64,000 nt of DNA from Mycobacterium sp. DL592 (GTDB taxonomy: Bacteria > Actinomycetota > Actinomycetes > Mycobacteriales > Mycobacteriaceae): positions 1,385,434 through 1,449,433 of the forward strand of contig NZ_CP050192.1 of the NCBI RefSeq assembly GCF_011694515.1. Reading direction: 5' to 3'. Each line of letters starts with the position of its first letter. Position 1 is the first letter of the stretch. A program made the position numbers and the translations under genes. The notes under the pieces were generated by a model. That model saw nothing but the letters and a program-made list of their open reading frames with translations, did no database searches and was not told where the DNA came from. This document shows, piece by piece, positions 1 to 64,000 of this stretch.

Positions 1-36
1 CATGTCGAACGCGTTGAGATGGATCTGGCGGGTCAC
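1..36 (-). CDS. LLM flavin monooxygenase, N-terminal fragment (NtaA/SnaA/DszA type)
   Basis: Only the first 12 codons lie in the window, read leftward from a GTG at 36 that overlaps the stop of the ABC ATPase gene (GTGA, 33-36). The peptide VTRQIHLNAFDM matches the conserved N-terminus of the NtaA/SnaA/DszA branch of FMN-dependent luciferase-like monooxygenases, where a first beta strand of the form LHLNAF is typical. Translational coupling to a peptide-type importer would fit oxidation of an imported sulfur or nitrogen compound. The identification rests on 12 residues, so it is an inference; the rest of the gene is off the left edge. Confidence 0.5.
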   Translation of the reverse strand, partial: MTRQIHLNAFDM

Positions 37-1703
37 AGCAGACCTCCGCTTGCGGGTTGGTGCTCGGGGGCCGGCAGGCTGGCGAGCAGTTGACGGGTGT
101 AAGGGTCACGCGGTGATTCGAAAATCTCTGCCGCCGAGCCTGATTCGACGACGCGGCCCTTGTTCATCACCAGGACCCGGTCGGCGACGTGATGGATGAC
201 GCCCAGATCGTGGGAGATGAACAGATAGCTCAGGCCGAGCTGCTGCTGGAGATCGGCGAGCAGGTCGAGAACCTGTGCCTGGATGGTCACGTCCAGTGCC
301 GAGACCGGCTCGTCGCAGACGATCAGCCAGGGTTCGGGCGCCAGCGCGCGGGCGATCGACACCCGCTGGCGCTGCCCGCCGGACAGCAGCAGGGGCCGTC
401 TGTCGAGGTGCTCGGCGCCCAGGCCGACATCGGCGAGCAGTTCGGTGGCGCGGTCACGCCGTGCCCCGGCGCTGGGATACACGTCGGCCGGTAGCGCGTC
501 CTCGACGATGCGGCGCACGGTCCACCGGGGGTCGAAGGATCCCAGCGGATCCTGGTACACCACCGATATCCGCCGCCGCAGTGGGCGTCGTCTGGATTCG
601 GGAATGCCGCTCCATTCGGCACCGGCCAGCCGAACCGCTCCGGCGTCGGGCTCCAGAAGCGCCAGCGCCAACCGTGCGGTGGTGGTCTTGCCTGACCCCG
701 ATTCGCCGACGATGCCCACCGTCTCGCCGACCCGGATGTCGAACGAAACGTCCTCGACGGCGGTTCGTTCCACCCCGTCGGGGCCGCGGAAGCGTTTGAC
801 GAGGCTCTCGGCGCTCAGCAGTACACCGTCGGCGGGAGGTTCGTCGCGGTGCCCGGAGTGAATCCGGTGGCCCGGCAGCGGCGAGAGCCGGGATCCCTTG
901 CGGTGCGCGGCCGGTACCGCGCCGATCAGTTCCCGGGTGTAGGGATGGCTGGGCGCGTGTAGCACCTCGGCGACGGTGCCCTGTTCCACCAGCAGGCCCT
1001 CGCGCATCACCGCGACCCGGTCGGCGAGCCGGCTGACCACCGACAGGTCGTGACTGATCAGGATCAGACCGGTGCCGCGCTGTTTCATCCCTGCGAGCAG
1101 GTCGAGAATCTGGGCCTGGATCGTGACATCGAGTGCGGTCGTGGGTTCGTCGGCGATCAGCAGCGGCGGATCGAGTGCGATCGCCGAGGCGATCAGGGCG
1201 CGTTGGCGTTGGCCGCCGGACAACTCGTGCGGCAGCTGCCGGACACGCAGTTCCGGCTCGGGTACGCCCACCGCCGCGAGCAACTCCAGTACCCGTTCGC
1301 GGCGGCGCCGTCGGTTGCCGAACCGGTGCAGCCGCAGCGTTTCGGCGACCTCGGCCCCCACGGTGCGCAGCGGGTCCAGTGAGACCAGCGCGTCCTGCAG
1401 CACGAAACCCACGTCGCGGCCGCGCAGCCGGCGCCAGTCCCGGTCGCGGTTGTGAAGCACCGAGCGGCCACCCAGTTCGAGGCGGTCCGCCGACACCCGG
1501 GAGGCGGCGCCGGTCAGGCCCAGCAGCGCGCGAGCGGTGACACTCTTGCCCGATCCTGATTCGCCGACGATCGCCAGGCACTCGCCCGGGGCGACGCGCA
1601 ACGAGACACCGCGCACCACCTCGCGGCGGGATCGGCCGGATTCGAATGCCACGGAGAGGTTGTCGACGTGGACCAGGGGAGCGGTGCCCGCCTCGGCGGT
1701 CAT
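33..1703 (-). CDS. ABC transporter ATP-binding protein, two fused ATPase domains (DppD-DppF type)
   Basis: 556-residue protein with two complete ABC ATPase domains, energising a peptide/opine/nickel-class importer. In each half a Walker A (GESGSGKS near residues 47-54, GESGSGKT near 370), a signature LSGGQRQR and a Walker B with DEP are visible, each followed by the oligopeptide-type C-terminal extension with PYTREL or PYTRQL. The chosen ATG at 1703 overlaps the permease stop (ATGA) and begins MTAEAG; a longer frame upstream would run inside the permease gene. DppD and DppF are usually separate genes, but fused forms are common in actinobacteria. Last complete gene of the importer operon. Confidence 0.93.
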   Translation of the reverse strand: MTAEAGTAPLVHVDNLSVAFESGRSRREVVRGVSLRVAPGECLAIVGESGSGKSVTARALLGLTGAASRVSADRLELGGRSVLHNRDRDWRRLRGRDVGFVLQDALVSLDPLRTVGAEVAETLRLHRFGNRRRRRERVLELLAAVGVPEPELRVRQLPHELSGGQRQRALIASAIALDPPLLIADEPTTALDVTIQAQILDLLAGMKQRGTGLILISHDLSVVSRLADRVAVMREGLLVEQGTVAEVLHAPSHPYTRELIGAVPAAHRKGSRLSPLPGHRIHSGHRDEPPADGVLLSAESLVKRFRGPDGVERTAVEDVSFDIRVGETVGIVGESGSGKTTTARLALALLEPDAGAVRLAGAEWSGIPESRRRPLRRRISVVYQDPLGSFDPRWTVRRIVEDALPADVYPSAGARRDRATELLADVGLGAEHLDRRPLLLSGGQRQRVSIARALAPEPWLIVCDEPVSALDVTIQAQVLDLLADLQQQLGLSYLFISHDLGVIHHVADRVLVMNKGRVVESGSAAEIFESPRDPYTRQLLASLPAPEHQPASGGLL

Positions 1704-2572
1704 GTGAGCCTGCCTTCGAGTCGCTGTTGCAGATAGCGGCCCAGCACTGTCACCGACAGCGTGCAGCCGACGATCGCCAGCCCGGGGAACAGCTCCAGCC
1801 ACCATGCCGTCGAAACGAAATCGCGGCCGGCGTCGAGCATGGCGCCCCACTCCGGGGCCGGCGGCGCGACACCGAGGCCCAGGAAACTCAGCGATGAGGC
1901 CCAGACGATGGACTGGCCGATCCCCATGGTGGCCAGCACGACCAGCGGCCGCATCGCATTGGGGAAGATGTGCCCGGTGATGATCTTGCGGCGGGGATGC
2001 CCGAGAGCCGTTGCGGCGCTGACATATCCGGAGTCCTTGACCGCGATGACCTGCCCGCGGATCATCCAGGCGTAGCCCGCCGCCGATCCGATGGCCACCG
2101 CCACGATCTCGGTGGCCACACCGGGGCCGAACATCGCGATGAACAGCAGCGCTAGCAGCAGACCGGGAAGGGCCAGCACAACTTCCAGGAATCTGCTGAT
2201 CGCGCCGTCGGTGAACCGGCCGCCCAAACCTGCGGCGAATCCGAAGATGACCGCCGCGACCAGGGCCAGCGCTGTGGCGCCTGCGCCGATCAGCAGTGAA
2301 CTGCGCGCGCCGTACACCACCCGGGTGAAGATGTCGCGGCCCGACGCGTCGGTGCCGAACCAGTGCTGTGCCGACGGACCCTGAAGGGCCGCTTCGATAT
2401 TCGTGTCGTACGGCGATCCGTCGGCGAAGGCCGACGGGAGGATCGCCCAGGCCAGAACCGCGACGACATACAGCGCGGCCAGATAGACCGCAGGGCGGAA
2501 GGCGCGGCGACCCGCTATCGGGCGGCTCGATCCGGCCGCGACCGCACCGGCAACGTCGACCACCATGGTCAC
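1700..2572 (-). CDS. ABC transporter permease, DppC/OppC type
   Basis: 290-residue inner-membrane permease of the binding-protein-dependent transport family. It has an N-terminal membrane helix (about 28-48), the periplasmic segment with the HWFGTDASGRDIFTRVVYG signature typical of DppC/OppC, then five further hydrophobic helices and the EAA loop region (SAATALGHPRRKIITGHIFPN). Overlaps its neighbours at both ends by 4 nt (ATGA), so it is translationally coupled between DppB-type permease and ATPase. Substrate is not evident from the permease. Confidence 0.93.
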   Translation of the reverse strand: MTMVVDVAGAVAAGSSRPIAGRRAFRPAVYLAALYVVAVLAWAILPSAFADGSPYDTNIEAALQGPSAQHWFGTDASGRDIFTRVVYGARSSLLIGAGATALALVAAVIFGFAAGLGGRFTDGAISRFLEVVLALPGLLLALLFIAMFGPGVATEIVAVAIGSAAGYAWMIRGQVIAVKDSGYVSAATALGHPRRKIITGHIFPNAMRPLVVLATMGIGQSIVWASSLSFLGLGVAPPAPEWGAMLDAGRDFVSTAWWLELFPGLAIVGCTLSVTVLGRYLQQRLEGRLT

Positions 2573-3534
2573 GCGCTCCGCAGTCGGGGATCGACGCGGA
2601 CGAACGCGAGCCGCACCAGCAGGTTGGCGATCAGGTACACCGCTGCGACGAACAACGTCACGCCCACCACCACCGGCATGTCGTGGGATTTGGCCGCGTC
2701 GACGAGGATTCGGCCGAGGCCCGGCCGCACGAAGATCGACTCGACGATGACCGCGGTGGAGAACAGTGAGCCCAGCGCCCAGCCGGACAGCGTCAACCCG
2801 GGCAGCACAGCGTGGCGCAACGCGTGGCGCCAGCGCACGCCGAACTCACTCATCCCGCGGGCCCGCGCCGAGGTGGCGAAGGGCTGCTCGAGCGCCGAGG
2901 AGAACTCGTCGCGGGTGACCTGCCCGAGGAATCCGGCCAACGGCAACGCCAGGGTCGCGGCGGGCAGGATCAGACTGGCCGCGGTGCCGTCGCCGACCAC
3001 CGGAAGCCAATGCAGGTGAAAGGCGAAGACCACCAGCAGCACGATGCCCAGCCAGTACTGCGGCAGGGCGGCCAGCACGATCTCCACCCCCGAGCCGACG
3101 GCGTTGAGGACGCGGTGCCGATGCGCGGTCAGCAGCGTCACCGTGACCGCGATGATCCAGGCGGCCACCAGAGCGGTGATGGTCAGGGTGAGCGTCGATC
3201 CGATCTGCTGGCCGATGATCGTCGCGACCGGCTGCTTGAGAATGTACGACGTGCCCAGGTTCCCGCGGACCAGTGCGCCGAGGTAGTCGGCGTACTGCAC
3301 TATCAGTGGACGGTCGAAACCGTACTGCGCCCGGACCGCGGCGAGCTGTTCCGGCGTCGGCTTGGATCCGGCCCCGCTGAGAATCGTCTGCGCCGGGTCG
3401 GTGGGAATCAGATGCTCGGCCAGGAAGGTGAGGGTCGCGGCCGCCCACAGCACCGCGACGACCCCGAGCAGGCTACCCAGGACTCGGCGCACTCGAATGG
3501 GAGTGCGCCGAGCCAGGACAACCGATCGTGTCAC
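2569..3534 (-). CDS. ABC transporter permease, DppB/OppB type
   Basis: 321-residue permease. An N-terminal helix (about 20-40) is followed by the DppB-type periplasmic region (PTDPAQTIL, QYGFDRPLIVQYADYL, GNLGTSY) and further helices; the EAA-type loop TSARARGMSEFGVRWRHALRHAVLP is recognisable in the C-terminal half. The start is a GTG at 3534, overlapping the stop of the substrate-binding lipoprotein (GTGA). Partner of the DppC-type permease downstream. Confidence 0.93.
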   Translation of the reverse strand: MTRSVVLARRTPIRVRRVLGSLLGVVAVLWAAATLTFLAEHLIPTDPAQTILSGAGSKPTPEQLAAVRAQYGFDRPLIVQYADYLGALVRGNLGTSYILKQPVATIIGQQIGSTLTLTITALVAAWIIAVTVTLLTAHRHRVLNAVGSGVEIVLAALPQYWLGIVLLVVFAFHLHWLPVVGDGTAASLILPAATLALPLAGFLGQVTRDEFSSALEQPFATSARARGMSEFGVRWRHALRHAVLPGLTLSGWALGSLFSTAVIVESIFVRPGLGRILVDAAKSHDMPVVVGVTLFVAAVYLIANLLVRLAFVRVDPRLRSA

Positions 3535-5195
3535 CGCGCCAACCAGGCGTCCGAGAGCACCGGCTCACCCTCGGACGGCTCGATCCAAACGTCCTTGAGG
3601 TGCTTCTTGGCAACCAATCGCGTGGTCTGCGGGTAGAGACCGAGGTGGTAGGCGTTCTCGGCGACCAGCTTCTCGACGCCGCTGTAGAGCTCGGTCAGCT
3701 TCGCCGGATCGGTGGTGGAGGCGATCTCGCGTAACGGCGCGTCGATGGCGGGGTTGGACACCCACGACATGTTGTTGCCGGGTGCGAGATTCAGCGAGTC
3801 GGTCGAGTAGACGATGGACAACACCAGTGGCGTCGGGCTGTTCCAGTAGGCGCCGCCGAGCGCATCGTAGGCGTCCTTGTTGGTGAAGGCGGCGAAGTAC
3901 TGGTCCTGCGGAATCGGCTTGAGGATCAGGTTGAAGCCGATCTCCTTCTCCGCGGCCTGAATATCCTGGTAGAGCGTCACATCGGTGGGCGGGCTGTCAC
4001 CGGGGTCCGAGGAGTACACCAGGGTGGCGGCCAGCTGCTTGCCGTCTTTGGTCCGGAAGCCGTCACCGTCGCGCTGTGTCCACCCCGCCGCGTCGAGGAG
4101 CTGGTTGGCCTTGGCGGGATCGTGGGCGTAGTAGTCGCGCAGGTTCTTGTCGAAGTAGGGCGTCGTCGTCGACAGCGGACCGGGCTCCCAGTCGAACACA
4201 CCCAGGTACGCGCTCTTGACGGCAGCCTCGGCGTTGGATCCGTGGATGAACGCCTGCCGTACCGCGAGATCGGTGAACGGCGCTCGAGTTGTGTTGAGTG
4301 CGAAGCCGTTCGGCAGTCCGGTGTGGCTGAACTCCTGCAGCACCAGGTTCGGGTCGGCCTTGAGCGCAGCGTTCTGCTGGGGCGGCGGGTTGAAGATCAG
4401 GTCGGCGCCCTGGCCCTGGACGGCGCCGAAGCGAACTGAACCGTCCTCGAGGAACTTCCAGCTGATGTGATCGAGGTAGGCGGGACCCTGATGCTTGGCG
4501 TCTGCGGGAGCCGAGTTGTAGTTGGGGTTCTTGTCCAACTCGACGCTCTGGCCGTGGACCCACTGCTTGACGATGAACGGGCCGGTGCCGACGGGTGCCT
4601 GGCAGTTCTCGGAGAGTCCGCGCGCCAGCGCCTTCGGCGACTGAATTCCGAAGAACGCTTGTGAGATCACCGGCAGGAGAGCCGAATATGGCTGCGACAG
4701 GGTGAGTTCGAATGTCGAGGGGTCGACCGCACGGGAGGACTTGTAGTAGGGACGCAGGTAGCCGGCGTCGGTCAGCGACTGCGTCTTGGGATCGAGCATG
4801 TGCTCGAAGTTGGTCTTGACGGCCGCGGCATCGAACGGTTCCCCGTCGTGGAACTTCACACCCTGCTTGAGTTTGAAGGTATACACCAGGCCGTCCGGCG
4901 ACACCGTCCAGGAGTCGGCCAGCCACGGCACGACGGAGCCGTCGGGGCGCTCGGAGACCAGCGAGTCGAGGAACTGGCGGGCCACATAGGTCTGCGGCAT
5001 GTCGCCGTTGTTGTGCGGATCCAGGCAGGCCGGCTCGCGATCGGCGCCGTAGACGATAGAACCGCCCTGGACGGGTGGCCCCGCAGCCTCCGAGGATGCG
5101 CTGTTGTTCGCACCACCGCAGCCGGCGAGCAGCATCATGACAGCGAATGGGACGAGGAGGGTCGTTCCTCGGCGGGCAGTTCCGGAGAAGGGCAT
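3531..5195 (-). CDS. ABC transporter substrate-binding lipoprotein (SBP family 5)
   Basis: Extracytoplasmic binding protein of the peptide/nickel/opine family (SBP_bac_5). From the ATG at 5195 the protein has an n-region with RR, a hydrophobic core and a lipobox LLAGC with the lipidated Cys at residue 26. The family signature (YTFKLKQGVKFHDGEPFDAAAVKTN region) lies after residue 100 and the length of about 554 residues is normal. An in-frame ATG at 5231 would add 12 residues before the signal peptide; the shorter form looks more like a lipoprotein signal. First gene of the importer operon, so its promoter lies in 5200-5400. Confidence 0.92.
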   Translation of the reverse strand: MPFSGTARRGTTLLVPFAVMMLLAGCGGANNSASSEAAGPPVQGGSIVYGADREPACLDPHNNGDMPQTYVARQFLDSLVSERPDGSVVPWLADSWTVSPDGLVYTFKLKQGVKFHDGEPFDAAAVKTNFEHMLDPKTQSLTDAGYLRPYYKSSRAVDPSTFELTLSQPYSALLPVISQAFFGIQSPKALARGLSENCQAPVGTGPFIVKQWVHGQSVELDKNPNYNSAPADAKHQGPAYLDHISWKFLEDGSVRFGAVQGQGADLIFNPPPQQNAALKADPNLVLQEFSHTGLPNGFALNTTRAPFTDLAVRQAFIHGSNAEAAVKSAYLGVFDWEPGPLSTTTPYFDKNLRDYYAHDPAKANQLLDAAGWTQRDGDGFRTKDGKQLAATLVYSSDPGDSPPTDVTLYQDIQAAEKEIGFNLILKPIPQDQYFAAFTNKDAYDALGGAYWNSPTPLVLSIVYSTDSLNLAPGNNMSWVSNPAIDAPLREIASTTDPAKLTELYSGVEKLVAENAYHLGLYPQTTRLVAKKHLKDVWIEPSEGEPVLSDAWLAR

Positions 5196-5400
5196 CGCGG
5201 GGCGTTCTTTCGGTTTGGTGGTCGTTGACATCCCTGATGTCGCGATCGCCCTGGGCGGAACGCGAGTTGGATGGCTCGGTCACCATGCCGCGCCGCTAAT
5301 CGTCTGGCCAGCAATCAAATCCGTGCGATTAATTCGGCGATTGTGTCCGGACGTCACCGCTGTGTGTCGCCATGTGACAAACGGCGGCGGGTCGTCGGCG

Positions 5401-7773
5401 CTAGATCATCTCCCGGGCGGTCAGCCACCGCATGATCGGCCAGCCCGCGAACACCGGCAGCCAGCACGTCAGCACCCGGTAGAGCAGCACTGAGGGCACG
5501 GCGATGGCCGCGGGCACACCGAAGGCGGCCAGACCACCGATCAGTGCGGCCTCCACCGCGCCGACACCGCCGGGGGTGGGGGCTGCCGATGCTAGCGTGC
5601 CGCCGACCATCGTGACGATCGTGACCGTCACAAAATTGGTGTCCCCGCCGAATGCCTCGATACTGGCCCACAGCGCGAGTGCCATGCCGAGAGTCGTTGT
5701 GGCACAACCGAGGACGATCAAAGCGAGCCGCTTGGGCTCGCGCATCAGATCGAGTAGCTCGCTGCTGACCTCCTGCAGCCTGGGCCGGATCGCGGTGTCG
5801 AGCCAGTGCCGGGCCTTCGGTACGAACAGGAAGGTGCCCAGCACGCCGAGGGCGACGCCGCCGATCAGATACAGCAGCGTGCTGCTCGGTACGAAATGCG
5901 ACAGGTCGGCCGTCGCGCCTGCGGCGACGCTGAAGAAGATCAGCAGGGTCACATGGGTGATCACCTGTACCGCCTGCTGTAGTGCCACCGCGGCCGTGGC
6001 GCGCAGCGCCCCCAGCCCGGCCTTCTGCAAAAACCTTGTGCTCAAAGCCAACCCGCCGACACCGGCCGGGGTGGTGGTGGCGGCGAAGGTGTTCGCGAAC
6101 TGCATGATGACGAGATTGCGGAAGCTGACCACGCCGGAGGCGCAGGCCCACAACGCCGCCGCCGCGCCGATGTAGGTCGACGCCGAGACGGCCAGGCCCA
6201 GCAGTGCCCACCACCAATTCGCGTTGCGCAGCTCGCTGAGGAAGGTCGGCACCGTGCTGATGAACGGGTAGGCGACATAGACCAGCGCCACCAGCAGCAC
6301 GAGCTGGATGACCTGCTTGCGGGTGAACCGGGTGATCGTCTCGGTCTTGATCTCGTCGGCCCCGGTCTGCCGCTTCACCTCGTCGCGGACGGCCGACATC
6401 ACGGCCTTGGGGTCGGTGACCGTCTTGCGCAGCCGGGCCGGCACCGCCGACTTGGTCAGCCGGCGCGAGGCGTTGAGCACGGTCTCCTTGCCCAGCGCGT
6501 CGACGGCCGCCCGCACCGCCGCCTCGGCGCCGAACCGGTCGGTCGTCGTCACCAGCAGCTGGGCGATATCGGACTGCAGCTGTTCGTCCGACGCGCCGTA
6601 CTCGGAGGCGCCGAACCCGCCGAACAACGCCTTGCCCGCGTCCACGCTGATCTCGGTGAACCGTAGGTCGCCGTGCGAGATCTGATGGCGGGCAAGGACC
6701 CCCAGCGACCCCCAGATGCTAGTCACCAGGCCTTCGTCGGGCGCCTCTGCGACGGGTACCCCGCGGGCCGGGGTGTGTGCGTACAACGTCCAGCCGCGGT
6801 CGAGGGCAGCCACGGCCATCGTGGTGATGTTTGCTACGCCGAGGTCGCCGACGGCGATCGTCATCAGGGCCCGGTGCTCGACCGCCCGGCGCATCGACGC
6901 CTGCAGCGGCGCGGTCTCCGCGTCGCGCAGGATCAGCCAGCGCCAGAACTGCCGCAGCGCCCCCGCGCCGCGCTGGTTGGGACCGTACATCTCGATGACC
7001 GCTTCGGCGCCGGCGTCGGTGCGCGCCGACAGCTCCAGCGGACCGTGGCCGGCGGGGCGCACCACGGTCAGGGTATGGACCAGGAAGCCCCGCTTGGACA
7101 GCGTGCGGACGGCGCCGTCGAGGGGCACCTCGAGAGCCGGGGTGCCGACCACCCACACCACCAGCGCGCCGACGAACCAGCCCACCGCCAGGCCCAGCAG
7201 TGACCGGGCCGGGATGATCGCACTGACGACGAGGTGGATCGGCACGAAGGCCAGCAGCAGCGTCCACCACCACCGGCGCCAGCGGGCGGGCAGCCACGGC
7301 CCCGACACCGTCAGCACGGCGGCCAGCATGGCGATCCAGCGCGGGTCGTCGAGGAATTGCGACAGCGTGGTCGACAACCGCTCGGAGAAGTCGAAATGCC
7401 ACTGCGGGGCTGCGATGCCGTTGCCGGTGATGGACAACGCCAGCACGGCGATGAATCCGGCGGCCCCGTATGCGCCGAGCAGCTTCCACTGCCGCGCGGC
7501 GATCAGGCCTACCAGGATCATGAACGGCAGCGCCACAATCGCCACGCCGTAGGCGAGGTAGACCAGATTGGACTGGGTGGGGGTGAGCACGCCGACGATG
7601 CCCGATACCGACTTCTCCAGGCCGACCCAGTCGTTGCGGGTGATTAGGGAACTGGTGATGACGATGGCCAGGAACAGTCCGGCCAGAGCCAGGCGCACGA
7701 TGTCATTGGTGCGGCGAGTGAGCGGTTGCAGCAGCTCACCCGACACGGTGATATCGCGTCCGTCAACTCGCAT
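5401..7773 (-). CDS. Large membrane protein: N-terminal helices, kinase-like middle, C-terminal LPG-synthase/YbhN-type domain
   Basis: 790-residue protein in three parts. Residues 1-215 hold about six membrane helices. The middle (about 220-460) is soluble and has a weak kinase fold signature, notably SHGDLRFTEI near residue 380, resembling the catalytic HGD loop of lipopolysaccharide/aminoglycoside-type kinases. The C-terminal part (about 485-785) has at least seven helices with TTPAGVGGLALSTRFLQKAG and PTPGGVGAVEAAL, hallmarks of the lysylphosphatidylglycerol synthase transmembrane/UPF0104 (YbhN) family, whose members flip or modify lipids. The substrate is unknown. It is followed by nothing on the same strand for 170 bp. 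Confidence 0.85.
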   Translation of the reverse strand: MRVDGRDITVSGELLQPLTRRTNDIVRLALAGLFLAIVITSSLITRNDWVGLEKSVSGIVGVLTPTQSNLVYLAYGVAIVALPFMILVGLIAARQWKLLGAYGAAGFIAVLALSITGNGIAAPQWHFDFSERLSTTLSQFLDDPRWIAMLAAVLTVSGPWLPARWRRWWWTLLLAFVPIHLVVSAIIPARSLLGLAVGWFVGALVVWVVGTPALEVPLDGAVRTLSKRGFLVHTLTVVRPAGHGPLELSARTDAGAEAVIEMYGPNQRGAGALRQFWRWLILRDAETAPLQASMRRAVEHRALMTIAVGDLGVANITTMAVAALDRGWTLYAHTPARGVPVAEAPDEGLVTSIWGSLGVLARHQISHGDLRFTEISVDAGKALFGGFGASEYGASDEQLQSDIAQLLVTTTDRFGAEAAVRAAVDALGKETVLNASRRLTKSAVPARLRKTVTDPKAVMSAVRDEVKRQTGADEIKTETITRFTRKQVIQLVLLVALVYVAYPFISTVPTFLSELRNANWWWALLGLAVSASTYIGAAAALWACASGVVSFRNLVIMQFANTFAATTTPAGVGGLALSTRFLQKAGLGALRATAAVALQQAVQVITHVTLLIFFSVAAGATADLSHFVPSSTLLYLIGGVALGVLGTFLFVPKARHWLDTAIRPRLQEVSSELLDLMREPKRLALIVLGCATTTLGMALALWASIEAFGGDTNFVTVTIVTMVGGTLASAAPTPGGVGAVEAALIGGLAAFGVPAAIAVPSVLLYRVLTCWLPVFAGWPIMRWLTAREMI

Positions 7774-7843
7774 CGCTGGTGATGTCCCTGCCCGCCTCGG
7801 CGCCGCTTCGTCGCGGCTGCGGCCAAACTTAGCCGACTTCGCC

Positions 7844-8389
7844 TCAGACGAAGCCGATGTAGCCCAGCAGCGCGGCGGCTCCGACGATGATCAGCGGGTT
7901 GGTGTTGGTCCGCACGAAGATCAGCGTCGCCACCGCGGTGATCAGGTATGCGCGCCAGTCGTGGTCGGCCGCCTTGCTCATCACCAGCGAGGTGGCCAGG
8001 ATCAGGCCCACGGTCAGCGGGGCGAATCCTGTCTCGACGGCGTAGCGCAGCTTCGACTTCTGCGCTTTCTGCCAGGACACCGTGATCAGGTACATCAGGG
8101 TGGCCGCGGGGACCACCATCGCCACGGTCGCCAGGACACCCCCGGCGATCCCGCCCAGCACCCCCGCCACGCTCAGCCCGGCGGCGTAGCCGACCAGCGC
8201 CACGATGAGGATGCTCGGCCCGGGCGCGGCCTGCGAGATCGAGAAGATGTCGGCGAACTGTGAGTTCGTCATCCAGTGCTGGCCGCTGACCGCCCGCAGG
8301 TGCATTTCGGGCAACACGGTGTTGCCGCCGCCGATCGACAGCAGCGACAGCGACCCGAACAGGCTCATCAGGGCCAGATAGGTCTTCAC
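7844..8389 (-). CDS. Chromate transporter, half-size subunit (second gene)
   Basis: 181-residue half-size ChrA/CHR-family membrane protein. The N-terminal motif SIGGGNTVLPEM and the AAPGPSILIVALVGY segment match the conserved CHR signatures (FGG and PGP). Overlaps the upstream half-gene by 4 nt, so the two are made together and probably form a heterodimer equivalent to full-length ChrA. CHR proteins expel chromate, with sulfate competing; actual function in this host is unproven. Confidence 0.9.
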   Translation of the reverse strand: MKTYLALMSLFGSLSLLSIGGGNTVLPEMHLRAVSGQHWMTNSQFADIFSISQAAPGPSILIVALVGYAAGLSVAGVLGGIAGGVLATVAMVVPAATLMYLITVSWQKAQKSKLRYAVETGFAPLTVGLILATSLVMSKAADHDWRAYLITAVATLIFVRTNTNPLIIVGAAALLGYIGFV

Positions 8390-8952
8390 GCGGGGGTCTT
8401 CTTACGGGGCCAGGCCCAGATGAGGCTCAGCGGGGCCAGGATGCCCAACACCTCCAGCAGGGGCCAGCGCAGCACGCCGTTGAGGACGAAGGCGGCCAGG
8501 AACAGCGCCACGGGCATCACACCGGTCAGGCATTTCTGGCCGGTCTTGATCACCATCGTCAGGGTCAGCGCGACGGCGGCGGCCGACGCCCCGTGCAGGG
8601 CGCCTTTGACTGCGGGCACCTCCTTGAACGTGAAGTACACGAAACCGAGGGTGAGGATGATGGCGACGGGGACCAGGCACAGTCCGATCAGGGCGGCGCC
8701 GGCACCGGCGATGCCCTTGAGTTTGGTGCCGACGAACACCGCGAGGTTCACCTGGTTGGCGCCCGGGACGATACGGCACATCGTCATGGCGGAGAGGAAT
8801 TCTTCTTCGGTCATCCACTGCTTCTGCACCACGACTACCTCGCGTGACCACGCCGACAGCCCGCCACCGAAAGAGGCGAGCGCGATGTGGTTGAACGAGA
8901 GTGCGATCTCCAGCAGGGAGGTCTTGTGCAGGGTCGTGCCGGGCTCATTCAT
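8386..8952 (-). CDS. Chromate transporter, half-size subunit (first gene)
   Basis: 188-residue CHR-family half protein. It shows SFGGGLSAWSREVV near residue 28 and IVPGANQVNLAVFVG near residue 61, the two conserved CHR blocks, and about five membrane helices. Paired with the antiparallel-topology partner downstream (8386-8389 overlap), as is usual for short-chain CHR pairs. Its start overlaps the end of the PLD-family gene by 8 nt. Confidence 0.9.
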   Translation of the reverse strand: MNEPGTTLHKTSLLEIALSFNHIALASFGGGLSAWSREVVVVQKQWMTEEEFLSAMTMCRIVPGANQVNLAVFVGTKLKGIAGAGAALIGLCLVPVAIILTLGFVYFTFKEVPAVKGALHGASAAAVALTLTMVIKTGQKCLTGVMPVALFLAAFVLNGVLRWPLLEVLGILAPLSLIWAWPRKKTPA

Positions 8953-9934
8953 GGACGAGGTCCTCGTCGTGCGGAAAGTCCTCTTCTACCGGCGGTGCGT
9001 TGTCGAGTGGGTCGGGCGGCTCGTAGTGGTTGGACACCTTCCAGTCGCTGCTGAAGATCTCCTCGAGGCGGCCCACCGCGACCGGGTCGTCGGTGACGAC
9101 GCCGAGTTCGCGACGGAGGTCGAAGGCGCTGCGGTCGATGTTCATCGATCCGACGAGGGCCCGCTGGTTGTCGACGATCAGGAGTTTGGCGTGCACGCGC
9201 AGGTTCTTCTGCTTGCGAACCTTGACCCCGAACCGGCGCAGCGTGCGCAGTGAGGCGAAGGTGTCGAGGATGTCCCAGTCGCTGATGCCGTGCTTGCCGC
9301 CGCAAAGGACTTTCACCTTCACGCCGCGGTCGGCCGCCGCGGCGATGTGGTCGAGGATCACCGCGTCGACGTACTTGGGGTGCTGGATGTAAAGGCGCTC
9401 TTGGGCCGTGTCGATGAAGCGAGCCATGTGATAGCGCGAATTCGAGTTACTCCACAGCAGGCCGTCGTAGTTCAGGGGGGTGAAGTCGCGGTGCTCCCAG
9501 TCGGCGTCGAACACCTCGACGATCTGGGCCACGTGGTGTGGGTCGTGGGTGATGATCCCGTAATCACGGGTCAGGGTGAAGTACTTGATCATCAGGTTGT
9601 AGGTGGCGACCATCGCGGCACTGTTGTCGACGACGATGGACTTCTCGTGTGTCACATAGAATTTCGGATTCGACCACTGCACCTCGACGCCGGCGGCTTT
9701 GAATTGCTCGTAGGTCTCGTCGTTGGCCCGGTCGCCACCTGAGCGTTGCGGGTTGAGCATCACACGTACCGCAGCGCCGGCATTCTTGCGGTCGATCACC
9801 GCCTTGATGAGGCTGGGTTCGGTGAACGTGAATTGCTTTATCAGCAGGGAAAATTGCGCGGTCTCGATGAACTCGCGGACCGGGTCGAGACCGTCGTCGG
9901 GTTCGACGATCAAACGGGGCGGGGTCGCAGGCAT
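8945..9934 (-). CDS. Phospholipase D-family protein (two HKD motifs)
   Basis: 329-residue cytosolic protein with the two HxKxxxxD catalytic motifs of the PLD superfamily: HEKSIVVD starting near residue 96 and HAKLLIVD starting near residue 248. The second is followed by NxxxxxGSMNIDRSAFDLRRELGVV, typical of the cardiolipin synthase/PLD-like phosphodiesterase group. No membrane helices precede the domain, so it is not a classic cardiolipin synthase. Target could be a phospholipid or nucleic acid. No strong ribosome-binding site precedes the ATG. Confidence 0.88.
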   Translation of the reverse strand: MPATPPRLIVEPDDGLDPVREFIETAQFSLLIKQFTFTEPSLIKAVIDRKNAGAAVRVMLNPQRSGGDRANDETYEQFKAAGVEVQWSNPKFYVTHEKSIVVDNSAAMVATYNLMIKYFTLTRDYGIITHDPHHVAQIVEVFDADWEHRDFTPLNYDGLLWSNSNSRYHMARFIDTAQERLYIQHPKYVDAVILDHIAAAADRGVKVKVLCGGKHGISDWDILDTFASLRTLRRFGVKVRKQKNLRVHAKLLIVDNQRALVGSMNIDRSAFDLRRELGVVTDDPVAVGRLEEIFSSDWKVSNHYEPPDPLDNAPPVEEDFPHDEDLVHE

Positions 9935-9997
9935 AGGTTTCGGATGCTAGCACCAGAGCTTTGCTGGTTAGTGAATGTTGCCTACCGCCGCAAGGAT

Positions 9998-10606
9998 TCA
10001 GCCCGCCGGCGCCGGCGTGGCCGGACCTGGCAGGTTCTGCCCCAGCCCCGGGGCGAGATAGATACCCGGTGCGGGGGCGGTGCCCGGAAGCGGTTCGCCG
10101 AGTTGCTCGCTGGGAACCTGACCGAGCAGTGCACCGGCCAGATTGCCGTCGGAGTACATGGCGTGGATGCGCCGCAGGAAAGCCAGCCGCCCGGTACTCG
10201 GGTCGTCCGGCGTCGGTCCGATGCCCGCCGCGGTGGCGCCTTGGCCGGGCGCGGCCGGGGTGACGTTCTGGGGGAGCAGGTAGTTGCCGTTGAAGGCCCG
10301 TAGGTCCGGCGCGGCGACGGGAGTCTGGGTGCCGGGTGCCGCGGGCACCGCGTTCTGGCCGAGCAGCAGTCCCGGCGCGTAGGCCGACAGATCGGGCAGG
10401 CCCAGCGGACCGGCCGGGGCGGCGTCGCTTTGCGCCAGCACGCTGCCGATGCCCGAGCGCGCTGGGACATAACCGGCCGGTGGAGCCGGGTCGGTGACCG
10501 CGGGATCCGGTATGACCGGGTCAGCGGCAGCCGAGGGCGAACAGGCCAGCGCGGCGGCCAGGCCCAGCCCGGCCAGCACCACCGAGCCGGTGCGTCGCGT
10601 CCACAT
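9998..10606 (-). CDS. Exported proline-rich protein, paralogue of the upstream gene product
   Basis: 202-residue protein with a Sec signal peptide (MWTRRTG then a hydrophobic run, cleavage near SAAADP) and a low-complexity Pro/Ala-rich mature part. The C-terminal segment containing LGEPLPGTAPAPG is nearly repeated in the neighbouring protein encoded at 10653-11216 (LGEPLPGTAPPPG), so the two are tandem paralogues. A longer frame extends upstream but lacks a signal-like start; the ATG at 10606 gives a proper signal peptide. Function unknown; probably envelope associated, transcribed with the MspA-like genes. Confidence 0.75.
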   Translation of the reverse strand: MWTRRTGSVVLAGLGLAAALACSPSAAADPVIPDPAVTDPAPPAGYVPARSGIGSVLAQSDAAPAGPLGLPDLSAYAPGLLLGQNAVPAAPGTQTPVAAPDLRAFNGNYLLPQNVTPAAPGQGATAAGIGPTPDDPSTGRLAFLRRIHAMYSDGNLAGALLGQVPSEQLGEPLPGTAPAPGIYLAPGLGQNLPGPATPAPAG

Positions 10607-10652
10607 CAGGACACCGTAATACGGGTGGACAGAGCTGGTCTGCGTATCCCGG

Positions 10653-11216
10653 TCAGCCCGCGGGAGCGGGCGGAACCACGACCTCGGGCGGGGGCGGCAG
10701 GAACTGCTCGGGCCCGGCCGGGATGTTGGTCCCCGGCGGGGGAGCGGTGCCCGGCAGCGGTTCGCCGAGCTCGCTGGCAGGCATGCGGCCCAAGGAACCG
10801 TGCAGCAGAGCGTGCACACCCTTGAACGCATCGACCCGGGCGAACGGCCCGGCCGGCGCGTTCTCGGTGAGCAGATACGGCGATTCCATATCCGGCGTCG
10901 GCATCCGGTAGTACTGCGGGAACAGCGTCGTGGCCGGAGCGAGCGGATCGGCGCCCGTGGGCGAGGGGGCCAGATTCATCACCGTCGACGTCGGCGCCCC
11001 GATGAGCTGCGCCATGGCGTCCACCGGGTTCTGCCGGGTTTCGGTGGCGGCGGTGTACAGCGGATCCGGCGGCGGCGGGGGTGCCGCCTCACCCCCGGGC
11101 ACGGGGATGGGCAAGCCCGGATCGGGTGGGGGATCGGCTGCGGCGGTGGCCGTTCCGGCCACCGCCGCAAGAACGAGCCCAGTCGCCACCATGGCGGCGA
11201 TCAGAGGTCGGTCCAT
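10653..11216 (-). CDS. Exported proline-rich protein
   Basis: 187 residues with a signal peptide (MDRPLIAAMV, core to about residue 25, AAADPP after cleavage), then a Pro-rich stretch and a conserved-looking central part containing NPVDAMAQLIGAPTS and HALLHGSLGRMPASELGEPLPG. The tail ends PPAPAG like the downstream paralogue. It starts only 5 nt after the stop of the MspA-family gene, so co-transcription is likely. No known domain recognised. Confidence 0.8.
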   Translation of the reverse strand: MDRPLIAAMVATGLVLAAVAGTATAAADPPPDPGLPIPVPGGEAAPPPPPDPLYTAATETRQNPVDAMAQLIGAPTSTVMNLAPSPTGADPLAPATTLFPQYYRMPTPDMESPYLLTENAPAGPFARVDAFKGVHALLHGSLGRMPASELGEPLPGTAPPPGTNIPAGPEQFLPPPPEVVVPPAPAG

Positions 11217-11221
11217 GCCGT

Positions 11222-11902
11222 TCAGAACACCTGGGTGATGCCGTAGTACGCGACGATGTCGTCGTTGTCGCTGCTGGAGCTGGTCAGCACGGCGTAGGAG
11301 CGAAGTGACGACGCACCCACGCAGTTGTCCACCTTGATGTGCACGTCACGGATGGTGACGCGAGCCGAGGTGCCCTTGAACGACTTCTTGTCGACGACCA
11401 CGTTGGTCACCGTGCCGGGGCGCGGCTCGACCTCGATCTGGCCCTGGATCGGGAACGAGATGGTGCCCGGGGCGCTGAAGCCTCCGGTGCCCAGGCTGGC
11501 GTTGCCGAGGGTGGCGCCGATCGAGCCGTTCAGCTTCACCTTGTCCATCTCGACGCCGCAGCCGATCTGGTAGCCCACCTCGAGGGTGCCGCCCGCGGTT
11601 TCACCGGTGGTGGTGCCGGTGAACGTGGCGCCGACGAGCCAGTCACGTGCCGCCAGCGACGTGGTCAGCGGAGCGACCGGAAGCTGGGTCTCGTCCTTGG
11701 CCACCACCGTCAGCGTGCGACCGTCCGGGGTCTTGGCGATACCCGGGACCGAGGACGCCACCGCCCCGGTGTTGACCGGAGGCGCCGCTGCTGCGGCGGG
11801 GTCGGCGGGCGGTGCGGCCGGGTCGGGATCGGCGATGGCCGGTGCGGCGGTACCGACGGCGACCAGGACGCTTGCCGTCACTGTGGCGAATCGAAGCAAC
11901 AT
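11222..11902 (-). CDS. MspA-family porin-like exported protein
   Basis: 226 residues: signal peptide ending AIADPDP, a Pro/Ala linker to about residue 45, then an MspA-fold domain with the family landmark GGTLEVGYQIGCGV. MspA proteins form octameric outer-membrane (mycomembrane) channels. This copy has two cysteines (in GYQIGCG and in VDNCVG) that could form a disulfide and has no acidic pair at the position of the MspA constriction loop, so its pore properties would differ. The ATG at 11902 is preceded by AGAGAGG at a good distance; an in-frame ATG at 11953 would destroy the signal peptide. Confidence 0.9.
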   Translation of the reverse strand: MLLRFATVTASVLVAVGTAAPAIADPDPAAPPADPAAAAAPPVNTGAVASSVPGIAKTPDGRTLTVVAKDETQLPVAPLTTSLAARDWLVGATFTGTTTGETAGGTLEVGYQIGCGVEMDKVKLNGSIGATLGNASLGTGGFSAPGTISFPIQGQIEVEPRPGTVTNVVVDKKSFKGTSARVTIRDVHIKVDNCVGASSLRSYAVLTSSSSDNDDIVAYYGITQVF

Positions 11903-11952
11903 GTCGTCGTGGCGCCTCTCTCGAGTTGTCCGGGTGGTTTCGTGTCGACGCA

Positions 11953-12663
11953 TCAGACGGCCCTCGTCACGCCGAGGTAGGTGACGACGTCATCAGTGTT
12001 GTCGGTCGAGCTGGTGAAGGTCGCGTAGGACCGGATGAAGGACTGACCGGCGCAACCGTCGATCTTGATCCGGTAACCGGTGATCGACACCCGAGACTTG
12101 GTGCCCTTGAACGACTTCTTGCCCACCGGCACGATGTTGATGGTGCCCGGCTTCAGGTCGATCTTGATCTGTTCGGACGCCGACAGACCGAGGGTGATTG
12201 GCAAGAGGTTGCCCGAGACGAACGGGATGCCGACACCGGGCGTGATGCCGCCCGTCGTGATCGACTCGATGTCGTCCTGCGTGATGCCGCAGCCGATCTG
12301 GTAACCGGCTTCCAGCGAGCCGCCGGCCAGCTTCGTCTTACCCGAGCCGGTGACGGATCCCTCGAAGGTTCCGTCGACGAGGTACTCGCGTGACCAGGGT
12401 GAGTTGGTCAGCGAGGCGACGGGCTCAAGAGACTCGTTCTTGGCGCCGATGGACAGCTTCCAGCCGTCGGGTGTGGTCAGCGTGCCCGGTTCGGCCGAGG
12501 CGATCGGAGCGACGCCGGGTCCGCCCGGGGGCGGTGGTGGCGCGGCCTCCGCTGCGGCAGGAGCCGCATTCGGGTCGGCCGGTGGATCGGCCAACCCATT
12601 GGGTGCCGTTCCGATGGCAGTTACAAGGCAGACGCTGAGCAGCGCGGCGAATCGGTGCAACAT
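11953..12663 (-). CDS. MspA-family porin-like exported protein
   Basis: 236 residues with signal peptide (cleavage near NGLADPP), a Pro/Ala-rich linker and an MspA domain containing GGSLEAGYQIGCGI. It shares the paired cysteines (GCGI and DGCAGQ) and the KKSFKGTKSRVSI block with its downstream neighbour, showing a tandem duplication. GAGAGG lies upstream of the ATG. First gene of a likely four-gene envelope operon that runs down to 9998. Role is probably mycomembrane permeability; substrate range cannot be read. Confidence 0.9.
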   Translation of the reverse strand: MLHRFAALLSVCLVTAIGTAPNGLADPPADPNAAPAAAEAAPPPPPGGPGVAPIASAEPGTLTTPDGWKLSIGAKNESLEPVASLTNSPWSREYLVDGTFEGSVTGSGKTKLAGGSLEAGYQIGCGITQDDIESITTGGITPGVGIPFVSGNLLPITLGLSASEQIKIDLKPGTINIVPVGKKSFKGTKSRVSITGYRIKIDGCAGQSFIRSYATFTSSTDNTDDVVTYLGVTRAV

Positions 12664-12873
12664 GTCGCGGTGGGGCCTCTCGATTGAGATCTGATCGTGT
12701 CGCTCGCGCGATATGTTTCGGCCCGAAAGTGTCTAATTGGCAAACAGATAGCGAAGTCTAGGTTCCTTGTTGCAGTCCAACGGGCTTCGTCAGTTTCTGG
12801 CCGGTTTTGACGTCTCTTTTTCGCGGTAATGTCTGCCGAGCCGGTCGGGTAACCACTGATTCGAGAGGAACCG

Positions 12874-13443
12874 ATGAAGCAGTCATTTCGCCTTCCGATA
12901 GCTGTGGGCGCAGCTGTGCTGGCAGTTCTACCAGGCCTGATGCTGGCGCCGGCCGCTGTAGCCGATCCAGCCCCCGCCGATCCGGCGTCCGGCGATGCGG
13001 CGCCGCCGCCTCCGCAGGCCGAACAGTTGATCTCGCAGGCCGAGCCGGTCTCACCCGATACCGTCGGCGCCGTCTCGACGGCCTGCCGCCAGTTCGCCGC
13101 CGCCCTGGACCTGGCGTCGTCGAACTACGAGGAGTTCGCCTACGCCACCGCCGGCAGTGGGAATGCGGTGAACTACCAGGATCCGAGCATCTCGCAGTAC
13201 AACCTCCTCGGCCGGACCGCGTTGCGTGAGGCAGCTGGCGCCGCATTGGATGCCGCCGGGACACCGGGTCTGCCTGCCGCTGTCGGCGACCCGATGCGGT
13301 CCTGGTCGTTGCACGCGACGAAGCTCATCCTGGTCATGGGTCTGCGTGGTGGCGGTGACTCGCTCAACGCGGCCGCTACCGATCTCAACACCGACGCCAC
13401 CAACGTTCAGATGGCGTGTTCGCTCAATGGCGGGCGTGCCTGA
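12874..13443 (+). CDS. Secreted protein of unknown function
   Basis: 189 residues with a clear Sec signal peptide (MKQSFR, core to about residue 28, AVADPAP after cleavage), a Pro/Ala linker and an Ala-rich helical domain with two cysteines (near residues 69 and 183) likely to pair. AGAGGA precedes the ATG. Similar small exported proteins are frequent in mycobacteria but I do not recognise a named family. Divergent from the MspA-like operon and ended by a strong hairpin. Confidence 0.82.
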   Translation: MKQSFRLPIAVGAAVLAVLPGLMLAPAAVADPAPADPASGDAAPPPPQAEQLISQAEPVSPDTVGAVSTACRQFAAALDLASSNYEEFAYATAGSGNAVNYQDPSISQYNLLGRTALREAAGAALDAAGTPGLPAAVGDPMRSWSLHATKLILVMGLRGGGDSLNAAATDLNTDATNVQMACSLNGGRA

Positions 13444-13465
13444 GCGGCAACAATTTTCGGCAATA

Positions 13466-13499
13466 AATCGGCCCCCCTTCCTCGGAAGGGGGGCCGATT
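13466..13499. terminator. Bidirectional intrinsic terminator hairpin
   Basis: Perfect 16-bp inverted repeat (left arm 13466-13481, right arm 13484-13499) with a 2-base loop and a G/C-rich core, between two convergent genes (stops at 13443 and 13513). There is no long U tract on either side, as is usual in mycobacteria. Confidence 0.8.
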
Positions 13500-13512
13500 C
13501 ACATTCTGTGGA

Positions 13513-15075
13513 CTACGGGGCAGAGCCGGCCGCTCCGCCGGTGCCACCCTTGCCGGGCTGGGGGCCCAGGCCTGAGGTGCCCTGCGTCCCGGGGCTGCCG
13601 TTGATCGCACCGCTCTTGCCGCCGGTGCCACCGTTGCCGCCCTTGCCGCCGCCGACGACGCTGACTCCGCCGTCGGCGCCGTTGCCGCCCTTGCCGCCGG
13701 TGGTGGTGCCGTTGCCACCGTTGCCGCCGTTGCCGCCGGTACCGCCGCTGATCGCGCCGAACCCGCCGGTTGCGCCGTTACCGCCGGTGCCGCCGGTCGC
13801 GCCGCCGGCACCCTTGCCGCCGGACCCGCCTGCTCCACCGTTGTTGCCGCCGTTACCGCCGATTCCACCGGTGCCGCCGTTGCCGCCAGCGGTGGTTCCG
13901 GATCCGCCGTCGGCGCCATTGCCGCCCGCGCCGCCGTTGCCCGTCAGGCCACCCGTGCCACCGGCACCGCCGGTTCCGCCGTTGCCGCCCGCACCGCCAG
14001 TGTTGGCACCGCCGGTTCCGCCGTTGCCGCCGGTTCCGCCGTTGCCCGCGATGGTGCCGCCTTGCCCGCCGGCTCCACCCGCTCCGCCGTTGCCGGCGGC
14101 CGTAGTACCGGCCCCGCCGGTTCCGCCGTTGCCGCCTGCGCCGCCCGCGGCACTGCCCCAGCTTCCGCCGGTGCCGCCTGCGCCGCCGGCACCGCCGTCG
14201 GTCCCGGTCGCGCCGGCGCCGTAGCCATTGCCGCCGTTGCCGCCCGCGCCGGCGGTGCCGCCGCCGACCAGCGGCAGGTTCGCGGCGTTGCCGCCGTTAC
14301 CGCCGGTGCCGCCGGCCTTTGCGGCATTGGTGCTGGTGCTGCCGTTGCCGCCCTTGCCGCCGCTGCCGGCGAACGCGCCGGCGCTGCCGCCGTTGCCGCC
14401 GTTGCCGCCGCCGATTCCGTTACCGCCGTTGCCGCCGCCGCCGCCGAACAGGGCGCCGCTGCTGGACGATCCGGCGAACAGGCCGCCGTTGCCGCCGTTG
14501 CCGCCGTTGCCACCGTTGATATTGGCGCTGAGTGCATCGGCGCCGTTGCCGCCGTTGCCGTACAGGTAGGCGTTGCCGCCGTTGCCGCCGTTGTAGCCGT
14601 TGCCGCCGTTGCCGAACAGTCCGGCGTTGCCACCGTTGCAGGCCGACGAGGCGCACTGGGCATCAGCGGCGCTGTAGCTGTAGCCGTTGCCGAACAGCAG
14701 GCCGGCATTCGGGTGGTCGGCGGTGCCGTTACTGATGAAGATCGCAACGATGTCGGTTCCGGTGGCCGACGCCGTGGCCGAGGCCGTCACACCTTTCGTG
14801 GTGGCCGAGCCGGAGCCGAACAGGCTGCCGAGGTCGGTGCAGAAGGTCGAGCCCAGCGAGCATTCGCTGCTCGCCAGCTTGATGGCGGGAGCGGCCACCT
14901 GCGCGGAGCTATCGGTGGACGCGAGCAGGAAGCCGGCTCCCACCATCGCCGCACCGGCAACGCCGGTGGTGACGAATGCGGGTGCAGCCATGCCGCGAGC
15001 CGGCGTCTTACGGTGTTTGGCCAATTTCTTGATCCCCTTCGAGGAAGTGCTGCCGTGGGTGCGGCGGATTGTCAC
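13513..15075 (-). CDS. PGRS-like glycine-rich exported protein without a PE domain
   Basis: 520 residues. The N-terminus is basic ([20 protein letters not shown]) and followed by a hydrophobic segment at about 29-53 that may export or anchor it. Residues 60-140 are ordinary sequence with four cysteines ([16 protein letters not shown]). From about residue 145 to the end the protein is made of GGxGG and [12 protein letters not shown] repeats as in the PGRS domains of PE_PGRS proteins, but the PE domain is absent. Such repeats form polyglycine-II sandwiches or cell-surface material. Function unknown; antisense frames of the repeat give long false Pro- and Ala-rich ORFs. Confidence 0.85.
13560..14660 (-). 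repeat. PGRS-type coding repeat (GGN/GGA units)
   Basis: About 1.1 kb of imperfect 9-nt-periodic sequence (complement of GGC-GGN-AAC-type units) encoding the Gly/Asn/Ala repeats. It is internally recombinogenic and hard to assemble, so the exact copy number should be treated with caution. Confidence 0.8.
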
Positions 15076-15190
15076 TGCGCATCGAATCCAAGAAGACCCG
15101 GCTTACCCGGGACTTGCTGCATTGCGGCGAACTGCCGAACATCGGGCAAACGCAAAGCGAACTCAAGTTTTCAAAAAGGGCGTCGGGAGG

Positions 15191-15715
15191 CTACTTGCAG
15201 AGGTTGGCGACTTTGCTGTTGGTGGCCTCGGCGTCGCGCAACCGGGCAGCCTGCTCGGGGTTGTCGTTGGTCACGCCGGCCAGCGCGTTGATCGCGATGT
15301 CCTGCAAGCCGGTGGCGAAGTCGCGAATGGCGGCGGCGAGTTCGGGGGGTGTGCCCGGGCCGATCCGGGCCAGCAGGTAGGTCCCGCCGCCGGCCATCGC
15401 CAGCCTGGCGTTGGCGGCCACGGCCTGAATCGCCGCCGGGTCGGCGCCCGCATCGGCGTGAGTCTGAATGGCCACCGCGGCCGTCACGGTTCGGAAGGCG
15501 TTGCACGCGGTGGCCTTCGCATCCGATGAGGGTGCCTCGGCGGCGGCCTTGTCGGTGCTCGGTGGTGGCCGAAGTAACGCCCAGCCGGCCGCGGCCGCGG
15601 CGATCAGGGCGACCACCAGGGCGGCCGGGGCCACCCATCGGGACGACGACCGTGGCGTTTCGGGTGTGGGGCGGGCGGTGGGAGTGTCGTCGTCCTCGAC
15701 GGTCGGCTCGGGCAT
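15191..15715 (-). CDS. Membrane-anchored protein of unknown function
   Basis: 174 residues from the ATG at 15715 (MPEPTVEDDD). A Pro/Thr-rich cytosolic stretch is followed by one membrane helix (about 29-49) and an Ala-rich extracytoplasmic helical domain with two cysteines (TACNAF and NLCK at the C-terminus). This architecture, like that of mycobacterial Mce-associated or anchored helical proteins, is recognisable, but no family can be named. An in-frame upstream ATG would overlap the divergent gene region. Confidence 0.75.
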   Translation of the reverse strand: MPEPTVEDDDTPTARPTPETPRSSSRWVAPAALVVALIAAAAAGWALLRPPPSTDKAAAEAPSSDAKATACNAFRTVTAAVAIQTHADAGADPAAIQAVAANARLAMAGGGTYLLARIGPGTPPELAAAIRDFATGLQDIAINALAGVTNDNPEQAARLRDAEATNSKVANLCK

Positions 15716-15790
15716 GGCCGCGATCCTAGCCACACCGGCCAGCAAATGGCCCAAGCGTACGATTTCGGGCGAGAGTTAGGTGCGACGACG

Positions 15791-16054
15791 ATGACCATCC
15801 GGTCCTGGCGATTGGCCGGCCTCGCGGTGTCCGGGGTGGCATTGGCGGCCGGACTGATCGTGTCGGCACCGGCGGCCGGCGCCGACACCTGCCCGCCGGG
15901 GCATGTCAACAACCAGTACACCGATCAGTGCTACCTGCAGGGCAGCGCGCCCACCATCAACGGGGTTCCTTGTGTGGCAAGCAATCTCGGGCTGTGCAGC
16001 TCATTCCGGCAGAATCAGCAACCGCCGCGCAAGCCGTATACCTCGATCGGCTAG
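15791..16054 (+). CDS. Small secreted cysteine-containing protein
   Basis: 87 residues with a signal peptide (MTIRSWRLAG, core to about 30, cleavage near AAGADT). The mature part of about 55 residues has four cysteines (CPPGH, QCYLQG, PCVAS, LCSS) and probably two disulfides. The ATG at 15791 is chosen because it gives the signal peptide. Its stop overlaps the convergent SDR gene by 4 nt. Function unknown. Confidence 0.75.
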   Translation: MTIRSWRLAGLAVSGVALAAGLIVSAPAAGADTCPPGHVNNQYTDQCYLQGSAPTINGVPCVASNLGLCSSFRQNQQPPRKPYTSIG

Positions 16055-16848
16055 CTGCGCGTCAGCTTCTTGGTCATCAGCCGCTGCGTCCAGTTCGGGG
16101 AGACCTGCGACAGGCTGGCCAGGAATCGGGTCTGTCTGCCGACTGCGAAGTGCACCTTGGGTAGCAGTCGGCGGCGGCTCTGGGTTGCCGCGAACACCGC
16201 CTTGGCGACATCGTCGGGTTTCAGGTTGACGCCCAGTGACTTGGTGCTGCCGGTCTCGACGCCGTCGGTCATCGCGGTCTGGACGAACAGTGGCCACATC
16301 GCCATGACCCGGATCCCGTGCGGACGCCACTCCAGTTCCAGGGCTTCGGTGAGCGCCCGCAGCGCGAATTTGGTCGCGGAATAGGTGGCGAGTTCCGGCT
16401 GGCCGTAGAGCGCCGAGGCCGAGCACATATTGACGACCTGGGAGTTCGGCGTGTCGCGCAGGTAGGGAAACGCCACGTGCAGTCCGGTCAGGGCGCCGTA
16501 GACGTTGATGTCGATCATTCGCCGGTGTGTCGCCAGCGGAACGTCGGCGAACGCTCCTTCGGTGAGCACGCCGGCGTTGTTGACCAGGATGTCGAGCCGG
16601 CCCGAGGGGCCGGTGAATGCGCTGAGCTGCTCGGACCAGTCATCGGCGTTGGTGACGTCGAGCCGGGCGGTCGTGACATCGCCGCCGAGGCCGGTGATCT
16701 CGTCGTGTAGTGCTTGCAGGCCGGCGACGTCGACGTCGTAACCGCCCACGCGATAGCCGTTGCGGGCGAAGGTCAGCGCTGTCGCACGCCCGATGCCGGC
16801 CGCGGCGCCGGTGATGAACACGGTCGCCTGCGCGCCCTGGCCGGCCAC
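16051..16848 (-). CDS. SDR family oxidoreductase
   Basis: 265-residue classical short-chain dehydrogenase. TGAAAGIGRATA (cofactor glycine motif) is near residue 12, NNAG near 90, a catalytic SASALYGQPELATYSATK (Ser, Tyr-x3-Lys) around 140-160. Asp in GYDVDVAGL after beta-2 suggests NAD preference. The start is a GTG at 16848, 2 nt after the stop of the small upstream gene, so the pair is an operon. The C-terminus (LMTKKLTRS) resembles mycobacterial SDRs annotated as acting on acyl lipids. Substrate unknown. Confidence 0.9.
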   Translation of the reverse strand: MAGQGAQATVFITGAAAGIGRATALTFARNGYRVGGYDVDVAGLQALHDEITGLGGDVTTARLDVTNADDWSEQLSAFTGPSGRLDILVNNAGVLTEGAFADVPLATHRRMIDINVYGALTGLHVAFPYLRDTPNSQVVNMCSASALYGQPELATYSATKFALRALTEALELEWRPHGIRVMAMWPLFVQTAMTDGVETGSTKSLGVNLKPDDVAKAVFAATQSRRRLLPKVHFAVGRQTRFLASLSQVSPNWTQRLMTKKLTRS

Positions 16849-16850
16849 CC

Positions 16851-17111
16851 TCAGACCACCTTCAACGTCGGTGTGCGGGGCTCGGGTTCCGGTGCGATCC
16901 GGTTGCTGGCCGCGCTCATTGCCGTGTCGACGCGGCTGGCCGCGGTCTGGCAGGCCACGCTGGCTTTGCGACCCAGGCCGTCGGCCTCGTCGGCGGCGTT
17001 GCGCAGGTAGGCCGTCAGCGTGACACGCAGGCGGTCTCCGGCGCGGGCCATGCGGGTGCGAACCCGGTCGTCGACCATGACGGTGACGTAGGGCAGTTCG
17101 ATTCTGATCAC
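16851..17111 (-). CDS. Small hypothetical protein
   Basis: 86 residues beginning VIRIELPYVTVMVDD from a GTG at 17111 with GGAGG at ideal spacing; a longer ATG start at 17186 exists but lacks this signal. An Arg-rich segment (RVRTRMARAGDRLRV) and an Ala-rich helical part follow. No family recognised. Coupled to the SDR downstream. Confidence 0.65.
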   Translation of the reverse strand: MIRIELPYVTVMVDDRVRTRMARAGDRLRVTLTAYLRNAADEADGLGRKASVACQTAASRVDTAMSAASNRIAPEPEPRTPTLKVV

Positions 17112-17211
17112 GAGCACCTCCTGCAGGCGGTCCTTCGAATCTAGTCGAATGCCGAAGCCGACGAATTCGGCGTTGCGGGGGAGCACACCCGGAAACGTGG
17201 CACTCCAAGAA

Positions 17212-17228
17212 CGAGAATATTATTCTCG
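17212..17228. promoter_or_regulatory. Palindromic operator, regulon site 1
   Basis: CGAGAATATTATTCTCG is a perfect palindrome around T17220; the 15-bp core GAGAATA-T-TATTCTC is at 17213-17227. It sits 31 nt before the DUF1330 gene. Part of the set of matching sites across the island. Confidence 0.75.
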
Positions 17229-17258
17229 CGCTGACCGCGACGAAGACGAAGGAGTGCC

Positions 17259-17552
17259 ATGCCGAAGGGCTACGTCATCTTGACCGAGGAGATCAAAGAC
17301 CCGGAGGGCATGAAGGCCTACGGCCGTGCCGCGGGTGCTGCGATGGGCAACGTCACGATCCTGGCCGTCGACGCCAATCCCCAACTGCTGGAGGGCAGCT
17401 GGCATGGCCACCAGACCGTGGTGCTGGAGTTCGAGTCGGTGGAGGCAGCCCAGGCCTGGTACGACTCGGACGCCTACCGGGCCGCCCGCGAACTGCGGCA
17501 TGCCGCCGCCTACACCAACGCGGTGATCGTTTCGGGCTTTCCCGGCCGGTAG
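17259..17552 (+). CDS. DUF1330 family protein
   Basis: 97-residue small alpha/beta-barrel (dimeric ferredoxin-like) protein of the DUF1330 type: MPKGYVILTEEIKDPEGMKAY start, central GSWHGHQTVVLEFES, and the family's YDSDAYRAARELR helix. GAAGGAG lies at ideal distance from the ATG. A perfect operator palindrome lies just upstream, so it is probably the leftmost member of the TetR regulon. Members of the fold act as small enzymes or binding proteins; role here unknown. Confidence 0.88.
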   Translation: MPKGYVILTEEIKDPEGMKAYGRAAGAAMGNVTILAVDANPQLLEGSWHGHQTVVLEFESVEAAQAWYDSDAYRAARELRHAAAYTNAVIVSGFPGR

Positions 17553-17553
17553 C

Positions 17554-19491
17554 TCACCAGGTGTGGGCGCGGCCCAGCTCGGCGTACCACTCGATGAGCT
17601 CAGGGTTGTCGACCGAGCGGGGATCCAGCGACACGTCGCTGTGCCCGGCCATGATCGCGGTGACCGGCACCTCGAGCTTCTTGCCGGTGCGGGTGTGCGG
17701 GATACCCGGCGCGGCGATGACGTCGTCGGGGACATGACGCGGCGACAGCCTGGTCCGGATGGCCGAGCGGATGGTGCCGACGAGTTCGTCGTCGAGTTCC
17801 CGGCCCTCGGCCAGGGTGACGAACAGCGGCATCCAGTACGCGCCGTCGGGCCCGTCGATGCCGAGGACGAAGGCCTCGGTCACGGCGTCGATGGCTTCGA
17901 CGACCTCGTAGATATCGGCCGAGCCCATCCGGATGCCGTGCCGGTTCAATGTCGCGTCGCTGCGGCCGTGGATGATCAGGGAGCCGTGGTCGGTGACGGT
18001 CACCCAGTCGCCGTGGCGCCACACGTCGTCTGCAACTCCGTCGGCCCAGTCATGGTCGAAATACGCTGCCCGATAGCGTGATCCGTCGTCGTCGTTCCAG
18101 AATCCGACAGGCATCGACGGCATCGGGGTGGTGATCACCATCTCGCCCACCTCGCCGATGAGTTGTTCGCGTTTGGGCGACCAGCTGTGCAGTCCCACGC
18201 CGAGGTATCGGACGGTCAGCTCGCCGGCGATCACCGGCAGCCCCGCCGTACCGCCGGCGAACGCGGTGACCACGTCGGTGCCGCCGCTGATCGACGACAC
18301 CGCGACGTGCTCGCCCACCTCGTCGTGCACCCAGTCGAAAAGCTCTGCCGGCAGCGGTGATCCGGTGCTACCGATGGTGGTCAGCCGGCTCAGGTCATGG
18401 GTGGCGCCGGGATGCAGCCCCGCCTTGCGGCAGGCCAGCAGATGGCCGGGGCTCGTCCCGAAGTAGCTGACGTCCTCGTCCTCGAGGAGCTGCCACAACC
18501 GGTCGGCATCGGGATACAGCGGGTGGCCGCTGTAGCAGACCACGGTGGATCCGCACAGCAGCCCGGCGATGCGGAAGTTCCACATCATCCAGCTCAACGC
18601 GGTGTGCCAGAAGAAGACGTCATCGGGACCGAGGTTCGCATGCAGCGCAACAACTTTGAGGTGCTCGAGCACCACCCCGCCGTGACCGTGGACGATGCCC
18701 TTGGGTCGGCCGGTGGTGCCGGAGCTGAACAACACCCACAGCGGATGGTCGAACGGCACCGGTGTCACTTCGGGGGCGACGGGCTCGGCGACCAGATCGA
18801 GGTACGCGTCGCTGTCGAGCAGCACCAGCTGCACGCCGTCGAGCAGGTCGACCAGTTCGGCGGTGTCGGAACGCTTGTCGATCCAGCGGCCGTTGAGCCG
18901 GTACCCGTCGACGCTGAACAGCACCTTGGGCTTCAGTTGTGCCAGCCGCGACGCGGCGCCCTGCGGTGCATAGTCCTGCCCGCACGCCGACCACACCGCA
19001 CCGATCGCGGCCGTCGCCAGGAAGGCGATCATCGCCTCGGCCACGTCGGGAAGGTATCCGGCGACGGTGTCGCCCGCGCCGACGCCACGATGGCGCAGTT
19101 CGGCGGCCACCGCGCCGACGCGGCCGGCCAGCTCGGACCAGTCGATCACGGTGCGGCTGCCGTCCTCATCGATTCCGACGATGGCGGCTCCGGTGCGAGA
19201 CGACGTGTGCCGCAGGATCTGGTCGACGTAGTTGAGCGTGACGCCGGGAAACCAGCGCGCGCCGGGCATCGTCGCGTCGGCCAGCACGCCCGCGTCGCCG
19301 GGCTGCGGGCCGCTGTGCGCGCGAACGTCGAAGTGCTCCCAGACCGCGCGCCAGAACGGGGCCGGGTGATCCACCGACCACTGCCACAGCGCCGCGTAGT
19401 CCCCGGCGGGTGCGCCGTGGTGCGCGGCGGTGGTGGCGGCGAACTCTCTCCACTGCGGTTCGGTGCCCGTGGGCCCGTCTGTGCGCGGCAC
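17554..19491 (-). CDS. Acetoacetate--CoA ligase (acetoacetyl-CoA synthetase)
   Basis: 645-residue ANL-family ligase. The N-terminal linker with FWRAVWEHFDVRA and LNYVDQIL is typical of acetoacetyl-CoA synthetase. P-loop LFSSGTTGRPKGIVHGHGG, the GTSPGHL and SISGGTDVVTAF blocks, HGRSDATLNRHGIRMGSADIY and the C-terminal catalytic Lys motif HTRTGKKLEVPV are all present. It converts acetoacetate + ATP + CoA to acetoacetyl-CoA. The GTG at 19491 is preceded by AGAGGAG. It is divergent from the acyl-CoA mutase genes across a 105-bp gap holding an operator-like site, so it probably recovers acetoacetate released by the pathway. Confidence 0.9.
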   Translation of the reverse strand: MPRTDGPTGTEPQWREFAATTAAHHGAPAGDYAALWQWSVDHPAPFWRAVWEHFDVRAHSGPQPGDAGVLADATMPGARWFPGVTLNYVDQILRHTSSRTGAAIVGIDEDGSRTVIDWSELAGRVGAVAAELRHRGVGAGDTVAGYLPDVAEAMIAFLATAAIGAVWSACGQDYAPQGAASRLAQLKPKVLFSVDGYRLNGRWIDKRSDTAELVDLLDGVQLVLLDSDAYLDLVAEPVAPEVTPVPFDHPLWVLFSSGTTGRPKGIVHGHGGVVLEHLKVVALHANLGPDDVFFWHTALSWMMWNFRIAGLLCGSTVVCYSGHPLYPDADRLWQLLEDEDVSYFGTSPGHLLACRKAGLHPGATHDLSRLTTIGSTGSPLPAELFDWVHDEVGEHVAVSSISGGTDVVTAFAGGTAGLPVIAGELTVRYLGVGLHSWSPKREQLIGEVGEMVITTPMPSMPVGFWNDDDGSRYRAAYFDHDWADGVADDVWRHGDWVTVTDHGSLIIHGRSDATLNRHGIRMGSADIYEVVEAIDAVTEAFVLGIDGPDGAYWMPLFVTLAEGRELDDELVGTIRSAIRTRLSPRHVPDDVIAAPGIPHTRTGKKLEVPVTAIMAGHSDVSLDPRSVDNPELIEWYAELGRAHTW

Positions 19492-19578
19492 TACTCTCCT
19501 CTCGTTGCCTCTACCAGCGGGTTCGGCCGAATCTGCACACGGCTTGCCCAAAACGGTATTGGCATTCTCCTAAACTGC

Positions 19579-19593
19579 AAGTACGGTACTCAG
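19579..19593. promoter_or_regulatory. Operator-like site between acetoacetyl-CoA synthetase and mutase genes (weaker match)
   Basis: AAGTACGGTACTCAG matches 11 of 15 bases of the site at 60503 (GAGAACGGTACTCTC) and has a GTAC-G-GTAC core. It ends 3 nt before the mutase ATG. Weaker than the perfect sites; assigned by context. Confidence 0.4.
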
Positions 19594-19596
19594 ACG

Positions 19597-21174
<1,578 letters not shown>

Positions 21175-21579
21175 TTGACCGCACGCATTCTCGTCGCCAA
21201 GCCCGGTCTCGACGGGCACGACCGCGGCGCCAAGATCGTCGCGCGGGCCCTGCGTGACGCCGGGTTCGAAGTGATCTACACCGGAATCCGGCAGCGCATC
21301 GAGGACATTGTGTCGATCGCCCTGCAGGAGGACGTCGCGGTGGTCGGCCTGTCCATTCTGTCCGGCGCGCACATCGCACTGACCAAGCGGACCGTTGACG
21401 CGCTGCGCGAGGCCGACGCGGGGGATATCGCCGTCATCGTCGGCGGGACGATCCCGCAGAGCGACGTGCCGAAGCTGACCGAAGTCGGTGCGGCCGCAGT
21501 GTTTCCGACCGGGACGTCGCTGGACGACCTGGTGCGTGACGTGCGTGCGCTGACCGAGAAGGCGGGGGAGGCCGAATGA
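21175..21579 (+). CDS. B12-dependent acyl-CoA mutase, small (cobalamin-binding) subunit
   Basis: 134-residue flavodoxin-like B12-binding domain. The DxHxxG motif is DGHDRG at 13-18, with His15 as the lower cobalt ligand; SILSGAH (about 62-68) and GGTIP (about 93-97) are the other nucleotide-tail contacts. It starts with TTG immediately after the large-subunit stop and overlaps the LLM gene by 4 nt. Needed with the large subunit for radical skeleton rearrangement. Confidence 0.93.
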   Translation: MTARILVAKPGLDGHDRGAKIVARALRDAGFEVIYTGIRQRIEDIVSIALQEDVAVVGLSILSGAHIALTKRTVDALREADAGDIAVIVGGTIPQSDVPKLTEVGAAAVFPTGTSLDDLVRDVRALTEKAGEAE

Positions 21580-22532
21580 GACTCGGCGTGATGATCGGTG
21601 CCGAGCGCGGCGATATGGCGCGCAAGGTCACCAAGCTCCTCGAGGACATCGAGTGGGCCGAGTCCGCAGGCTTCGACACCGCGTGGATGCCGCAGGTGCC
21701 CAATGACTTCGACGCGCTGACCATGGTGTCGCTGATGGGCAACCGGACCAGCCGCATCGAACTGGGCACCGCCGTGGTGCCCCTGCAGGCGCAACACCCG
21801 GTCGCGCTGGCCCGCCAGGCGCTGTCGGTACACGCTGGTGCCGGCGGGCGGCTGGCGCTGGGGGTGGGACCCTCGCATCACTGGATCGTCCACGACATGC
21901 TGGGCCTTCCCTACGAGAAGCCCGCCGCCTACACCCGCGACTACCTCGAGGTGCTCAACACCGCGCTGGCCGGCCCGGGCGACGTCGACGTCGAGAACGA
22001 CACCTTCAGTGTGCACAATCCGACTGTGCTGGGCGCAGATCCGCCGCTGCCCGTGCTCGTCGCCGCACTCGGTCCGGTGATGTTGCGGATCGCCGGCGAA
22101 CTCACCGACGGCACGGTGCTGTGGATGGCAGACGAGCGGGCGATCGGCGACCACATCGCCCCGCGCATCACCAAGGCCGCCGAGAACGCCGGGCGCAAAG
22201 CGCCGCGCATCGTCGCCGGCATCCCGGTGTGCCTGTGCGCGAACTCCGAGATCGAGGCCGCCAAGGCACGTGCCAACCGCATCCTGGCCGAGGCCGAGAC
22301 GTCACCGAACTATCAGAAGCTGCTCGACCGCGGTGACGCCCGCGACGTCGGGGACCTGACCGCAGCCGGTGACGAGGACGCCATCCTGGCGCGGTTCCGG
22401 TCGTTCGCCGACGCCGGGGTGACCGACCTGTCGGTGCGGCTGCTCCCGATCGGGGAGACCCGCGACGAACTGATCGCCTCGAAATATCGGACCCGCGAGG
22501 TGATTTCGCAGCTGGCTGCCGAAATCCGATGA
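21576..22532 (+). CDS. LLM class (F420-dependent type) oxidoreductase
   Basis: 318-residue luciferase-like TIM barrel. MRLGVMIG at the start, ELGTAVVPLQAQHPVALARQALSV (strand 3) and RLALGVGPSHHWIVHDMLGLPYEKP are characteristic of mycobacterial F420-dependent members related to MSMEG F420 reductases. The LPVLVAALGPVMLRIAGELTDG block is the C-terminal cofactor region. Coupled by ATGA overlaps on both sides within mutase-LLM-CoA-transferase. Likely reduces or oxidises an alcohol, ketone or enone of the pathway; F420 rather than FMN use is an inference. Confidence 0.88.
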   Translation: MRLGVMIGAERGDMARKVTKLLEDIEWAESAGFDTAWMPQVPNDFDALTMVSLMGNRTSRIELGTAVVPLQAQHPVALARQALSVHAGAGGRLALGVGPSHHWIVHDMLGLPYEKPAAYTRDYLEVLNTALAGPGDVDVENDTFSVHNPTVLGADPPLPVLVAALGPVMLRIAGELTDGTVLWMADERAIGDHIAPRITKAAENAGRKAPRIVAGIPVCLCANSEIEAAKARANRILAEAETSPNYQKLLDRGDARDVGDLTAAGDEDAILARFRSFADAGVTDLSVRLLPIGETRDELIASKYRTREVISQLAAEIR

Positions 22533-23575
22533 GCGGGCCATTGGCGGGTATCCGCATCGTCGAAGTCGGCTCCATGCTGGCCGGGCCGTATGCCACCATG
22601 ATGTTGGCCGATCTCGGGGCCGAGGTCATCAAAGTCGAGGCGCCCGGCGGTGAGATCTCCCGCCAGGTGGGCGACAGTTACTTCGCCAGCCTGAACCGCA
22701 ACAAGCGCAGCATCTGCCTGGACCTCGGTTCCGAAGCGGGCCAACGCACACTCGGTCAACTGGCCGCAGACTCACACGCGCTGCTGGTCAACATGAAACC
22801 GTCGGTCATCAAGAAGCTCGGCCTCACCTACGAGGCGCTGCGCCGGCACAACGAACGCATTGTCTGCGTGGCGATCACCGGATTCGGGCTCGACGGCGGC
22901 GACTACCCGGCCTTCGACTACGTCATCCAGGCCGCCACCGGGGTGGCGGCGATGACCGGCGATCCGGACGGGCCGCCTGTGCTGCCGGGCTATTCGTCGG
23001 TCGACAACTCCACCGCGCTGACCGCGGCGCTGGGCCTGCTGGCGATGATCGTGTCCGGCCAGGGCGGGCAGGTCGAGGTGTCGCTGCGCGACGTGATGCT
23101 CTCTCAGCTCAACTACAAGGCGTCGGCCTATCTCAACGACGGCGTCCACCCGCGCCGCCACCCGTTCGGGGCGCACTCGTTCTACGTTCCCGCCCAACTG
23201 TTTCCGACGGCCGAGGGTTACCTGGCGCTGTTCATCACCCACGACGGGTTCTGGCGGTCGTTCGCCGCCGAGGCCGGTATCGAGGGATTCCCGACGATGG
23301 CGCAGCGATCGGCCCGGCGCGACGAGGTCCTCGATATCGTCACCCGCGCCCTGGCCGGTGACACCGCGGCGGGCTGGGAAGCGCGGCTTCGGCCGCTGGG
23401 CATTCCGGCGGCCGCGGTGCGGTCGCTCCCGGAGGCACTCGAGGCCACCCCGGATGCCGTGGTGTCCGCGGGCGAGTACCGGCTGGTCGCCAGCCCGGTC
23501 AAGGTCACCGGCTACCGGCCCGACTACCGGCCGCCGCCGCGACTCGACGAGTTCGGCGCCGCTCAGTCGTCGTAG
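22529..23575 (+). CDS. CaiB/BaiF family CoA-transferase
   Basis: 348-residue class III CoA-transferase. The start MSGPLAGIRIVEVGSMLAGPYATMMLADLGAEVIKVE region, NRNKRSICLDLGS and ITGFGLDGGDYPAFDYVIQA motifs are standard. The usual nucleophilic Asp lies in the FDYVIQAATG segment. It moves CoA between acids without ATP. At 348 residues it is shorter than the other two copies in the window (402-404). Its last 13 bp overlap the convergent ferredoxin gene. Confidence 0.92.
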   Translation: MSGPLAGIRIVEVGSMLAGPYATMMLADLGAEVIKVEAPGGEISRQVGDSYFASLNRNKRSICLDLGSEAGQRTLGQLAADSHALLVNMKPSVIKKLGLTYEALRRHNERIVCVAITGFGLDGGDYPAFDYVIQAATGVAAMTGDPDGPPVLPGYSSVDNSTALTAALGLLAMIVSGQGGQVEVSLRDVMLSQLNYKASAYLNDGVHPRRHPFGAHSFYVPAQLFPTAEGYLALFITHDGFWRSFAAEAGIEGFPTMAQRSARRDEVLDIVTRALAGDTAAGWEARLRPLGIPAAAVRSLPEALEATPDAVVSAGEYRLVASPVKVTGYRPDYRPPPRLDEFGAAQSS

Positions 23576-23904
23576 GTGACGGCCACCGATGTCTCGGGGA
23601 CGCCCTGGCAGGTCAGCACCAGTCCGTCGGCGACCTCGCCGGCGTCGAGCACGTCGTTCACCCGCATGGTCACCCGGCCTTCGGTCACCGTCGCGATGCA
23701 GGTTCCGCAGTTGCCCGCTTCACAGCTGTAGGGCGGGGTGAGGCCGCCGCGGCGGGCGCACTCCAGCAGCGTCTCGCCCGCGGTCACCGGAAGTGTCACG
23801 GTGGCGCCGTCGAGCGTGATCGTCGCCGTGGTGCCGACGGTATCGGCAGAGGGATTGTCAGCGGGAACGGACACCGCGCCCCGGATTCCGCTGTCCGACG
23901 TCAT
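23563..23904 (-). CDS. [2Fe-2S] ferredoxin, plant/PDR type
   Basis: 113 residues with the CEAGNCGTC cluster motif (Cys61, Cys66, Cys69) and a fourth ligand Cys99 (LTCQG), as in plant-type ferredoxins or the ferredoxin domain of phthalate-dioxygenase-type reductases. An N-terminal 25-residue extension is low complexity. Divergent from the fadD-like gene across an operator. It could serve the Rieske oxygenase at 34621 or a monooxygenase elsewhere. Confidence 0.9.
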   Translation of the reverse strand: MTSDSGIRGAVSVPADNPSADTVGTTATITLDGATVTLPVTAGETLLECARRGGLTPPYSCEAGNCGTCIATVTEGRVTMRVNDVLDAGEVADGLVLTCQGVPETSVAVTYDD

Positions 23905-23946
23905 TCACCTGTCTCCTCCCGTGGCGCATTGTCATTCTACCCAGAC

Positions 23947-23961
23947 GAGAATACAGTTCTC
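23947..23961. promoter_or_regulatory. Palindromic operator, regulon site 2
   Basis: GAGAATACAGTTCTC lies in the 87-bp gap between the divergent ferredoxin (start 23904) and acyl-CoA ligase (start 23992) genes. A second half-like match (GATAGTATGTTCTC, 23969-23982) follows closely and includes a plausible -10 element TAGTAT. Confidence 0.7.
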
Positions 23962-23991
23962 TACTGGCGATAGTATGTTCTCGTTTCCGAT

Positions 23992-25407
23992 ATGTCGATG
24001 GAGTTGGCACCGAACCATGTGCGAGTGGACCGCACCATGACCGACACGACGGTACTTGCGTTCGAGGATCGCACATACACACGCTCTCAGCTCGACGCCG
24101 AATCCGCCGGTCTGGCCGGGACTTTGGCCCGACGAGGTGTCCGGGCCGGCGGGCGGGTGGCCGTGATGTCCTCGAACCGACCGGAATTCGTCGTCGCCGT
24201 CCAGGCGATCTGGCGGCTGGGGGCCGCGGCGGTGCTGCTCAGCCCGGCCTGGAAGACCGCCGAGGTCAGCCATGCGTTGGCGGTGACCGCCGCCGGCCAC
24301 GCAGTTGGTGACAGTCCGGTACTCGCCGAGCTGATGCCGATGGTGCACCTCGACGACCCGATCGTCGCGGCCGACGCGCAGCCTGCGACACCGGATCCCG
24401 ACACCGATGCGGTGCTGGTCTTCAGTTCGGGAACCACCGGTATGCCCAAGGCGGTTCGCCATACCCACCGCTCGCTGTCGGCCGCTGTCCGGCATTGGCG
24501 CACCGCATTGGGTGTGACAACGACCGATCGCATGCAGGTCGTCACGCCGCCGTCGCACATCCTCGGTCTGCTCAACATCCTGACCGTCCTCGATGCGGGG
24601 GCCTGGATGCGTCTGCACCGGCGCTTCGACATCGATGCGATGTTGCGGCACATCGCCGAGGACCGCATCACCATCGAGATGGCGGTCGCCCCGATCGCGC
24701 TGGCGATCGCGTCGCACCCGGACCTGAAGAACTACGACCTGTCCTCGCTGCGCTACATCATGTGGTGCGCGACGCCCGTCACCCGCAGTGTCGCCGACGA
24801 GGTGACTGCCAGGACCGGCGTTGGCTGGATATCGGCCTACGGCACCAGCGAGGTTCCGGTGATCGCGTGCTGCCCACTCGGCGAGCCGCGACTGGACACC
24901 GTCGGGAGGCCCGTCCCCGGCGTGGACGTCCGTATCGCGGACTCCGGTGAGATCCAGGTCCGTTCGGAATCGGCCATGGCTGGCTATCTTCCGGACAGCG
25001 AGACGGCCGCGGTGCTGCGCGACGGCTGGTACCGGACCGGCGACATCGGCCATCTCGACGATTACGGCTGGTTGCGCATCACCGACCGGCTCAAGGAGAT
25101 GGTCAAGGTGCGCGGTTTCCAGGTCGCGCCCGCCGAGGTCGAGGCGGTGCTGCACGGCCATCCGGCGGTGCGGGACTGCGCGGTGTTCGGCGTTGCCGAC
25201 GGACTCGACGGCGAGGCGGTGATCGCCGCCGTGGCCACCGCGCACCCGGTGACCGCCGACGAGCTGACGGACCTCGTCGCCGAACGGCTGGCCTCCTACA
25301 AGCGCCCCCGCGACATCGTGTTCGTCCCCGAAATCCCGCGCCTGCCTTCAGGTAAGGCGCTGCGGCGAGTTCTGAAGGAGCAGTATGGACGTACGTCTCA
25401 CCGATGA
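23992..25407 (+). CDS. Acyl-CoA synthetase (FadD-type ANL ligase)
   Basis: 471-residue adenylate-forming ligase. P-loop VFSSGTTGMPKAVRHTHRS near residue 143, A8 region GWYRTGDIGHLDDYGWLRITDRLKEMVKVRGFQV and the catalytic lysine in LPSGKALRRVLKE at the C-terminus. Somewhat short for FadD (usually 500-550). It opens an operon with two acyl-CoA dehydrogenases and a hydratase, so it probably activates a pathway acid. Start is uncertain: ATG 23992, 23998 or 24037 (MTDTTVLAFED) are all possible. Confidence 0.9.
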   Translation: MSMELAPNHVRVDRTMTDTTVLAFEDRTYTRSQLDAESAGLAGTLARRGVRAGGRVAVMSSNRPEFVVAVQAIWRLGAAAVLLSPAWKTAEVSHALAVTAAGHAVGDSPVLAELMPMVHLDDPIVAADAQPATPDPDTDAVLVFSSGTTGMPKAVRHTHRSLSAAVRHWRTALGVTTTDRMQVVTPPSHILGLLNILTVLDAGAWMRLHRRFDIDAMLRHIAEDRITIEMAVAPIALAIASHPDLKNYDLSSLRYIMWCATPVTRSVADEVTARTGVGWISAYGTSEVPVIACCPLGEPRLDTVGRPVPGVDVRIADSGEIQVRSESAMAGYLPDSETAAVLRDGWYRTGDIGHLDDYGWLRITDRLKEMVKVRGFQVAPAEVEAVLHGHPAVRDCAVFGVADGLDGEAVIAAVATAHPVTADELTDLVAERLASYKRPRDIVFVPEIPRLPSGKALRRVLKEQYGRTSHR

Positions 25408-26200
25408 GCAACAGCAGCTGCGTGACGCGGCGGCCAAACTGGCCGACGACCTCGGTCTGGGCTCGGTTGCCGACCTCGACGACGAGATCCGGCGGGCGCG
25501 GCTGGACAAGACCGTCGAGTCCACCGGCTGGCGCTGCCTGCGCACTGACGGTGCCTCCGGTGTCGAGGTGGCGATCGTGGCCGAGGAGTTCGCCCGCGGC
25601 CTGGTCGATGTCCCGTACCTGGGTCCGGTTCTGGCCGACGATCTGCACCGGCTGCTCGGCCGGGCGCCGCAGCGGGCCGAGACCGGGCGCGGCGGCGTCG
25701 ATCTGACGGGAAGCCTTGCCGGAGTGGTCGAATCGCCGCCTGAGCTGGCCGACCTCGGGGATGAGGACGCCGACCGCTGGTACGCGCTGGCATTGACGGT
25801 GACGTCTGCGGAGCTGGTGGGCGCCGCGCGCGGTGCGCTCACGCTGGCCACCGAGTACGCCAAAGTCCGCGCACAGTACGGCGCGACGATCGGTTCCTAT
25901 CAGGCGGTGGGGCACCTGCTCGCCGAGGGCCTGGCTCTCATCGAGGGCTCGGTCAGCGTGCTGCGGCACGCGGCCTGGGCGGTCGACGAGCTACCGTCGT
26001 GCGAGGCGGTCGAGGCAGCCAAGGTCGCCAAGATCTATTGCGCGCGCGCCGCTTTGACGGTGTGCGAGACGTCGATCCAGGTTCATGGTGGTATCGGCAA
26101 CACCTGGGAATGCCTGGCGCACGTGTACCTGCGCCGGGTGCTGGCCGTCACCGAGACATGGCCAGTCAAGCTGAAGGAGTTGACCATTGGACTTTCGTGA
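25385..26200 (+). CDS. Acyl-CoA dehydrogenase, short subunit of a heteromeric pair
   Basis: 271 residues, about 100 shorter than a standard enzyme, with the N-terminal and middle domains reduced. C-terminal helical features remain: EYAKVRAQYGATIGSYQAVGHLLAE and VHGGIGNTWECLAHVYLRR. In mycobacterial steroid pathways such short FadE proteins form alpha2beta2 heterotetramers with a full-length partner. The partner here is the next gene, which overlaps it by 14 nt. It overlaps the ligase gene by 23 nt. Confidence 0.88.
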   Translation: MDVRLTDEQQQLRDAAAKLADDLGLGSVADLDDEIRRARLDKTVESTGWRCLRTDGASGVEVAIVAEEFARGLVDVPYLGPVLADDLHRLLGRAPQRAETGRGGVDLTGSLAGVVESPPELADLGDEDADRWYALALTVTSAELVGAARGALTLATEYAKVRAQYGATIGSYQAVGHLLAEGLALIEGSVSVLRHAAWAVDELPSCEAVEAAKVAKIYCARAALTVCETSIQVHGGIGNTWECLAHVYLRRVLAVTETWPVKLKELTIGLS

Positions 26201-27275
26201 CTCGCCGGACGAAGCGGCCTTCCGGGACCGGTTGCGCGGCTGGCTGACCGAACAGAAGGGGAAGTTCCCGACGTCCGGTGACGCCTACTGGGCCAAAGCG
26301 GGGGAGTGGCATCAGGCCCTCTACGCGGCCGGCTTCTTCGGTACCTCGTGGCCGACGAAGTATGGCGGACAGGACCTTCCGCCGGTGTTCGACGTCATTG
26401 TCGACGAGGAGATCGCCAAGGCCGGGGCGCCTGCCCGGCCCAGTCTCGGTTACCTGGTGGTGGGGCTCAGCGCGCATGGCAGCGAGGAACTGCGCGAACG
26501 GTTCCTGCCTGGGATGATCAACGGTACCGAACGCTGGTGCCAGGGCTTCTCCGAGCCGGGGGCCGGCTCCGACCTGGCGTCGCTGAGCACCACCGCGACA
26601 CTCGACGGCGACGAGTACGTCATCGACGGCCACAAGGTGTGGACCAGCTACTCCGACGTCGCCGACTGGTGTCTCGTGCTGGCCCGCACCGACAAGAGTG
26701 TGGCCAAGCACAAGGGCATTTCGGCGTTCATCGTCTCGATGCACCAGCCGGGTATCGTCCAGCGGCCGTTGAAGATGATCAGCGGTGTCACCAAGGAGTT
26801 CGGCCAGGTCGAGTTCGACGGTGCCCGGGTGCCGGCGGCGAACATGGTGGGCGCGCCGGGTGACGGCTGGAAGCTGGCGATGACGGTGGTCAGCCACGAG
26901 CGGGAGCCCTCCACACTCGGCTTCTCCGCGCGGTACGGAAAGCTGGTGCGGCAGTTGGCCTCGCGCGTCGACGGTGAGGTTCCCGACGAGTTGTCCTGGG
27001 CGTGGGTGCAGACCGAGATGCTGCGGCTGCACGTGCGCCGGCGGCTCTCCGAGCAACTCGACGGGCTCAAGCACGGCCCCGACGGCTCACTGGACAAACT
27101 GTTGATGACATGGACCGAGCAGGCCGTCGGACATGCCGCACTGGCCACCGTCGGCACCGGCGACGAGGAGTTGCTCGGCGCCTACCTCTACAGCCGCGCC
27201 CAAAGTGTCATGGGCGGCACATCGCAGATTCAGAAGAACATCATCGCGGGCCGGATATTGGGATTGGGGATTTAG
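26187..27275 (+). CDS. Acyl-CoA dehydrogenase, long subunit of a heteromeric pair
   Basis: 362 residues from a TTG at 26187 behind AAGGAG. FAD/substrate motif WCQGFSEPGAGSDLASL and HKVWTSYSDVADW are clear. The C-terminal MGGTSQIQKNII has Gly where MCAD-type enzymes carry the catalytic Glu, but VVSHEREPSTLG puts a Glu at the isovaleryl-CoA-dehydrogenase-type position. This fits dehydrogenation of branched or ring-bearing acyl-CoA. Pairs with the short subunit encoded just before. Confidence 0.92.
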   Translation: MDFRDSPDEAAFRDRLRGWLTEQKGKFPTSGDAYWAKAGEWHQALYAAGFFGTSWPTKYGGQDLPPVFDVIVDEEIAKAGAPARPSLGYLVVGLSAHGSEELRERFLPGMINGTERWCQGFSEPGAGSDLASLSTTATLDGDEYVIDGHKVWTSYSDVADWCLVLARTDKSVAKHKGISAFIVSMHQPGIVQRPLKMISGVTKEFGQVEFDGARVPAANMVGAPGDGWKLAMTVVSHEREPSTLGFSARYGKLVRQLASRVDGEVPDELSWAWVQTEMLRLHVRRRLSEQLDGLKHGPDGSLDKLLMTWTEQAVGHAALATVGTGDEELLGAYLYSRAQSVMGGTSQIQKNIIAGRILGLGI

Positions 27276-27278
27276 CAC

Positions 27279-28043
27279 ATGTACGACATGCCAGACGAAA
27301 TCGAGGTCACCGCCGACGGCCCGCTGCGCATCATCACGCTGAACCGGCCTGATGAGCTCAACGCCGTCAACGACCCGCTGCACGTGGGGCTGGCCAAGGT
27401 CTGGGAGGCGCTCAACGAGGACGCCTCCGCGCGGGCGGCCGTCATCACCGGAGCGGGCCGGGCGTTCTCGGCGGGTGGCGACTTCACCTACCTCGACGAG
27501 CTACGCAACGACGAGGCGTTACGGCAGAAGACGATCAAGCATGGCCGCGATCTGGTGATCGGTATGGTTCGCTGCCGCGTCCCGGTGATCGCGGCTGTCA
27601 ACGGACCGGCCGTCGGGTTGGGGTGCAGTCTGGCTGCGCTGTCTGACATCGTCTACATCGCCGAGACGGCGTTCTTCGCCGACCCGCACGTGCAGATCGG
27701 CCTGGTTGCCGCTGACGGTGGCCCGCTGGTGTGGGGCTCGCAGATCAGCCTGTTGCAGGCCAAGGAGTTCGCGCTCACCGGCGTGCGGATCAAGGCCGAG
27801 CGCGCGGTCGAGCTGGGGTTGGCGAACCATGTTGTGGCCGATCCGCTGCCCGAAGCGATCGCGTGTGCGAAGAAGCTGATCGAGCTTCCCCAGCAGGCGG
27901 TCGAGGCCACCAAGCGGCTGATGAACATCCAGCTGGAGAAGTCGGTGCTGGCCTCACTGGACTACGCGAACCTCGCCGAATACGTGTCGTTCGGCACCGC
28001 CGACTTCAACCGGATCGTCGACGGGCTGATCGCCAAGAAGTAG
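27279..28043 (+). CDS. Enoyl-CoA hydratase/isomerase (crotonase) family
   Basis: 254 residues. Crotonase oxyanion-hole segments AFSAGGDF (about 64-71) and GPAVGLGCSLA (about 108-118) are present. At the two classical catalytic positions the enzyme has DPHVQIG (His instead of Glu144) and VAADGGPLVW (Asp region instead of Glu164), a pattern seen in crotonase subgroups other than canonical hydratases. It may hydrate, isomerise or cleave a ring. Ends the ligase-dehydrogenase operon and is followed by a hairpin. Confidence 0.9.
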   Translation: MYDMPDEIEVTADGPLRIITLNRPDELNAVNDPLHVGLAKVWEALNEDASARAAVITGAGRAFSAGGDFTYLDELRNDEALRQKTIKHGRDLVIGMVRCRVPVIAAVNGPAVGLGCSLAALSDIVYIAETAFFADPHVQIGLVAADGGPLVWGSQISLLQAKEFALTGVRIKAERAVELGLANHVVADPLPEAIACAKKLIELPQQAVEATKRLMNIQLEKSVLASLDYANLAEYVSFGTADFNRIVDGLIAKK

Positions 28044-28048
28044 CTCGC

Positions 28049-28102
28049 GACAGTAACGCCACGGCGGAATTCCTCGGGAATTCTCGCCGTGGCGTTACTG
28101 TC
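28049..28102. terminator. Large bidirectional hairpin between convergent genes
   Basis: Perfect 18-bp arms (28049-28066 and 28085-28102) around an inner 7-bp stem (GAATTCC 28067-28073 with 28077-28083) with one bulged base. It lies between stops at 28043 (+) and 28110 (-) and could form a 25-bp stem in RNA from either strand. Confidence 0.7.
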
Positions 28103-28109
28103 GGCGGCC

Positions 28110-28874
28110 TTATTTCGGCGGGAAGCGCAGCGCGCCGTCGAGGCGGATCGTCTCACCGTTGAGGTAGTCGTTCTCGGCGATCGACAGCGCCAGGCGCCCG
28201 TACTCGTCGGAGCGGCCCATCCGTTTGGGGAACGGGACCTGCGGACCCCAGTAGGCCTCCAGCTGGTCGGCGGCCTTGCCGTAGGCGGGGGTGTTGATGG
28301 TGCCCGGTGCGATCGACATCACCCGGATGCCCAGCGGCGAAAGATCGCGCGCGGCAACCAGAGTCATCGACACGACACCACCTTTGGCGGCGGCGTACGG
28401 CAGCTGGCCGATCTGCCCTTCGAACGCGGCGATCGATGCGGTGTTGATGATGACACCGCGCGCGCCGTTCTCGTCAGGCTCCTGACGCGCGAGAGCGGCC
28501 GCGGCGTGCCGCATGACGTTGAACACCGCGGTCAGATAGAAGGTGATGGTCTTGGTGAACGCCTCCAGTTCCATCGGGGAGCCGTCTTTGCCCACCAGCC
28601 GGCCGCCGCCTGCCGGCCCGCCGTGGGTGTCCACCGAGATGCGGAACGGACCGAGGGCTTCGGCTGCGGTGATCGCGGCGTTCACGTCGGCGTCGTTGGT
28701 GACGTCCGTGCGCACATAGGGGATACCGAGTTCGGCGGCGAGCTCCGTGCCCTTCTCGTCGGCGAGGTCGGCCACGACGACCTTGGCTCCGGCCCCGTGC
28801 AGGCGACGCACCGCCGCCTCGCCGAGACCGCCCGCACCGCCGAAGACGACCGCGGAGCTACCACTGATCTGCAT
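28110..28874 (-). CDS. SDR family 3-hydroxyacyl-CoA dehydrogenase-like protein
   Basis: 254 residues from the ATG at 28874, which follows AAGGGG. Motifs FGGAGGLGEAAVRRLHGAGA (cofactor), ADLADEKG (NAD-type acidic residue), NTASIAAFEGQIGQLPYAAAKGG (Ser, Tyr-x3-Lys) and the C-terminal NGETIRLDGALRF match the type II 3-hydroxyacyl-CoA dehydrogenase (HSD17B10-like) group. Expected reaction is oxidation of a 3-hydroxyacyl-CoA or a secondary alcohol. Divergent from the MeaB-type gene across a composite operator. Confidence 0.9.
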   Translation of the reverse strand: MQISGSSAVVFGGAGGLGEAAVRRLHGAGAKVVVADLADEKGTELAAELGIPYVRTDVTNDADVNAAITAAEALGPFRISVDTHGGPAGGGRLVGKDGSPMELEAFTKTITFYLTAVFNVMRHAAAALARQEPDENGARGVIINTASIAAFEGQIGQLPYAAAKGGVVSMTLVAARDLSPLGIRVMSIAPGTINTPAYGKAADQLEAYWGPQVPFPKRMGRSDEYGRLALSIAENDYLNGETIRLDGALRFPPK

Positions 28875-28900
28875 AGCAATTCCCCTTCTTGCAACTAAGA

Positions 28901-28927
28901 CTCTCAACTTGAGAGAATACTATTCTC
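28901..28927. promoter_or_regulatory. Composite operator, regulon site 3
   Basis: Two perfect palindromes overlap by three bases: CTCTCAACTTGAGAG (28901-28915) and GAGAATACTATTCTC (28913-28927). Both lie between the SDR start (28874) and the GTPase start (28970). The second is an exact consensus copy. Confidence 0.78.
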
Positions 28928-28969
28928 AGACCGCCTCGATCGGTCAACCGACTAGGAGAACCCGTAGCG

Positions 28970-29839
28970 TTGCCTGCCATGGAGGTCGCCGAGCTCATCA
29001 CCGCCGCCCGCGCCGGGAACACCCGCGCCGTGGGCCGGCTGCTGAGCCTGGTGGAGAGCAGCCGCCGCGACGAGGTGCTCGCCGAAGTCGGCCCGGTGGC
29101 GCTGCCGGTGATCGGGGTGACGGGACCGCCCGGGGCGGGCAAGTCGACGACGATCGCAGTGCTCGTTGCGGCGTATCGCGAACGCGGACAACGGGTTGCG
29201 GTGCTGGCGGTCGACCCGTCCTCGCCCTACAGCGGCGGTGCGTTGCTGGGTGACCGCATCCGCATGGCGGCCCACATCAACGACCCCGACGTGCTGATCC
29301 GCTCGGTGGCCACCCGCGGGCACCTGGGCGGGCTGGCGGCGGCCGTACCGGCCGCCATCCGTCTGCTCGGCGCGCTCGCCTACGACGTGGTGCTGGTGGA
29401 GACGGTCGGGGTCGGCCAGTCCGAGATCGAGGTCGCCGCGCTGGCCGACCCGACGATCGTGATCCTCAACCCCGGCGCCGGTGACGCCGTTCAGGCGGCC
29501 AAGGCCGGCCTGCTCGAGGTCGCCGATCTGGTGGTGGTGAACAAGGCCGACCGCGACGGCGCCGCCCAGACCGTGCGCGACCTCAAGTTCGAAACCCACG
29601 TTCCGGTGCTGACCCTGATCGCGTCCCGGGGGGAGGGAGTGCAGGAGCTGGTCGAGGCGATCGAGGCCCATCGGCGCGCCGACACCCCGGCCCGTCGCGC
29701 TGCCCGGGCCCGGGCTCAGGTGCTGTCGCTGGCACAGAGCCGGCTACAGGCCCACCCGGCACTCGAGGAGCTGGCCCAGGCGGTGGCCGACGGTCGCTGT
29801 GATGCCTACAGCGCCGCGGAGACGCTCATCGCGAATTAG
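28970..29839 (+). CDS. MeaB/ArgK-type G3E GTPase, chaperone of the B12 mutase
   Basis: 289-residue P-loop GTPase. Walker A GPPGAGKST at 52-60, the MeaB switch region DPSSPYSGGALLGDR (82-96), ETVGVGQSE (144-152) and NKAD at 191-194 identify the MeaB family that loads and protects adenosylcobalamin in acyl-CoA mutases. It is about 40 residues shorter than canonical MeaB. Its placement 8 kb from the mutase, under a matching operator, suggests a chaperone dedicated to that mutase. Start TTG 28970 (after GGAGA) or ATG 28979. Confidence 0.92.
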   Translation: MPAMEVAELITAARAGNTRAVGRLLSLVESSRRDEVLAEVGPVALPVIGVTGPPGAGKSTTIAVLVAAYRERGQRVAVLAVDPSSPYSGGALLGDRIRMAAHINDPDVLIRSVATRGHLGGLAAAVPAAIRLLGALAYDVVLVETVGVGQSEIEVAALADPTIVILNPGAGDAVQAAKAGLLEVADLVVVNKADRDGAAQTVRDLKFETHVPVLTLIASRGEGVQELVEAIEAHRRADTPARRAARARAQVLSLAQSRLQAHPALEELAQAVADGRCDAYSAAETLIAN

Positions 29840-29881
29840 TTCGGAAATCGGCTATCGTCGACCGCGAATCGCGTTCTCAGT

Positions 29882-30538
29882 TCACTGCTTGGCGAACCCT
29901 TGCGAGCAGAATGCCCAGACTTCGTCCCCGGTGATCGGGCTGTGATTGTTGTCGTCGTCGGGCACACCGCTGGACTGGGCGATGAACATGATGGTCTGCA
30001 TCGTCATCGCCGCGAGCCGCTTGGGGTTGGCGTCGGCCCGCAGTTCGCCCGCCGCCCCCGCCTCTTCCATGAGTTCGGTGAACAGCGCGATCAGCGGTGC
30101 GTGCGCGACCTTGACCTCGGTGGGGTGTGAGATCAGCAGTTGCGGTGCGAAGTCGGTGAACAGCGGCCGGCGGGCCGCGGGGTCGGGCCGGGAGAGCTCG
30201 AAGAGCAGCGTTACCGCCACGTTCAGGCGTTTCAGCGGGTCCTTCTGGGCTGATGTGGCGGCGCGGATCTGGTCGGCGGCGCGGCTGAGTGCGTCTTCGA
30301 ACAGCGCCAGGAGCAGCTCATGCTTCCCGTCGAACTGCAGGTAGAAGCTCCGCAACGACTGCCGCGACCGATCCACCACTTCCTGGACGGTGAAGTCGGT
30401 GCTGCCCTTCTCGGTGATGATGGCCTGCGCGGCGTCGAGAAACCGCTGCACACGCTGGCCGGCCCGCACCTTGGCGGTCCTGATGGACCGCTCGACGGCG
30501 CGCTGCTTCCAGGCGGGTTCTCCGCTCGGGCTGTTCAC
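29882..30538 (-). CDS. TetR/AcrR family regulator, probable master repressor of the island
   Basis: 218 residues. The N-terminal HTH is at about 50-70 (FTVQEVVDRSRQSLRSFYLQFDGKHELL region), with a divergent, ligand-binding C-terminal domain ending SPITGDEVWAFCSQGFAKQ. The serine-rich recognition helix (SRQSLRSFYLQF) is typical of mycobacterial TetR repressors. Two palindromes of the island-wide consensus lie 53-88 bp upstream of its start and nothing else begins from that gap, which points to autoregulation. Inducer is expected to be a pathway acid or its CoA thioester, by analogy with KstR-type repressors; that is inference. Confidence 0.9.
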   Translation of the reverse strand: MNSPSGEPAWKQRAVERSIRTAKVRAGQRVQRFLDAAQAIITEKGSTDFTVQEVVDRSRQSLRSFYLQFDGKHELLLALFEDALSRAADQIRAATSAQKDPLKRLNVAVTLLFELSRPDPAARRPLFTDFAPQLLISHPTEVKVAHAPLIALFTELMEEAGAAGELRADANPKRLAAMTMQTIMFIAQSSGVPDDDNNHSPITGDEVWAFCSQGFAKQ

Positions 30539-30590
30539 TGCAGGGCTCGAAACGAGCTGGCGCCGGCGGTTCGGGTGTACCTCACGGTAA

Positions 30591-30626
30591 GAGAGTACTA
30601 CTCTCAGGCGCGAGAATTACGTTCTC
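30591..30626. promoter_or_regulatory. Tandem operators upstream of the TetR gene, regulon sites 4 and 5
   Basis: GAGAGTACTACTCTC (30591-30605, perfect palindrome) and GAGAATTACGTTCTC (30612-30626) have centres 21 bp apart, two helical turns, so two dimers would bind on the same face. Both are in the 164-bp gap upstream of the TetR gene. Confidence 0.78.
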
Positions 30627-30702
30627 AAGGCCAGACCTGGCGAAATTTTCTGCTGCCCGGCGAGTCTAACCGCCAATTACGCCTTACAGGTCATGACGTG
30701 CA

Positions 30703-31494
30703 TCACAAATTCACCAGCCGTGGCGCATACCCGGCCGCCCGCACCACGGCCCCGGCCTCGCGGGTCAGATCCCGTGCCGAGCCCAGCAGACCGTCGAGGA
30801 TCATGACCCGTTTCACGTGCCGGTGCAGGTCGTGCTCGGCGGTGAACCCGATCCCGCCCATCACCTGCTGGCAGTGTTTGGCCGCGGTCAGTGCCGTCTG
30901 CCCGGCGGCCGCCTTGGCCAGCAGGCAGCCGAGGTCGTCGGCGGCCACTCGCAGGGTCGCCTCGGCGCCTTCGATGGCCACCAGCGTCTCGGCCAGCCGG
31001 TGCCGCACCGCCTGGAAGGACGCAATCGGCCTGCCGAACTGGACCCGGTCCACCGCGTGCTGGCGGGCCAGGGTCAGCATGGCGCGGGCCGAACCCACCA
31101 GCCACCAGCCCAGGGCAACCCGCCCGGCGGCCAGCGGCACGGACTCGCCGTCGGCCACGGCCCGCACCGGCAGCTCGTCGTCGATCACCTGGCCGCCCGC
31201 GCCCGCCCGCTCCCACACCACCCAGCGGCCGCCGGTGAACGGGAGGGGCACGGTGCCGCCGGCGGGCTTGCCCGCGGCGTGCAGCACGACGTCGTTGAGG
31301 ACACCGGCGTGCGTGCCCGTCTCACCGAGCAGACGGAACACCAGGGCAGCGGCCTCGGCGGGGATCTCGGTGAGCATGTCGAGCCAGCCGAGTTCGGCCA
31401 GGGTGTCCTCGACGTTGGGGCATCCGGCGTCGGCCGCGGCGGTCATGGTCTTGTGCAGGGTGTCGGCAAGCATGCCGAGTTCTCCGTCGTCCAC
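30703..31494 (-). CDS. Acyl-CoA dehydrogenase, short subunit of a heteromeric pair
   Basis: 263 residues from a GTG at 31494. It keeps the C-terminal dehydrogenase helices (HAVDRVQFGRPIASFQAVRHRLAE, QVMGGIGFTAEHDLHRHVKR) but has a reduced N-terminal domain. It starts 3 nt after the stop of the long dehydrogenase gene, so the two are a pair transcribed from the promoter near 36.5 kb. Last gene of that operon. Confidence 0.88.
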   Translation of the reverse strand: MDDGELGMLADTLHKTMTAAADAGCPNVEDTLAELGWLDMLTEIPAEAAALVFRLLGETGTHAGVLNDVVLHAAGKPAGGTVPLPFTGGRWVVWERAGAGGQVIDDELPVRAVADGESVPLAAGRVALGWWLVGSARAMLTLARQHAVDRVQFGRPIASFQAVRHRLAETLVAIEGAEATLRVAADDLGCLLAKAAAGQTALTAAKHCQQVMGGIGFTAEHDLHRHVKRVMILDGLLGSARDLTREAGAVVRAAGYAPRLVNL

Positions 31495-31497
31495 GTC

Positions 31498-32628
31498 TCA
31501 CTCCTTCCCGAGGTCGAGAAGCCGGCGGGCGATGATGTTGCGCTGGATCTCGGCGGTGCCGCCGTAGATCGTCGCCGAGCGCGAATAGAGAAACTCTGGG
31601 CGCCAAGGACTTTCGTCGAGCTCCAGGACACCGGGCAGCAGGTCGCGCGCGGTGTCGTAGAGGCGCTGTTCGGCCCCGGCCAGCAGCACCTTGTCCACCG
31701 AGGTCTCCGGCCCGAGTTTGGCCCCCTCGGCGAACCGCCGCTGGGTCTGCGCCGACGTGGCGCGCACGGTGTGCAGTGCCAGGTAGGCTGCGCCGATCTC
31801 GGCGTCCGATGCATCAGGCGCCTGGGCCACCAGGCGATCGAGCCGGGTGTACAGGTAGGCGATGCGCTGCCAGAAGCAGGTCGAGCGTTCGAACGGCAGC
31901 AGGTCATTGGCCAGTTGCCAGCCGTCGCCGGGATTGCCCAGCATGCGTTCGCCCGGTACGACGACGTCGTCGAAGTACACCTCGCAGAACTCGTCGACGC
32001 CGTGCATCGTGCGCAGCGGGCGCACCGTGACGCCGGGGGAGTCCAGGTCGACGAAGAACGCGGTGATGCCCTGGTGCTTAGGGGTATCCGGCGATCCGGT
32101 GCGGGTCAGCAGGACGCAGCGTTTGGAGAACTGCGCGAAGCTCGTCCACACCTTCTGGCCGTTGACCACCCAGTGGTCGCCGTCCTGGACGGCCCTGGTG
32201 GTCAGCGACGCCAGGTCGCTGCCGGACCCGGGTTCGGAGAACCCCTGGCACCAATGCTCCTCGCCACGCAGGTACCGCGGCACCATCTGCGCCGCCAGTT
32301 CCGGCCTGGCGTAGGAGATCAGCGTGGGCACAAGGACTTCCATCATCGAATACGGGCCTGGCTCGGCGAGGCCGCGGCCGAGGATCTCCTCGGCCACCAC
32401 CAGGCGCATCACGGCCGTACCGCCGAGGCCGCCGACCTCGGTGGGCCAGCCGTAGCGCATCCAGCCCGCGTCGTAGAGCTCGCGGCGGACCCGGCTCATC
32501 TGGTCGATGTGTCCGGCCAGGGAATGGTCCGGGCCGGGAGTGAGGTCATGCTCGGCGAGCCAGCTCTGCAGCCCGGCGCGGAATTCGTCGACCGCCATGG
32601 GGGATTCGGTCACGGTGCCGTCCGTCAT
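31498..32628 (-). CDS. Acyl-CoA dehydrogenase, long subunit of a heteromeric pair
   Basis: 376 residues from the ATG at 32628, which overlaps the previous stop (ATGA). WCQGFSEPGSGSDLASLTT and QKVWTSFAQFSKRC are FAD/substrate motifs. IYGGTAEIQRNII lacks the MCAD-type Glu, while LLPFERSTCFWQ supplies a Glu at the isovaleryl-CoA-dehydrogenase-type position. Expected to act with the short subunit on a branched acyl-CoA. Confidence 0.92.
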   Translation of the reverse strand: MTDGTVTESPMAVDEFRAGLQSWLAEHDLTPGPDHSLAGHIDQMSRVRRELYDAGWMRYGWPTEVGGLGGTAVMRLVVAEEILGRGLAEPGPYSMMEVLVPTLISYARPELAAQMVPRYLRGEEHWCQGFSEPGSGSDLASLTTRAVQDGDHWVVNGQKVWTSFAQFSKRCVLLTRTGSPDTPKHQGITAFFVDLDSPGVTVRPLRTMHGVDEFCEVYFDDVVVPGERMLGNPGDGWQLANDLLPFERSTCFWQRIAYLYTRLDRLVAQAPDASDAEIGAAYLALHTVRATSAQTQRRFAEGAKLGPETSVDKVLLAGAEQRLYDTARDLLPGVLELDESPWRPEFLYSRSATIYGGTAEIQRNIIARRLLDLGKE

Positions 32629-33059
32629 CCGCCGGCGGGCCGCCCGATCGCGTGCGGGCGACCCGAATCGTGTTCGCCGCTGCGCCGGATGAACGTCATC
32701 GCCCGGGTGCGCAGCCGCCAGCCGTCGGCGGTGCGCACATAGGTGTCGCGGTAGTAGCCGATCCGCATGTCGTGGGCCGAGTGCTCGATGAAGCACAGCG
32801 GCTGGGTGCCGGTCGCCGCGTCGGGATCGTCGCGGTCGAACTCGATCAACGACTCGCCGGTCATGAAGAGCCCCTTGGGGGCTGCCTCGACGAGAACCGG
32901 GAACCGGGACAGCGAATACGTCTCGCCGAAGGCGCTGTAGGTGCCGTCGTCGGTGAACACCTTCACCAGGCCGTCGACGTCGAGTTGGGTGATGGTCACC
33001 GCGTAGCGGGCCAGTAGCTGCTGGATCTCGACGATGTCGTCAGTCCGTCTTGTGGACAT
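32625..33059 (-). CDS. SnoaL/NTF2-like domain protein
   Basis: 144-residue single-domain cone-fold (SnoaL-like/NTF2) protein. The helical start DDIVEIQQLLARYAVTITQLDVDGLVKVFTDDGTY and the sheet region with YYRDTYVRTADGWRLRTRAMTF are typical. Such proteins act as small isomerases, dehydratases or dioxygenase beta-like subunits. It overlaps the amidohydrolase gene by 20 nt and the dehydrogenase gene by 4 nt. Could be a partner of the Rieske oxygenase or a lone cyclase/dehydratase. Confidence 0.88.
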   Translation of the reverse strand: MSTRRTDDIVEIQQLLARYAVTITQLDVDGLVKVFTDDGTYSAFGETYSLSRFPVLVEAAPKGLFMTGESLIEFDRDDPDAATGTQPLCFIEHSAHDMRIGYYRDTYVRTADGWRLRTRAMTFIRRSGEHDSGRPHAIGRPAGG

Positions 33060-34278
33060 GGACTTTCCCGCCTTTCATCACGAAACGCACGTTCTTGGTC
33101 ACGGTGATGTCGGCCAGCGGATCGCCCGGCACGGCGATGATGTCGGCCAGCAGCCCCTCGGCCAGCCGGCCGCGGTCATCGGCGTTGATCAGCTCGGCGG
33201 CGGTCACCGTGGCCGCCCTGAGCACCGCCGCCGGCGGTAGGCCCCACTCGACGAGTGTCACGAGTTCATCGGCGTTGCGGCCGTGCGGGATCGCCGGCGC
33301 GTCGGTGCCGACCGCGATCTTCACCCCGGCCTCGTAGGCGGCCTTGATCGAGGTGCGCGCCTTGGGGAACATCTCGGCGGCCTTGGCCTGCAACACCGGC
33401 GGCGCCTTGGAGACGTCCATCGCCTCGGCGAGGCGGCGGGTGCTCACCAGGAAGGTGCCGTTGTCGACCATCATGGCGATGGCCTCGTCGTCGATGAGGA
33501 ACCCGTGCTCGATGCAGTCGATGCCGACCCGCACCGCATGCTTGACCGCGTCGGCGCCGTGCGTGTGCGCGGCCACCCGCAACCCGCGGCGATGCGCCTC
33601 ATCGACGATCGCCGCCAGTTCCTCATCCGAATAGTGTTGCGCCCCAGCCGCACCGGTCAGCGACATCACCCCACCCGAGCAACAGACCTTGATCACCTCG
33701 GCGCCGTGCTTGATCTGGTAGCGCACCGCCTTACGGATCTCGTCGACGCCGTTGGCGATGCCCTCCTCGACGGTCAACTCGAGCACGCCCGGCATGAACG
33801 CCGCGAACATCGTCGGGTCCAGGTGCCCGCCCGTGGGGGTAATCGCGTGGCCCGCGGGCACGATTCGCGGACCGTCGATCAAGCCCGCCTCGATGGCCTT
33901 GCCCAGCGCGACGTCGAGCAGGTAGCCGCCCGTCTTGACGAACAGTCCGAGGTTGCGCACGGTGGTGAAGCCCGCGTGCAGGGTTCGGCGGGCATTGCCC
34001 ACCGCGCGCAGCACCCGGGTCGGCGGGTCGTCCTGAACCTGTGACAGGCCTGGGTTTTCACCCCGGCCACCCATCAGGAGGTTGACCTCCATGTCCATCA
34101 GACCCGGCAGCAGGATGTTGTCCCCGAGGTCGATCAGCTCGCCTTCGTCGGCGGTGCCGCCCAGGCCGACGATGCGGTCGCCGTCGACCTTGACGATGCC
34201 GGGCCGCACGACCCGGCCCGCCTCGACGTCGACGTAGCCCGCGGCCTTGAGCGTGATCAGCGATGAACGCTCCGGCAC
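33040..34278 (-). CDS. Amidohydrolase superfamily protein with altered first metal motif
   Basis: 412 residues of the imidazolonepropionase/prolidase-like amidohydrolase type. Barrel motifs AGFTTVRNLG, GHAITPTGGH, IKVCCSGGV, RGLRVAAHTHG, CIEHGFL and KIAVGTDAPAIPHG are easily seen. The first-strand HxH that normally binds metal (PGLxDxHxH) is GLMDMEVNL, with Glu64 and Asn66 in place of the histidines. The remaining His and Asp ligands are kept, so a mononuclear site or altered metal binding is possible. Substrate unknown; sits in the Rieske-oxygenase operon. Confidence 0.9.
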   Translation of the reverse strand: MPERSSLITLKAAGYVDVEAGRVVRPGIVKVDGDRIVGLGGTADEGELIDLGDNILLPGLMDMEVNLLMGGRGENPGLSQVQDDPPTRVLRAVGNARRTLHAGFTTVRNLGLFVKTGGYLLDVALGKAIEAGLIDGPRIVPAGHAITPTGGHLDPTMFAAFMPGVLELTVEEGIANGVDEIRKAVRYQIKHGAEVIKVCCSGGVMSLTGAAGAQHYSDEELAAIVDEAHRRGLRVAAHTHGADAVKHAVRVGIDCIEHGFLIDDEAIAMMVDNGTFLVSTRRLAEAMDVSKAPPVLQAKAAEMFPKARTSIKAAYEAGVKIAVGTDAPAIPHGRNADELVTLVEWGLPPAAVLRAATVTAAELINADDRGRLAEGLLADIIAVPGDPLADITVTKNVRFVMKGGKVHVHKTD

Positions 34279-34280
34279 CC

Positions 34281-34628
34281 TCAGACCACCGGCTCCCGGA
34301 CGATGGTGACCCAGGCCGCGCCGCTGTCGAGAACGCGGGGCTGTTTCCAGACCTCCACCGGGAACGACACCATCACCACCGACTGCATGAGGTGCATCAG
34401 TCGCTTGGCGTCATCGGGCATGTCGTGCAAGGGAAAACGGGCATCGAGGTACACCATGACCTCTTCAAGCCGCGCCGTCCCGGCATCGTAGAGATCCTGC
34501 ATCTCGGCCATCGTGGCGGACAGCCGCTTGGCGTAGCGCTCCGGCTCGGTGGCCAGGATCCAGTCGCTGAACCGCTCCAGGTCGGCGAACTCCGCGGGCA
34601 GCAGACCCGTGGTCGTGGTTTCAGACAT
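34281..34628 (-). CDS. Hypothetical protein coupled to the Rieske oxygenase
   Basis: 115 residues, mostly helical, beginning MSETTTTGLLPAEFADLERF and ending VTIVREPVV, with no cysteines and no membrane segment. It overlaps the Rieske oxygenase gene by 8 nt and lies 2 nt before the amidohydrolase start, so it is made with them. No family recognised; an oxygenase accessory role is only a positional guess. Confidence 0.7.
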   Translation of the reverse strand: MSETTTTGLLPAEFADLERFSDWILATEPERYAKRLSATMAEMQDLYDAGTARLEEVMVYLDARFPLHDMPDDAKRLMHLMQSVVMVSFPVEVWKQPRVLDSGAAWVTIVREPVV

Positions 34629-35946
34629 GTGCGACGCTCCCGTTGGTCTTCTCGCCCGACGCTATCGTGCTCTGCTGGTATTCATCGACGTATTTGCGTG
34701 CGGTGTGGTGCAGATGCCGCAGCAGGATCTCCTGATCGCACAGCGGGAAATCGGTGACCGCCCGGGTGCCGATCTGGGTCTGGGTGGCTTCCAGGGTGTT
34801 GGCGTCCTGCAGTGCGTACTCCTTGAAGGTCACCGCGGCCAGCTCCTGGGACAACCGCTGCCGAGTGTTCTTCGGCGGCACGAAATAGAGGTTCGCCTCG
34901 AAGATGTGCTTGTCGACGTCGGTCGGCCAGTAGTTGTAGGTCAGGTACCACCCGGGTGCCCACAGCAGCAGGGTGAAGTTGGGGAAGAACTCGAAAGAGT
35001 CCTGGCCCCATGTCTTCTGGCGGGCGGGATTGACAGCGGGGGGCAGCTCGTCGGGCAGGATGCCCTTGATGTCGGGCCGGTCCCACGGGCCGAACAGGCC
35101 GCTGTGCAGGATGCGTTCGATCGGCTTGACCATGTTGAGGTCCTTGGGCGGGCTCATCCCACCCCAGGACGAGATCATCGAGTGCTGACCTTTGATGTCG
35201 TAGTGCAGTGCCTCGAAGCCGACCTTGGCCAGCTTCTCGGCCTCCTCCTTGGTCGCCTGCTTCATGTGCAGCACGGGCGCGTGGTAGAACTCGGTGAACG
35301 CGTCGATGAACAGCTTCCAGTTCGCGTTGATCTCGGCGGTGTAGCTGTAGACCTCGGTCATCTCGTGGAACGGATAACCCTCCAGACCCTTGGCGAAGTC
35401 GCCGAGGTAGTCCCGCAGCGGCTCGGCGTCGTCGTCGAAGTTGACGAAGATGAAGCCCTCCCACACCTCGCAGCGCACCGGCTTGAGCGGGTAGTCGGCC
35501 TTGTCGAGGTCGAAGAACTCGTCTTCCTGCTGGACGAATGTCAGCTTGCCGTCCAGGCCGTAGCGCCAGGCGTGATACTTGCAGGTGAACTGGCGGCAGC
35601 TGCCGGAGACCTCTTGGCCCGGATAGTCGTTCCACACCAGCTTGTTGCCGCGGTGCCGGCACAGGTTGTAGAAGGCGCGAATGGTTCCGTCGGGTCCGGC
35701 GCCGTCCCTGACGATGATGATCGACGTGCCGGCGCCCACCGAGGGCATCTCGCGGGTGAAGTAGCTGCCGTTCTTGGGAAGTCGCTCGACGCGCCCGACC
35801 TGCAGCCAGGTCTTGCGGAAGATCGCCTGCTGTTCCAGCTTCCACTGTTGCGGGTCGATCGAGTCGGTGTAGTCGACCGGGGCGGTGCCCAGCTCCGGCC
35901 AGTTCTCTGTCCAGCTGCCGACTGCCGGCTTCGGGAAGTGTGCCAA
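34621..35946 (-). CDS. Rieske non-heme iron oxygenase, alpha subunit
   Basis: 441 residues. The Rieske [2Fe-2S] ligands are Cys96-x-His98 (CRHRG) and Cys122-x2-His125 (CKYH). The catalytic domain has the mononuclear-iron segment DAFTEFYHAPVLHM, in which the two histidines are ligands, with a distal acidic residue expected further on. The N-terminal DSIDPQQWKLEQQAIFRKTWLQVGR is standard for ring-hydroxylating and related monocomponent oxygenases. Electron donors could be the 2Fe-2S ferredoxin (23563) or the Rieske ferredoxin (52684). Second gene of the operon from 36482. Confidence 0.93.
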   Translation of the reverse strand: MAHFPKPAVGSWTENWPELGTAPVDYTDSIDPQQWKLEQQAIFRKTWLQVGRVERLPKNGSYFTREMPSVGAGTSIIIVRDGAGPDGTIRAFYNLCRHRGNKLVWNDYPGQEVSGSCRQFTCKYHAWRYGLDGKLTFVQQEDEFFDLDKADYPLKPVRCEVWEGFIFVNFDDDAEPLRDYLGDFAKGLEGYPFHEMTEVYSYTAEINANWKLFIDAFTEFYHAPVLHMKQATKEEAEKLAKVGFEALHYDIKGQHSMISSWGGMSPPKDLNMVKPIERILHSGLFGPWDRPDIKGILPDELPPAVNPARQKTWGQDSFEFFPNFTLLLWAPGWYLTYNYWPTDVDKHIFEANLYFVPPKNTRQRLSQELAAVTFKEYALQDANTLEATQTQIGTRAVTDFPLCDQEILLRHLHHTARKYVDEYQQSTIASGEKTNGSVAHV

Positions 35947-35951
35947 CGTAG

Positions 35952-36482
35952 TTACCTTTCCTGTTCTAGCTGTACGCCGAAAGTGTTGAACGCCATGGCC
36001 AACATGGCGTAGGTGCCGACGGTGAAGACGAGGTCCATGCGCTGACGGTCACTGAGGTGCTCGCCGAGTGCGTCCCACGTCTGGTCGGTCAGGTTCGATA
36101 TCGCATCGAGTTCGTCGACTGCGGTGAGCACCAGCCGGTCGAGGGCGTCGGCGGCCTCGCCGCGACGAACGGCCTCGATATCGGCCGCGGTGAGACCCTC
36201 GGCCTCCGCGAGCTCGACGTGGTGTTCCCATTCGTAGGTGCACTCCCGCCGGTGCGCGATCCGCAGGATCGCCAGCTCGCGCAGTCGCGGCGGCAGGGAG
36301 GACTTGAACAGCAGATGCACGTTGAGGCCGAGGAAGGCTCTGGTGAGCTCCGGATGGCGCACCAACGTGGACAACGCCGTCCCGGCCTGCTCGGGATTCT
36401 GCCGCTCGCGCGGCAGCATGCCCCGGAAGGCGGCGCGGACGTCGTCGTCCCACTGTTCGGCAGGCAGCGGCGTCAGTCGCAC
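35952..36482 (-). CDS. Carboxymuconolactone decarboxylase (AhpD-like) family protein
   Basis: 176 residues from a GTG at 36482 preceded by GAGGAG. ELAILRIAHRRECTYEWEHHVELAEAEGLTAADIEAVRRGE matches the CMD/AhpD fold, but the AhpD CxxC is reduced to a single Cys followed by YEWEHH, as in CMD-like enzymes without peroxidase function. Members decarboxylate or act as gamma-carboxymuconolactone lyases. First gene of the operon that continues to the Rieske oxygenase. Confidence 0.88.
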   Translation of the reverse strand: MRLTPLPAEQWDDDVRAAFRGMLPRERQNPEQAGTALSTLVRHPELTRAFLGLNVHLLFKSSLPPRLRELAILRIAHRRECTYEWEHHVELAEAEGLTAADIEAVRRGEAADALDRLVLTAVDELDAISNLTDQTWDALGEHLSDRQRMDLVFTVGTYAMLAMAFNTFGVQLEQER

Positions 36483-36492
36483 CCGTAGTCTC

Positions 36493-36518
36493 CTCTCACT
36501 GGAGAGAATCACATTCTC
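36493..36518. promoter_or_regulatory. Composite operator, regulon site 6
   Basis: GAGAATCACATTCTC (36504-36518) is preceded by CTCTC-ACTG-GAGAG (36493-36506), sharing bases with it. The arrangement repeats the composite site at 28901. It lies 11 nt upstream of the CMD-like gene start and faces the divergent amidohydrolase. Confidence 0.72.
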
Positions 36519-36673
36519 AATTACGAATAATAGATTTCCATGAACCGGCTCAGAGGTCAATCCCCGAGCGTGTGCGGGGTGGTAAACCCGAGGTCAACTG
36601 GTTCGGACCGGGTGTCGCCGGATCCGCAAGCGCGCCCGGTAAGGTGGTTACCGCGTGTTGATTCTCGCAGTAG

Positions 36674-36688
36674 GAGAAGCTAGTTTTC
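36674..36688. promoter_or_regulatory. Weak operator-like site upstream of the plus-strand amidohydrolase
   Basis: GAGAAGCTAGTTTTC is a degenerate copy of the 15-bp consensus, 31 nt before the ATG at 36719. A separate ATTCTC half-site lies just before it (36661-36666). Confidence 0.35.
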
Positions 36689-36718
36689 ATAGCAGGGCAC
36701 CCGACGAGAGGAACGGCC

Positions 36719-38008
36719 ATGCGCAAAGAGGACATGATCCTGATCAGCGTCGACGACCACATCGTCGAGCCGCCCGATATGTTCGCCAACCACCTGCCCA
36801 AGAAGTACATCGACGACGCGCCCCGGCTGGTGCACAACCCCGACGGCTCGGACATGTGGCGGTTCCGCGACGTGGTGATCCCCAACGTGGCGCTCAACGC
36901 GGTGGCCGGCCGTCCCAAGGAGGAGTACGGCCTGGAGCCCCAAGGCCTCGACGAGATCCGGCCCGGCTGCTACAACGTCGACGAACGGGTCAAGGACATG
37001 AACGCCGGCGGCATCCTCGGCTCGATCTGCTTCCCGTCCTTCCCCGGCTTCGCCGGGCGGTTGTTCGCCACCGAGGACGAGGCGTTCTCGTTGGCGCTGG
37101 TGCAGGCCTACAACGACTGGCACATCGACGAGTGGTGCGGGGCGTATCCGGCCCGGTTCATCCCGATGGCGATCCCGGTGATCTGGAATGCCGAGCTGTG
37201 CGCGCAGGAGGTGCGCCGGGTCGCGGAGAAGGGCGTGCACGCCATCACCTTCAGTGAGAACCCGGCGGCGATGGGCTACCCGAGCTTCCACGACCCGTAC
37301 TGGAACCCGCTGTGGAAGGCGTTGTGCGACACCGACACCGTGCTCAACGTGCACATCGGGTCCTCGGGCAAGCTGGCCATCACCGCGCCGGATGCGCCGA
37401 TGGACGTGATGATCACGCTGCAGCCGATGAACATCGTGCAGGCCGCCGCCGATCTGCTGTGGTCGCGGCCGGTCAAGGAGTATCCGGATCTGAAGATCGG
37501 TCTTTCCGAAGGTGGAACGGGCTGGATCCCCTACTTCCTGGACCGGGCGGATCGCACCTACGAGATGCACTCGACGTGGACCGGTCAGGACTTCGGCGAC
37601 AAGGTGCCCTCGGACGTCTTCCGGGAACACTTCCTGACCTGCTTCATCAGCGATCCGGTCGGGGTCAAGCTGCGCCACGACATCGGCATCGACAACATCG
37701 CCTGGGAAGCCGACTACCCGCACAGCGACTCGATGTGGCCGGGAGCCCCCGAGGAACTGTGGGAAGTGTTGAGCGCCAACGACGTACCCGACAGCGACAT
37801 CAACAAGATGACGTATGAGAACGCCATGCGCTGGTACTCGTTCGACCCGTTCAAGCACATCGCGCGCGAGCAGGCCACCGTCGGCGCGCTGCGTGAGGCC
37901 GCCACCGGGCACGACGTGTCGATCCAGGCACTGAGTCACCACAAGAAGGGCGAGCGCGGCGGAAGCGCCCTGTTCGAAGCGGCACAGGCCAACAGCGGCC
38001 CCGAGTAG
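36719..38008 (+). CDS. Amidohydrolase (ACMSD-like, amidohydrolase_2 type)
   Basis: 429-residue TIM-barrel metal hydrolase/decarboxylase. Start region ISVDDHIVEPPDMF supplies the D-x-H metal motif. VLNVHIGSSG carries the next His, and AWEADYPHSDSMWPGA the catalytic Asp/His. The fold and motifs match the ACMSD (aminocarboxymuconate semialdehyde decarboxylase)-like branch. Two more members are encoded at 53081 and 54257. First gene of a five-gene operon (amidohydrolase, dehydrogenase, CoA-transferase, thiolase, dehydrogenase). Likely hydrolyses or decarboxylates a carboxylated intermediate. Confidence 0.92.
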   Translation: MRKEDMILISVDDHIVEPPDMFANHLPKKYIDDAPRLVHNPDGSDMWRFRDVVIPNVALNAVAGRPKEEYGLEPQGLDEIRPGCYNVDERVKDMNAGGILGSICFPSFPGFAGRLFATEDEAFSLALVQAYNDWHIDEWCGAYPARFIPMAIPVIWNAELCAQEVRRVAEKGVHAITFSENPAAMGYPSFHDPYWNPLWKALCDTDTVLNVHIGSSGKLAITAPDAPMDVMITLQPMNIVQAAADLLWSRPVKEYPDLKIGLSEGGTGWIPYFLDRADRTYEMHSTWTGQDFGDKVPSDVFREHFLTCFISDPVGVKLRHDIGIDNIAWEADYPHSDSMWPGAPEELWEVLSANDVPDSDINKMTYENAMRWYSFDPFKHIAREQATVGALREAATGHDVSIQALSHHKKGERGGSALFEAAQANSGPE

Positions 38009-38020
38009 TGGAGGATCGCC

Positions 38021-39199
38021 GTGACCGGCGGAATGAGCTTCGAGCTGACCGAGGATCAGGAGCTGATCCGTAAGTCTGTGCGCGAGTTGGCATCTCGGTT
38101 CGACGACCAGTACTGGATGGACAAGGATCTGGCGCACGAATTCCCCCGGGAGTTCTACGACGCCATCGCCGGCGGCGGCTGGCTCGGGATGACCATCCCG
38201 GAGGAGTACGGCGGGCACGGGCTGGGAATCACCGAGGCCACGATCCTGGCCGAAGAGGTCGCCCGCTCCGGCGGCGGCATGAACGCCGCCAGCGCCATCC
38301 ACATGTCGATCTTCGGCATGCAACCGGTCGTGGTGTTCGGCTCCGAGGAGATGAAGGCCGCGACGTTGCCGCGGATAGTCACCGGTGACCTGCACGTGTG
38401 CTTCGGCGTGACCGAACCCGGTGCGGGCCTTGACACCTCGCGCATCACCACCTTCGCCCGTCGCGACGGCGACAGCTACGTGGTCAACGGGCGCAAGGTG
38501 TGGATCTCCAAGGCGCTGGAATCCGAGAAGATCCTGCTGCTGACCCGCACGACACCCCGTGACGAGGCGGCCAAGCCGACCGACGGAATGTCGCTGTTCC
38601 TCACCGACATCGACCGCGACCACATCGACATCCGCCCCATCAAGAAGATGGGGCGCAACGCTGTCTCCTCCAACGAGGTGTTCATCGACGACCTGCGGAT
38701 CCCGGTCTCCGATCGCATCGGTGAGGAGGGCAAGGGGTTCTCCTACATCCTGCACGGCCTGAACCCCGAGCGGATGCTGATCGCCGCCGAGGCTCTCGGT
38801 ATCGGCCGGGTGGCGCTGGACCGCGCGGTGAAGTACGCCAACGAGCGGATCGTGTTCGACCGGCCCATCGGCATGAACCAGGGCATCCAGTTCCCGCTGG
38901 CCGACTCGCTCGCCCGACTCGACGCCGCCGAACTGATCCTGCGCAAATCCACCTGGCTGTACGACAACGGCAAGTCGTGCGGCCGGGAGGCCAACATGGC
39001 GAAATACCTGTGCGCCGACGCCGGTTTCGCTGCGGCGGACCGCGCGCTGCAGACCCATGGCGGGATGGGGTACTCCGAGGAGTACAACATCTCCCGGTTC
39101 TTCCGTGAGGCACGTCTGATGAAGATCGCCCCGGTCAGCCAGGAGATGATCCTCAACTTCCTGGGATCGCACGTGCTGGGGTTGCCGAGGAGCTACTGA
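38021..39199 (+). CDS. Acyl-CoA dehydrogenase (full-length)
   Basis: 392 residues from a GTG at 38021 after GGAGG; the ATG at 38033 (MSFELTEDQ) is an alternative. CFGVTEPGAGLDTSRITT, NGRKVWISKALESEKIL and LNPERMLIAAEALGIGR are recognisable, with the Glu of NPER at the isovaleryl-type catalytic position. The C-terminal LQTHGGMGYSEEYNISRFFREARL is standard. Not obviously paired with a short partner, so probably homotetrameric. Confidence 0.93.
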   Translation: MTGGMSFELTEDQELIRKSVRELASRFDDQYWMDKDLAHEFPREFYDAIAGGGWLGMTIPEEYGGHGLGITEATILAEEVARSGGGMNAASAIHMSIFGMQPVVVFGSEEMKAATLPRIVTGDLHVCFGVTEPGAGLDTSRITTFARRDGDSYVVNGRKVWISKALESEKILLLTRTTPRDEAAKPTDGMSLFLTDIDRDHIDIRPIKKMGRNAVSSNEVFIDDLRIPVSDRIGEEGKGFSYILHGLNPERMLIAAEALGIGRVALDRAVKYANERIVFDRPIGMNQGIQFPLADSLARLDAAELILRKSTWLYDNGKSCGREANMAKYLCADAGFAAADRALQTHGGMGYSEEYNISRFFREARLMKIAPVSQEMILNFLGSHVLGLPRSY

Positions 39200-39233
39200 T
39201 GGCCGTCCGCGCGGCCGACCGTATGGTGATCTG

Positions 39234-40448
39234 ATGTCTTCTGCTGACCAACCGGCGCCCCCGCTCGCCGGTGTCACCGTCGTGGCCTTGGAACAGGCCG
39301 TTTCCGCACCGATGTGCACCCGTGTGCTCGCCGACTTCGGCGCCCGCGTGATCAAAGTGGAGAACCCGGCCGGTGGCGACTTCGCACGCCACTACGACGA
39401 CGTAGTCAACGGACCCGGCGGGCTGGCGGCCCACTTCGTGTGGGCCAACCGCAACAAGGAGTCGGTGGCGCTGGACCTGAAATCGGCGCAGGGCCTTGAT
39501 GTTCTGCACCGGCTGCTGGACCGCGCCGATGTCCTGGTGTCCAATCTCGCGCCCGGTTCGACCGCCCGGCTCGGCATCTCGCCGAAGCAGTTACGCGACC
39601 GGCACCCCGATGTGATCGCCGTCGAGATCGACGGTTACGGATCCGGCGGCCCGCTGTCGAACAAGCGGGCCTACGACCTGTTGGCGCAGGCCGAGTCCGG
39701 GTCGTGCGCGGTCACCGGCTACCCAGGGATGCCGGCGAAGCCTGGGCCGCCGATCGCCGACATCTCCACCGGGTTGTACTCGGCGTTGTCGATCATGGCG
39801 CTGCTGTTCTCCAGGGACAACCGGGACCGTCGCGGGGGAGCGGTCAACGTGAGCCTGTTCGACACCATGACCGACCTGATGGGCTATCCGCTGACCTACA
39901 CCCAGCACTCCGGAATCGACCAGCAGCCCCTGGGTATGAGCTCACCGGCGGTGGCCCCCTACGGGGCCTATCAGACCTCCGACGGCCAGACGGTCGTGCT
40001 GGGTACCACCAACGACCGGGAATGGCAGCGGCTGGCACGGGAGATCATCGAGCGTCCCGACCTCGCCGACGATCCGCGCTTCGCCTCCAACTCCGACCGG
40101 GTGGCCAACCGGGCCGTCCTCGACGAGGCGATCCAGAACTGGTGTGCCAGGCATGATTTCGCCGAAGTCCAGAAGGTGGCCGACGCCGCGGGTATCGGCA
40201 ACGCCCGATACAACCTGCCCAGCGAGGTCATCACACATCCCCAGCTGAGCGAACGCGACCGCTGGCGGACGGTGCAGACCCCGGCAGGCCCGATCCAGGC
40301 GATCCTGCCGCCGCCGATCGTCGACGGATACGAACAACCGATGGGCCCGGTGCCCGGCCTCGGTGAGCACACCGACGCGATACTCACCGAATTGGGCCTG
40401 TCCGGCAACGAGATCGACCATCTGCGCCAGCAGGGAGTCGTGGCGTGA
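39234..40448 (+). CDS. CaiB/BaiF family CoA-transferase
   Basis: 404-residue class III CoA-transferase with PPLAGVTVVALEQAVSAPMCTRVLADFGARVIKVE, WANRNKESVALDLKS, EIDGYGSGGPLSNKRAYDLLAQ (segment with the nucleophilic Asp) and the C-terminal PGLGEHTDAILTELGLS typical of the family. Likely swaps CoA onto a pathway acid or off a product. Second of three such enzymes in the island. Confidence 0.93.
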   Translation: MSSADQPAPPLAGVTVVALEQAVSAPMCTRVLADFGARVIKVENPAGGDFARHYDDVVNGPGGLAAHFVWANRNKESVALDLKSAQGLDVLHRLLDRADVLVSNLAPGSTARLGISPKQLRDRHPDVIAVEIDGYGSGGPLSNKRAYDLLAQAESGSCAVTGYPGMPAKPGPPIADISTGLYSALSIMALLFSRDNRDRRGGAVNVSLFDTMTDLMGYPLTYTQHSGIDQQPLGMSSPAVAPYGAYQTSDGQTVVLGTTNDREWQRLAREIIERPDLADDPRFASNSDRVANRAVLDEAIQNWCARHDFAEVQKVADAAGIGNARYNLPSEVITHPQLSERDRWRTVQTPAGPIQAILPPPIVDGYEQPMGPVPGLGEHTDAILTELGLSGNEIDHLRQQGVVA

Positions 40449-40461
40449 GAGAGGAGCAGTC

Positions 40462-41607
40462 ATGCGTGAAGCGGTGATCGTCGAGGCCGTGCGCACACCG
40501 GTCGGCAAACGCAACGGCGGGTTGTCCGGGGTGCACGCCGCCGACCTGTCGGCAATTGTGCTGTGCGAATTGGCCGACCGCACCGGCCTGGACCCGTCGA
40601 CGGTCGATGACGTTGTGTGGGGCTGCGTGTCCCAGGTGGGCGACCAGTCGAGCAACATCGGCCGGTTCTCGGTCCTGGCCGCCGGGTGGCCGGAGTCCAT
40701 CCCGGGAACGACGGTGAACCGGGCGTGCGGATCCAGCCAGCAGGCACTGGATTTCGCCGCCCAGGCGGTGATGAGCGGCCAGCAGGATGTCGTCGTCGCA
40801 GGCGGCGTCGAGGTGATGAGCCGGGTCCCGCTCGGGTCGGCGCGTGCCACCGGTATGCCGTATGGGCCCAAAGTGCTTGCTCGGTATGACGATTTCTCGT
40901 TCAACCAGGGTCTCTCGGCGGAGATGATCGCCCAGAAGTGGGGCTTCTCGCGCACCGATCTCGACGAGTTCTCGGCGCGTTCCCACGAACTTGCGGCGGC
41001 CGCCCAGGACCGGGGTGCCTTCAGCGACCAGATCGTGGCGGTCCCCACCGACGGCGGCGCCGTCACCGCCGACGAGGGAATCCGGCGGGGTACCACCGCC
41101 GAGAAACTGGCCGCGCTCAAGCCCGCCTTCACCGAGGACGGGGTGATCCACGCCGGTAACTCATCGCAGATCTCCGACGGTGCGGCGGCCTTGCTCGTCA
41201 CGACCCCCGAACATGCTGCCGCGCAGGGCTGGACGCCGATCGCCCGCTATATCGCGGGTGCGGTGGCCGGCGCCGACCCGGTTCTGATGCTCACCGGCCC
41301 GATCCCCGCGACGCAGAAGGTGCTGGCCAAGACCGGCCTGGCCGTCGACGACATCGGGGTCTTCGAGGTCAACGAGGCGTTCGCGCCGGTTCCCCTGGCG
41401 TGGCTGGCCGACACCGGAGCCGACGCGGCTCGGCTCAACCCGCTGGGCGGTGCGATCGCACTGGGCCACCCGCTGGGCGGCTCCGGTGCCGTGCTGATGG
41501 CCCGCATGCTGTATCACATGCGCGACAACGACATTCGGTACGGCCTGCAGACGATGTGCGAGGGTGGCGGCACCGCGAACGCGACCATCGTCGAGCTCAT
41601 CAACTGA
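40462..41607 (+). CDS. Thiolase (acetyl-CoA C-acyltransferase)
   Basis: 381-residue thiolase. The nucleophilic Cys89 is in NRACGSSQQALDFAAQAVMSG; VNEAFAPVPLAW, GGAIALGHPLGGSGAVL (catalytic His) and the C-terminal CEGGGTANATI (second Cys) complete the active site. GAGGAG precedes the ATG at 40462. Cleaves a 3-oxoacyl-CoA with CoA, releasing acetyl- or propionyl-CoA. Confidence 0.94.
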   Translation: MREAVIVEAVRTPVGKRNGGLSGVHAADLSAIVLCELADRTGLDPSTVDDVVWGCVSQVGDQSSNIGRFSVLAAGWPESIPGTTVNRACGSSQQALDFAAQAVMSGQQDVVVAGGVEVMSRVPLGSARATGMPYGPKVLARYDDFSFNQGLSAEMIAQKWGFSRTDLDEFSARSHELAAAAQDRGAFSDQIVAVPTDGGAVTADEGIRRGTTAEKLAALKPAFTEDGVIHAGNSSQISDGAAALLVTTPEHAAAQGWTPIARYIAGAVAGADPVLMLTGPIPATQKVLAKTGLAVDDIGVFEVNEAFAPVPLAWLADTGADAARLNPLGGAIALGHPLGGSGAVLMARMLYHMRDNDIRYGLQTMCEGGGTANATIVELIN

Positions 41608-41619
41608 CCCGGGGGAGCC

Positions 41620-42768
41620 ATGCGCCGCAATCTGTTCACCGCCGACCACGAGGCCTTTCGTGAACTCGCCCGCGACTTCGTCGAGAAGGAGGTCGTCCCG
41701 CAGTATCCGGCGTGGGAGAAGGGCGGCCGGATGCCTCGTGAGGTGTTCAAGCAGATGGGCGCACTCGGCATGCTCGGGATGGCCATTCCCGAGGAGTACG
41801 GCGGGGCCGGCATGCCCGACTACCGCTACAACGTCGTGCTGCAGGAGGAGGCGGCTCGCGCACTGGTGACGTTGTCGACGGTGCGCACCCAGCTCGAGGT
41901 GATCCTGCCGTACTTCCTGCACTACGCGAACGACGAACAGCGACAGCGCTGGTTTCCCGGCCTGGCCGACGGAACCCTGCTGACCGCGGTGGCGATGACC
42001 GAGCCGGGCACCGGCTCGGATCTGGCCGGGGTGCGCACCACCGCCGTCCGGGACGGCGACCAGTTCGTCCTCAACGGCGCCAAGACGTTCATCACCGGCG
42101 GCATGCAGGCCGACCTGGTGATCGTCGTCGCCCGTACGTCCACCGATCCGGACAACCGCCGCAGGGGTCTGACGCTGCTGGTGGTCGAGGACGGCATGGC
42201 GGGCTTCACCCGCGGCCGCGAGCTGGAGAAGATGGGCTGCAAGGTGCAGGACACCGCCGAGCTGTCCTTCGTCGACGTGCGGATGCCGGCGGCGAATGTG
42301 CTTGGCGCCGAGGGCGAGGCCTTCTCCTACCTCGGCCACAACCTCCCGCAGGAACGGCTGACGGTCGCTGTCGGATCGGTGGCCCAGGCCCGGTCGGCCA
42401 TCGCCGCCGCGATCGACTACACCCGCGATCGCAAGGCGTTCGGCACTCCGGTCGCCTCGTTCCAGAACACCAAGTTCGAACTCGCGGCCTGCTCGACGGA
42501 GGTCGAGGCCGCCCAGGCGATGCTCGACAGGGCGGTGGCCCTGCACGTCGAGGGTGAGCTGAGCGGGGCCGACGCGGCGCGGGTGAAGCTGTTCTGCACC
42601 GAGATGCAGCAGCGGGTGGTGGACCGCTGCCTGCAGCTCTTCGGCGGCTACGGCTACATGATGGAGTATCCGATCGCGCGGCTGTACACCGATGCGCGGG
42701 TGGCCCGCATCTACGCCGGCACCAGCGAGGTCATGAAGGTGATCATCGCCAAGTCGCTGGGGCTCTAG
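41620..42768 (+). CDS. Acyl-CoA dehydrogenase (full-length)
   Basis: 382 residues. MTEPGTGSDLAGVRTTAVRDG, NGAKTFITGGMQADLVIV and LPQERLTVAVGSVAQAR (Glu of QER at the isovaleryl-type position) are present, and the C-terminal RIYAGTSEVMKVII has Ala at the MCAD catalytic position. Resembles long-chain/isovaleryl FadE-type homotetramers. Last gene of the operon starting at 36719; a TetR gene follows. Confidence 0.93.
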   Translation: MRRNLFTADHEAFRELARDFVEKEVVPQYPAWEKGGRMPREVFKQMGALGMLGMAIPEEYGGAGMPDYRYNVVLQEEAARALVTLSTVRTQLEVILPYFLHYANDEQRQRWFPGLADGTLLTAVAMTEPGTGSDLAGVRTTAVRDGDQFVLNGAKTFITGGMQADLVIVVARTSTDPDNRRRGLTLLVVEDGMAGFTRGRELEKMGCKVQDTAELSFVDVRMPAANVLGAEGEAFSYLGHNLPQERLTVAVGSVAQARSAIAAAIDYTRDRKAFGTPVASFQNTKFELAACSTEVEAAQAMLDRAVALHVEGELSGADAARVKLFCTEMQQRVVDRCLQLFGGYGYMMEYPIARLYTDARVARIYAGTSEVMKVIIAKSLGL

Positions 42769-42815
42769 GAACCACCCCGAATTTTGTCGCTCTGAGACCC
42801 TTGTCACACGCGCAA

Positions 42816-42847
42816 AACCAACCTACTGTGTGTTCACTAGGTTGGTT
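42816..42847. promoter_or_regulatory. Inverted repeat upstream of the second TetR gene
   Basis: AACCAACCTA (42816-42825) and its exact complement TAGGTTGGTT (42838-42847) are separated by 12 bases, 20 nt before the GTG start. It is unrelated to the GAGAAT palindrome and is probably the operator of this TetR protein. Confidence 0.65.
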
Positions 42848-42867
42848 ACTCGCGTGAAGGGAGCCCG

Positions 42868-43506
42868 GTGACCGCGTCAGAAACGCCGGCTCTTCGCGCA
42901 AGCGCTCACCGCCCATACGCCACCCTTCTGGCCAAGGGGGAGGACCGCAAGCAGCTGATCCTCGACGTCGCGCAGCGCCTGCTGGCCCGCAACGGCTGGC
43001 GCAACACCACCCTGGCCCAGATCGCCAAGGCGGCCGGGGTTACCCCGGCCGGTCTGCTGCACCACTTCGAATCCAAGGAACAGCTGCTGCACGCCGTCCT
43101 GGACGCCCGCGACGCCGACGACGTCGAGCACGCCGATCTGCACACCGGCGACCTCGCCGAGGCGATCGCCAGCGCGGCCGAACGCTTCGAGCGCTCACCG
43201 GAACTGGTCGGCACCTTCGCGGTCCTGATGGCCGAGAACATCGCCCCCGACGCCCCACTGCACGATCGCCTGGTCTCGCGTTACCGCGACGCGGTGAAGA
43301 TCATCGCCAACCGGATCAGCGCCGGCCAGGCCGACGGGCGCTACCGAAACGACGTGAACCCGGTCGTCAAGGCCGTGGAAGTGCTGGCATTTGTTAACGG
43401 AATGGAGACCTCATGGCTACTCGATCCCTCGATACCGCTGACCGATGTGTTCCGGGAGTATTCCCGATCTCTGGCGAGTCAGCTGGCGCCGGTCGCCGAA
43501 TCATGA
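42868..43506 (+). CDS. TetR/AcrR family regulator
   Basis: 212 residues from a GTG at 42868. The HTH is at about 46-68 (NTTLAQIAKAAGVTPAGLLHHFESK), the classic TetR form, with a helical C-terminal domain ending VFREYSRSLASQLAPVAES. It has its own inverted-repeat operator and is coupled to a hypothetical gene by ATGA. Possible local regulator of the thiolase-side genes or of the neighbouring hypothetical protein. Confidence 0.9.
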   Translation: MTASETPALRASAHRPYATLLAKGEDRKQLILDVAQRLLARNGWRNTTLAQIAKAAGVTPAGLLHHFESKEQLLHAVLDARDADDVEHADLHTGDLAEAIASAAERFERSPELVGTFAVLMAENIAPDAPLHDRLVSRYRDAVKIIANRISAGQADGRYRNDVNPVVKAVEVLAFVNGMETSWLLDPSIPLTDVFREYSRSLASQLAPVAES

Positions 43507-44009
43507 GGTACCGGCTCGACATCGTCGCGCCCACCGTGGCCGAGGCCGTGCGGTACGCCGGCGGCTGGATGTTCGACCGGGTGATGTCCGGTTGGGACGT
43601 CAACGTTCTGATCCCCGATGCCGACGACATCCGGCCACTGTCCATCCTCGGCGCGCAGAGCGTCGACTACGAATCGGTGATCGCCGCAGGCGATGACCAA
43701 CCGCATCCGCAGGCGCTCGCGGTCGCGTCGGATCTCATCGCTTCCGATGCCCGGGTGCGCGAAGGTGTGCAGCGCGCACTGGAGCACGGCATGACCGAGG
43801 TGGCGCTGTGGGGTGACGCGCAGCCGGAGTGGCTGGGTCAGGGCGTCGACTGCGTCCAGCATCGCCTGAGCGCCGCCGCCCGGGTGTTCAAGGCCCAGGC
43901 ACTGGCAGCTGCCGAGGTGACAGACCTCTGCGTCGAACCGGTCGAGAAGTTCCGCAGCGGCGCGATGAGCTGCCCGCCGATCGGCGCCGACCTGGTTCCG
44001 GCCGGCTAG
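43503..44009 (+). CDS. Hypothetical protein coupled to TetR
   Basis: 168 residues beginning MRYRLDIVAPTVAEAVRYAGGWMFDRVMSGWDVNVL. It has alpha/beta-like alternation, one C-terminal Cys (MSCPPIGADLVPAG), no membrane segment and no signal. It overlaps the TetR gene by 4 nt. The family is not recognised, though such small proteins beside TetR genes recur in mycobacteria. Ends 4 nt before a convergent ferredoxin gene. Confidence 0.75.
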   Translation: MRYRLDIVAPTVAEAVRYAGGWMFDRVMSGWDVNVLIPDADDIRPLSILGAQSVDYESVIAAGDDQPHPQALAVASDLIASDARVREGVQRALEHGMTEVALWGDAQPEWLGQGVDCVQHRLSAAARVFKAQALAAAEVTDLCVEPVEKFRSGAMSCPPIGADLVPAG

Positions 44010-44013
44010 CGCC

Positions 44014-44205
44014 TCACTCCCGGATCGAGATCGCCTGCCGCGGGCACTGCCGCACGGCATCACGAATCTGCGCCTCGTTCTCCGGAGTCACCTCGTCAGA
44101 CAACACGTGCAGGTAGTCCTGGTCGTCGACCTGGAACACCTCGGGGATGATGCCCATACAGATCGCGTTGGCCTCGCACAGGCCGAAATCCACTTCAATC
44201 TTCAT
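44014..44205 (-). CDS. [3Fe-4S] ferredoxin (P450 partner)
   Basis: 63 residues with three cluster cysteines (Cys10, Cys16, Cys54 in CPRQA) in the C-x5-C...CP pattern of mycobacterial [3Fe-4S] ferredoxins that feed cytochromes P450. It overlaps the P450 stop (ATGA), a typical P450-ferredoxin pair. An in-frame upstream ATG is rejected because it lies inside the P450 gene. Confidence 0.93.
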   Translation of the reverse strand: MKIEVDFGLCEANAICMGIIPEVFQVDDQDYLHVLSDEVTPENEAQIRDAVRQCPRQAISIRE

Positions 44206-45404
44206 CGCAACACCTTTACCGGAACGGTGTGCCATCCGGCGACGTTCTGCATGTGAACACGCTCGAGACGATCCCACTGAACCTCGTAGCGCGGCATGAA
44301 GTCCAGCAGCCGCTCCAGCGCGATCGCGCTTTCCATGCGGGCCAGCGCGGCGCCCAGACAGCTGTGAATGCCGTACCCGAGTCCGAGGTTCTGCGCCTCG
44401 GTGCGGTCACGGTCGATGTCGAACTTGTGGGCGTCGGTGAAGGCCCGCGGGTCGCGGTTGGCCGCCGCGCCGATCATGAAGACCGGCTTGCCCGCCGGGA
44501 TGGTCACACCGTGCAGGGTCTTCTCCTTCACCGAGTACCGGACGTTGTACTGCACCGGACCCTCATAGCGCAGCAGCTCCTCGACGGCGGCCGGAATCTT
44601 GCTGCGGTCGTCGAGCAACTTCTGCCACTGGTCGGGGTTGCGCGCGAAGATCACCGCCGCGTTGCCGAGGAGCTTGGTGACGGTTTCCGCGCCGGCGCCG
44701 CCCAAAAGTGTTGCAAATCCACAGATCTCGATGTCGTCGAGCTTGCGCAGGTTGCCGTCGTCGTCGGGGATCTCCGCGGCGATGAGGCGGCTGATCATGT
44801 CGTCCTGCGGGTTCTCCCGGCGCTCCTGGACGAGACCGAAGTAGTACATGGCCGTCTCGATATTGGCCTGCATGCCGGCTTCGCCCATCTCCATCTGGCC
44901 GGGTTCGCGGTGCAGTGAGGTGTCGATCCAGACCCGGACCTGCTGGCGGTACTCCTCGGGGACACCGGCCATCCGGGTGATCACCTCGACCGGGAAGGGT
45001 CCGGAGAAGTCCTGCACGACGTCGAAGTTGTCCGGGTCGGCGGCGTTGAGGTACCGGTCGATCTGCTCGACGACGGTCTCGCGCTGCTCCTGGACGGCGC
45101 GTGGGGTGAAGGCCTTGTTCAGCAGGCTGCGCATATGGCGGTGCTCGGGCGGGTCCATGAAGATGATCGATTTCGGCGGCGGCTCAGGCGCTTTCACCAT
45201 GGCGAGATCGCAGCCCCGGGCCGAGGAGAACGTCTCGTGATCCTTGAGTCCCTCGGCCACGTCCTCGTGCCGGGTCAGGGCGTAGAAGTCCATCTCGGGG
45301 TGGTAGTAGACCGGTGCCTCGTCCTGCATCCGCCGGTAGAGGTCGAACGGGTTGTTGAAGAACTCCTCCGAGAAGGGGTCGAAGACGAGTTCGGCCTGGG
45401 ACAT
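44202..45404 (-). CDS. Cytochrome P450
   Basis: 400 residues. The heme-ligand segment GLGYGIHSCLGAALARME (Cys ligand near residue 352), the I-helix LLGGAGAETVTKLLG and the ExxR-type EELLRYEGPVQYNVRY are present. MDPPEHRHMRSLLNKAFTPR is the typical bacterial P450 substrate-loop region. It acts as a monooxygenase, probably hydroxylating the pathway substrate; its electrons would come through the coupled ferredoxin and a reductase such as the NuoF-like protein at 49945. CYP family not assigned. Confidence 0.94.
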   Translation of the reverse strand: MSQAELVFDPFSEEFFNNPFDLYRRMQDEAPVYYHPEMDFYALTRHEDVAEGLKDHETFSSARGCDLAMVKAPEPPPKSIIFMDPPEHRHMRSLLNKAFTPRAVQEQRETVVEQIDRYLNAADPDNFDVVQDFSGPFPVEVITRMAGVPEEYRQQVRVWIDTSLHREPGQMEMGEAGMQANIETAMYYFGLVQERRENPQDDMISRLIAAEIPDDDGNLRKLDDIEICGFATLLGGAGAETVTKLLGNAAVIFARNPDQWQKLLDDRSKIPAAVEELLRYEGPVQYNVRYSVKEKTLHGVTIPAGKPVFMIGAAANRDPRAFTDAHKFDIDRDRTEAQNLGLGYGIHSCLGAALARMESAIALERLLDFMPRYEVQWDRLERVHMQNVAGWHTVPVKVLR

Positions 45405-45497
45405 TGAGTTCTCCTCTGAGGCGTTCGTGACTTTACGGATTTTCCGGTGATCGTAACGCTAATAGTGGGACGAGCGGGAGAGCTCGAGACAGTCGAA

Positions 45498-46307
45498 TCA
45501 CGAGATTTTCGAACTCTGCAGACCCGCGTTGACGACATCGTCGAGCAGGCCGAGATCGCCGCCGAGCTGCGCGACGGTTGCCCGGACGACGGCGACGTCC
45601 TTGCCGATGAACTCACCGACGGCGGCGATGAATCCGGCGGCTGAGCCGACGGCGGCGATGCTGGTCAGGGCGCGGCTGGTACCGCTGCCGTGGGGCAGCG
45701 CGCTCAGCAGGGTCGACTCGTCCACACCGAGCCGGGCCGCCAGGCGCACCCCTTCGGCGACGATGCCGATCTGGGCGGCGAACAGGGTGTTGTTGACCAG
45801 CTTCACCAGTTGTCCGGCGCCGAGCGGACCGACGTGCAGCACCGGGTCGCCGTAGCTGGACAGCACCGGGCGCACCCGCTGCACCACGTCCTCGTCACCG
45901 CCGACGAACAGGGTCACGATGCCTGCGGCGATGTCGTGCGGGCCCCCGCTCACCGGGGCGTCGACGACTGCGACCCCGCCGTCGCGGCCACGCTCGGCCA
46001 GCGCCTCGGCGGTGCGCGGGCTGCCGGTGGTGTGCAGCACCAGCACCGAACCCGGCGCCATGGCCGCGATCAGGCCGTCGTCGTCGCAGACGCGGCGGAC
46101 CTGCTCGTCGGTGAACACGCATACCACCACGGCGTCGGCGTCGGTCGCGACAGCGCTCAGATCGTCGGCGGGGAGGGCACCCAGATCAGCTATCGCCGAA
46201 CGCTTTTGCGCACTCCGGGCCAGCACGGTGACCTCGTGACCCGCCACGACCAATCGGCGCACCATCGGGGCGCCCATCCGGCCGGCGCCCACGAAGCCGA
46301 CCTTCAT
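45498..46307 (-). CDS. 3-hydroxyisobutyrate dehydrogenase-like oxidoreductase (copy 1)
   Basis: 269 residues of the beta-hydroxyacid dehydrogenase family. MKVGFVGAGRMGAPMVRRLVVAGHEVTVL is the NAD(P) Rossmann start, DAPVSGGPHDIAAGIVTLFVGG the substrate motif and GAGQLVKLVNNTLFAAQIG has the catalytic Lys. It overlaps copy 2 by 4 nt. Typical chemistry is oxidation of a 3-hydroxyacid to a semialdehyde, which fits a branched-chain acid route. Ends 93 bp before the P450 gene. Confidence 0.92.
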   Translation of the reverse strand: MKVGFVGAGRMGAPMVRRLVVAGHEVTVLARSAQKRSAIADLGALPADDLSAVATDADAVVVCVFTDEQVRRVCDDDGLIAAMAPGSVLVLHTTGSPRTAEALAERGRDGGVAVVDAPVSGGPHDIAAGIVTLFVGGDEDVVQRVRPVLSSYGDPVLHVGPLGAGQLVKLVNNTLFAAQIGIVAEGVRLAARLGVDESTLLSALPHGSGTSRALTSIAAVGSAAGFIAAVGEFIGKDVAVVRATVAQLGGDLGLLDDVVNAGLQSSKIS

Positions 46308-47122
46308 CGCGGGTGGTCCAGTAGGACCAGTGCAGCGTCGGCGGCATCGATCACCGCACCCGGCTCGACGCCGGCCGCCGCGGCGATATCGGCGATCAGG
46401 CTGACGTCCTTGTGTAGGAGTCCGCCGGCCACCTGCTTGAGCATGTCGAGGCTTCCGCCGAAGCGTGCCACGCTGGTCAGGGCGAAGCTGTTCGCCGATC
46501 CGCGGCCGATGACCTCCGCGAGCTTCTCCGGTGCCACGCCCAGCGACTGGCCCAGATCCAGGGTGGTTTTGGCGGTGGCCAGATGCGCCGTGAACAGCAG
46601 ATTGTTGAGCAGCTTGGTCACCTGCCCGGAGCCCACCCCGCCCAGATGCACGATCGGGTCGGCATACGTCGCGAACACCGGGCGTACCTGCTCCACCACG
46701 GCGTCCTCACCGCCGGCCATCACCAGCAGCGTGCCGGCTTCGGCGGCCGGCCCGCCGCCACTGACCGGTGCGTCGATCACCGCAACGCCCTGGGCGGCCG
46801 CACGCTGGGCCAGCTCGCGGCAGGTGTCGGGGTGCACCGTCGCATGCACGGCGATCACCCCACCGGATTGCAGACCCGCCAGCACGCCGTCGGCCCTGGT
46901 GGCCACGTCCATCACGTCGGCGTCACCGACCACGCACAGGCACACCAGATCACTGGCTGCAGCCAACTCCTTCGGCGATGCCGCCACGGTGGCCGCGGTG
47001 TCGGCGAACGGCTCGAGCGACTCCGGCCGGCGCGCCCACAGCGTGGTCGGATAGCCGCCCTCGACGATCCGGCGCGCCATCGGTGCGCCCTGGCTGCCGA
47101 GTCCGATGAATCCCACCCGCAT
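46304..47122 (-). CDS. 3-hydroxyisobutyrate dehydrogenase-like oxidoreductase (copy 2)
   Basis: 272 residues from the ATG at 47122, which overlaps the hydrolase stop by one base. Start MRVGFIGLGSQGAPMARRIVEGGYPTTLW, DAPVSGGGPAAEAGTLLVMAGG and VTKLLNNLLFTAHLA (catalytic Lys) place it beside copy 1. The first glycine motif has SQ instead of RM, so the paralogues probably act on related but different substrates. A far longer open frame upstream is out of frame with the neighbouring real gene. Confidence 0.92.
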   Translation of the reverse strand: MRVGFIGLGSQGAPMARRIVEGGYPTTLWARRPESLEPFADTAATVAASPKELAAASDLVCLCVVGDADVMDVATRADGVLAGLQSGGVIAVHATVHPDTCRELAQRAAAQGVAVIDAPVSGGGPAAEAGTLLVMAGGEDAVVEQVRPVFATYADPIVHLGGVGSGQVTKLLNNLLFTAHLATAKTTLDLGQSLGVAPEKLAEVIGRGSANSFALTSVARFGGSLDMLKQVAGGLLHKDVSLIADIAAAAGVEPGAVIDAADAALVLLDHPR

Positions 47123-48000
47123 TAGCCGGCCTCCTCTGTGACGTCGGCGTCGAGGCATTGCGCGACGAATGCCAGGACACTCGAGTGATAGTGCGCCGCA
47201 GCCACACCCAGACTCAGGTTGTGGCCGCAGCCCGCCTGCTGGTTGATCTCGACGCGCGGCGACGCGGTGAACAATGCGGCGATGTCGGCCAGCGCTTCGG
47301 GGGTCGAGTCCCAGACGCGCTCGTGCTCGGCGGCGGTGAAGCGCACCGGTGCGCTCACCCGGGCCGCGAGTTCCGGGAAGTCCCGGCGGGCCCAGTTCGT
47401 CGACACTTCGGCCTCCTGCGGCGGCGCACCGGTGGCGCCGACGGCGTTGACGACATCGGCGGGATACAACTCGGCGGGCGCCCAGATCAGCTCCCGCAAC
47501 CCGGCGGGGCGGTGCGTGGGGGTGGCCTGCTTGAGGATCTCCCGGGCTGAGGGATATTGGCGCACACCGGTTCCGGCGATCTCCAGGCCCACCACCTCGC
47601 GACCGCGGTCGGCCACCGCCATCCGCAGTGCGAGTTCGCAGCCGTTGGAATGGGCCACTACGAACAGACCGGCCCCGCGGGGGCGTTTCCCGAGAACGGC
47701 ATCCACGGCGGCATAGGCCAGTTCGACCCGGCGGGCCGGATCCCACATCTGGTCGGCATACGGGCCCGACGCGCCGTAGCCCGGGCGGTCGAGTGCGACC
47801 GTGCTGAATCCGGCTGCCGCAGCCGACCGTAACAGCGACAGCTCGGGGTGGCCGGGGCAGTCGAAGTACGCGGCCGAAGAGGCACCCCCGTGCAGGGCGA
47901 CGATGACCGCGCGCGGCTCGTCGGCCTCGGCGAACAGCCCCGACATCGGTATCCCGTCGACGGGTACCACCCGGCGCACCGGGGCGGGTAGCTCACTCAC
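47122..48000 (-). CDS. Alpha/beta hydrolase
   Basis: 292 residues. Nucleophile elbow VVAHSNGCEL (Ser in SNG), oxyanion region LHGGASSAAYFDCPGHPEL, acid candidate in the later part and His in QQAGCGHNLS. Lacks the classic GxSxG first glycine (H-S-N-G). Could hydrolyse an ester, lactone, or a CoA thioester formed by the pathway. Starts 4 nt inside the thiolase-fusion gene. Confidence 0.88.
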   Translation of the reverse strand: MSELPAPVRRVVPVDGIPMSGLFAEADEPRAVIVALHGGASSAAYFDCPGHPELSLLRSAAAAGFSTVALDRPGYGASGPYADQMWDPARRVELAYAAVDAVLGKRPRGAGLFVVAHSNGCELALRMAVADRGREVVGLEIAGTGVRQYPSAREILKQATPTHRPAGLRELIWAPAELYPADVVNAVGATGAPPQEAEVSTNWARRDFPELAARVSAPVRFTAAEHERVWDSTPEALADIAALFTASPRVEINQQAGCGHNLSLGVAAAHYHSSVLAFVAQCLDADVTEEAG

Positions 48001-49655
48001 GAGTCCACCCGCATGAGCAGCACGCCGCTGGGAGTCAGCCCGCCGCTGCTGGCGACCGCGACCTTGGCGTCGGCCACCTGACGCTCACCGGCCTCACCGC
48101 GCAACTGGGTGACCGCCTCGTGGATCAGGCCCATGCCGTGGGTCCGGCCGTGGGACAGCTGGCCGCCGTGGGTGTTCAGCGGCAGCACCCCGTCGCGGGC
48201 GATGTTCGACCCGCCGTCCAGGAAGTCCTTGGCCTCGCCGATACCGCAGAAGCCCAGCGCCTCGATCCAGGACAGGCAGTTGAAGGTGAATCCGTCGTAG
48301 AGTTCGGCCACGTCGACGTCGCTGGGCCGCAACGACGTTCGCGACCACAGGTGGGCGGACTGGCCCAGCACCTGCGGTTCGTGCGTCATCGTCGTCTGGT
48401 CCCAGTCGGTGCGTTCGAGGATCTGGGTGCCGACCGCCTCGAACAGCACCGGCTTGCGCGGCATGTCGCGGGCGGTCTCGACCGCCGAGACGATCACCGC
48501 GACCGCGCCGTCGCACGGGACGTCGCAGTCGTACAAGCCGAACGGTGTGGTGATGGGCCGCGCCGACAGGTAGTCGTCCATGGTCATCGGGTCACGGTAG
48601 ATCGCCGTGGGATTCAGCGCGGCGTTTGCCCGCTGGTTCAGTGCGATCCAGCCCAGCGTCTCCCGGGTGGTGCCGTAGCGCTGGAAGTGGCGCTGGGCAT
48701 TGAGCGCCAGGGTGTGCGCCGCCGAGGTCGCCCCGAACGGCATCTGCCAGCTGGTGGTGCGCATGCCGCCGGGCGGGGCCATCTTGCCCTGCTTGAGCAG
48801 CTCCTGGAAGGTCGCCTCCCACAGCGTGCGGAAGCACAGCACGTGCCGGGCCATGCCGGTCGCGACGGCCATCATCGCCGCGATCACCGATCCGCCGGGG
48901 CCGAAGGTGTCCATGCCGCCGTTGATCCAGGTCGGGTGCAGGCCCAGAGCGCCCTCCAGTGCCGTCACACCGCCCTCACCCATCCCGGCGATGTCGAGCC
49001 CGGGGTAGGTGGACAGCCCGTCGATGTCGTCGAAGGTCAGTCCCGCGTCGGCGACGGCGGCCTGACACGCCTCGACGGTCAGCGACAGCGGGTTCACCAT
49101 CAGCCGGCGGCCCAGCCGGGAGGCGCCGATACCGGTGATCGCCGAGCGTTCCTCGAATCTGGTGGTGGTCAGCGGGGCGCGGACGTGCCTGGCGAAGTCC
49201 TGCGGGGCGATCTCGTCGGGGGGTTGCTCACCGAACTGCTTGGGAGTCAGTGGCCGGAACAGCGGCAGGTAGACGTCGTCGTTCTTCTCGAAGACGACCT
49301 CGACGAGCTGGCCGGCCTCGAGGTCGTCGGGGTCGGCGTCGATGATGTTGGTGGTCAACCGAACTCGCGGATCCTCGCGGATCGCGACCTGTGCGATCAC
49401 GTACGGCGCGGTCAGGCCCGGAATGCTGAACCGGTGGTTGACAGTGAACGCCGACAACACCGCGACGCCGCTGACATCGCGCACCCCCATGTCGCTGCTG
49501 CGGCAGTAGCGGCACACCGGCTGCGGCGGATGGATCAACGCCCGGCAGCCACGGCACTCCTGGATGCGCAGGGTGCCGTCGGCGCCGGATGTCCAGAAGA
49601 ACTCGTTCTCCGCGGTGAGTTGCGGCAGCGGAGCGCGAGTCCCTCCGGCACTCAC
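47997..49655 (-). CDS. DUF35 OB-fold protein fused to thiolase-like (Ltp2-type) aldolase
   Basis: 552-residue fusion. Residues 1-150 form a DUF35 zinc-ribbon/OB domain with Cys34/Cys37 (CRGC) and Cys48/Cys51 (CRYC). From about 165 the protein is a lipid-transfer-protein/Ltp2-type thiolase homologue (ITGIGASRLGRR, NGGMDTFGPGGSVIAAMMAVATG, VAELYDGFTFNCLSWIEALGFC) lacking the thiolase nucleophilic Cys and instead showing the tyrosine blocks FGLYDCDVP and ELYDGFTF used by Ltp2. In steroid side-chain degradation Ltp2 needs a separate ChsH2 DUF35 domain for retro-aldol cleavage; here both are in one chain. Expected product is a ketone plus a short acyl-CoA. Confidence 0.9.
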   Translation of the reverse strand: MSAGGTRAPLPQLTAENEFFWTSGADGTLRIQECRGCRALIHPPQPVCRYCRSSDMGVRDVSGVAVLSAFTVNHRFSIPGLTAPYVIAQVAIREDPRVRLTTNIIDADPDDLEAGQLVEVVFEKNDDVYLPLFRPLTPKQFGEQPPDEIAPQDFARHVRAPLTTTRFEERSAITGIGASRLGRRLMVNPLSLTVEACQAAVADAGLTFDDIDGLSTYPGLDIAGMGEGGVTALEGALGLHPTWINGGMDTFGPGGSVIAAMMAVATGMARHVLCFRTLWEATFQELLKQGKMAPPGGMRTTSWQMPFGATSAAHTLALNAQRHFQRYGTTRETLGWIALNQRANAALNPTAIYRDPMTMDDYLSARPITTPFGLYDCDVPCDGAVAVIVSAVETARDMPRKPVLFEAVGTQILERTDWDQTTMTHEPQVLGQSAHLWSRTSLRPSDVDVAELYDGFTFNCLSWIEALGFCGIGEAKDFLDGGSNIARDGVLPLNTHGGQLSHGRTHGMGLIHEAVTQLRGEAGERQVADAKVAVASSGGLTPSGVLLMRVDS

Positions 49656-49948
49656 TGGGCGAAGCCCCAGCGCGCCTCGAACACCGGAGCTTCGTCGGGC
49701 GGCGGCGCGGTCGCGGGCTGTTGTTCGCCGTCGAACTCGTCGCTGCTCATCTCGATGATGGCGTGCACCGGGCAGTCGAACAGCGCGCGCAGCACGCCGT
49801 CGCGATCACCCTCGGCCACGGTGCCGTGGCCGATCAGCGAGGCGTAGCCCCAGTCGTCGAGGGAGAAGTAGTCCGGCGCGTGCTTGCCGCAGACGCCGAA
49901 GCCGTCACACAGGGTGCGGTCGAGCCGAATTCGCATGTTCTTGCTCAT
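49652..49948 (-). CDS. [3Fe-4S] ferredoxin with C-terminal extension
   Basis: 98 residues. The cluster cysteines are Cys14, Cys20 and Cys59 (DCPVHAI) in the C-x5-C...CP pattern; a 35-residue acidic/Pro-rich tail follows. Overlaps the NuoF-like reductase by 4 nt and the aldolase fusion by 4 nt. It is the natural electron acceptor of the reductase and a carrier to the P450. Confidence 0.92.
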   Translation of the reverse strand: MSKNMRIRLDRTLCDGFGVCGKHAPDYFSLDDWGYASLIGHGTVAEGDRDGVLRALFDCPVHAIIEMSSDEFDGEQQPATAPPPDEAPVFEARWGFAQ

Positions 49949-51252
49949 GAGCGGGCCACCGTCTCCACCTCGAAGGGGCGCTGGGCTATGAAGGCACCGG
50001 CCCGGCAGGTTTCACACGCACCGCTCAGGTGTTGCTCGACGAGATCCGGGAACTGTGCCAGCAGGCTGGCGGCGACGTTGGCCGCGCCGTCCAGCGTCGC
50101 GCACGCCCCTCGGCCCCGAAGAACCTGCGACCACCGTCGCAGACGTGCGACGTCCTCGGCACCGGCAGCGCCGTCGCGCAGCGCGCCGGCGGCCGCGGCC
50201 ATGGCCGCCGTGCCGTTGAAGCACGACCCGCACTGCCCGGCGTTCTCCCGGTCGAAGTAGGCCAGCACCGATGCCGCGACCGCCACCGGGCATTCGTCGG
50301 TCAGCACAGCGATGGCGCCGCACCCCAGGCCGCTGCCGGCTGCGCGCAGTGTCTCGTGGTCCAGGGTGGTGCCGAGCACCCTGCGGTCCAGCAGGCCGGC
50401 GAAGTAGCCGCCCATCAACGCTCCCCGTACCGATTCCGCTGAAACGCCATGCAGTGCAAGGAGTTCGGTGAAGGGCAGGCCGTGCGGAATCTCGTAGAGC
50501 CCCGCGGGACGCCCGGCGCCGGTGACGGTGACCAGGAAGGTCCCCGGCGACGCGTCGGTGCCCGCGGCCCGGAACTGTGCGGCACCGTGGGCCAGCAGGT
50601 AGGGCAGGTTGGCCAGCGTCTCGACATTGCTGACCAGTGTCGGGTGGCCGGCCACGCCGTGCTGGAACGGCCGGGGCGGCTTGTCGGTGGGCTTGGCCGG
50701 TCCGCCGTTGATGACGCGGACCGCGGCGGTCTCCTCGCCGGCAACGTAGCCGGGGCTGACGGTGACCACCGAGACCTCGAGCCCGCCGAGGGTGTCGAAG
50801 CCGACCTCGGCCAGTGCGGCATCGACGGCCGCCGCCGCCGCGGAGTCCGACACGTAGATGTAGGCATGCGCAGCACCGACCACCCGGGCGGCCAGCCGCA
50901 CGCCGTCGATGATCAGGTGCGGCCGGTGCCTCAGCAGCCAGCGGTCTTTGACCGAGGCGGGTTCACCTTCCTCGCCATTGGCCACCACCACGGTGGGGTG
51001 GCCACGCAGGTGCGCGGCACGCACCGTGCGCAGTTTGACGGCCAGCGGGAAGGCCGCGCCGCCGCGGCCCAGCAGCCCGGACCGCTCGACGTCGCCCAGC
51101 AGGGTCTCGACGTTGTCCAGCAACGCATATCCGCCGCCGGGCAGATAGGCACTGTGGGATTCGACCGCCGCCGCCGGCCGCACCAGCCGGGGTTCGATGC
51201 CGGGGGCGGCGGCCACGGTCACGGCCGTGCCCGCCTGGGCCGTCGCGTTCAT
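49945..51252 (-). CDS. NuoF-like NAD(P)H:acceptor (ferredoxin) reductase
   Basis: 435 residues homologous to the 51-kDa complex I subunit. FMN motif GRGGAAFP (62-69), NADH loop ANGEEGEPASVKDRWLL (about 91-107) and the SLBB segment are intact. The terminal 4Fe-4S ligand set is altered: NuoF has C-x2-C-x2-C, here GQCGSCFNGTAAM gives C-x2-C and then Gly in place of the third Cys; a later ACATLDG and a C-terminal CETC could contribute. No NuoE or NuoG is adjacent, so it is not complex I. Its overlap with a [3Fe-4S] ferredoxin suggests it reduces that ferredoxin for the P450. Confidence 0.85.
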   Translation of the reverse strand: MNATAQAGTAVTVAAAPGIEPRLVRPAAAVESHSAYLPGGGYALLDNVETLLGDVERSGLLGRGGAAFPLAVKLRTVRAAHLRGHPTVVVANGEEGEPASVKDRWLLRHRPHLIIDGVRLAARVVGAAHAYIYVSDSAAAAAVDAALAEVGFDTLGGLEVSVVTVSPGYVAGEETAAVRVINGGPAKPTDKPPRPFQHGVAGHPTLVSNVETLANLPYLLAHGAAQFRAAGTDASPGTFLVTVTGAGRPAGLYEIPHGLPFTELLALHGVSAESVRGALMGGYFAGLLDRRVLGTTLDHETLRAAGSGLGCGAIAVLTDECPVAVAASVLAYFDRENAGQCGSCFNGTAAMAAAAGALRDGAAGAEDVARLRRWSQVLRGRGACATLDGAANVAASLLAQFPDLVEQHLSGACETCRAGAFIAQRPFEVETVARS

Positions 51253-51305
51253 CGGTCACCTCTTCTGATTCGGGCGCACACCGCGTGATCGCTAGGCTGA
51301 TGCGC

Positions 51306-51779
51306 ATGAGAACGGCTGTTGTCCGCGTCGATGTCGATCCGTCCGGCGAGCTGTCCGCGGATCAACTGACCGCGGGAGTGGCGACGCTGCGGGCGTTGGC
51401 GGCGCAATCCGGCATCGACCTGCTGGACAACAACGTCGCCGCGATGCCGCGGGGCCGCCGCGAGGCCGAGATGCTGATGACCGGACCCGACCCGCACGAA
51501 CTGCAACAGGCGGCGATCGCACTGTGCGCCAATGCTTTCGGAACGCAGCCCGCCGCCGGTGTGCTGACCTACGTCAGCCGCGGGACCGACGAGGACGCCC
51601 GCGGGGTGCTCGCCGGGTTCGGCCTGACCGGCCAGATCGACCGGACCGCGGGCGCAGACGGCTACGACGTCATCTACGTGACCCTGCGCAAGGACGACAT
51701 GGCGCGCATCCCGGAGAGCCGGGTGCACACCGCGCTGGAGGCGTCGACCAACTGCGAGGTGCACATCCGCACCGTGTGA
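51306..51779 (+). CDS. Hypothetical protein
   Basis: 157 residues from the ATG at 51306. A TAGGCT element (51293-51298) lies 8 nt before it and no ribosome-binding site is seen, suggesting a leaderless mRNA, common in mycobacteria. The protein has a two-part alpha/beta pattern with MRTAVVRVDVDPSGELSA at the start and one Cys in each half. Divergent from the NuoF-like operon. Family not recognised. Confidence 0.72.
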   Translation: MRTAVVRVDVDPSGELSADQLTAGVATLRALAAQSGIDLLDNNVAAMPRGRREAEMLMTGPDPHELQQAAIALCANAFGTQPAAGVLTYVSRGTDEDARGVLAGFGLTGQIDRTAGADGYDVIYVTLRKDDMARIPESRVHTALEASTNCEVHIRTV

Positions 51780-51793
51780 CCGGTGAAGGGTCA

Positions 51794-52687
51794 TCATCGG
51801 TCCAGGAAGTCCAGGATGGCCGGAGCCGCCTGCACCCAGGTGTCGAACATGTTGAAGTGCTTGACCTTCCCCGACGCCCGGTCTTCACCGGCGCGCTCCC
51901 AGGCATCCTCCGGCCACGGCGGATCGATCAGCTCCGAGCCCTTGATCAGGCAGTTCACCTCCAGCGACGTGCGCTTGGGGTGATCCCAGTCGTTCTCGCC
52001 GCCGCGGATGATGAGGGTGGGCACCTTGATGTCGCCGAACAGTTCGTCGTCGACGCCCGGGATCGCCTGGCTGGGCTTGGGCACGAAGGCGTTGAGCCAG
52101 CGCAACATCACCCGCAGGAACTCGTCGGTGTCCATCGCCAGGATGCGGTCTTTGTTGGCCGGGTTCTCGGCGATCCGTTCTTTCCACTCGTCCACGTGCA
52201 GAAGGCCTTTGATGCCCAGGCCGCGGACGGCAAGGATGCTGGGGACCAGATAGTAGGAGCCCAGGACGAAGGACCCGTAGACGCCGCCGACGATGTTCCA
52301 GGTGACCAGCTTGGTGGCGATCTCGGGGTAGAGGATGGTGGTCAGGATCGAGTCCCTGGCGCCGCCGGAGCCGCCGGCGATCACACACGGCCCGATACCC
52401 AGTCCGGTGATCAGGCCGTGCAATGTCTCGGCGCGCATGTGCGATTCGCTCTGCCCGTAGAACTGCAGGTCGGACTTGCCGCAGTTGGGCCGGTCCCACA
52501 GCAGGACCCGGTAACCGCCCTTGACCAGTTCCTCGGCCAGCGGGCGCAGGCCCTCGATGTCCTTGCTGTAGCGGCCGCCCGGGGTCAGCGCGATGAAGTC
52601 GCCGCGCTCACCGAGGATTTCGTAGACGACATTGCCGCCGTTGATCTCCATGACGGCCTCGCCGTCGCGGAGTTGCAGCGTGCTCAT
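51794..52687 (-). CDS. Alpha/beta hydrolase (C-C bond or ester hydrolase type)
   Basis: 297 residues from the ATG at 52687 (ATGA with the Rieske ferredoxin stop). Motifs VLLWDRPNCGKSD, nucleophile elbow VIAGGSGGARDSILTTIL, and late acid/His positions fit the alpha/beta-hydrolase fold (often annotated as meta-cleavage product hydrolase-like). Last gene of the amidohydrolase operon from 55348. Expected to act on a small acyl or diketo substrate. Confidence 0.85.
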   Translation of the reverse strand: MSTLQLRDGEAVMEINGGNVVYEILGERGDFIALTPGGRYSKDIEGLRPLAEELVKGGYRVLLWDRPNCGKSDLQFYGQSESHMRAETLHGLITGLGIGPCVIAGGSGGARDSILTTILYPEIATKLVTWNIVGGVYGSFVLGSYYLVPSILAVRGLGIKGLLHVDEWKERIAENPANKDRILAMDTDEFLRVMLRWLNAFVPKPSQAIPGVDDELFGDIKVPTLIIRGGENDWDHPKRTSLEVNCLIKGSELIDPPWPEDAWERAGEDRASGKVKHFNMFDTWVQAAPAILDFLDR

Positions 52688-53076
52688 GCCATCACGAGCA
52701 CGTCGTCGCCCACCACGCGTACGGGGTAGGTCCGGATGCTCCACTCCGGTTTGACGGCCGTGGTTCCGGTGGCGAGCTCGAAACCCCACTGGTGCCAGGG
52801 ACAGTAGATGAACTCCATGTCCCGCACCATCACTGCGTCACCGGGAACGCTCTCGTCGACGATATTGCGGCCGCGGGGGCGCCCCGAGCACAGCGGGCCG
52901 CCCTCGTGCGGGCAGTAGTTGGCGATCGCGTAGAAGGTGCCGTTGACGTTGTACACGCCCACACCGTGCCGGCCGATCGGCACCAACTTGTGTGTGCCGG
53001 GCGGGATTTCGTCGACCGTGGCCACCACGTGCTCACGGCCCTGGGCAAGGCGGGGCTGCTTGTCAGGAGTTGTCAT
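52684..53076 (-). CDS. Rieske [2Fe-2S] ferredoxin
   Basis: 130 residues. Ligands Cys55/His57 (CPH) and Cys92/His95 (CPWH), separated by about 35 residues, define a soluble Rieske ferredoxin or oxygenase N-domain-like protein. The internal CSGRPRG adds a nearby Cys. Could pair with the Rieske oxygenase encoded at 34621, which lacks a ferredoxin in its own operon. Overlaps the hydrolase gene by 4 nt. Confidence 0.92.
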   Translation of the reverse strand: MTTPDKQPRLAQGREHVVATVDEIPPGTHKLVPIGRHGVGVYNVNGTFYAIANYCPHEGGPLCSGRPRGRNIVDESVPGDAVMVRDMEFIYCPWHQWGFELATGTTAVKPEWSIRTYPVRVVGDDVLVMA

Positions 53077-53080
53077 GTGC

Positions 53081-54226
53081 TCAGAAGACCCGCATCTGGC
53101 CTTCGATGGCCGGCACGGTGTCCGACAGCTTGTAGGTCTCGATGCCGTTGCGGAACATCACTGCCTCGCGGGCGTGTTCGGGAAGGTGCTTGACCAGCCA
53201 GCGCGGGTCGTCGTAGGTCCAGTGCGGGTAGTCCGAGGAGAACAGCAGGATCTTCTCGCATTCCATCCACTCGAAGGCCCGCAGCAGTTCGGTCTTGTCT
53301 TCGGGGTAGTCCAGTGGCTGGGTGGTGAACTTGATGTGATCCTTGACGTACTCGCTGGGTTTGCGCTTGATGTCCACCCAGCTTTTGCGGGCTTCGTAGA
53401 TGGCGTCCATCCGCCACATCAGCGGCAGGATCCAGTTGAAGGCGTGCTCTACGAACACGATTCGCAGGGTGGGGTAGCGGTCGAAGACGCCGTCGAAGAT
53501 CAGGCTCATCACCTGGTTGGCCGCGGTCAGCGAGTAGCTGACCATGAAGTCGTGGTTGTAGCTCGGGAAGCCGACCGGCGGGATCGGCAGGGTCTCGTAG
53601 ACCCCGCGGGACAGGTGGCAGCTCACGACGATGTCGTGTTTGGTGGCGGCCTGCCAGATCGGGTCGTATTTCGGGTCGCCCCAAGACGGGCGGGGTTCGG
53701 CCTTGATCAGTGTCTGCACCATGTAGGGGTGCCCGGCCCACTTCTCGATTTCGCGAGCCGCGCCCTCGGGATCCTCGATGGCCACGCAGATCGACCCGCG
53801 CCAGCGCTCGTGCCAGTTGTTCGTGCTGTCCAGCCAGTTCTCGGCCTGCCAGGCGTTGTGCGCGTAGGACAGCGCGGCGGTGGCTTCCGGGAGGCGGCAC
53901 GTGCCGTGCGTGGGTTCCAGCACGGCGATGTCGGCGCCGGCTTCCATGATCGCCTGTCGGAAGGCCAGATCAGGGTCGGTGCAGGCGAATTCGCCGTCGT
54001 CGGGGAAGGTGTCGACGCGCATGGCGTAGGCATGCGCGTAGTCGGGTGCGTCGTAGTAGATCAGCTCACCGACCCGGTGATTCATGAAGTACTTGCTGCG
54101 CAACGGCTCCGGGATGTACTCCTGCAGCACACCGCGGCGCGGCACCGGGTGGACGTCGGAGTCGACACAGCGCACGGCGACGCGTTCGGTGGGGGTGACC
54201 CGGTCCCGGGTTCCAATGACAGTCAT
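53081..54226 (-). CDS. Amidohydrolase (ACMSD-like), copy with D-x-H motif DSDVHP
   Basis: 381 residues. VRCVDSDVHPVP gives the metal D-x-H motif, HDIVVSCHLSR the mid-barrel His, VEHAFNWILPLMWRMD another conserved block and LFSSDYPHWTYDDP the catalytic Asp/His. Close relative of the protein encoded at 54257 (shared WILPLMWRMD/ITPFIWRMD pattern), and both match amidohydrolase_2. GAAGGAG-like leader is absent but the ATG at 54226 follows purine-rich sequence. Role: hydrolysis or decarboxylation of a carboxylated intermediate. Confidence 0.92.
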   Translation of the reverse strand: MTVIGTRDRVTPTERVAVRCVDSDVHPVPRRGVLQEYIPEPLRSKYFMNHRVGELIYYDAPDYAHAYAMRVDTFPDDGEFACTDPDLAFRQAIMEAGADIAVLEPTHGTCRLPEATAALSYAHNAWQAENWLDSTNNWHERWRGSICVAIEDPEGAAREIEKWAGHPYMVQTLIKAEPRPSWGDPKYDPIWQAATKHDIVVSCHLSRGVYETLPIPPVGFPSYNHDFMVSYSLTAANQVMSLIFDGVFDRYPTLRIVFVEHAFNWILPLMWRMDAIYEARKSWVDIKRKPSEYVKDHIKFTTQPLDYPEDKTELLRAFEWMECEKILLFSSDYPHWTYDDPRWLVKHLPEHAREAVMFRNGIETYKLSDTVPAIEGQMRVF

Positions 54227-54256
54227 CGTGGTCTCTCCTTGTACTTACCCTGCGAC

Positions 54257-55348
54257 TCAGCGTGTTCCGACGGGGGCCGGGATGTCGATGCCATACAAGC
54301 CGGCGGCGTTGCGCCAGCAGACCTTCGCCCGCTGCTCGGCGGTCCACGCCGCGGGCAGGGACCGGGCGTCGCCGCAGTGCCAGTGCGGGTAGCTGGACCC
54401 GAACATCAGCATGTCGTCCTTGCCGGTGAATGACAGCCATTCGTCGGCGAACTCGGCGTCGCCGGGACCGTCGAGGCTGTTGTGGATGAAGTAGACGTGG
54501 CCGGGCAGGTAGTCGCTGGGCATCTTCGGCGCCCACGGGGTCTGCTCCAGGTGCGGGCGGCCGAAGCAATCCATCCGCCAGATGAACGGAGTGATCATGT
54601 CGGCGGCGCCGTCCGCCCAGACGAACTTGAGGTCGGGCATCCGCTCGAACACGCCCTCGGCGATCATGTTCAGCAGGTGGTAGACGTAGTTGAGCGACAT
54701 GAAGCCCAGGTACTGCTCGAAGGTTCGGGTGTGTCCCGACGGTGTCGGCGGGAACGCGATGCCTTCGCCCGGCTCGATGTGAGTGGCCACCGGCAGCCCC
54801 GCGTCGACCGCGGCCTCCCACAGCTCCCAGAACTGTGGCTTGCCGTAGAGCTCCCGTGATTGCAGCGGGATCCCGATCTGCACGACCTGCGGATGGTTCT
54901 TGTATTTGTCGATCTCGCGCAGCGCGCCGGTGATGTCGTCAGGGTTGACCCGGATGGTGCCCCGGAACCGCTGGCCGTGCTCGGGGTGCTCCAGCCAGCG
55001 CGACACCATCATCTCGTTGTGGGCGGCCAGGATGGCGGTGCCCAGATGGCGGTCGGGCATGATGCCGCGGCCCATCGGATGCAGCACCGCCACGTCGACA
55101 CCGCGGTCGGCGAACAGATGCTTGGCGACGATATCGGGATCGGATCCGGGGTATTGGCCGTCGGGACCGCGGGAACCCTTGACGTACTCACCGCCGGGAG
55201 CGCCGTACCAGTCCATCTCGTAGTCGGGGAAGCCACGGCTCTTGAACGGCTCGCGCATCACCGTCCGCAGTTCGGGCGTCGACCCGAAGAAGATGTGCAC
55301 ACTCGCATCGATGAGGGGCGTCGTCGTCCCGTCGTGGTGCTCGATCAC
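54257..55348 (-). CDS. Amidohydrolase (ACMSD-like)
   Basis: 363 residues from a GTG at 55348 with GGAAGG at good spacing; a TTG at 55396 would add 16 residues directly beside the operator. PLIDASVHIF gives the first metal motif, LPVATHIEPGEG the His, FVWADGAADMITPFIWRMD the barrel block and LMFGSSYPHWHCGDA the catalytic region, where the usual Asp of SDYPH is Ser-Tyr (GSSYPH), a notable substitution. First gene of an operon with a second amidohydrolase, Rieske ferredoxin and hydrolase. Confidence 0.9.
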   Translation of the reverse strand: MIEHHDGTTTPLIDASVHIFFGSTPELRTVMREPFKSRGFPDYEMDWYGAPGGEYVKGSRGPDGQYPGSDPDIVAKHLFADRGVDVAVLHPMGRGIMPDRHLGTAILAAHNEMMVSRWLEHPEHGQRFRGTIRVNPDDITGALREIDKYKNHPQVVQIGIPLQSRELYGKPQFWELWEAAVDAGLPVATHIEPGEGIAFPPTPSGHTRTFEQYLGFMSLNYVYHLLNMIAEGVFERMPDLKFVWADGAADMITPFIWRMDCFGRPHLEQTPWAPKMPSDYLPGHVYFIHNSLDGPGDAEFADEWLSFTGKDDMLMFGSSYPHWHCGDARSLPAAWTAEQRAKVCWRNAAGLYGIDIPAPVGTR

Positions 55349-55399
55349 CAAACCCGCCTTCCGTCTGCCCCACAGTGTAAATCCCAGTTCTTGCAATGC

Positions 55400-55414
55400 A
55401 AGAATAGTGTTCTC
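55400..55414. promoter_or_regulatory. Operator, regulon site 7
   Basis: AAGAATAGTGTTCTC lies directly upstream of the minus-strand amidohydrolase operon and matches the right half of the consensus well. It is in the divergent gap to the acyl-CoA dehydrogenase pair at 55571. Confidence 0.65.
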
Positions 55415-55503
55415 ACTATGGAGAGTAGAACCTCGTTACCACTCTGCCTCACCGGACGGTAGGCAGCAAGGAAATTGCCCGGTAGAGTGCGATACCGAAT
55501 TGA

Positions 55504-55518
55504 GAGAACCGGTAACTC
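55504..55518. promoter_or_regulatory. Operator-like site upstream of the dehydrogenase pair (weaker match)
   Basis: GAGAACCGGTAACTC has the correct 15-bp layout and a good left half, 53 nt before the GTG at 55571. Probably serves the rightward promoter of the same divergent region. Confidence 0.45.
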
Positions 55519-55570
55519 GCTATAGGAGAATGAGGTTTCCACAGTCGGGTAGCAGGACAGGAGAAGTTGG

Positions 55571-56563
55571 GTGCTACTGGAATTCGACGCTGATCAGCGT
55601 TTGTGGCAGGACACCGTGCGAGATGCCGTCGCCAAGCAGTGCCCGGCGTCGCTGATCCGCGGCATCGCCGAGAACGGCGTGGACCCCGCGCCGTTGTGGG
55701 GCAGCTACGTCGAGCAGGGCTGGACCGAGCTCAACGAACCCGCGACGGCGGTCGAGTTGGCGATCGTCCTCGAGGAACTCGGCCGGGCCACCGACCCCAC
55801 CCCGTTCCTGGCCACCGTCACGCAGTTCGCACCGCTGGCCGGTGACCGCTACGACCCGGAGAAGGCCGGCGCTGCGATCTACGACGGAGTCACCGCCCAC
55901 CGCGACGCCGACGGCTGGGTGCTGCGCGGAACCGCCCGCCACGTGCTCGACGGGGACCGTGCCGAGAAGCTCGCGGTGGTCACCGACGGTGGGGTCTTCC
56001 TCGTCGACTGGTCGGCGATCACCGTCACCCGCGCCACCGTCTTCGACCCCGCACTGCATGTGGCCGACGTGAACTTCGCCGACGTGCACGTCCCCGACAC
56101 CGATCGGCTGCGTACCGACCCGGAGCGCGCCCGCCATGTCGCGCTGATGGGGATCGCGATCACGACGGTCGGCGCCTGCCAGCGGGTGCTCGACCTGGCG
56201 TTGCACCATGTCCGCGACCGCCACCAGTTCGGCGCGCCGATCGGGTCGTTCCAGGCCGTGCAGCACAAGGCCGTCGACATGCACGTCGCCATCGAGCGGG
56301 CCCGGGCGCTGGGTTACTTCGCGGCGCTGACGATCAGTGCCGACGACCCGCGCAGGCGGCTGGCCGCCGCGATGGCCAAAGCCGCCGCGGGCGACTGCCA
56401 GTCGGTGGTGTTCCGCCATGGTCTGCAGCTCTTCGGCGCCATGGGATTCACCTGGGAGAACGACGTTCAGTTCGCGCTCAAGCGCGCCAAGGTCGGCGAG
56501 CTGCTGCTCGGCGGCGCGGCCGAGCATCGCGCGATCATCGCCGAGGAATACGAGGAGGACTGA
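55571..56563 (+). CDS. Acyl-CoA dehydrogenase, short/divergent subunit of a heteromeric pair
   Basis: 330 residues from a GTG at 55571. The N-terminal domain is present but reduced and the C-terminal LALHHVRDRHQFGAPIGSFQAVQHKAVDM and GLQLFGAMGFTWENDVQFALKRAK segments are standard. The FAD-site motifs EPGxGSD and KVWTS are missing, as in non-catalytic partners of alpha2beta2 FadE complexes. It overlaps the long subunit gene by one base (TGATG). Confidence 0.88.
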   Translation: MLLEFDADQRLWQDTVRDAVAKQCPASLIRGIAENGVDPAPLWGSYVEQGWTELNEPATAVELAIVLEELGRATDPTPFLATVTQFAPLAGDRYDPEKAGAAIYDGVTAHRDADGWVLRGTARHVLDGDRAEKLAVVTDGGVFLVDWSAITVTRATVFDPALHVADVNFADVHVPDTDRLRTDPERARHVALMGIAITTVGACQRVLDLALHHVRDRHQFGAPIGSFQAVQHKAVDMHVAIERARALGYFAALTISADDPRRRLAAAMAKAAAGDCQSVVFRHGLQLFGAMGFTWENDVQFALKRAKVGELLLGGAAEHRAIIAEEYEED

Positions 56564-57741
56564 TGCAACTCACCTTTGATCCCGATGTCGAGGAGTTCCG
56601 CAGGCAGTTCAGCGACTTCCTCGACGCCAACCTGCCCGACGAGGCGCAGACTCTGGAGCGGCCGCGGTCGGTGTCCCACATGCCGGCCTGGGCGCGGCGC
56701 TGGCAGCGGCTGTTGTTCGACAACGGCTGGCTGCTGCCGGGCCAGCCGCCGGAGTTCGGCGGCCGCAACGCGACCATCCTGCAGCAGTTCGTCCATCTCG
56801 AGGAGCTGTGCCGTCGCCGCATCTACCACAGCTTCAACCCGCAGGGCGTCAATATCGTTGCCGCCTCGCTGATTTCGTTCGGATCCGACGAGCAGAAACA
56901 GCGCTGGGCGGTTCCGGTACTCAAGGGTGAGAAGACCGCGTCGCTGGGGATGAGCGAGCCCAGTGCGGGTTCGGACCTGGCCTCGCTGCGCACCAGGGCC
57001 GTGTTGGACGGCGACCACTTCGTGGTCAACGGGCAGAAGGTGTGGACCTCGGGTGCCCATGACGCGGACTTCCTGCTGACATTTGTGCGCACCGACCCCG
57101 ATGCGCCCAAGCACAAGGGCATCAGCGCGCTGATCATCCCGACCGATCTGCCCGGAGTGGTCTGCCGGCCGTTCCCCTCGATCTGCGGGATCGACGACAA
57201 GGACTTCAACGAGGTCTTCTTCACCGATGTCCGGGTGCCGGCCGAGAACCTCGTCGGCCCACTCAATGGCGGGTGGGGAGTGGCCAACGGGTCACTGGGC
57301 CACGAACGCACCATGATGTGGCTGGGCTTCGCCGACCGGATCGCCAACATGATCGGCGACTTCACGCCGCGCACACCGCTGGAGAAGGACCAGTACGCAT
57401 CGATGATCATGGACTACCAGGCGCTGCGCCTGATGGGCTCGGCCGGGCTGGCCAAGGCCGCGCGGGGCGAGGTCGACGTCGCGTCCGTGTCGGTGCTCAA
57501 GCTGTTCGGCTCCGAAGCCGAGCTGCGGGCTTCCGAAACCGCTTTGTCCGCAGCGGGTTCCGAGGGGCTGATCCATCCGTCGACCACCGGACCGTACGCA
57601 CACATGAACCTCGACCACTACTTCGCCAGCTGGTTCGAGCGGCATGCCCGCAGCTTCTCCGGCACCATCGCAGGCGGCACTTCAGAGATCCAGCGCAACA
57701 TCATCGCCCAGCAGGTGCTGGGCCTGCCGCGCGGCAGGTAA
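56563..57741 (+). CDS. Acyl-CoA dehydrogenase, long subunit of a heteromeric pair
   Basis: 392 residues. GMSEPSAGSDLASLRTRAVLDG and GQKVWTSGAHDADFLL are FAD/substrate motifs, SLGHERTMMWLGF carries the isovaleryl-type Glu and IAGGTSEIQRNII has Gly at the MCAD position. RSVSHMPAWARRWQRLLFDNGWLLPGQPPEFGG is the typical N-terminal helix region. Works with the preceding short subunit. Ends before a large hairpin and a convergent P450 gene. Confidence 0.93.
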   Translation: MQLTFDPDVEEFRRQFSDFLDANLPDEAQTLERPRSVSHMPAWARRWQRLLFDNGWLLPGQPPEFGGRNATILQQFVHLEELCRRRIYHSFNPQGVNIVAASLISFGSDEQKQRWAVPVLKGEKTASLGMSEPSAGSDLASLRTRAVLDGDHFVVNGQKVWTSGAHDADFLLTFVRTDPDAPKHKGISALIIPTDLPGVVCRPFPSICGIDDKDFNEVFFTDVRVPAENLVGPLNGGWGVANGSLGHERTMMWLGFADRIANMIGDFTPRTPLEKDQYASMIMDYQALRLMGSAGLAKAARGEVDVASVSVLKLFGSEAELRASETALSAAGSEGLIHPSTTGPYAHMNLDHYFASWFERHARSFSGTIAGGTSEIQRNIIAQQVLGLPRGR

Positions 57742-57746
57742 CCCAT

Positions 57747-57811
57747 GCGTTGAGTGAGGAACCTCGCAGGTTTCCACTCGCACTTCTTGTGCGTGGTTCC
57801 TCACTCAACGC
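57747..57811. terminator. Large bidirectional hairpin between convergent genes
   Basis: Perfect 17-bp arms at 57747-57763 and 57795-57811 enclose an inner 5-bp stem (CGCAC 57779-57783 with GTGCG 57789-57793). It separates the stops at 57741 (+) and 57818 (-). Confidence 0.72.
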
Positions 57812-57817
57812 CCGCGG

Positions 57818-59179
57818 TCAGTCGATGACCGCGGCCTCCTTGCGTTCGGTGATCGGGCGGGCCAGCTCCTGCTCGTCGCAGATGCGCTGCAGCTTCTCCA
57901 GCGTCTCGTCCAATCCGGGACCCAGCCGCTTGCCGGGGGTGAACGTCGCGGGCAGTTTCCGCATGCCCTGGATCACCCCGATGGTGTCGTAGTGCACCGT
58001 GCCTTCGGGGTCGCAGCGGTAGTCCGGCATCCGGTCGAGCACGCTGGTGAGCATGTCCTTGAACACCGTGCGGGCCACATTGGAGCCGATGCAGCGGTGC
58101 ACGCCGATGCCGAAGCTGAAGTGCCGGTTACCCTTTCGGTCCAGGATCACGTCGTTGGGATCGTGGAACACCGAGGGGTCGCGGTTGGCCATCGCCCACG
58201 AGATCCACACCCGCTCGCCCTCCCTGAACCGGTGGTCTTCGAGCTCGACGTCGTCGGAGAAGGTCCGGCCGTCGCCGGGGGCTGGGGTGTAGAACCGCAG
58301 GAACTCCTCGGTGGCCGGGTCGAGCAGGGTGTCACGTTCGCGGCTGAGCCGCTCACGCTCGTCGGGATGCTCCGAAAGCCATTCCAGCGCATGGGCGGTC
58401 AGCGCGGTGGTGGTGTCGAAGCCGCCGCCGATGATCAGGCCCAGCATGCCCAGGATCTCCATGTCCGGTGCGGGCTCGCCGTCGACGCGCAGGTTGATCA
58501 GCGCGTTGAGCAGTCCGGGCCGCGGCTTGTCTTTCGCCTCGTGCATCCGGGTGATCAGGTCGATGCCCATCTCGCGGTGCTGCTGGGCCACCCGTTCGGC
58601 GTCGGGGGAGTGTTCGGGGGTGTAGATCGCCGCGTGGGTGGGCTCGCAGTAGATGGTCCAGTTCTTCAGCGGGATACCGAGCAATGCCATCGTCAGCACG
58701 GCGGGCACCACGTTGGCCAGGTCGTCGATGAAGTCGATGCGGCCCGACTCGATCTTCTCGTCGATACTGGCCCGCACGATCTCGTGCACGAACGGCTCCC
58801 ACCGGGCCACCGCCGCTGGCGACAGGTAGGGGTTGAGCACGTTGCGATAGATGCGGTGCTCAGGGTCGTCCATCTCGAGCATGCCGCCGCGGGTCACCAC
58901 CCGCCGGCTGGTGGGAATCGAAATCCCCTTGTAGCCGCGCCGTTCTCCGTTGATGTCGTGGTCGTTGGAGATGTGCGGGCACCGGGCCAGCTCGAAGACC
59001 GCGTTGCTGCCGGCCGCCACCCAGTGGCCGCCATAGGTGTCCGACCATGCGATCGGGCACTTCTCGTGCATCTCCTCGGTGATCTTCTCGAACTGCACCC
59101 GGTACTCCGGGGTGTGTCGGTCGAAGTGGTAGCGAGGTTGCTTGCGCTCGTCATCGGTGGTGACGTCGTCGACGCTCAA
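57818..59179 (-). CDS. Cytochrome P450
   Basis: 453 residues from a TTG at 59179 with AAGGGAG eight bases upstream; a longer in-frame ATG at 59260 would overlap the ferredoxin gene. The heme segment HFSFGIGVHRCIGSNVAR (Cys near residue 370), I-helix IIGGGFDTTTALTAHALEW, LEMDDPEHRIYRNVLNPYLSP and ATEEFLRFYTPAPGDGRTF (ExxR region) are present. It forms a P450-ferredoxin-SDR operon with the next two genes upstream. Probable hydroxylase of the pathway substrate or a downstream alcohol. CYP family not assigned. Confidence 0.94.
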   Translation of the reverse strand: MSVDDVTTDDERKQPRYHFDRHTPEYRVQFEKITEEMHEKCPIAWSDTYGGHWVAAGSNAVFELARCPHISNDHDINGERRGYKGISIPTSRRVVTRGGMLEMDDPEHRIYRNVLNPYLSPAAVARWEPFVHEIVRASIDEKIESGRIDFIDDLANVVPAVLTMALLGIPLKNWTIYCEPTHAAIYTPEHSPDAERVAQQHREMGIDLITRMHEAKDKPRPGLLNALINLRVDGEPAPDMEILGMLGLIIGGGFDTTTALTAHALEWLSEHPDERERLSRERDTLLDPATEEFLRFYTPAPGDGRTFSDDVELEDHRFREGERVWISWAMANRDPSVFHDPNDVILDRKGNRHFSFGIGVHRCIGSNVARTVFKDMLTSVLDRMPDYRCDPEGTVHYDTIGVIQGMRKLPATFTPGKRLGPGLDETLEKLQRICDEQELARPITERKEAAVID

Positions 59180-59223
59180 GGCGCTGTCTCCCTTGACTTC
59201 TGGTGGGGCGGTGAGTGTGGCGG

Positions 59224-59421
59224 TCAGTCCTCGTCGATGAGGATTGCCTGTTCCGGACAAGACTGTGCGGCCTCCCGGACGAGGGCCTCCTGCTCGGCCG
59301 GGACCACTTCGGTCACCGGAGACGAGCTGCCGTCAATGTCGCTGAGCACGAACATCTCTGGAGCGATCATGGCGCACAGGGTGTGCCCCTGGCAGCGGTT
59401 CTGGTCTACCCGAACCTTCAC
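59224..59421 (-). CDS. [3Fe-4S] ferredoxin (P450 partner)
   Basis: 65 residues with Cys10, Cys16 and Cys55 (SCPEQA) in the P450-ferredoxin pattern. Lies between SDR and P450 genes, 44 nt upstream of the P450 start. One of three ferredoxins of this type in the island, each next to a P450 or reductase. Confidence 0.93.
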   Translation of the reverse strand: MKVRVDQNRCQGHTLCAMIAPEMFVLSDIDGSSSPVTEVVPAEQEALVREAAQSCPEQAILIDED

Positions 59422-59457
59422 GGCTTATCCTTCCGTTCGTCGCTGTCCTGCCGGGTG

Positions 59458-60318
59458 TCAGACGTGGTAGTCGTACCACTTCAAGTAGCCGCCGGCGTCG
59501 ACGCGCAGCTGCATACCGGTGACGTAGCGGGCCTCGTCGGAGGCCAGCCACAGCACGGCATTGCTGATGTCCAGTGGCTCGACGTAGTTGACCTTCATCG
59601 CCTGCTGGACACCGAACACGGGCTCGGCGTCGGCCCGGGTCGGGTGTTCGAGATCGGGACGGAACGAGCGGTACATCGGTTCGCTCTGCAGCATGTCGGT
59701 GTTGCAGTTCGTCGGGTGCACGACGTTGGCCCGGATTCCCCGCACAGCTACCTCGGTGGCCAGATCGTGGACGTAGTTCGACAGCAGACGCTTGGCCACC
59801 ATGTAGGACATGCCGCCGGGATCAGAGCCCGGGTTGGCCTTCTGGTGGGCGTCCATCAGTGCCGCGGTGGAGCCGGTGGCGATGATCGAGGCGCCCTCCT
59901 CGAGATGCGGCAGCGCCACCTGGATCGCATTGATGGTCCCGATCAGGTTGGTGTTGATCACGTCGCACCAGGCCTGCAGGGGCGGCTCGCCCTTCATCCC
60001 GGCGATGCCGGCCTGGGCCACCACGATGTCGACCTTGCCGAACTCGGCGAGCCCGCGATCGAGGGCATCCTTGAGCTGGGCGGCCTCCCGGACGTCGGCC
60101 TGCACCGTGACGATGCCGCGGCCGGTCTTCTTCACCAGCTCCGCGGTCTCCTCCAGATCCTCCGGGGTGGCCATCGGGTAGCCGATGGTCGCGACGTCCT
60201 TGCACAAGTCGATGGCGATGATGTCGGCGCCCTCTTCGGCCAGCCGCAGGGCATGGCTACGTCCCTGTCCGCGTGCGGCACCGGTGATGAATGCGACTTT
60301 GCCTTGGACTCGTCCCAC
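59458..60318 (-). CDS. Mycofactocin-coupled SDR family oxidoreductase
   Basis: 286 residues. AFITGAARGQGRSHALRLAEEGADIIAIDLC is the signature start of the mycofactocin-dependent SDR group (nicotinamide non-exchanging alcohol dehydrogenases that pass electrons to mycofactocin). TGSTAALMDAHQKANPGSDPGGMSYMVAKRLL contains the Ser and Tyr-x3-Lys catalytic set with the family-specific insertion, and the C-terminal YVTGMQLRVDAGGYLKWYDYHV is typical. Likely oxidises the alcohol made by the coupled P450. Confidence 0.93.
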   Translation of the reverse strand: MGRVQGKVAFITGAARGQGRSHALRLAEEGADIIAIDLCKDVATIGYPMATPEDLEETAELVKKTGRGIVTVQADVREAAQLKDALDRGLAEFGKVDIVVAQAGIAGMKGEPPLQAWCDVINTNLIGTINAIQVALPHLEEGASIIATGSTAALMDAHQKANPGSDPGGMSYMVAKRLLSNYVHDLATEVAVRGIRANVVHPTNCNTDMLQSEPMYRSFRPDLEHPTRADAEPVFGVQQAMKVNYVEPLDISNAVLWLASDEARYVTGMQLRVDAGGYLKWYDYHV

Positions 60319-60712
60319 GGTGTGTTCCTTTCAATTGCTCTGGAGGATCGGATGTTTGAGCGGCGTGCTCAGGCCGGTGCGGTGGAGCTGCGGACGTGCG
60401 GGTGCGTCGCCGGCCTGGACGCGATCGTCACGTCGGGGACAGGGGAGCGCAGAGATTCCAGCCGACACGATCTCACTGTCCAAGAATCTCCCTTTCTGGA
60501 ATGAGAACGGTACTCTCGGTGTGACGCATTTCGCAAGACACATCGGCTCGATGTGTCTAACTGCGGGAATGGTTCGGCAACGCGGCGAGCGAGCGGCCCG
60601 CACAGGTCGTGACGGTGTGCCTCGAGGCGGCTTGAGTTCTCGTTCCCCGAATGTATGATTCGCCGAAGATGAGAATCAAGTTATCCAAAACGCTGGGAGA
60701 GGCTGGATTCCT
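60319..60712. promoter_or_regulatory. Divergent intergenic region with two operator-like sites
   Basis: 394-bp gap between the SDR-ferredoxin-P450 operon (minus) and the aldehyde dehydrogenase operon (plus). It holds GAGAACGGTACTCTC at 60503-60517 (good match) and GAGAATCAAGTTATC at 60671-60685 (weaker), one near each promoter. No convincing ORF. Confidence 0.6.
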
Positions 60713-62206
60713 GTGGACACGACGGCGACCATCGCGGGCGGCCTACAAGCGCAGGGGGGCCAGGCTGCCGGCCGGCTCATGCTGATCGACGGCCAGCTGG
60801 TCGGCGCCGCGCAGACCTATGCCTCGCTCAACCCCGCCACGGGTGAAATCGTCGGATACGCACCGAATGCCGACGTCGCCGACGCGCAGCGCGCCATCGC
60901 CGCCGCCCGTAAGGCGTTCGACACCACCGACTGGTCGACCAACGTCGAGCTCCGGATCCGCTGTATGGACCAGCTCCACAAGGCCCTGCTCGACCACAGC
61001 GACGAACTGCGCGCCATCACCATCGCCGAAGTCGGCGCCACCCGCGCGCTCACCGAAAGCGCCCAGCTCGACGACCCCATCCGGATCGTCGGGTACTACG
61101 CAGACCTGTTGAAGACCTACCCGCTGACCGAGGACCTCGGTGAGATCGAGAGCCGCGGGCAGCGTCATCACCGTTGGGTGGAAAAAGAAGCCGCCGGCGT
61201 CGTCGCGGCGATCATCGCCTACAACTATCCCAACCAGCTGGCGCTGGCCAAGCTGGGTCCGGCGCTCGCCGCCGGATGCACGGTGGTGCTCAAAGCCGCT
61301 CCCGACACGCCGCTGACCACACTGGCTCTCGGTGAGGTCATCGCCAAGTACACCGACATCCCCGACGGTGTGCTCAACGTGATCAGCTCGACCGACGCCG
61401 CCGTCGGCGCCGCGCTGACCACGAGTCCCGACGTGGATGTCGTGACCTTCACCGGATCGACGGCCACCGGCCGCAAGATCATGGCCGCCGCCGCCGAGAC
61501 CATCAAGAAGGTATTCCTCGAACTGGGCGGCAAGTCGGCGATGATCGTGCTCGACGACGCCGACTTCAACACCTGCGCGATGATGGCCGCCTTCATGATC
61601 TGCTCGCACGCCGGGCAGGGCTGCGCCATCACCACCCGGCTGCTGGTGCCGCGCAGCCACCACGACGAGATCGTCGAGCAGGTCAAGAACTTCATGGGCA
61701 TGATCAAGTACGGCGACCCGGCCGATCCCGCTACCTATATGGGACCGCTGATCAGCGAGACCCAGCGCGACAAGGTCGACGGCATCGTCAAGCGCGCGGT
61801 GGCGGCCGGGGCGACCCTGGTCACCGGCGGCAACAAGGTGCAGGGGCCGGGCTTCTTCTATGAGCCCACATTGCTGACCAACGTCGACCCGGACAGTGAG
61901 ATCGCCCAGGAGGAGATCTTCGGACCCGTGCTGGCCGTGCTCGCCTACGACGATGACGACGACGCGGTGCGCATCGCCAACAACTCCATCTACGGCTTGT
62001 CCGGCGGGGTGTTCGGCGGCCAGGACCGGGCGCGGGCCATCGCCCGGCGCATTCGCACCGGCACCATGGGCATCAACGGCGGCAACTACTTCGGCCCGGA
62101 CAGCCCCTTCGGCGGCTACAAACAGTCCGGTGTCGGGCGCGAGATGGGTGTGGCCGGACTCGAGGAATTCCTCGAGGGCAAGACGCTGGCCGAGGTGGTC
62201 TCGTGA
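60713..62206 (+). CDS. Aldehyde dehydrogenase (NAD-dependent)
   Basis: 497 residues from a GTG at 60713. The glycine motif and base are in TFTGSTATGRKIMAAAAETIKKVFLELGGKSAMIVL (catalytic Glu in ELGGK), the nucleophilic Cys is in HAGQGCAITTRLLVP near residue 305, and NPATGEIVGYAPNADVADAQRAI and PFGGYKQSGVGREMG are present. Likely oxidises the aldehyde produced by the P450-SDR arm to the acid that the ligase activates. Coupled (GTGA) to a CoA-transferase gene. Confidence 0.94.
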   Translation: MDTTATIAGGLQAQGGQAAGRLMLIDGQLVGAAQTYASLNPATGEIVGYAPNADVADAQRAIAAARKAFDTTDWSTNVELRIRCMDQLHKALLDHSDELRAITIAEVGATRALTESAQLDDPIRIVGYYADLLKTYPLTEDLGEIESRGQRHHRWVEKEAAGVVAAIIAYNYPNQLALAKLGPALAAGCTVVLKAAPDTPLTTLALGEVIAKYTDIPDGVLNVISSTDAAVGAALTTSPDVDVVTFTGSTATGRKIMAAAAETIKKVFLELGGKSAMIVLDDADFNTCAMMAAFMICSHAGQGCAITTRLLVPRSHHDEIVEQVKNFMGMIKYGDPADPATYMGPLISETQRDKVDGIVKRAVAAGATLVTGGNKVQGPGFFYEPTLLTNVDPDSEIAQEEIFGPVLAVLAYDDDDDAVRIANNSIYGLSGGVFGGQDRARAIARRIRTGTMGINGGNYFGPDSPFGGYKQSGVGREMGVAGLEEFLEGKTLAEVVS

Positions 62207-63411
62207 GTGGTCCGCTGGCGGGTGTCCGGGTCCTCGAGGTGGCGATGTACGGCTTCGTGCCGTCGTGTGGTGCGGTGCTCGGTGAGTGGGGCGCCGAAGT
62301 CGTCAAGGTCGAGCATGCGGTGACCGGCGACCCCCAACGCGGACTGCGTCAGACCGGCTCGCTGCGGGTCGAGGGCGACCCGAATCCCAATGTGGAACAT
62401 GCCAATCGGGGAAAGCGCAGCATCGGCCTGGACATGTCGGTGCCGGGTGGCCGGGAGGTCCTGCTGGAACTCGTCCGGCGTTCGGACGTCTTCCTCACCA
62501 GCTTCCTGCCCGGGCATCGACGCAAGTTCGGCATCGATGTCGAGGACATCCGTGCGGTCAATCCGAAGATCGTCTACGCGCGCGGCAGTGCCTTCGGCCC
62601 GCGCGGTCAGGAATCGGAGAAGGGCGGCTACGACATGACCGCCTTCTGGTGCCGCGCAGGCACCGCCGCGACCATCACCCCGCCCGGGATCGAGGGCATG
62701 ATCGGGCCGCCCGGCCCGGCATACGGCGACACCATCTCCGGCACGAATCTGGCAGGCGGGATCGCTGCGGCCCTGTTCAAGCGCGAGCGCACCGGCGAGC
62801 CGTCGGTGGTCGACGTCTCGCTGCTGGGCAGTGGCCTGTGGGCGATGGGTCACACCATCGCGCTGACCCAGCATCTGGGGGAGCGGCTGGTGGCTCCGGT
62901 GCCCGGCGTGCACGGTTCGCCCATCAACCCCCTGGTCGGTCTCTACGAGACCGCCGACGGCCGCTACATCTCCTTCGTGATGATGCAGCCGACGAAGTTC
63001 TGGGCGGATGTGTGCCGCCACATGGAGGTCACCGAATACATCGACGATCCACGGTTCGGCACGGTGGAGCAGATCGCCGCCCACACCGCCGACGCGGTGG
63101 AGATCCTCGGTAAGGCCATGGCCACCCGCACCCTTGCCGAGTGGTCCACGCGGTTCGCCACCCTGGCCGGTCCGTGGGCGCCGGTCCAGGACACCCTGCA
63201 GGCCGCGGCCGATGCCCAGGTCCGGGCCAACGAGTATCTGGTGCAGGCAGGCGAACTGGAGTTGGTGTCCAACCCGGTGCAGTTCGACGTGGCGGCGCCC
63301 ACTAGTGGGCCGGCCCCGGCTTTCGCCGAACAAACCGACGAGATCCTCGAAGAGATCGGTCTGGACTGGGACCGCATCATCGAACTCAAGACCGCCGGCG
63401 CGGTTACGTAG
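62203..63411 (+). CDS. CaiB/BaiF family CoA-transferase
   Basis: 402 residues from a GTG at 62203. SGPLAGVRVLEVAMYGFVPSCGAVLGEWGAEVVKVE, NRGKRSIGLDMSVPGG and ARGSAFGPRGQESEKGGYDMTAF (nucleophilic Asp in GGYDM) are family landmarks. It has a mid-sequence PINPLVGLYETADGRYISFVMM block typical of mycobacterial members. Third CoA-transferase of the island and last gene of its rightward end. Confidence 0.92.
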   Translation: MSGPLAGVRVLEVAMYGFVPSCGAVLGEWGAEVVKVEHAVTGDPQRGLRQTGSLRVEGDPNPNVEHANRGKRSIGLDMSVPGGREVLLELVRRSDVFLTSFLPGHRRKFGIDVEDIRAVNPKIVYARGSAFGPRGQESEKGGYDMTAFWCRAGTAATITPPGIEGMIGPPGPAYGDTISGTNLAGGIAAALFKRERTGEPSVVDVSLLGSGLWAMGHTIALTQHLGERLVAPVPGVHGSPINPLVGLYETADGRYISFVMMQPTKFWADVCRHMEVTEYIDDPRFGTVEQIAAHTADAVEILGKAMATRTLAEWSTRFATLAGPWAPVQDTLQAAADAQVRANEYLVQAGELELVSNPVQFDVAAPTSGPAPAFAEQTDEILEEIGLDWDRIIELKTAGAVT

Positions 63412-63845
63412 GCAGCGCCGGAGATCCGATGTCGACGCTCAGAACCGCTGGTGTACAGCTACCTTCCTGTGGCTGTGACCTGCGTCGCAGTACCGCCGCT
63501 GGTGCGGTGGCCATCACACCATGGTCGGAACCGGCTCATTGTTTGCCACGCGAGCGCTATTTGCACGCGCAAACAGTGCCGCCGGCGCGTGTGCCAATAG
63601 CGCACGCCGACGGTCGGGCGCGGTTCGAGGTGGCGCCGGATAGGCGACGACGCCTATGCCGGAGCTCAGCTCGGGCGAGCGTGGCAGCCGTCGGCAAAGC
63701 GCTCCAAAAACGCTGGAATACAACAGTTTTGATGTATATAGCAACCGTGTGCAGGGCGGTCCGCGATAGCGGAGCCGATCAGGTTTCGGGGAGACCCGAC
63801 CATGGCATGAGGGTATCGCTGGGACGCACTGGGGCCCCGCGCACG
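63412..63845. other. Gap without a supported gene
   Basis: No ORF in this stretch has convincing start signals or a recognisable domain. An imperfect hairpin (arms near 63554-63570 and 63585-63603) could end the CoA-transferase transcript. The sequence has lower gene density than the island and may be its right border. Confidence 0.5.
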
Positions 63846-63995
63846 ATGGTCAGCATGACATGGCCGGCATCAGATGATGTGGAAGTTGCTGAAGTTCACG
63901 ATTCCCTCACCGCACGTGACTCAATCGGCTATGAAGGTGACGACTTCGCCGAGTTCTTGAAGATCCCGGAAGGACCGTTGGCCGATGGCAGGTAA
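63846..63995 (+). pseudogene. Possible broken excisionase/HTH DNA-binding protein
   Basis: A 49-codon frame (ATG 63846, stop 63993-63995) ends in DDFAEFLKIPEGPLADGR, which resembles the helix-turn-helix of mycobacterial phage/element excisionases (form DLAEFLxIPxxTLADWRYxGKGP). Directly after the stop, another frame reads AGKG, as if a few bases were lost. The window ends here, so the rest cannot be judged. A short intact gene of other function remains possible. Confidence 0.35.
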
Positions 63996-64000
63996 GGGAC

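Follow-up and report, generated by a model that had tools for sequence, protein, structure and literature searches.

A recurrent palindrome and its candidate TetR-family repressor in a catabolic island of Mycobacterium sp. DL592

Genes, palindromes and the candidate regulator in the window

The window, i.e. the whole stretch of 64,000 nucleotides that was analysed (contig NZ_CP050192.1, positions 1,385,434 to 1,449,433), carries catabolic operons and a gene encoding a TetR-family regulator, here called TetR1 (Table 1). A hydrophobic compound, branched or cyclic, is suggested as substrate by the genes encoding P450s, a Rieske oxygenase, a B12 acyl-CoA mutase, paired acyl-CoA dehydrogenases, CoA-transferases and amidohydrolases. 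Among solved structures, 2-hydroxyisobutyryl-CoA mutase is close to both mutase subunits, as the best match of the large and the third match of the small one. The stretch before GYDSD differs from that of 2-hydroxyisobutyryl-CoA mutase and of methylmalonyl-CoA mutase and, since it matches neither enzyme, no substrate was assigned. The operon at 36719..42768 may be interrupted by the 112-bp gap that follows 39199, and one or both of the dehydrogenase genes at 55571..57741 are divergent to tetR in many distant relatives.

TetR1 has an N-terminal helix-turn-helix (PF00440 TetR_N, 30.7 bits with a cut-off of 24), and residues 57-72, the region of the recognition helix, are invariant in 20 aligned orthologues. 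A paralogue with 36% identity has the same SLRSFY stretch, and a related site, GGTAATGTCATTCTC (13.9 bits), begins 39 bp before the called start of its gene. The structural model of TetR1 had a mean pLDDT of 75.6, lowest around the recognition helix; a PDB fold search gave acyl-CoA-binding FadR proteins and KstR2 among the nearest folds, with poor superposition (TM about 0.5, rmsd about 12). Model and fold search added little past 'TetR, FadR-like'.

A preliminary description had placed eight good copies of a palindrome at 17213, 23947, 28913, 30591, 30612, 36504, 55400 and 60503, and all eight were found there. The pattern GAGAATMNKATTCTC with up to three mismatches matched 13 times in the window, compared to 2.23 expected matches (sd 1.63); the maximum in 100 dinucleotide shuffles was nine, and none reached 13. 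From 63 distinct sites, chosen at two mismatches or fewer to the pattern described before, the consensus GAGAAT-N3-ATTCTC (GAGAATnnnATTCTC) was derived. Its three central bases are nearly unconstrained, so that the partly fixed middle, (A/C)-N-(T/G), was given up.

With a scoring matrix trained on sites that relatives carry at most 200 bp upstream of their tetR orthologues, the eight copies and that at 60671 scored 13.9 to 29.2 bits. All nine window sites of at least 13.9 bits, a line drawn after the scores were known, are in gaps between genes, as had been claimed, whereas the top-scoring coding match in the window reached 10.3 bits. By the gene calls of this analysis 6.5% of the window is intergenic, and the chance of nine out of nine is ~2e-11. 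In a comparison with 200 column-permuted matrices, 51 matches were observed at 5 bits (permutation mean 32, maximum 146), 23 at 8 bits (mean 9.8, maximum 55) and 15 at 11 bits (mean 3.0, maximum 21). This control is weak and not decisive because some permutations of the AT-rich palindrome are common themselves, and therefore weight was put on intergenic placement and conservation.

While the good copies and their placement stood, two of four weaker copies described along with them did not: 60671 scored 13.9 bits and 36674 is a conserved block of low score, but 19579 (-2.3 bits) and 55504 (-2.5 bits) were rejected as operators. The core of the 36674 block, AAACTAGCTTCTC, is the same in all 13 sequences compared, those of the window and of 12 close relatives, and the position scores at least 6 bits in only six of these 13 rows; judged from its sequence, the block is possibly a low-affinity partner site. 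Position 19579 sits in another highly conserved element, a composite with one ATTCTC half-site (19555..19591). The first part of the composite is identical in all seven relatives compared, the second part is alike, and the element recurs before the orthologue of 21576 in G216; as a canonical operator it was rejected (7.6 and -0.3 bits). The matrix scan revealed no canonical operator before the mutase operon, and its membership in the regulon is uncertain. The preliminary description had the sites cover all operons save those led by the NuoF-like and second TetR genes, but a canonical copy is lacking at the pair 17554(-)/19678(+). A match at 29864 (11.6 bits), which was left out of the site count, lies between convergent gene ends and may be what is left of a site that is retained directly after tetR1 in many relatives.

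Table 1 Candidate regulator, predicted operators and putative targets (window numbering).
Feature	Position	Strand	Bits	Sequence or products	Context
TetR1, candidate repressor	29882..30538	-		TetR-family regulator, 218 aa	
Operator	17213..17227		29.2	GAGAATATTATTCTC	between divergent 16851-17186(-) and 17259-17552(+)
Operator	23947..23961		23.1	GAGAATACAGTTCTC	between ferredoxin 23563-23904(-) and CoA-ligase operon (+); site also precedes orthologues in G034, G020, G216
Operator	28913..28927		28.6	GAGAATACTATTCTC	between SDR 28110-28874(-) and MeaB-like GTPase 28979-29839(+); SDR orthologue also preceded by site in G034, G020, G151
tetR promoter operator 1	30591..30605		21.2	GAGAGTACTACTCTC	same pair in close relatives
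tetR promoter operator 2	30612..30626		21.4	GAGAATTACGTTCTC	21 bp from operator 1
Operator	36504..36518		21.8	GAGAATCACATTCTC	upstream of operon 36482 to 30703 (-) and of 36719(+)
Possible low-affinity partner site	36674..36688		8.2		near start of 36719
Operator	55400..55414		20.1	AAGAATAGTGTTCTC	between amidohydrolase 54257-55348(-) and acyl-CoA dehydrogenase pair 55571-57741(+); sites precede orthologues in G034, G020, G216, G235, position varies
Operator	60503..60517		18.9	GAGAACGGTACTCTC	between SDR 59458-60318(-) and aldehyde dehydrogenase 60713(+); window sequence only
Operator	60671..60685		13.9	GAGAATCAAGTTATC	centre 35 bp before 60713(+); window sequence only
Composite element	19555..19591	+		GGTATTGGCATTCTC-N7-GCAAGTACGGTACTC	precedes mutase operon
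Mutase operon	19678..23575	+		acyl-CoA mutase large and small subunit, F420 oxidoreductase, CoA-transferase	
Putative target operon	23992..28043	+		acyl-CoA ligase, two acyl-CoA dehydrogenase-like subunits, enoyl-CoA hydratase	site 23947
Putative target operon	30703..36482	-		two acyl-CoA dehydrogenase-like subunits, SnoaL-like, Xaa-Pro dipeptidase-like, 115 aa protein, Rieske-type oxygenase, carboxymuconolactone-decarboxylase-like	site 36504
Putative target operon(s)	36719..42768	+		amidohydrolase, acyl-CoA dehydrogenase, CoA-transferase, thiolase, acyl-CoA dehydrogenase	sites 36504, 36674
Putative target operon	51794..55348	-		two amidohydrolases, Rieske-type small protein, alpha/beta hydrolase	site 55400
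Putative target	55571..57741	+		acyl-CoA dehydrogenase pair	
Putative target operon	57818..60318	-		cytochrome P450, small protein, mycofactocin-type SDR	site 60503
Putative target operon	60713..63411	+		aldehyde dehydrogenase, CoA-transferase	sites 60503, 60671
IclR-type gene	80634-81374				two copies in front, 81404 and 81470

Sites beyond the window and co-occurrence with TetR1

Besides 81404 and 81470, the region to the right of the window has sites at 94276, 111590 and 114340 (window numbering). Since the sites run on there, the 46 kb described before are too small an extent, and the island amounts to ~97 kb in all. A distant site was found at genome position 166021, 1.2 Mb away. Inside the window TetR1 is indeed the only regulator flanked by copies, but this does not extend to the outside, where the IclR-type gene is preceded by two. 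A genome scan at three mismatches gave mostly background (194 matches per strand, 38 with a reversed-pattern control), whereas nine of the 12 genome sites with one mismatch or fewer to GAGAATNNNATTCTC are in the 97-kb island. Outside the island, ten of 35 sites among the matches listed (two mismatches or fewer) scored at least 13.9 bits, including 166021 and 2816018, the latter preceding the gene of the TetR1 paralogue.

TetR1 orthologues, called at E<=1e-75, were found in 245 of 297 Mycobacterium genomes sampled. At least two exact sites were present in 238 of these 245 but in only one of the 52 genomes without an orthologue (Fisher p about 2e-48, kinship ignored), and this one is a 700-contig draft. 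The palindrome that is looked for in the own promoter of a TetR-family regulator was found, by sequence and conservation, in front of the TetR1 orthologue at each of 80 named loci. It has one mismatch or fewer at 68 of these loci and two or three mismatches at the other 12, and a second copy at 20-22 bp from the first recurs among relatives. The 80 loci include one from Nocardia and one from Aldersonia, and the second TetR protein of the window (TetR2, 42868-43506) had no match in the flanks examined of these two. Furthermore, stretches from five other genomes gave 33 strong sites, and 27 of them precede tetR or orthologues of genes with sites here. The earlier choice of TetR1 as the regulator is in line with all these counts. 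In 1.77 Mb (10.6% intergenic) of loci picked around tetR1 or around sites, in which relatives' sites are not independent, 267 sites of at least 18 bits were intergenic and one was coding.

Seven genomes have a TetR1 orthologue but fewer than two exact sites. In three of them (L169, L171 and L172) no site of at least 9 bits was found within about 420 bp upstream of the orthologue, and in two of the other four a site is at least 200 bp away. In most distant loci the operator lies about 136 bp before tetR1 and closer to the divergent dehydrogenase gene, and therefore self-repression of tetR1 is less certain there.

Short palindromes are also bound by IclR proteins, and the IclR gene faces two sites in a gap which carries a site in G020 as well. 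It is nevertheless unlikely that the IclR-type protein or TetR2 binds the sites. Their distribution over the genomes is nearly that of TetR1 (TetR2 in 229 and IclR in 228 of 297 at E<=1e-50), but in the 239 genomes with at least two exact sites TetR2 is missing in ten and IclR in 11, compared to one for TetR1, albeit these differences are few. G139, G265 and G290 carry sites together with TetR1 and lack both other proteins, the gap before TetR2 is without a site of at least 5 bits, and it is tetR1 that has the palindrome in every named locus.

The distance from site centre to start codon has a median of 82 bp, which argues against the palindrome being a promoter core, a TATTCT -10-like hexamer on both strands, and no repressor site; a quarter of the distances is 52 bp or less, and TATTCT or AGAATA is inside many copies, both of which would fit such a core. 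At 36504, a conserved TTGACC on the minus strand ends 36 bp upstream, and we therefore read this operator as lying near or after the transcription start; its arms are about equally conserved, in fact unchanged in the window and 12 close relatives, with a variable middle. Since sites are also nearly absent from genomes without TetR1, a mere promoter core is the least probable of the alternatives weighed here. TTGACC was clear solely at the 36504 target, and no general -35/-10 rule emerged across the operator promoters.

Comparison with described regulators

KstR (PMC1995591) is like TetR1 a TetR repressor within a large clustered catabolic regulon, with a short palindrome, many sites between divergent genes and a site in its own promoter. 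Its operator core, TnnAACnnGTTnnA, is a different palindrome, and TetR1 is weakly similar to KstR (E 4e-4, PDB sequence search), whose chains match the N-terminal part of TetR1 over ~100 residues; TetR1 is not KstR. KstR2 governs the C/D-ring regulon with HIP-CoA as effector (PMC6593523). It is also a TetR repressor with acyl-CoA dehydrogenase targets, a fold match and a CoA-thioester inducer, as presumed for TetR1, but its operator, AAGCAAGNNCTTGCTT (PMC8228715), and its gene set differ. The earlier statement that the sites are neither those of KstR nor those of KstR2 holds against both published sequences.

KstR3 of Mycolicibacterium neoaurum, again a TetR repressor, targets sterol side-chain genes and is encoded with atf1, chsH4 and chsE6; four clustered genes were up upon kstR3 deletion, unlike the gene set here (PMC10398937). 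By gene context alone, the neighbours of tetR1 here and at 19 loci differ from the thiolase-type aldolase, DUF35 protein and reductase next to KstR3. Motif X, a palindrome that accompanies 14 operons (12 of them up >3-fold on phytosterol), and the Rv0767c orthologue G155_05115 (PMC6593523) resemble the present case in joining a TetR protein and a palindrome beside about 14 operons, with overlapping gene types (P450, SDR, aldehyde dehydrogenase). The presumed Rv0767c orthologue here, taken by neighbourhood only as the TetR divergent to the best Rv0768 match, is another gene in another place with another palindrome. It adjoins the best TIGR04284 match (genome position 521898, 941 bits); this TetR (L205:709-1302) gave no BLASTP match to TetR1 at 1e-3, and its gap has GGACA/TGTCC palindromes and no site of at least 8 bits. 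Around a second TIGR04284 match over cut-off (865963), no TetR1-like gene was found in 4.4 kb. That the sites belong to the regulon of KstR, KstR2, KstR3 or Rv0767c is thus very improbable. TetR-type FadR (Bacillus, Thermus) is acyl-CoA-binding and among the nearest folds, but has about 18% identity, a weak superposition and another regulon.

Among the papers listed by motif-letter and topic searches, none was found to give the palindrome. The letters GAGAAT in passages of PMC8228715 and PMC5401885 belong to primers and a primer table, respectively. Motifs were predicted for 30 mycobacterial TetR regulators (PMC4482099) and published as image logos, one of which may be identical to the palindrome. 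Judged by motifs given as text, the sites point to a real and large TetR regulon that is apparently undescribed.

Proposed mode of regulation

From the sites observed, where they lie, how well they are conserved and how they co-occur with TetR1, it is highly probable that TetR1 represses the ~97-kb catabolic island through GAGAAT-N3-ATTCTC operators. A TetR1 dimer would bind these operators and repress its own gene, the operons flanking ten other island gaps and those at one distant gap. The operators are mostly between divergent genes, so that one site can serve both directions. Since the two copies in the tetR1 promoter are 21 bp apart, i.e. two helical turns, two dimers can bind one face of the DNA, and paired binding is predicted there. 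A CoA-thioester formed as a pathway intermediate would most likely release the repressor; an acyl-CoA ligand is proposed because of the gene content and the fold neighbours.

A wider reading is more speculative: TetR1 may be a genus-wide, apparently unnamed repressor over a ~100-kb super-island in ~4/5 of the Mycobacterium species sampled, with an unassigned substrate and graded operators that set the order of promoter opening. Three kinds of operator would make up the grades, namely single palindromes without mismatch, tandem pairs spaced 20-22 bp and degenerate pairs that keep this pitch, and promoters would open in a set order because of graded site quality. The composite GGTATTGGCATTCTC-N7-GCAAGTACGGTATCC in front of the B12 mutase operon would be a degenerate pair, and an element at 77156-77192 (window numbering) is another candidate of this kind.

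The KstR regulon, defined from one palindrome, opened up cholesterol catabolism. Here, an equally clear palindrome, together with its candidate regulator, marks out which genes belong to a large mycobacterial pathway. This may be used as a gene list, as an operator for a biosensor and as a route to the substrate, via derepression of the regulon or an induction screen of compounds.

Sites in the window and extent of the set

In the window, bases 1385434-1449433 of a one-contig 5.10-Mb genome, all eight copies of the palindrome that the preliminary description had rated as good were recovered where it had placed them, and its pattern GAGAAT(A/C)-N-(T/G)ATTCTC matched 13 times at up to three mismatches, compared with 2.23 matches expected from shuffles. 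To avoid training on the finding itself, the training set for a position matrix was taken from 80 relatives and comprised sites no farther than 200 bp ahead of their tetR orthologues (nine distinct sequences); since these relatives are close, several training sequences are letter-identical to window sites or to their reverse complement. The matrix gave 14 sites of at least 13.9 bits, a line chosen once the scores were known, in the window and the 80 kb to its right. All 14 are intergenic, as had been claimed for the copies, and the top coding match reached 10.3 bits; by our own gene calls, the intergenic share is 6.5% for the window and 5.9% for the longer stretch. The set had been described as 46 kb long. 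Nine of the 14 sites lie inside the window, but five are found outside it, so that the set covers about 97 kb and 11 gaps of a catabolic island.

At most one mismatch to GAGAATNNNATTCTC was found at 12 sites of the genome, nine of them within the island. At up to two mismatches, among the matches listed (50 of 65 genome sites, with two-mismatch coverage stopping before the final part of the genome), 35 were outside island and window, and 10 of these 35 scored at least 13.9 bits. Allowing three mismatches gave 194 matches per strand, and therefore weak matches by themselves mean little.

Co-occurrence of TetR1 and the palindrome

An orthologue of TetR1, the TetR-family regulator encoded in the window, was found in 245 of 297 Mycobacterium genomes (E<=1e-75); at E<=1e-20 the number rises to 249, with G009, G098, G156 and G274 matching weakly. 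Of the 245 orthologue-bearing genomes, 238 contain exact GAGAATNNNATTCTC at least twice, versus 1 of the 52 genomes lacking the orthologue, the single case (G148) being a 700-contig draft; G044, G070, G274 and G278 have one exact copy and no orthologue. Site-bearing genomes mostly hold 4 to 8 exact sites, the reversed-pattern control 0 or 1. In the best 80 of 385 relatives, the palindrome was present within about 160 bp upstream of the orthologue at 80 of 80 loci, with up to one mismatch to the pattern in 68, two in 7 and three in 5. Seven genomes have TetR1 and fewer than two exact sites (G026, G056, G063, G089, G178, G206 and G286). They look as if the island had been lost, because neither the second TetR nor the IclR-type gene right of the window was found there at E<=1e-50. 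In the roughly 420 bp that precede the TetR gene, four of them have a site of at least 13 bits, in two cases at least 200 bp from the gene, and three have none of at least 9 bits.

Could one of these two other regulators bind the sites? The second TetR is present in 229 and the IclR gene in 228 of the 297 genomes, and all these genomes have at least two sites, but 10 site-bearing genomes lack the former and 11 the latter, and G139, G265 and G290 have neither and yet kept TetR1 together with 4, 5 and 2 sites, respectively. The differences are few in number but all in one direction, and binding by either rival is very improbable. We propose from these sequence comparisons that TetR1 binds the sites and represses there. 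The IclR-type gene is divergent from an alpha/beta hydrolase gene with two sites between them, 66 bp (3 x 22) apart, and could provide a second layer of control.

In an order-wide sample of 249 genomes, the orthologue (E<=1e-60) was found in 2 of 68 genera, Mycobacterium and one other, and both orthologue-bearing genomes of the latter have a site upstream. G022, G101 and G181 carry two close TetR1 copies (73-77% identical to TetR1) at separate places. A 5.9-kb contig filed under an Acidobacteria bin (L077) encodes a TetR1 of 82% identity together with the operator motif and is probably a misbinned contig of mycobacterial or related origin. Mycobacterium sp. DL592 itself has a TetR1 paralogue with 36% identity and a shared SLRSFY stretch; GGTAATGTCATTCTC starts 39 bp ahead of its called start, the neighbouring gene resembles an amidohydrolase by eye, and cross-talk with TetR1 is possible.

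Conserved predicted targets and architecture of the sites

Twenty stretches of five other genomes, picked around exact sites among the listed places, contained 33 sites of at least 17 bits, none within called genes. Twenty-seven precede tetR1 or orthologues of genes that bear sites in Mycobacterium sp. DL592 (see table). Of the other six, one (L145:2042) precedes an orthologue of 92172, which in DL592 comes after the site-bearing 93040, three directly follow tetR1 (L150 twice, L156), and two (L148, L153) have neighbours without a match. The site of the distant target is retained in G151, G216 and G235. Over all loci examined (1.77 Mb, 10.6% intergenic), 267 intergenic sites and a single coding one, on the border of a called gene, scored at least 18 bits, versus 66 and 14 at 13-18 bits and 134 and 113 at 8-13 bits; these counts are not independent trials, since each locus was chosen for its tetR1 or an exact site, and sites are shared among related species. 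Gaps between divergent genes hold 178 of 272 intergenic sites (at least 16 bits, two called neighbours).

Coordinates of regulators, sites and targets (window numbering, continued rightward, unless stated)
Feature	Position	Remark
TetR1	29882-30538 (-)	candidate repressor
Second TetR	42868-43506
IclR-type gene	80634-81374	with hydrolase gene, L139:16634-18369
TetR1 paralogue	L213:1414-2085	genome 2816018-2816668
Sites right of window	81404, 81470, 94276, 111590, 114340	matrix, at least 13.9 bits
Sites outside island	genome 166021, 1019453, 2829126	at most one mismatch to GAGAATNNNATTCTC
Distant site	genome 166021	exact; between APH-like operon and CoA-transferase gene
Distant target	L143:3253-9225 (genome about 161-167 kb)	APH-like, SDR, acyl-CoA dehydrogenase, another TetR, alcohol dehydrogenase; divergent from CoA-transferase
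Conserved target		ferredoxin/CoA-ligase gap
Conserved target		SDR gap
Conserved target	36482, 36719	operon ending at 36482, with amidohydrolase 36719
Conserved target	55571/56563	acyl-CoA dehydrogenase pair
Conserved target	111628	amidohydrolase
Conserved target		IclR/hydrolase gap
Conserved target		distant APH-like gene
Composite element	19555-19591	GGTATTGGCATTCTC and second 15-mer 22 bp further; mutase side
Composite element	77156-77192 (L139:13156-13192)	GGTATTGGCATTCTC and second 15-mer 22 bp further; intergenic by our own gene calls alone
B12 acyl-CoA mutase	19678-21579	two subunits
MeaB-like GTPase	28979-29839	near mutase genes
Thiolase-like protein	47997-49655	552 residues

The tetR1 promoter has two sites spaced 21 bp. 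Around 101 dissimilar strong sites, the sole recurrent offset of a second copy (at least 5 bits, usually weaker) was 20-22 bp (+22, n=14; +21, +20 and -21, n=3 each; -22, n=1; eight singles elsewhere), many of these pairs coming from tetR1 promoters of relatives. Such spacing would place two dimers on the same helix face. At 36504, both arms are kept and the middle varies in the window and 12 close relatives; because TTGACC ending 36 bp upstream is kept in the same sequences, this candidate operator may lie at or just past the transcription start, if our reading of the promoter box holds. The weak copy at 36674 sits in a block with an identical core in 13 of 13 sequences (window and 12 relatives).

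The island holds the only two copies of GGTATTGGCATTC in the 5.1-Mb genome. The mutase-side composite element is near-identical in seven of seven relatives and was found again before another gene of the mutase operon in G216, and the other pair has a letter-identical counterpart in G034.

Known regulons and predicted function

As stated before, the palindrome fits neither the KstR core TnnAACnnGTTnnA nor the KstR2 operator AAGCAAGNNCTTGCTT, as given in the available text of PMC1995591 and PMC8228715. Motif X, the published motif of the Rv0767c orthologue, was tested because its regulon has gene types similar to those of the island (available text of PMC6593523). The top Rv0768 match in Mycobacterium sp. 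DL592 (genome 521898) is divergent from a TetR protein different from TetR1, with no BLASTP match between the two, and the gap that separates this TetR gene from the Rv0768 match contains GGACA/TGTCC palindromes and no GAGAAT site. KstR3, with four targets in the available text of PMC10398937, has a genomic context unlike that of TetR1. A text-based literature search by motif letters or topic, with figures and most subscription papers outside its scope (including the 30 predicted logos of PMC4482099), did not retrieve the palindrome. As far as tested, the proposed regulon matches none of the known ones compared.

The B12 acyl-CoA mutase closely resembles the 2-hydroxyisobutyryl-CoA mutase of the PDB but differs in the stretch preceding GYDSD; perhaps it acts on a new substrate. 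The 552-residue protein is thiolase-like from about residue 166 to near its end, has about 165 N-terminal residues without assignment and belongs to an operon without operator.

By family search, the island encodes paired acyl-CoA dehydrogenase-like subunits, CoA ligases, family III CoA-transferases, thiolases, the B12 acyl-CoA mutase with its MeaB-like GTPase, P450s, a Rieske-type oxygenase, NuoF- and ferredoxin-like proteins, F420 and mycofactocin-type oxidoreductases and several amidohydrolases. Such a gene content suggests CoA-based degradation of a hydrophobic compound, probably branched or cyclic, and by analogy with KstR2 and FadR the inducer would likely be a CoA thioester of the pathway.
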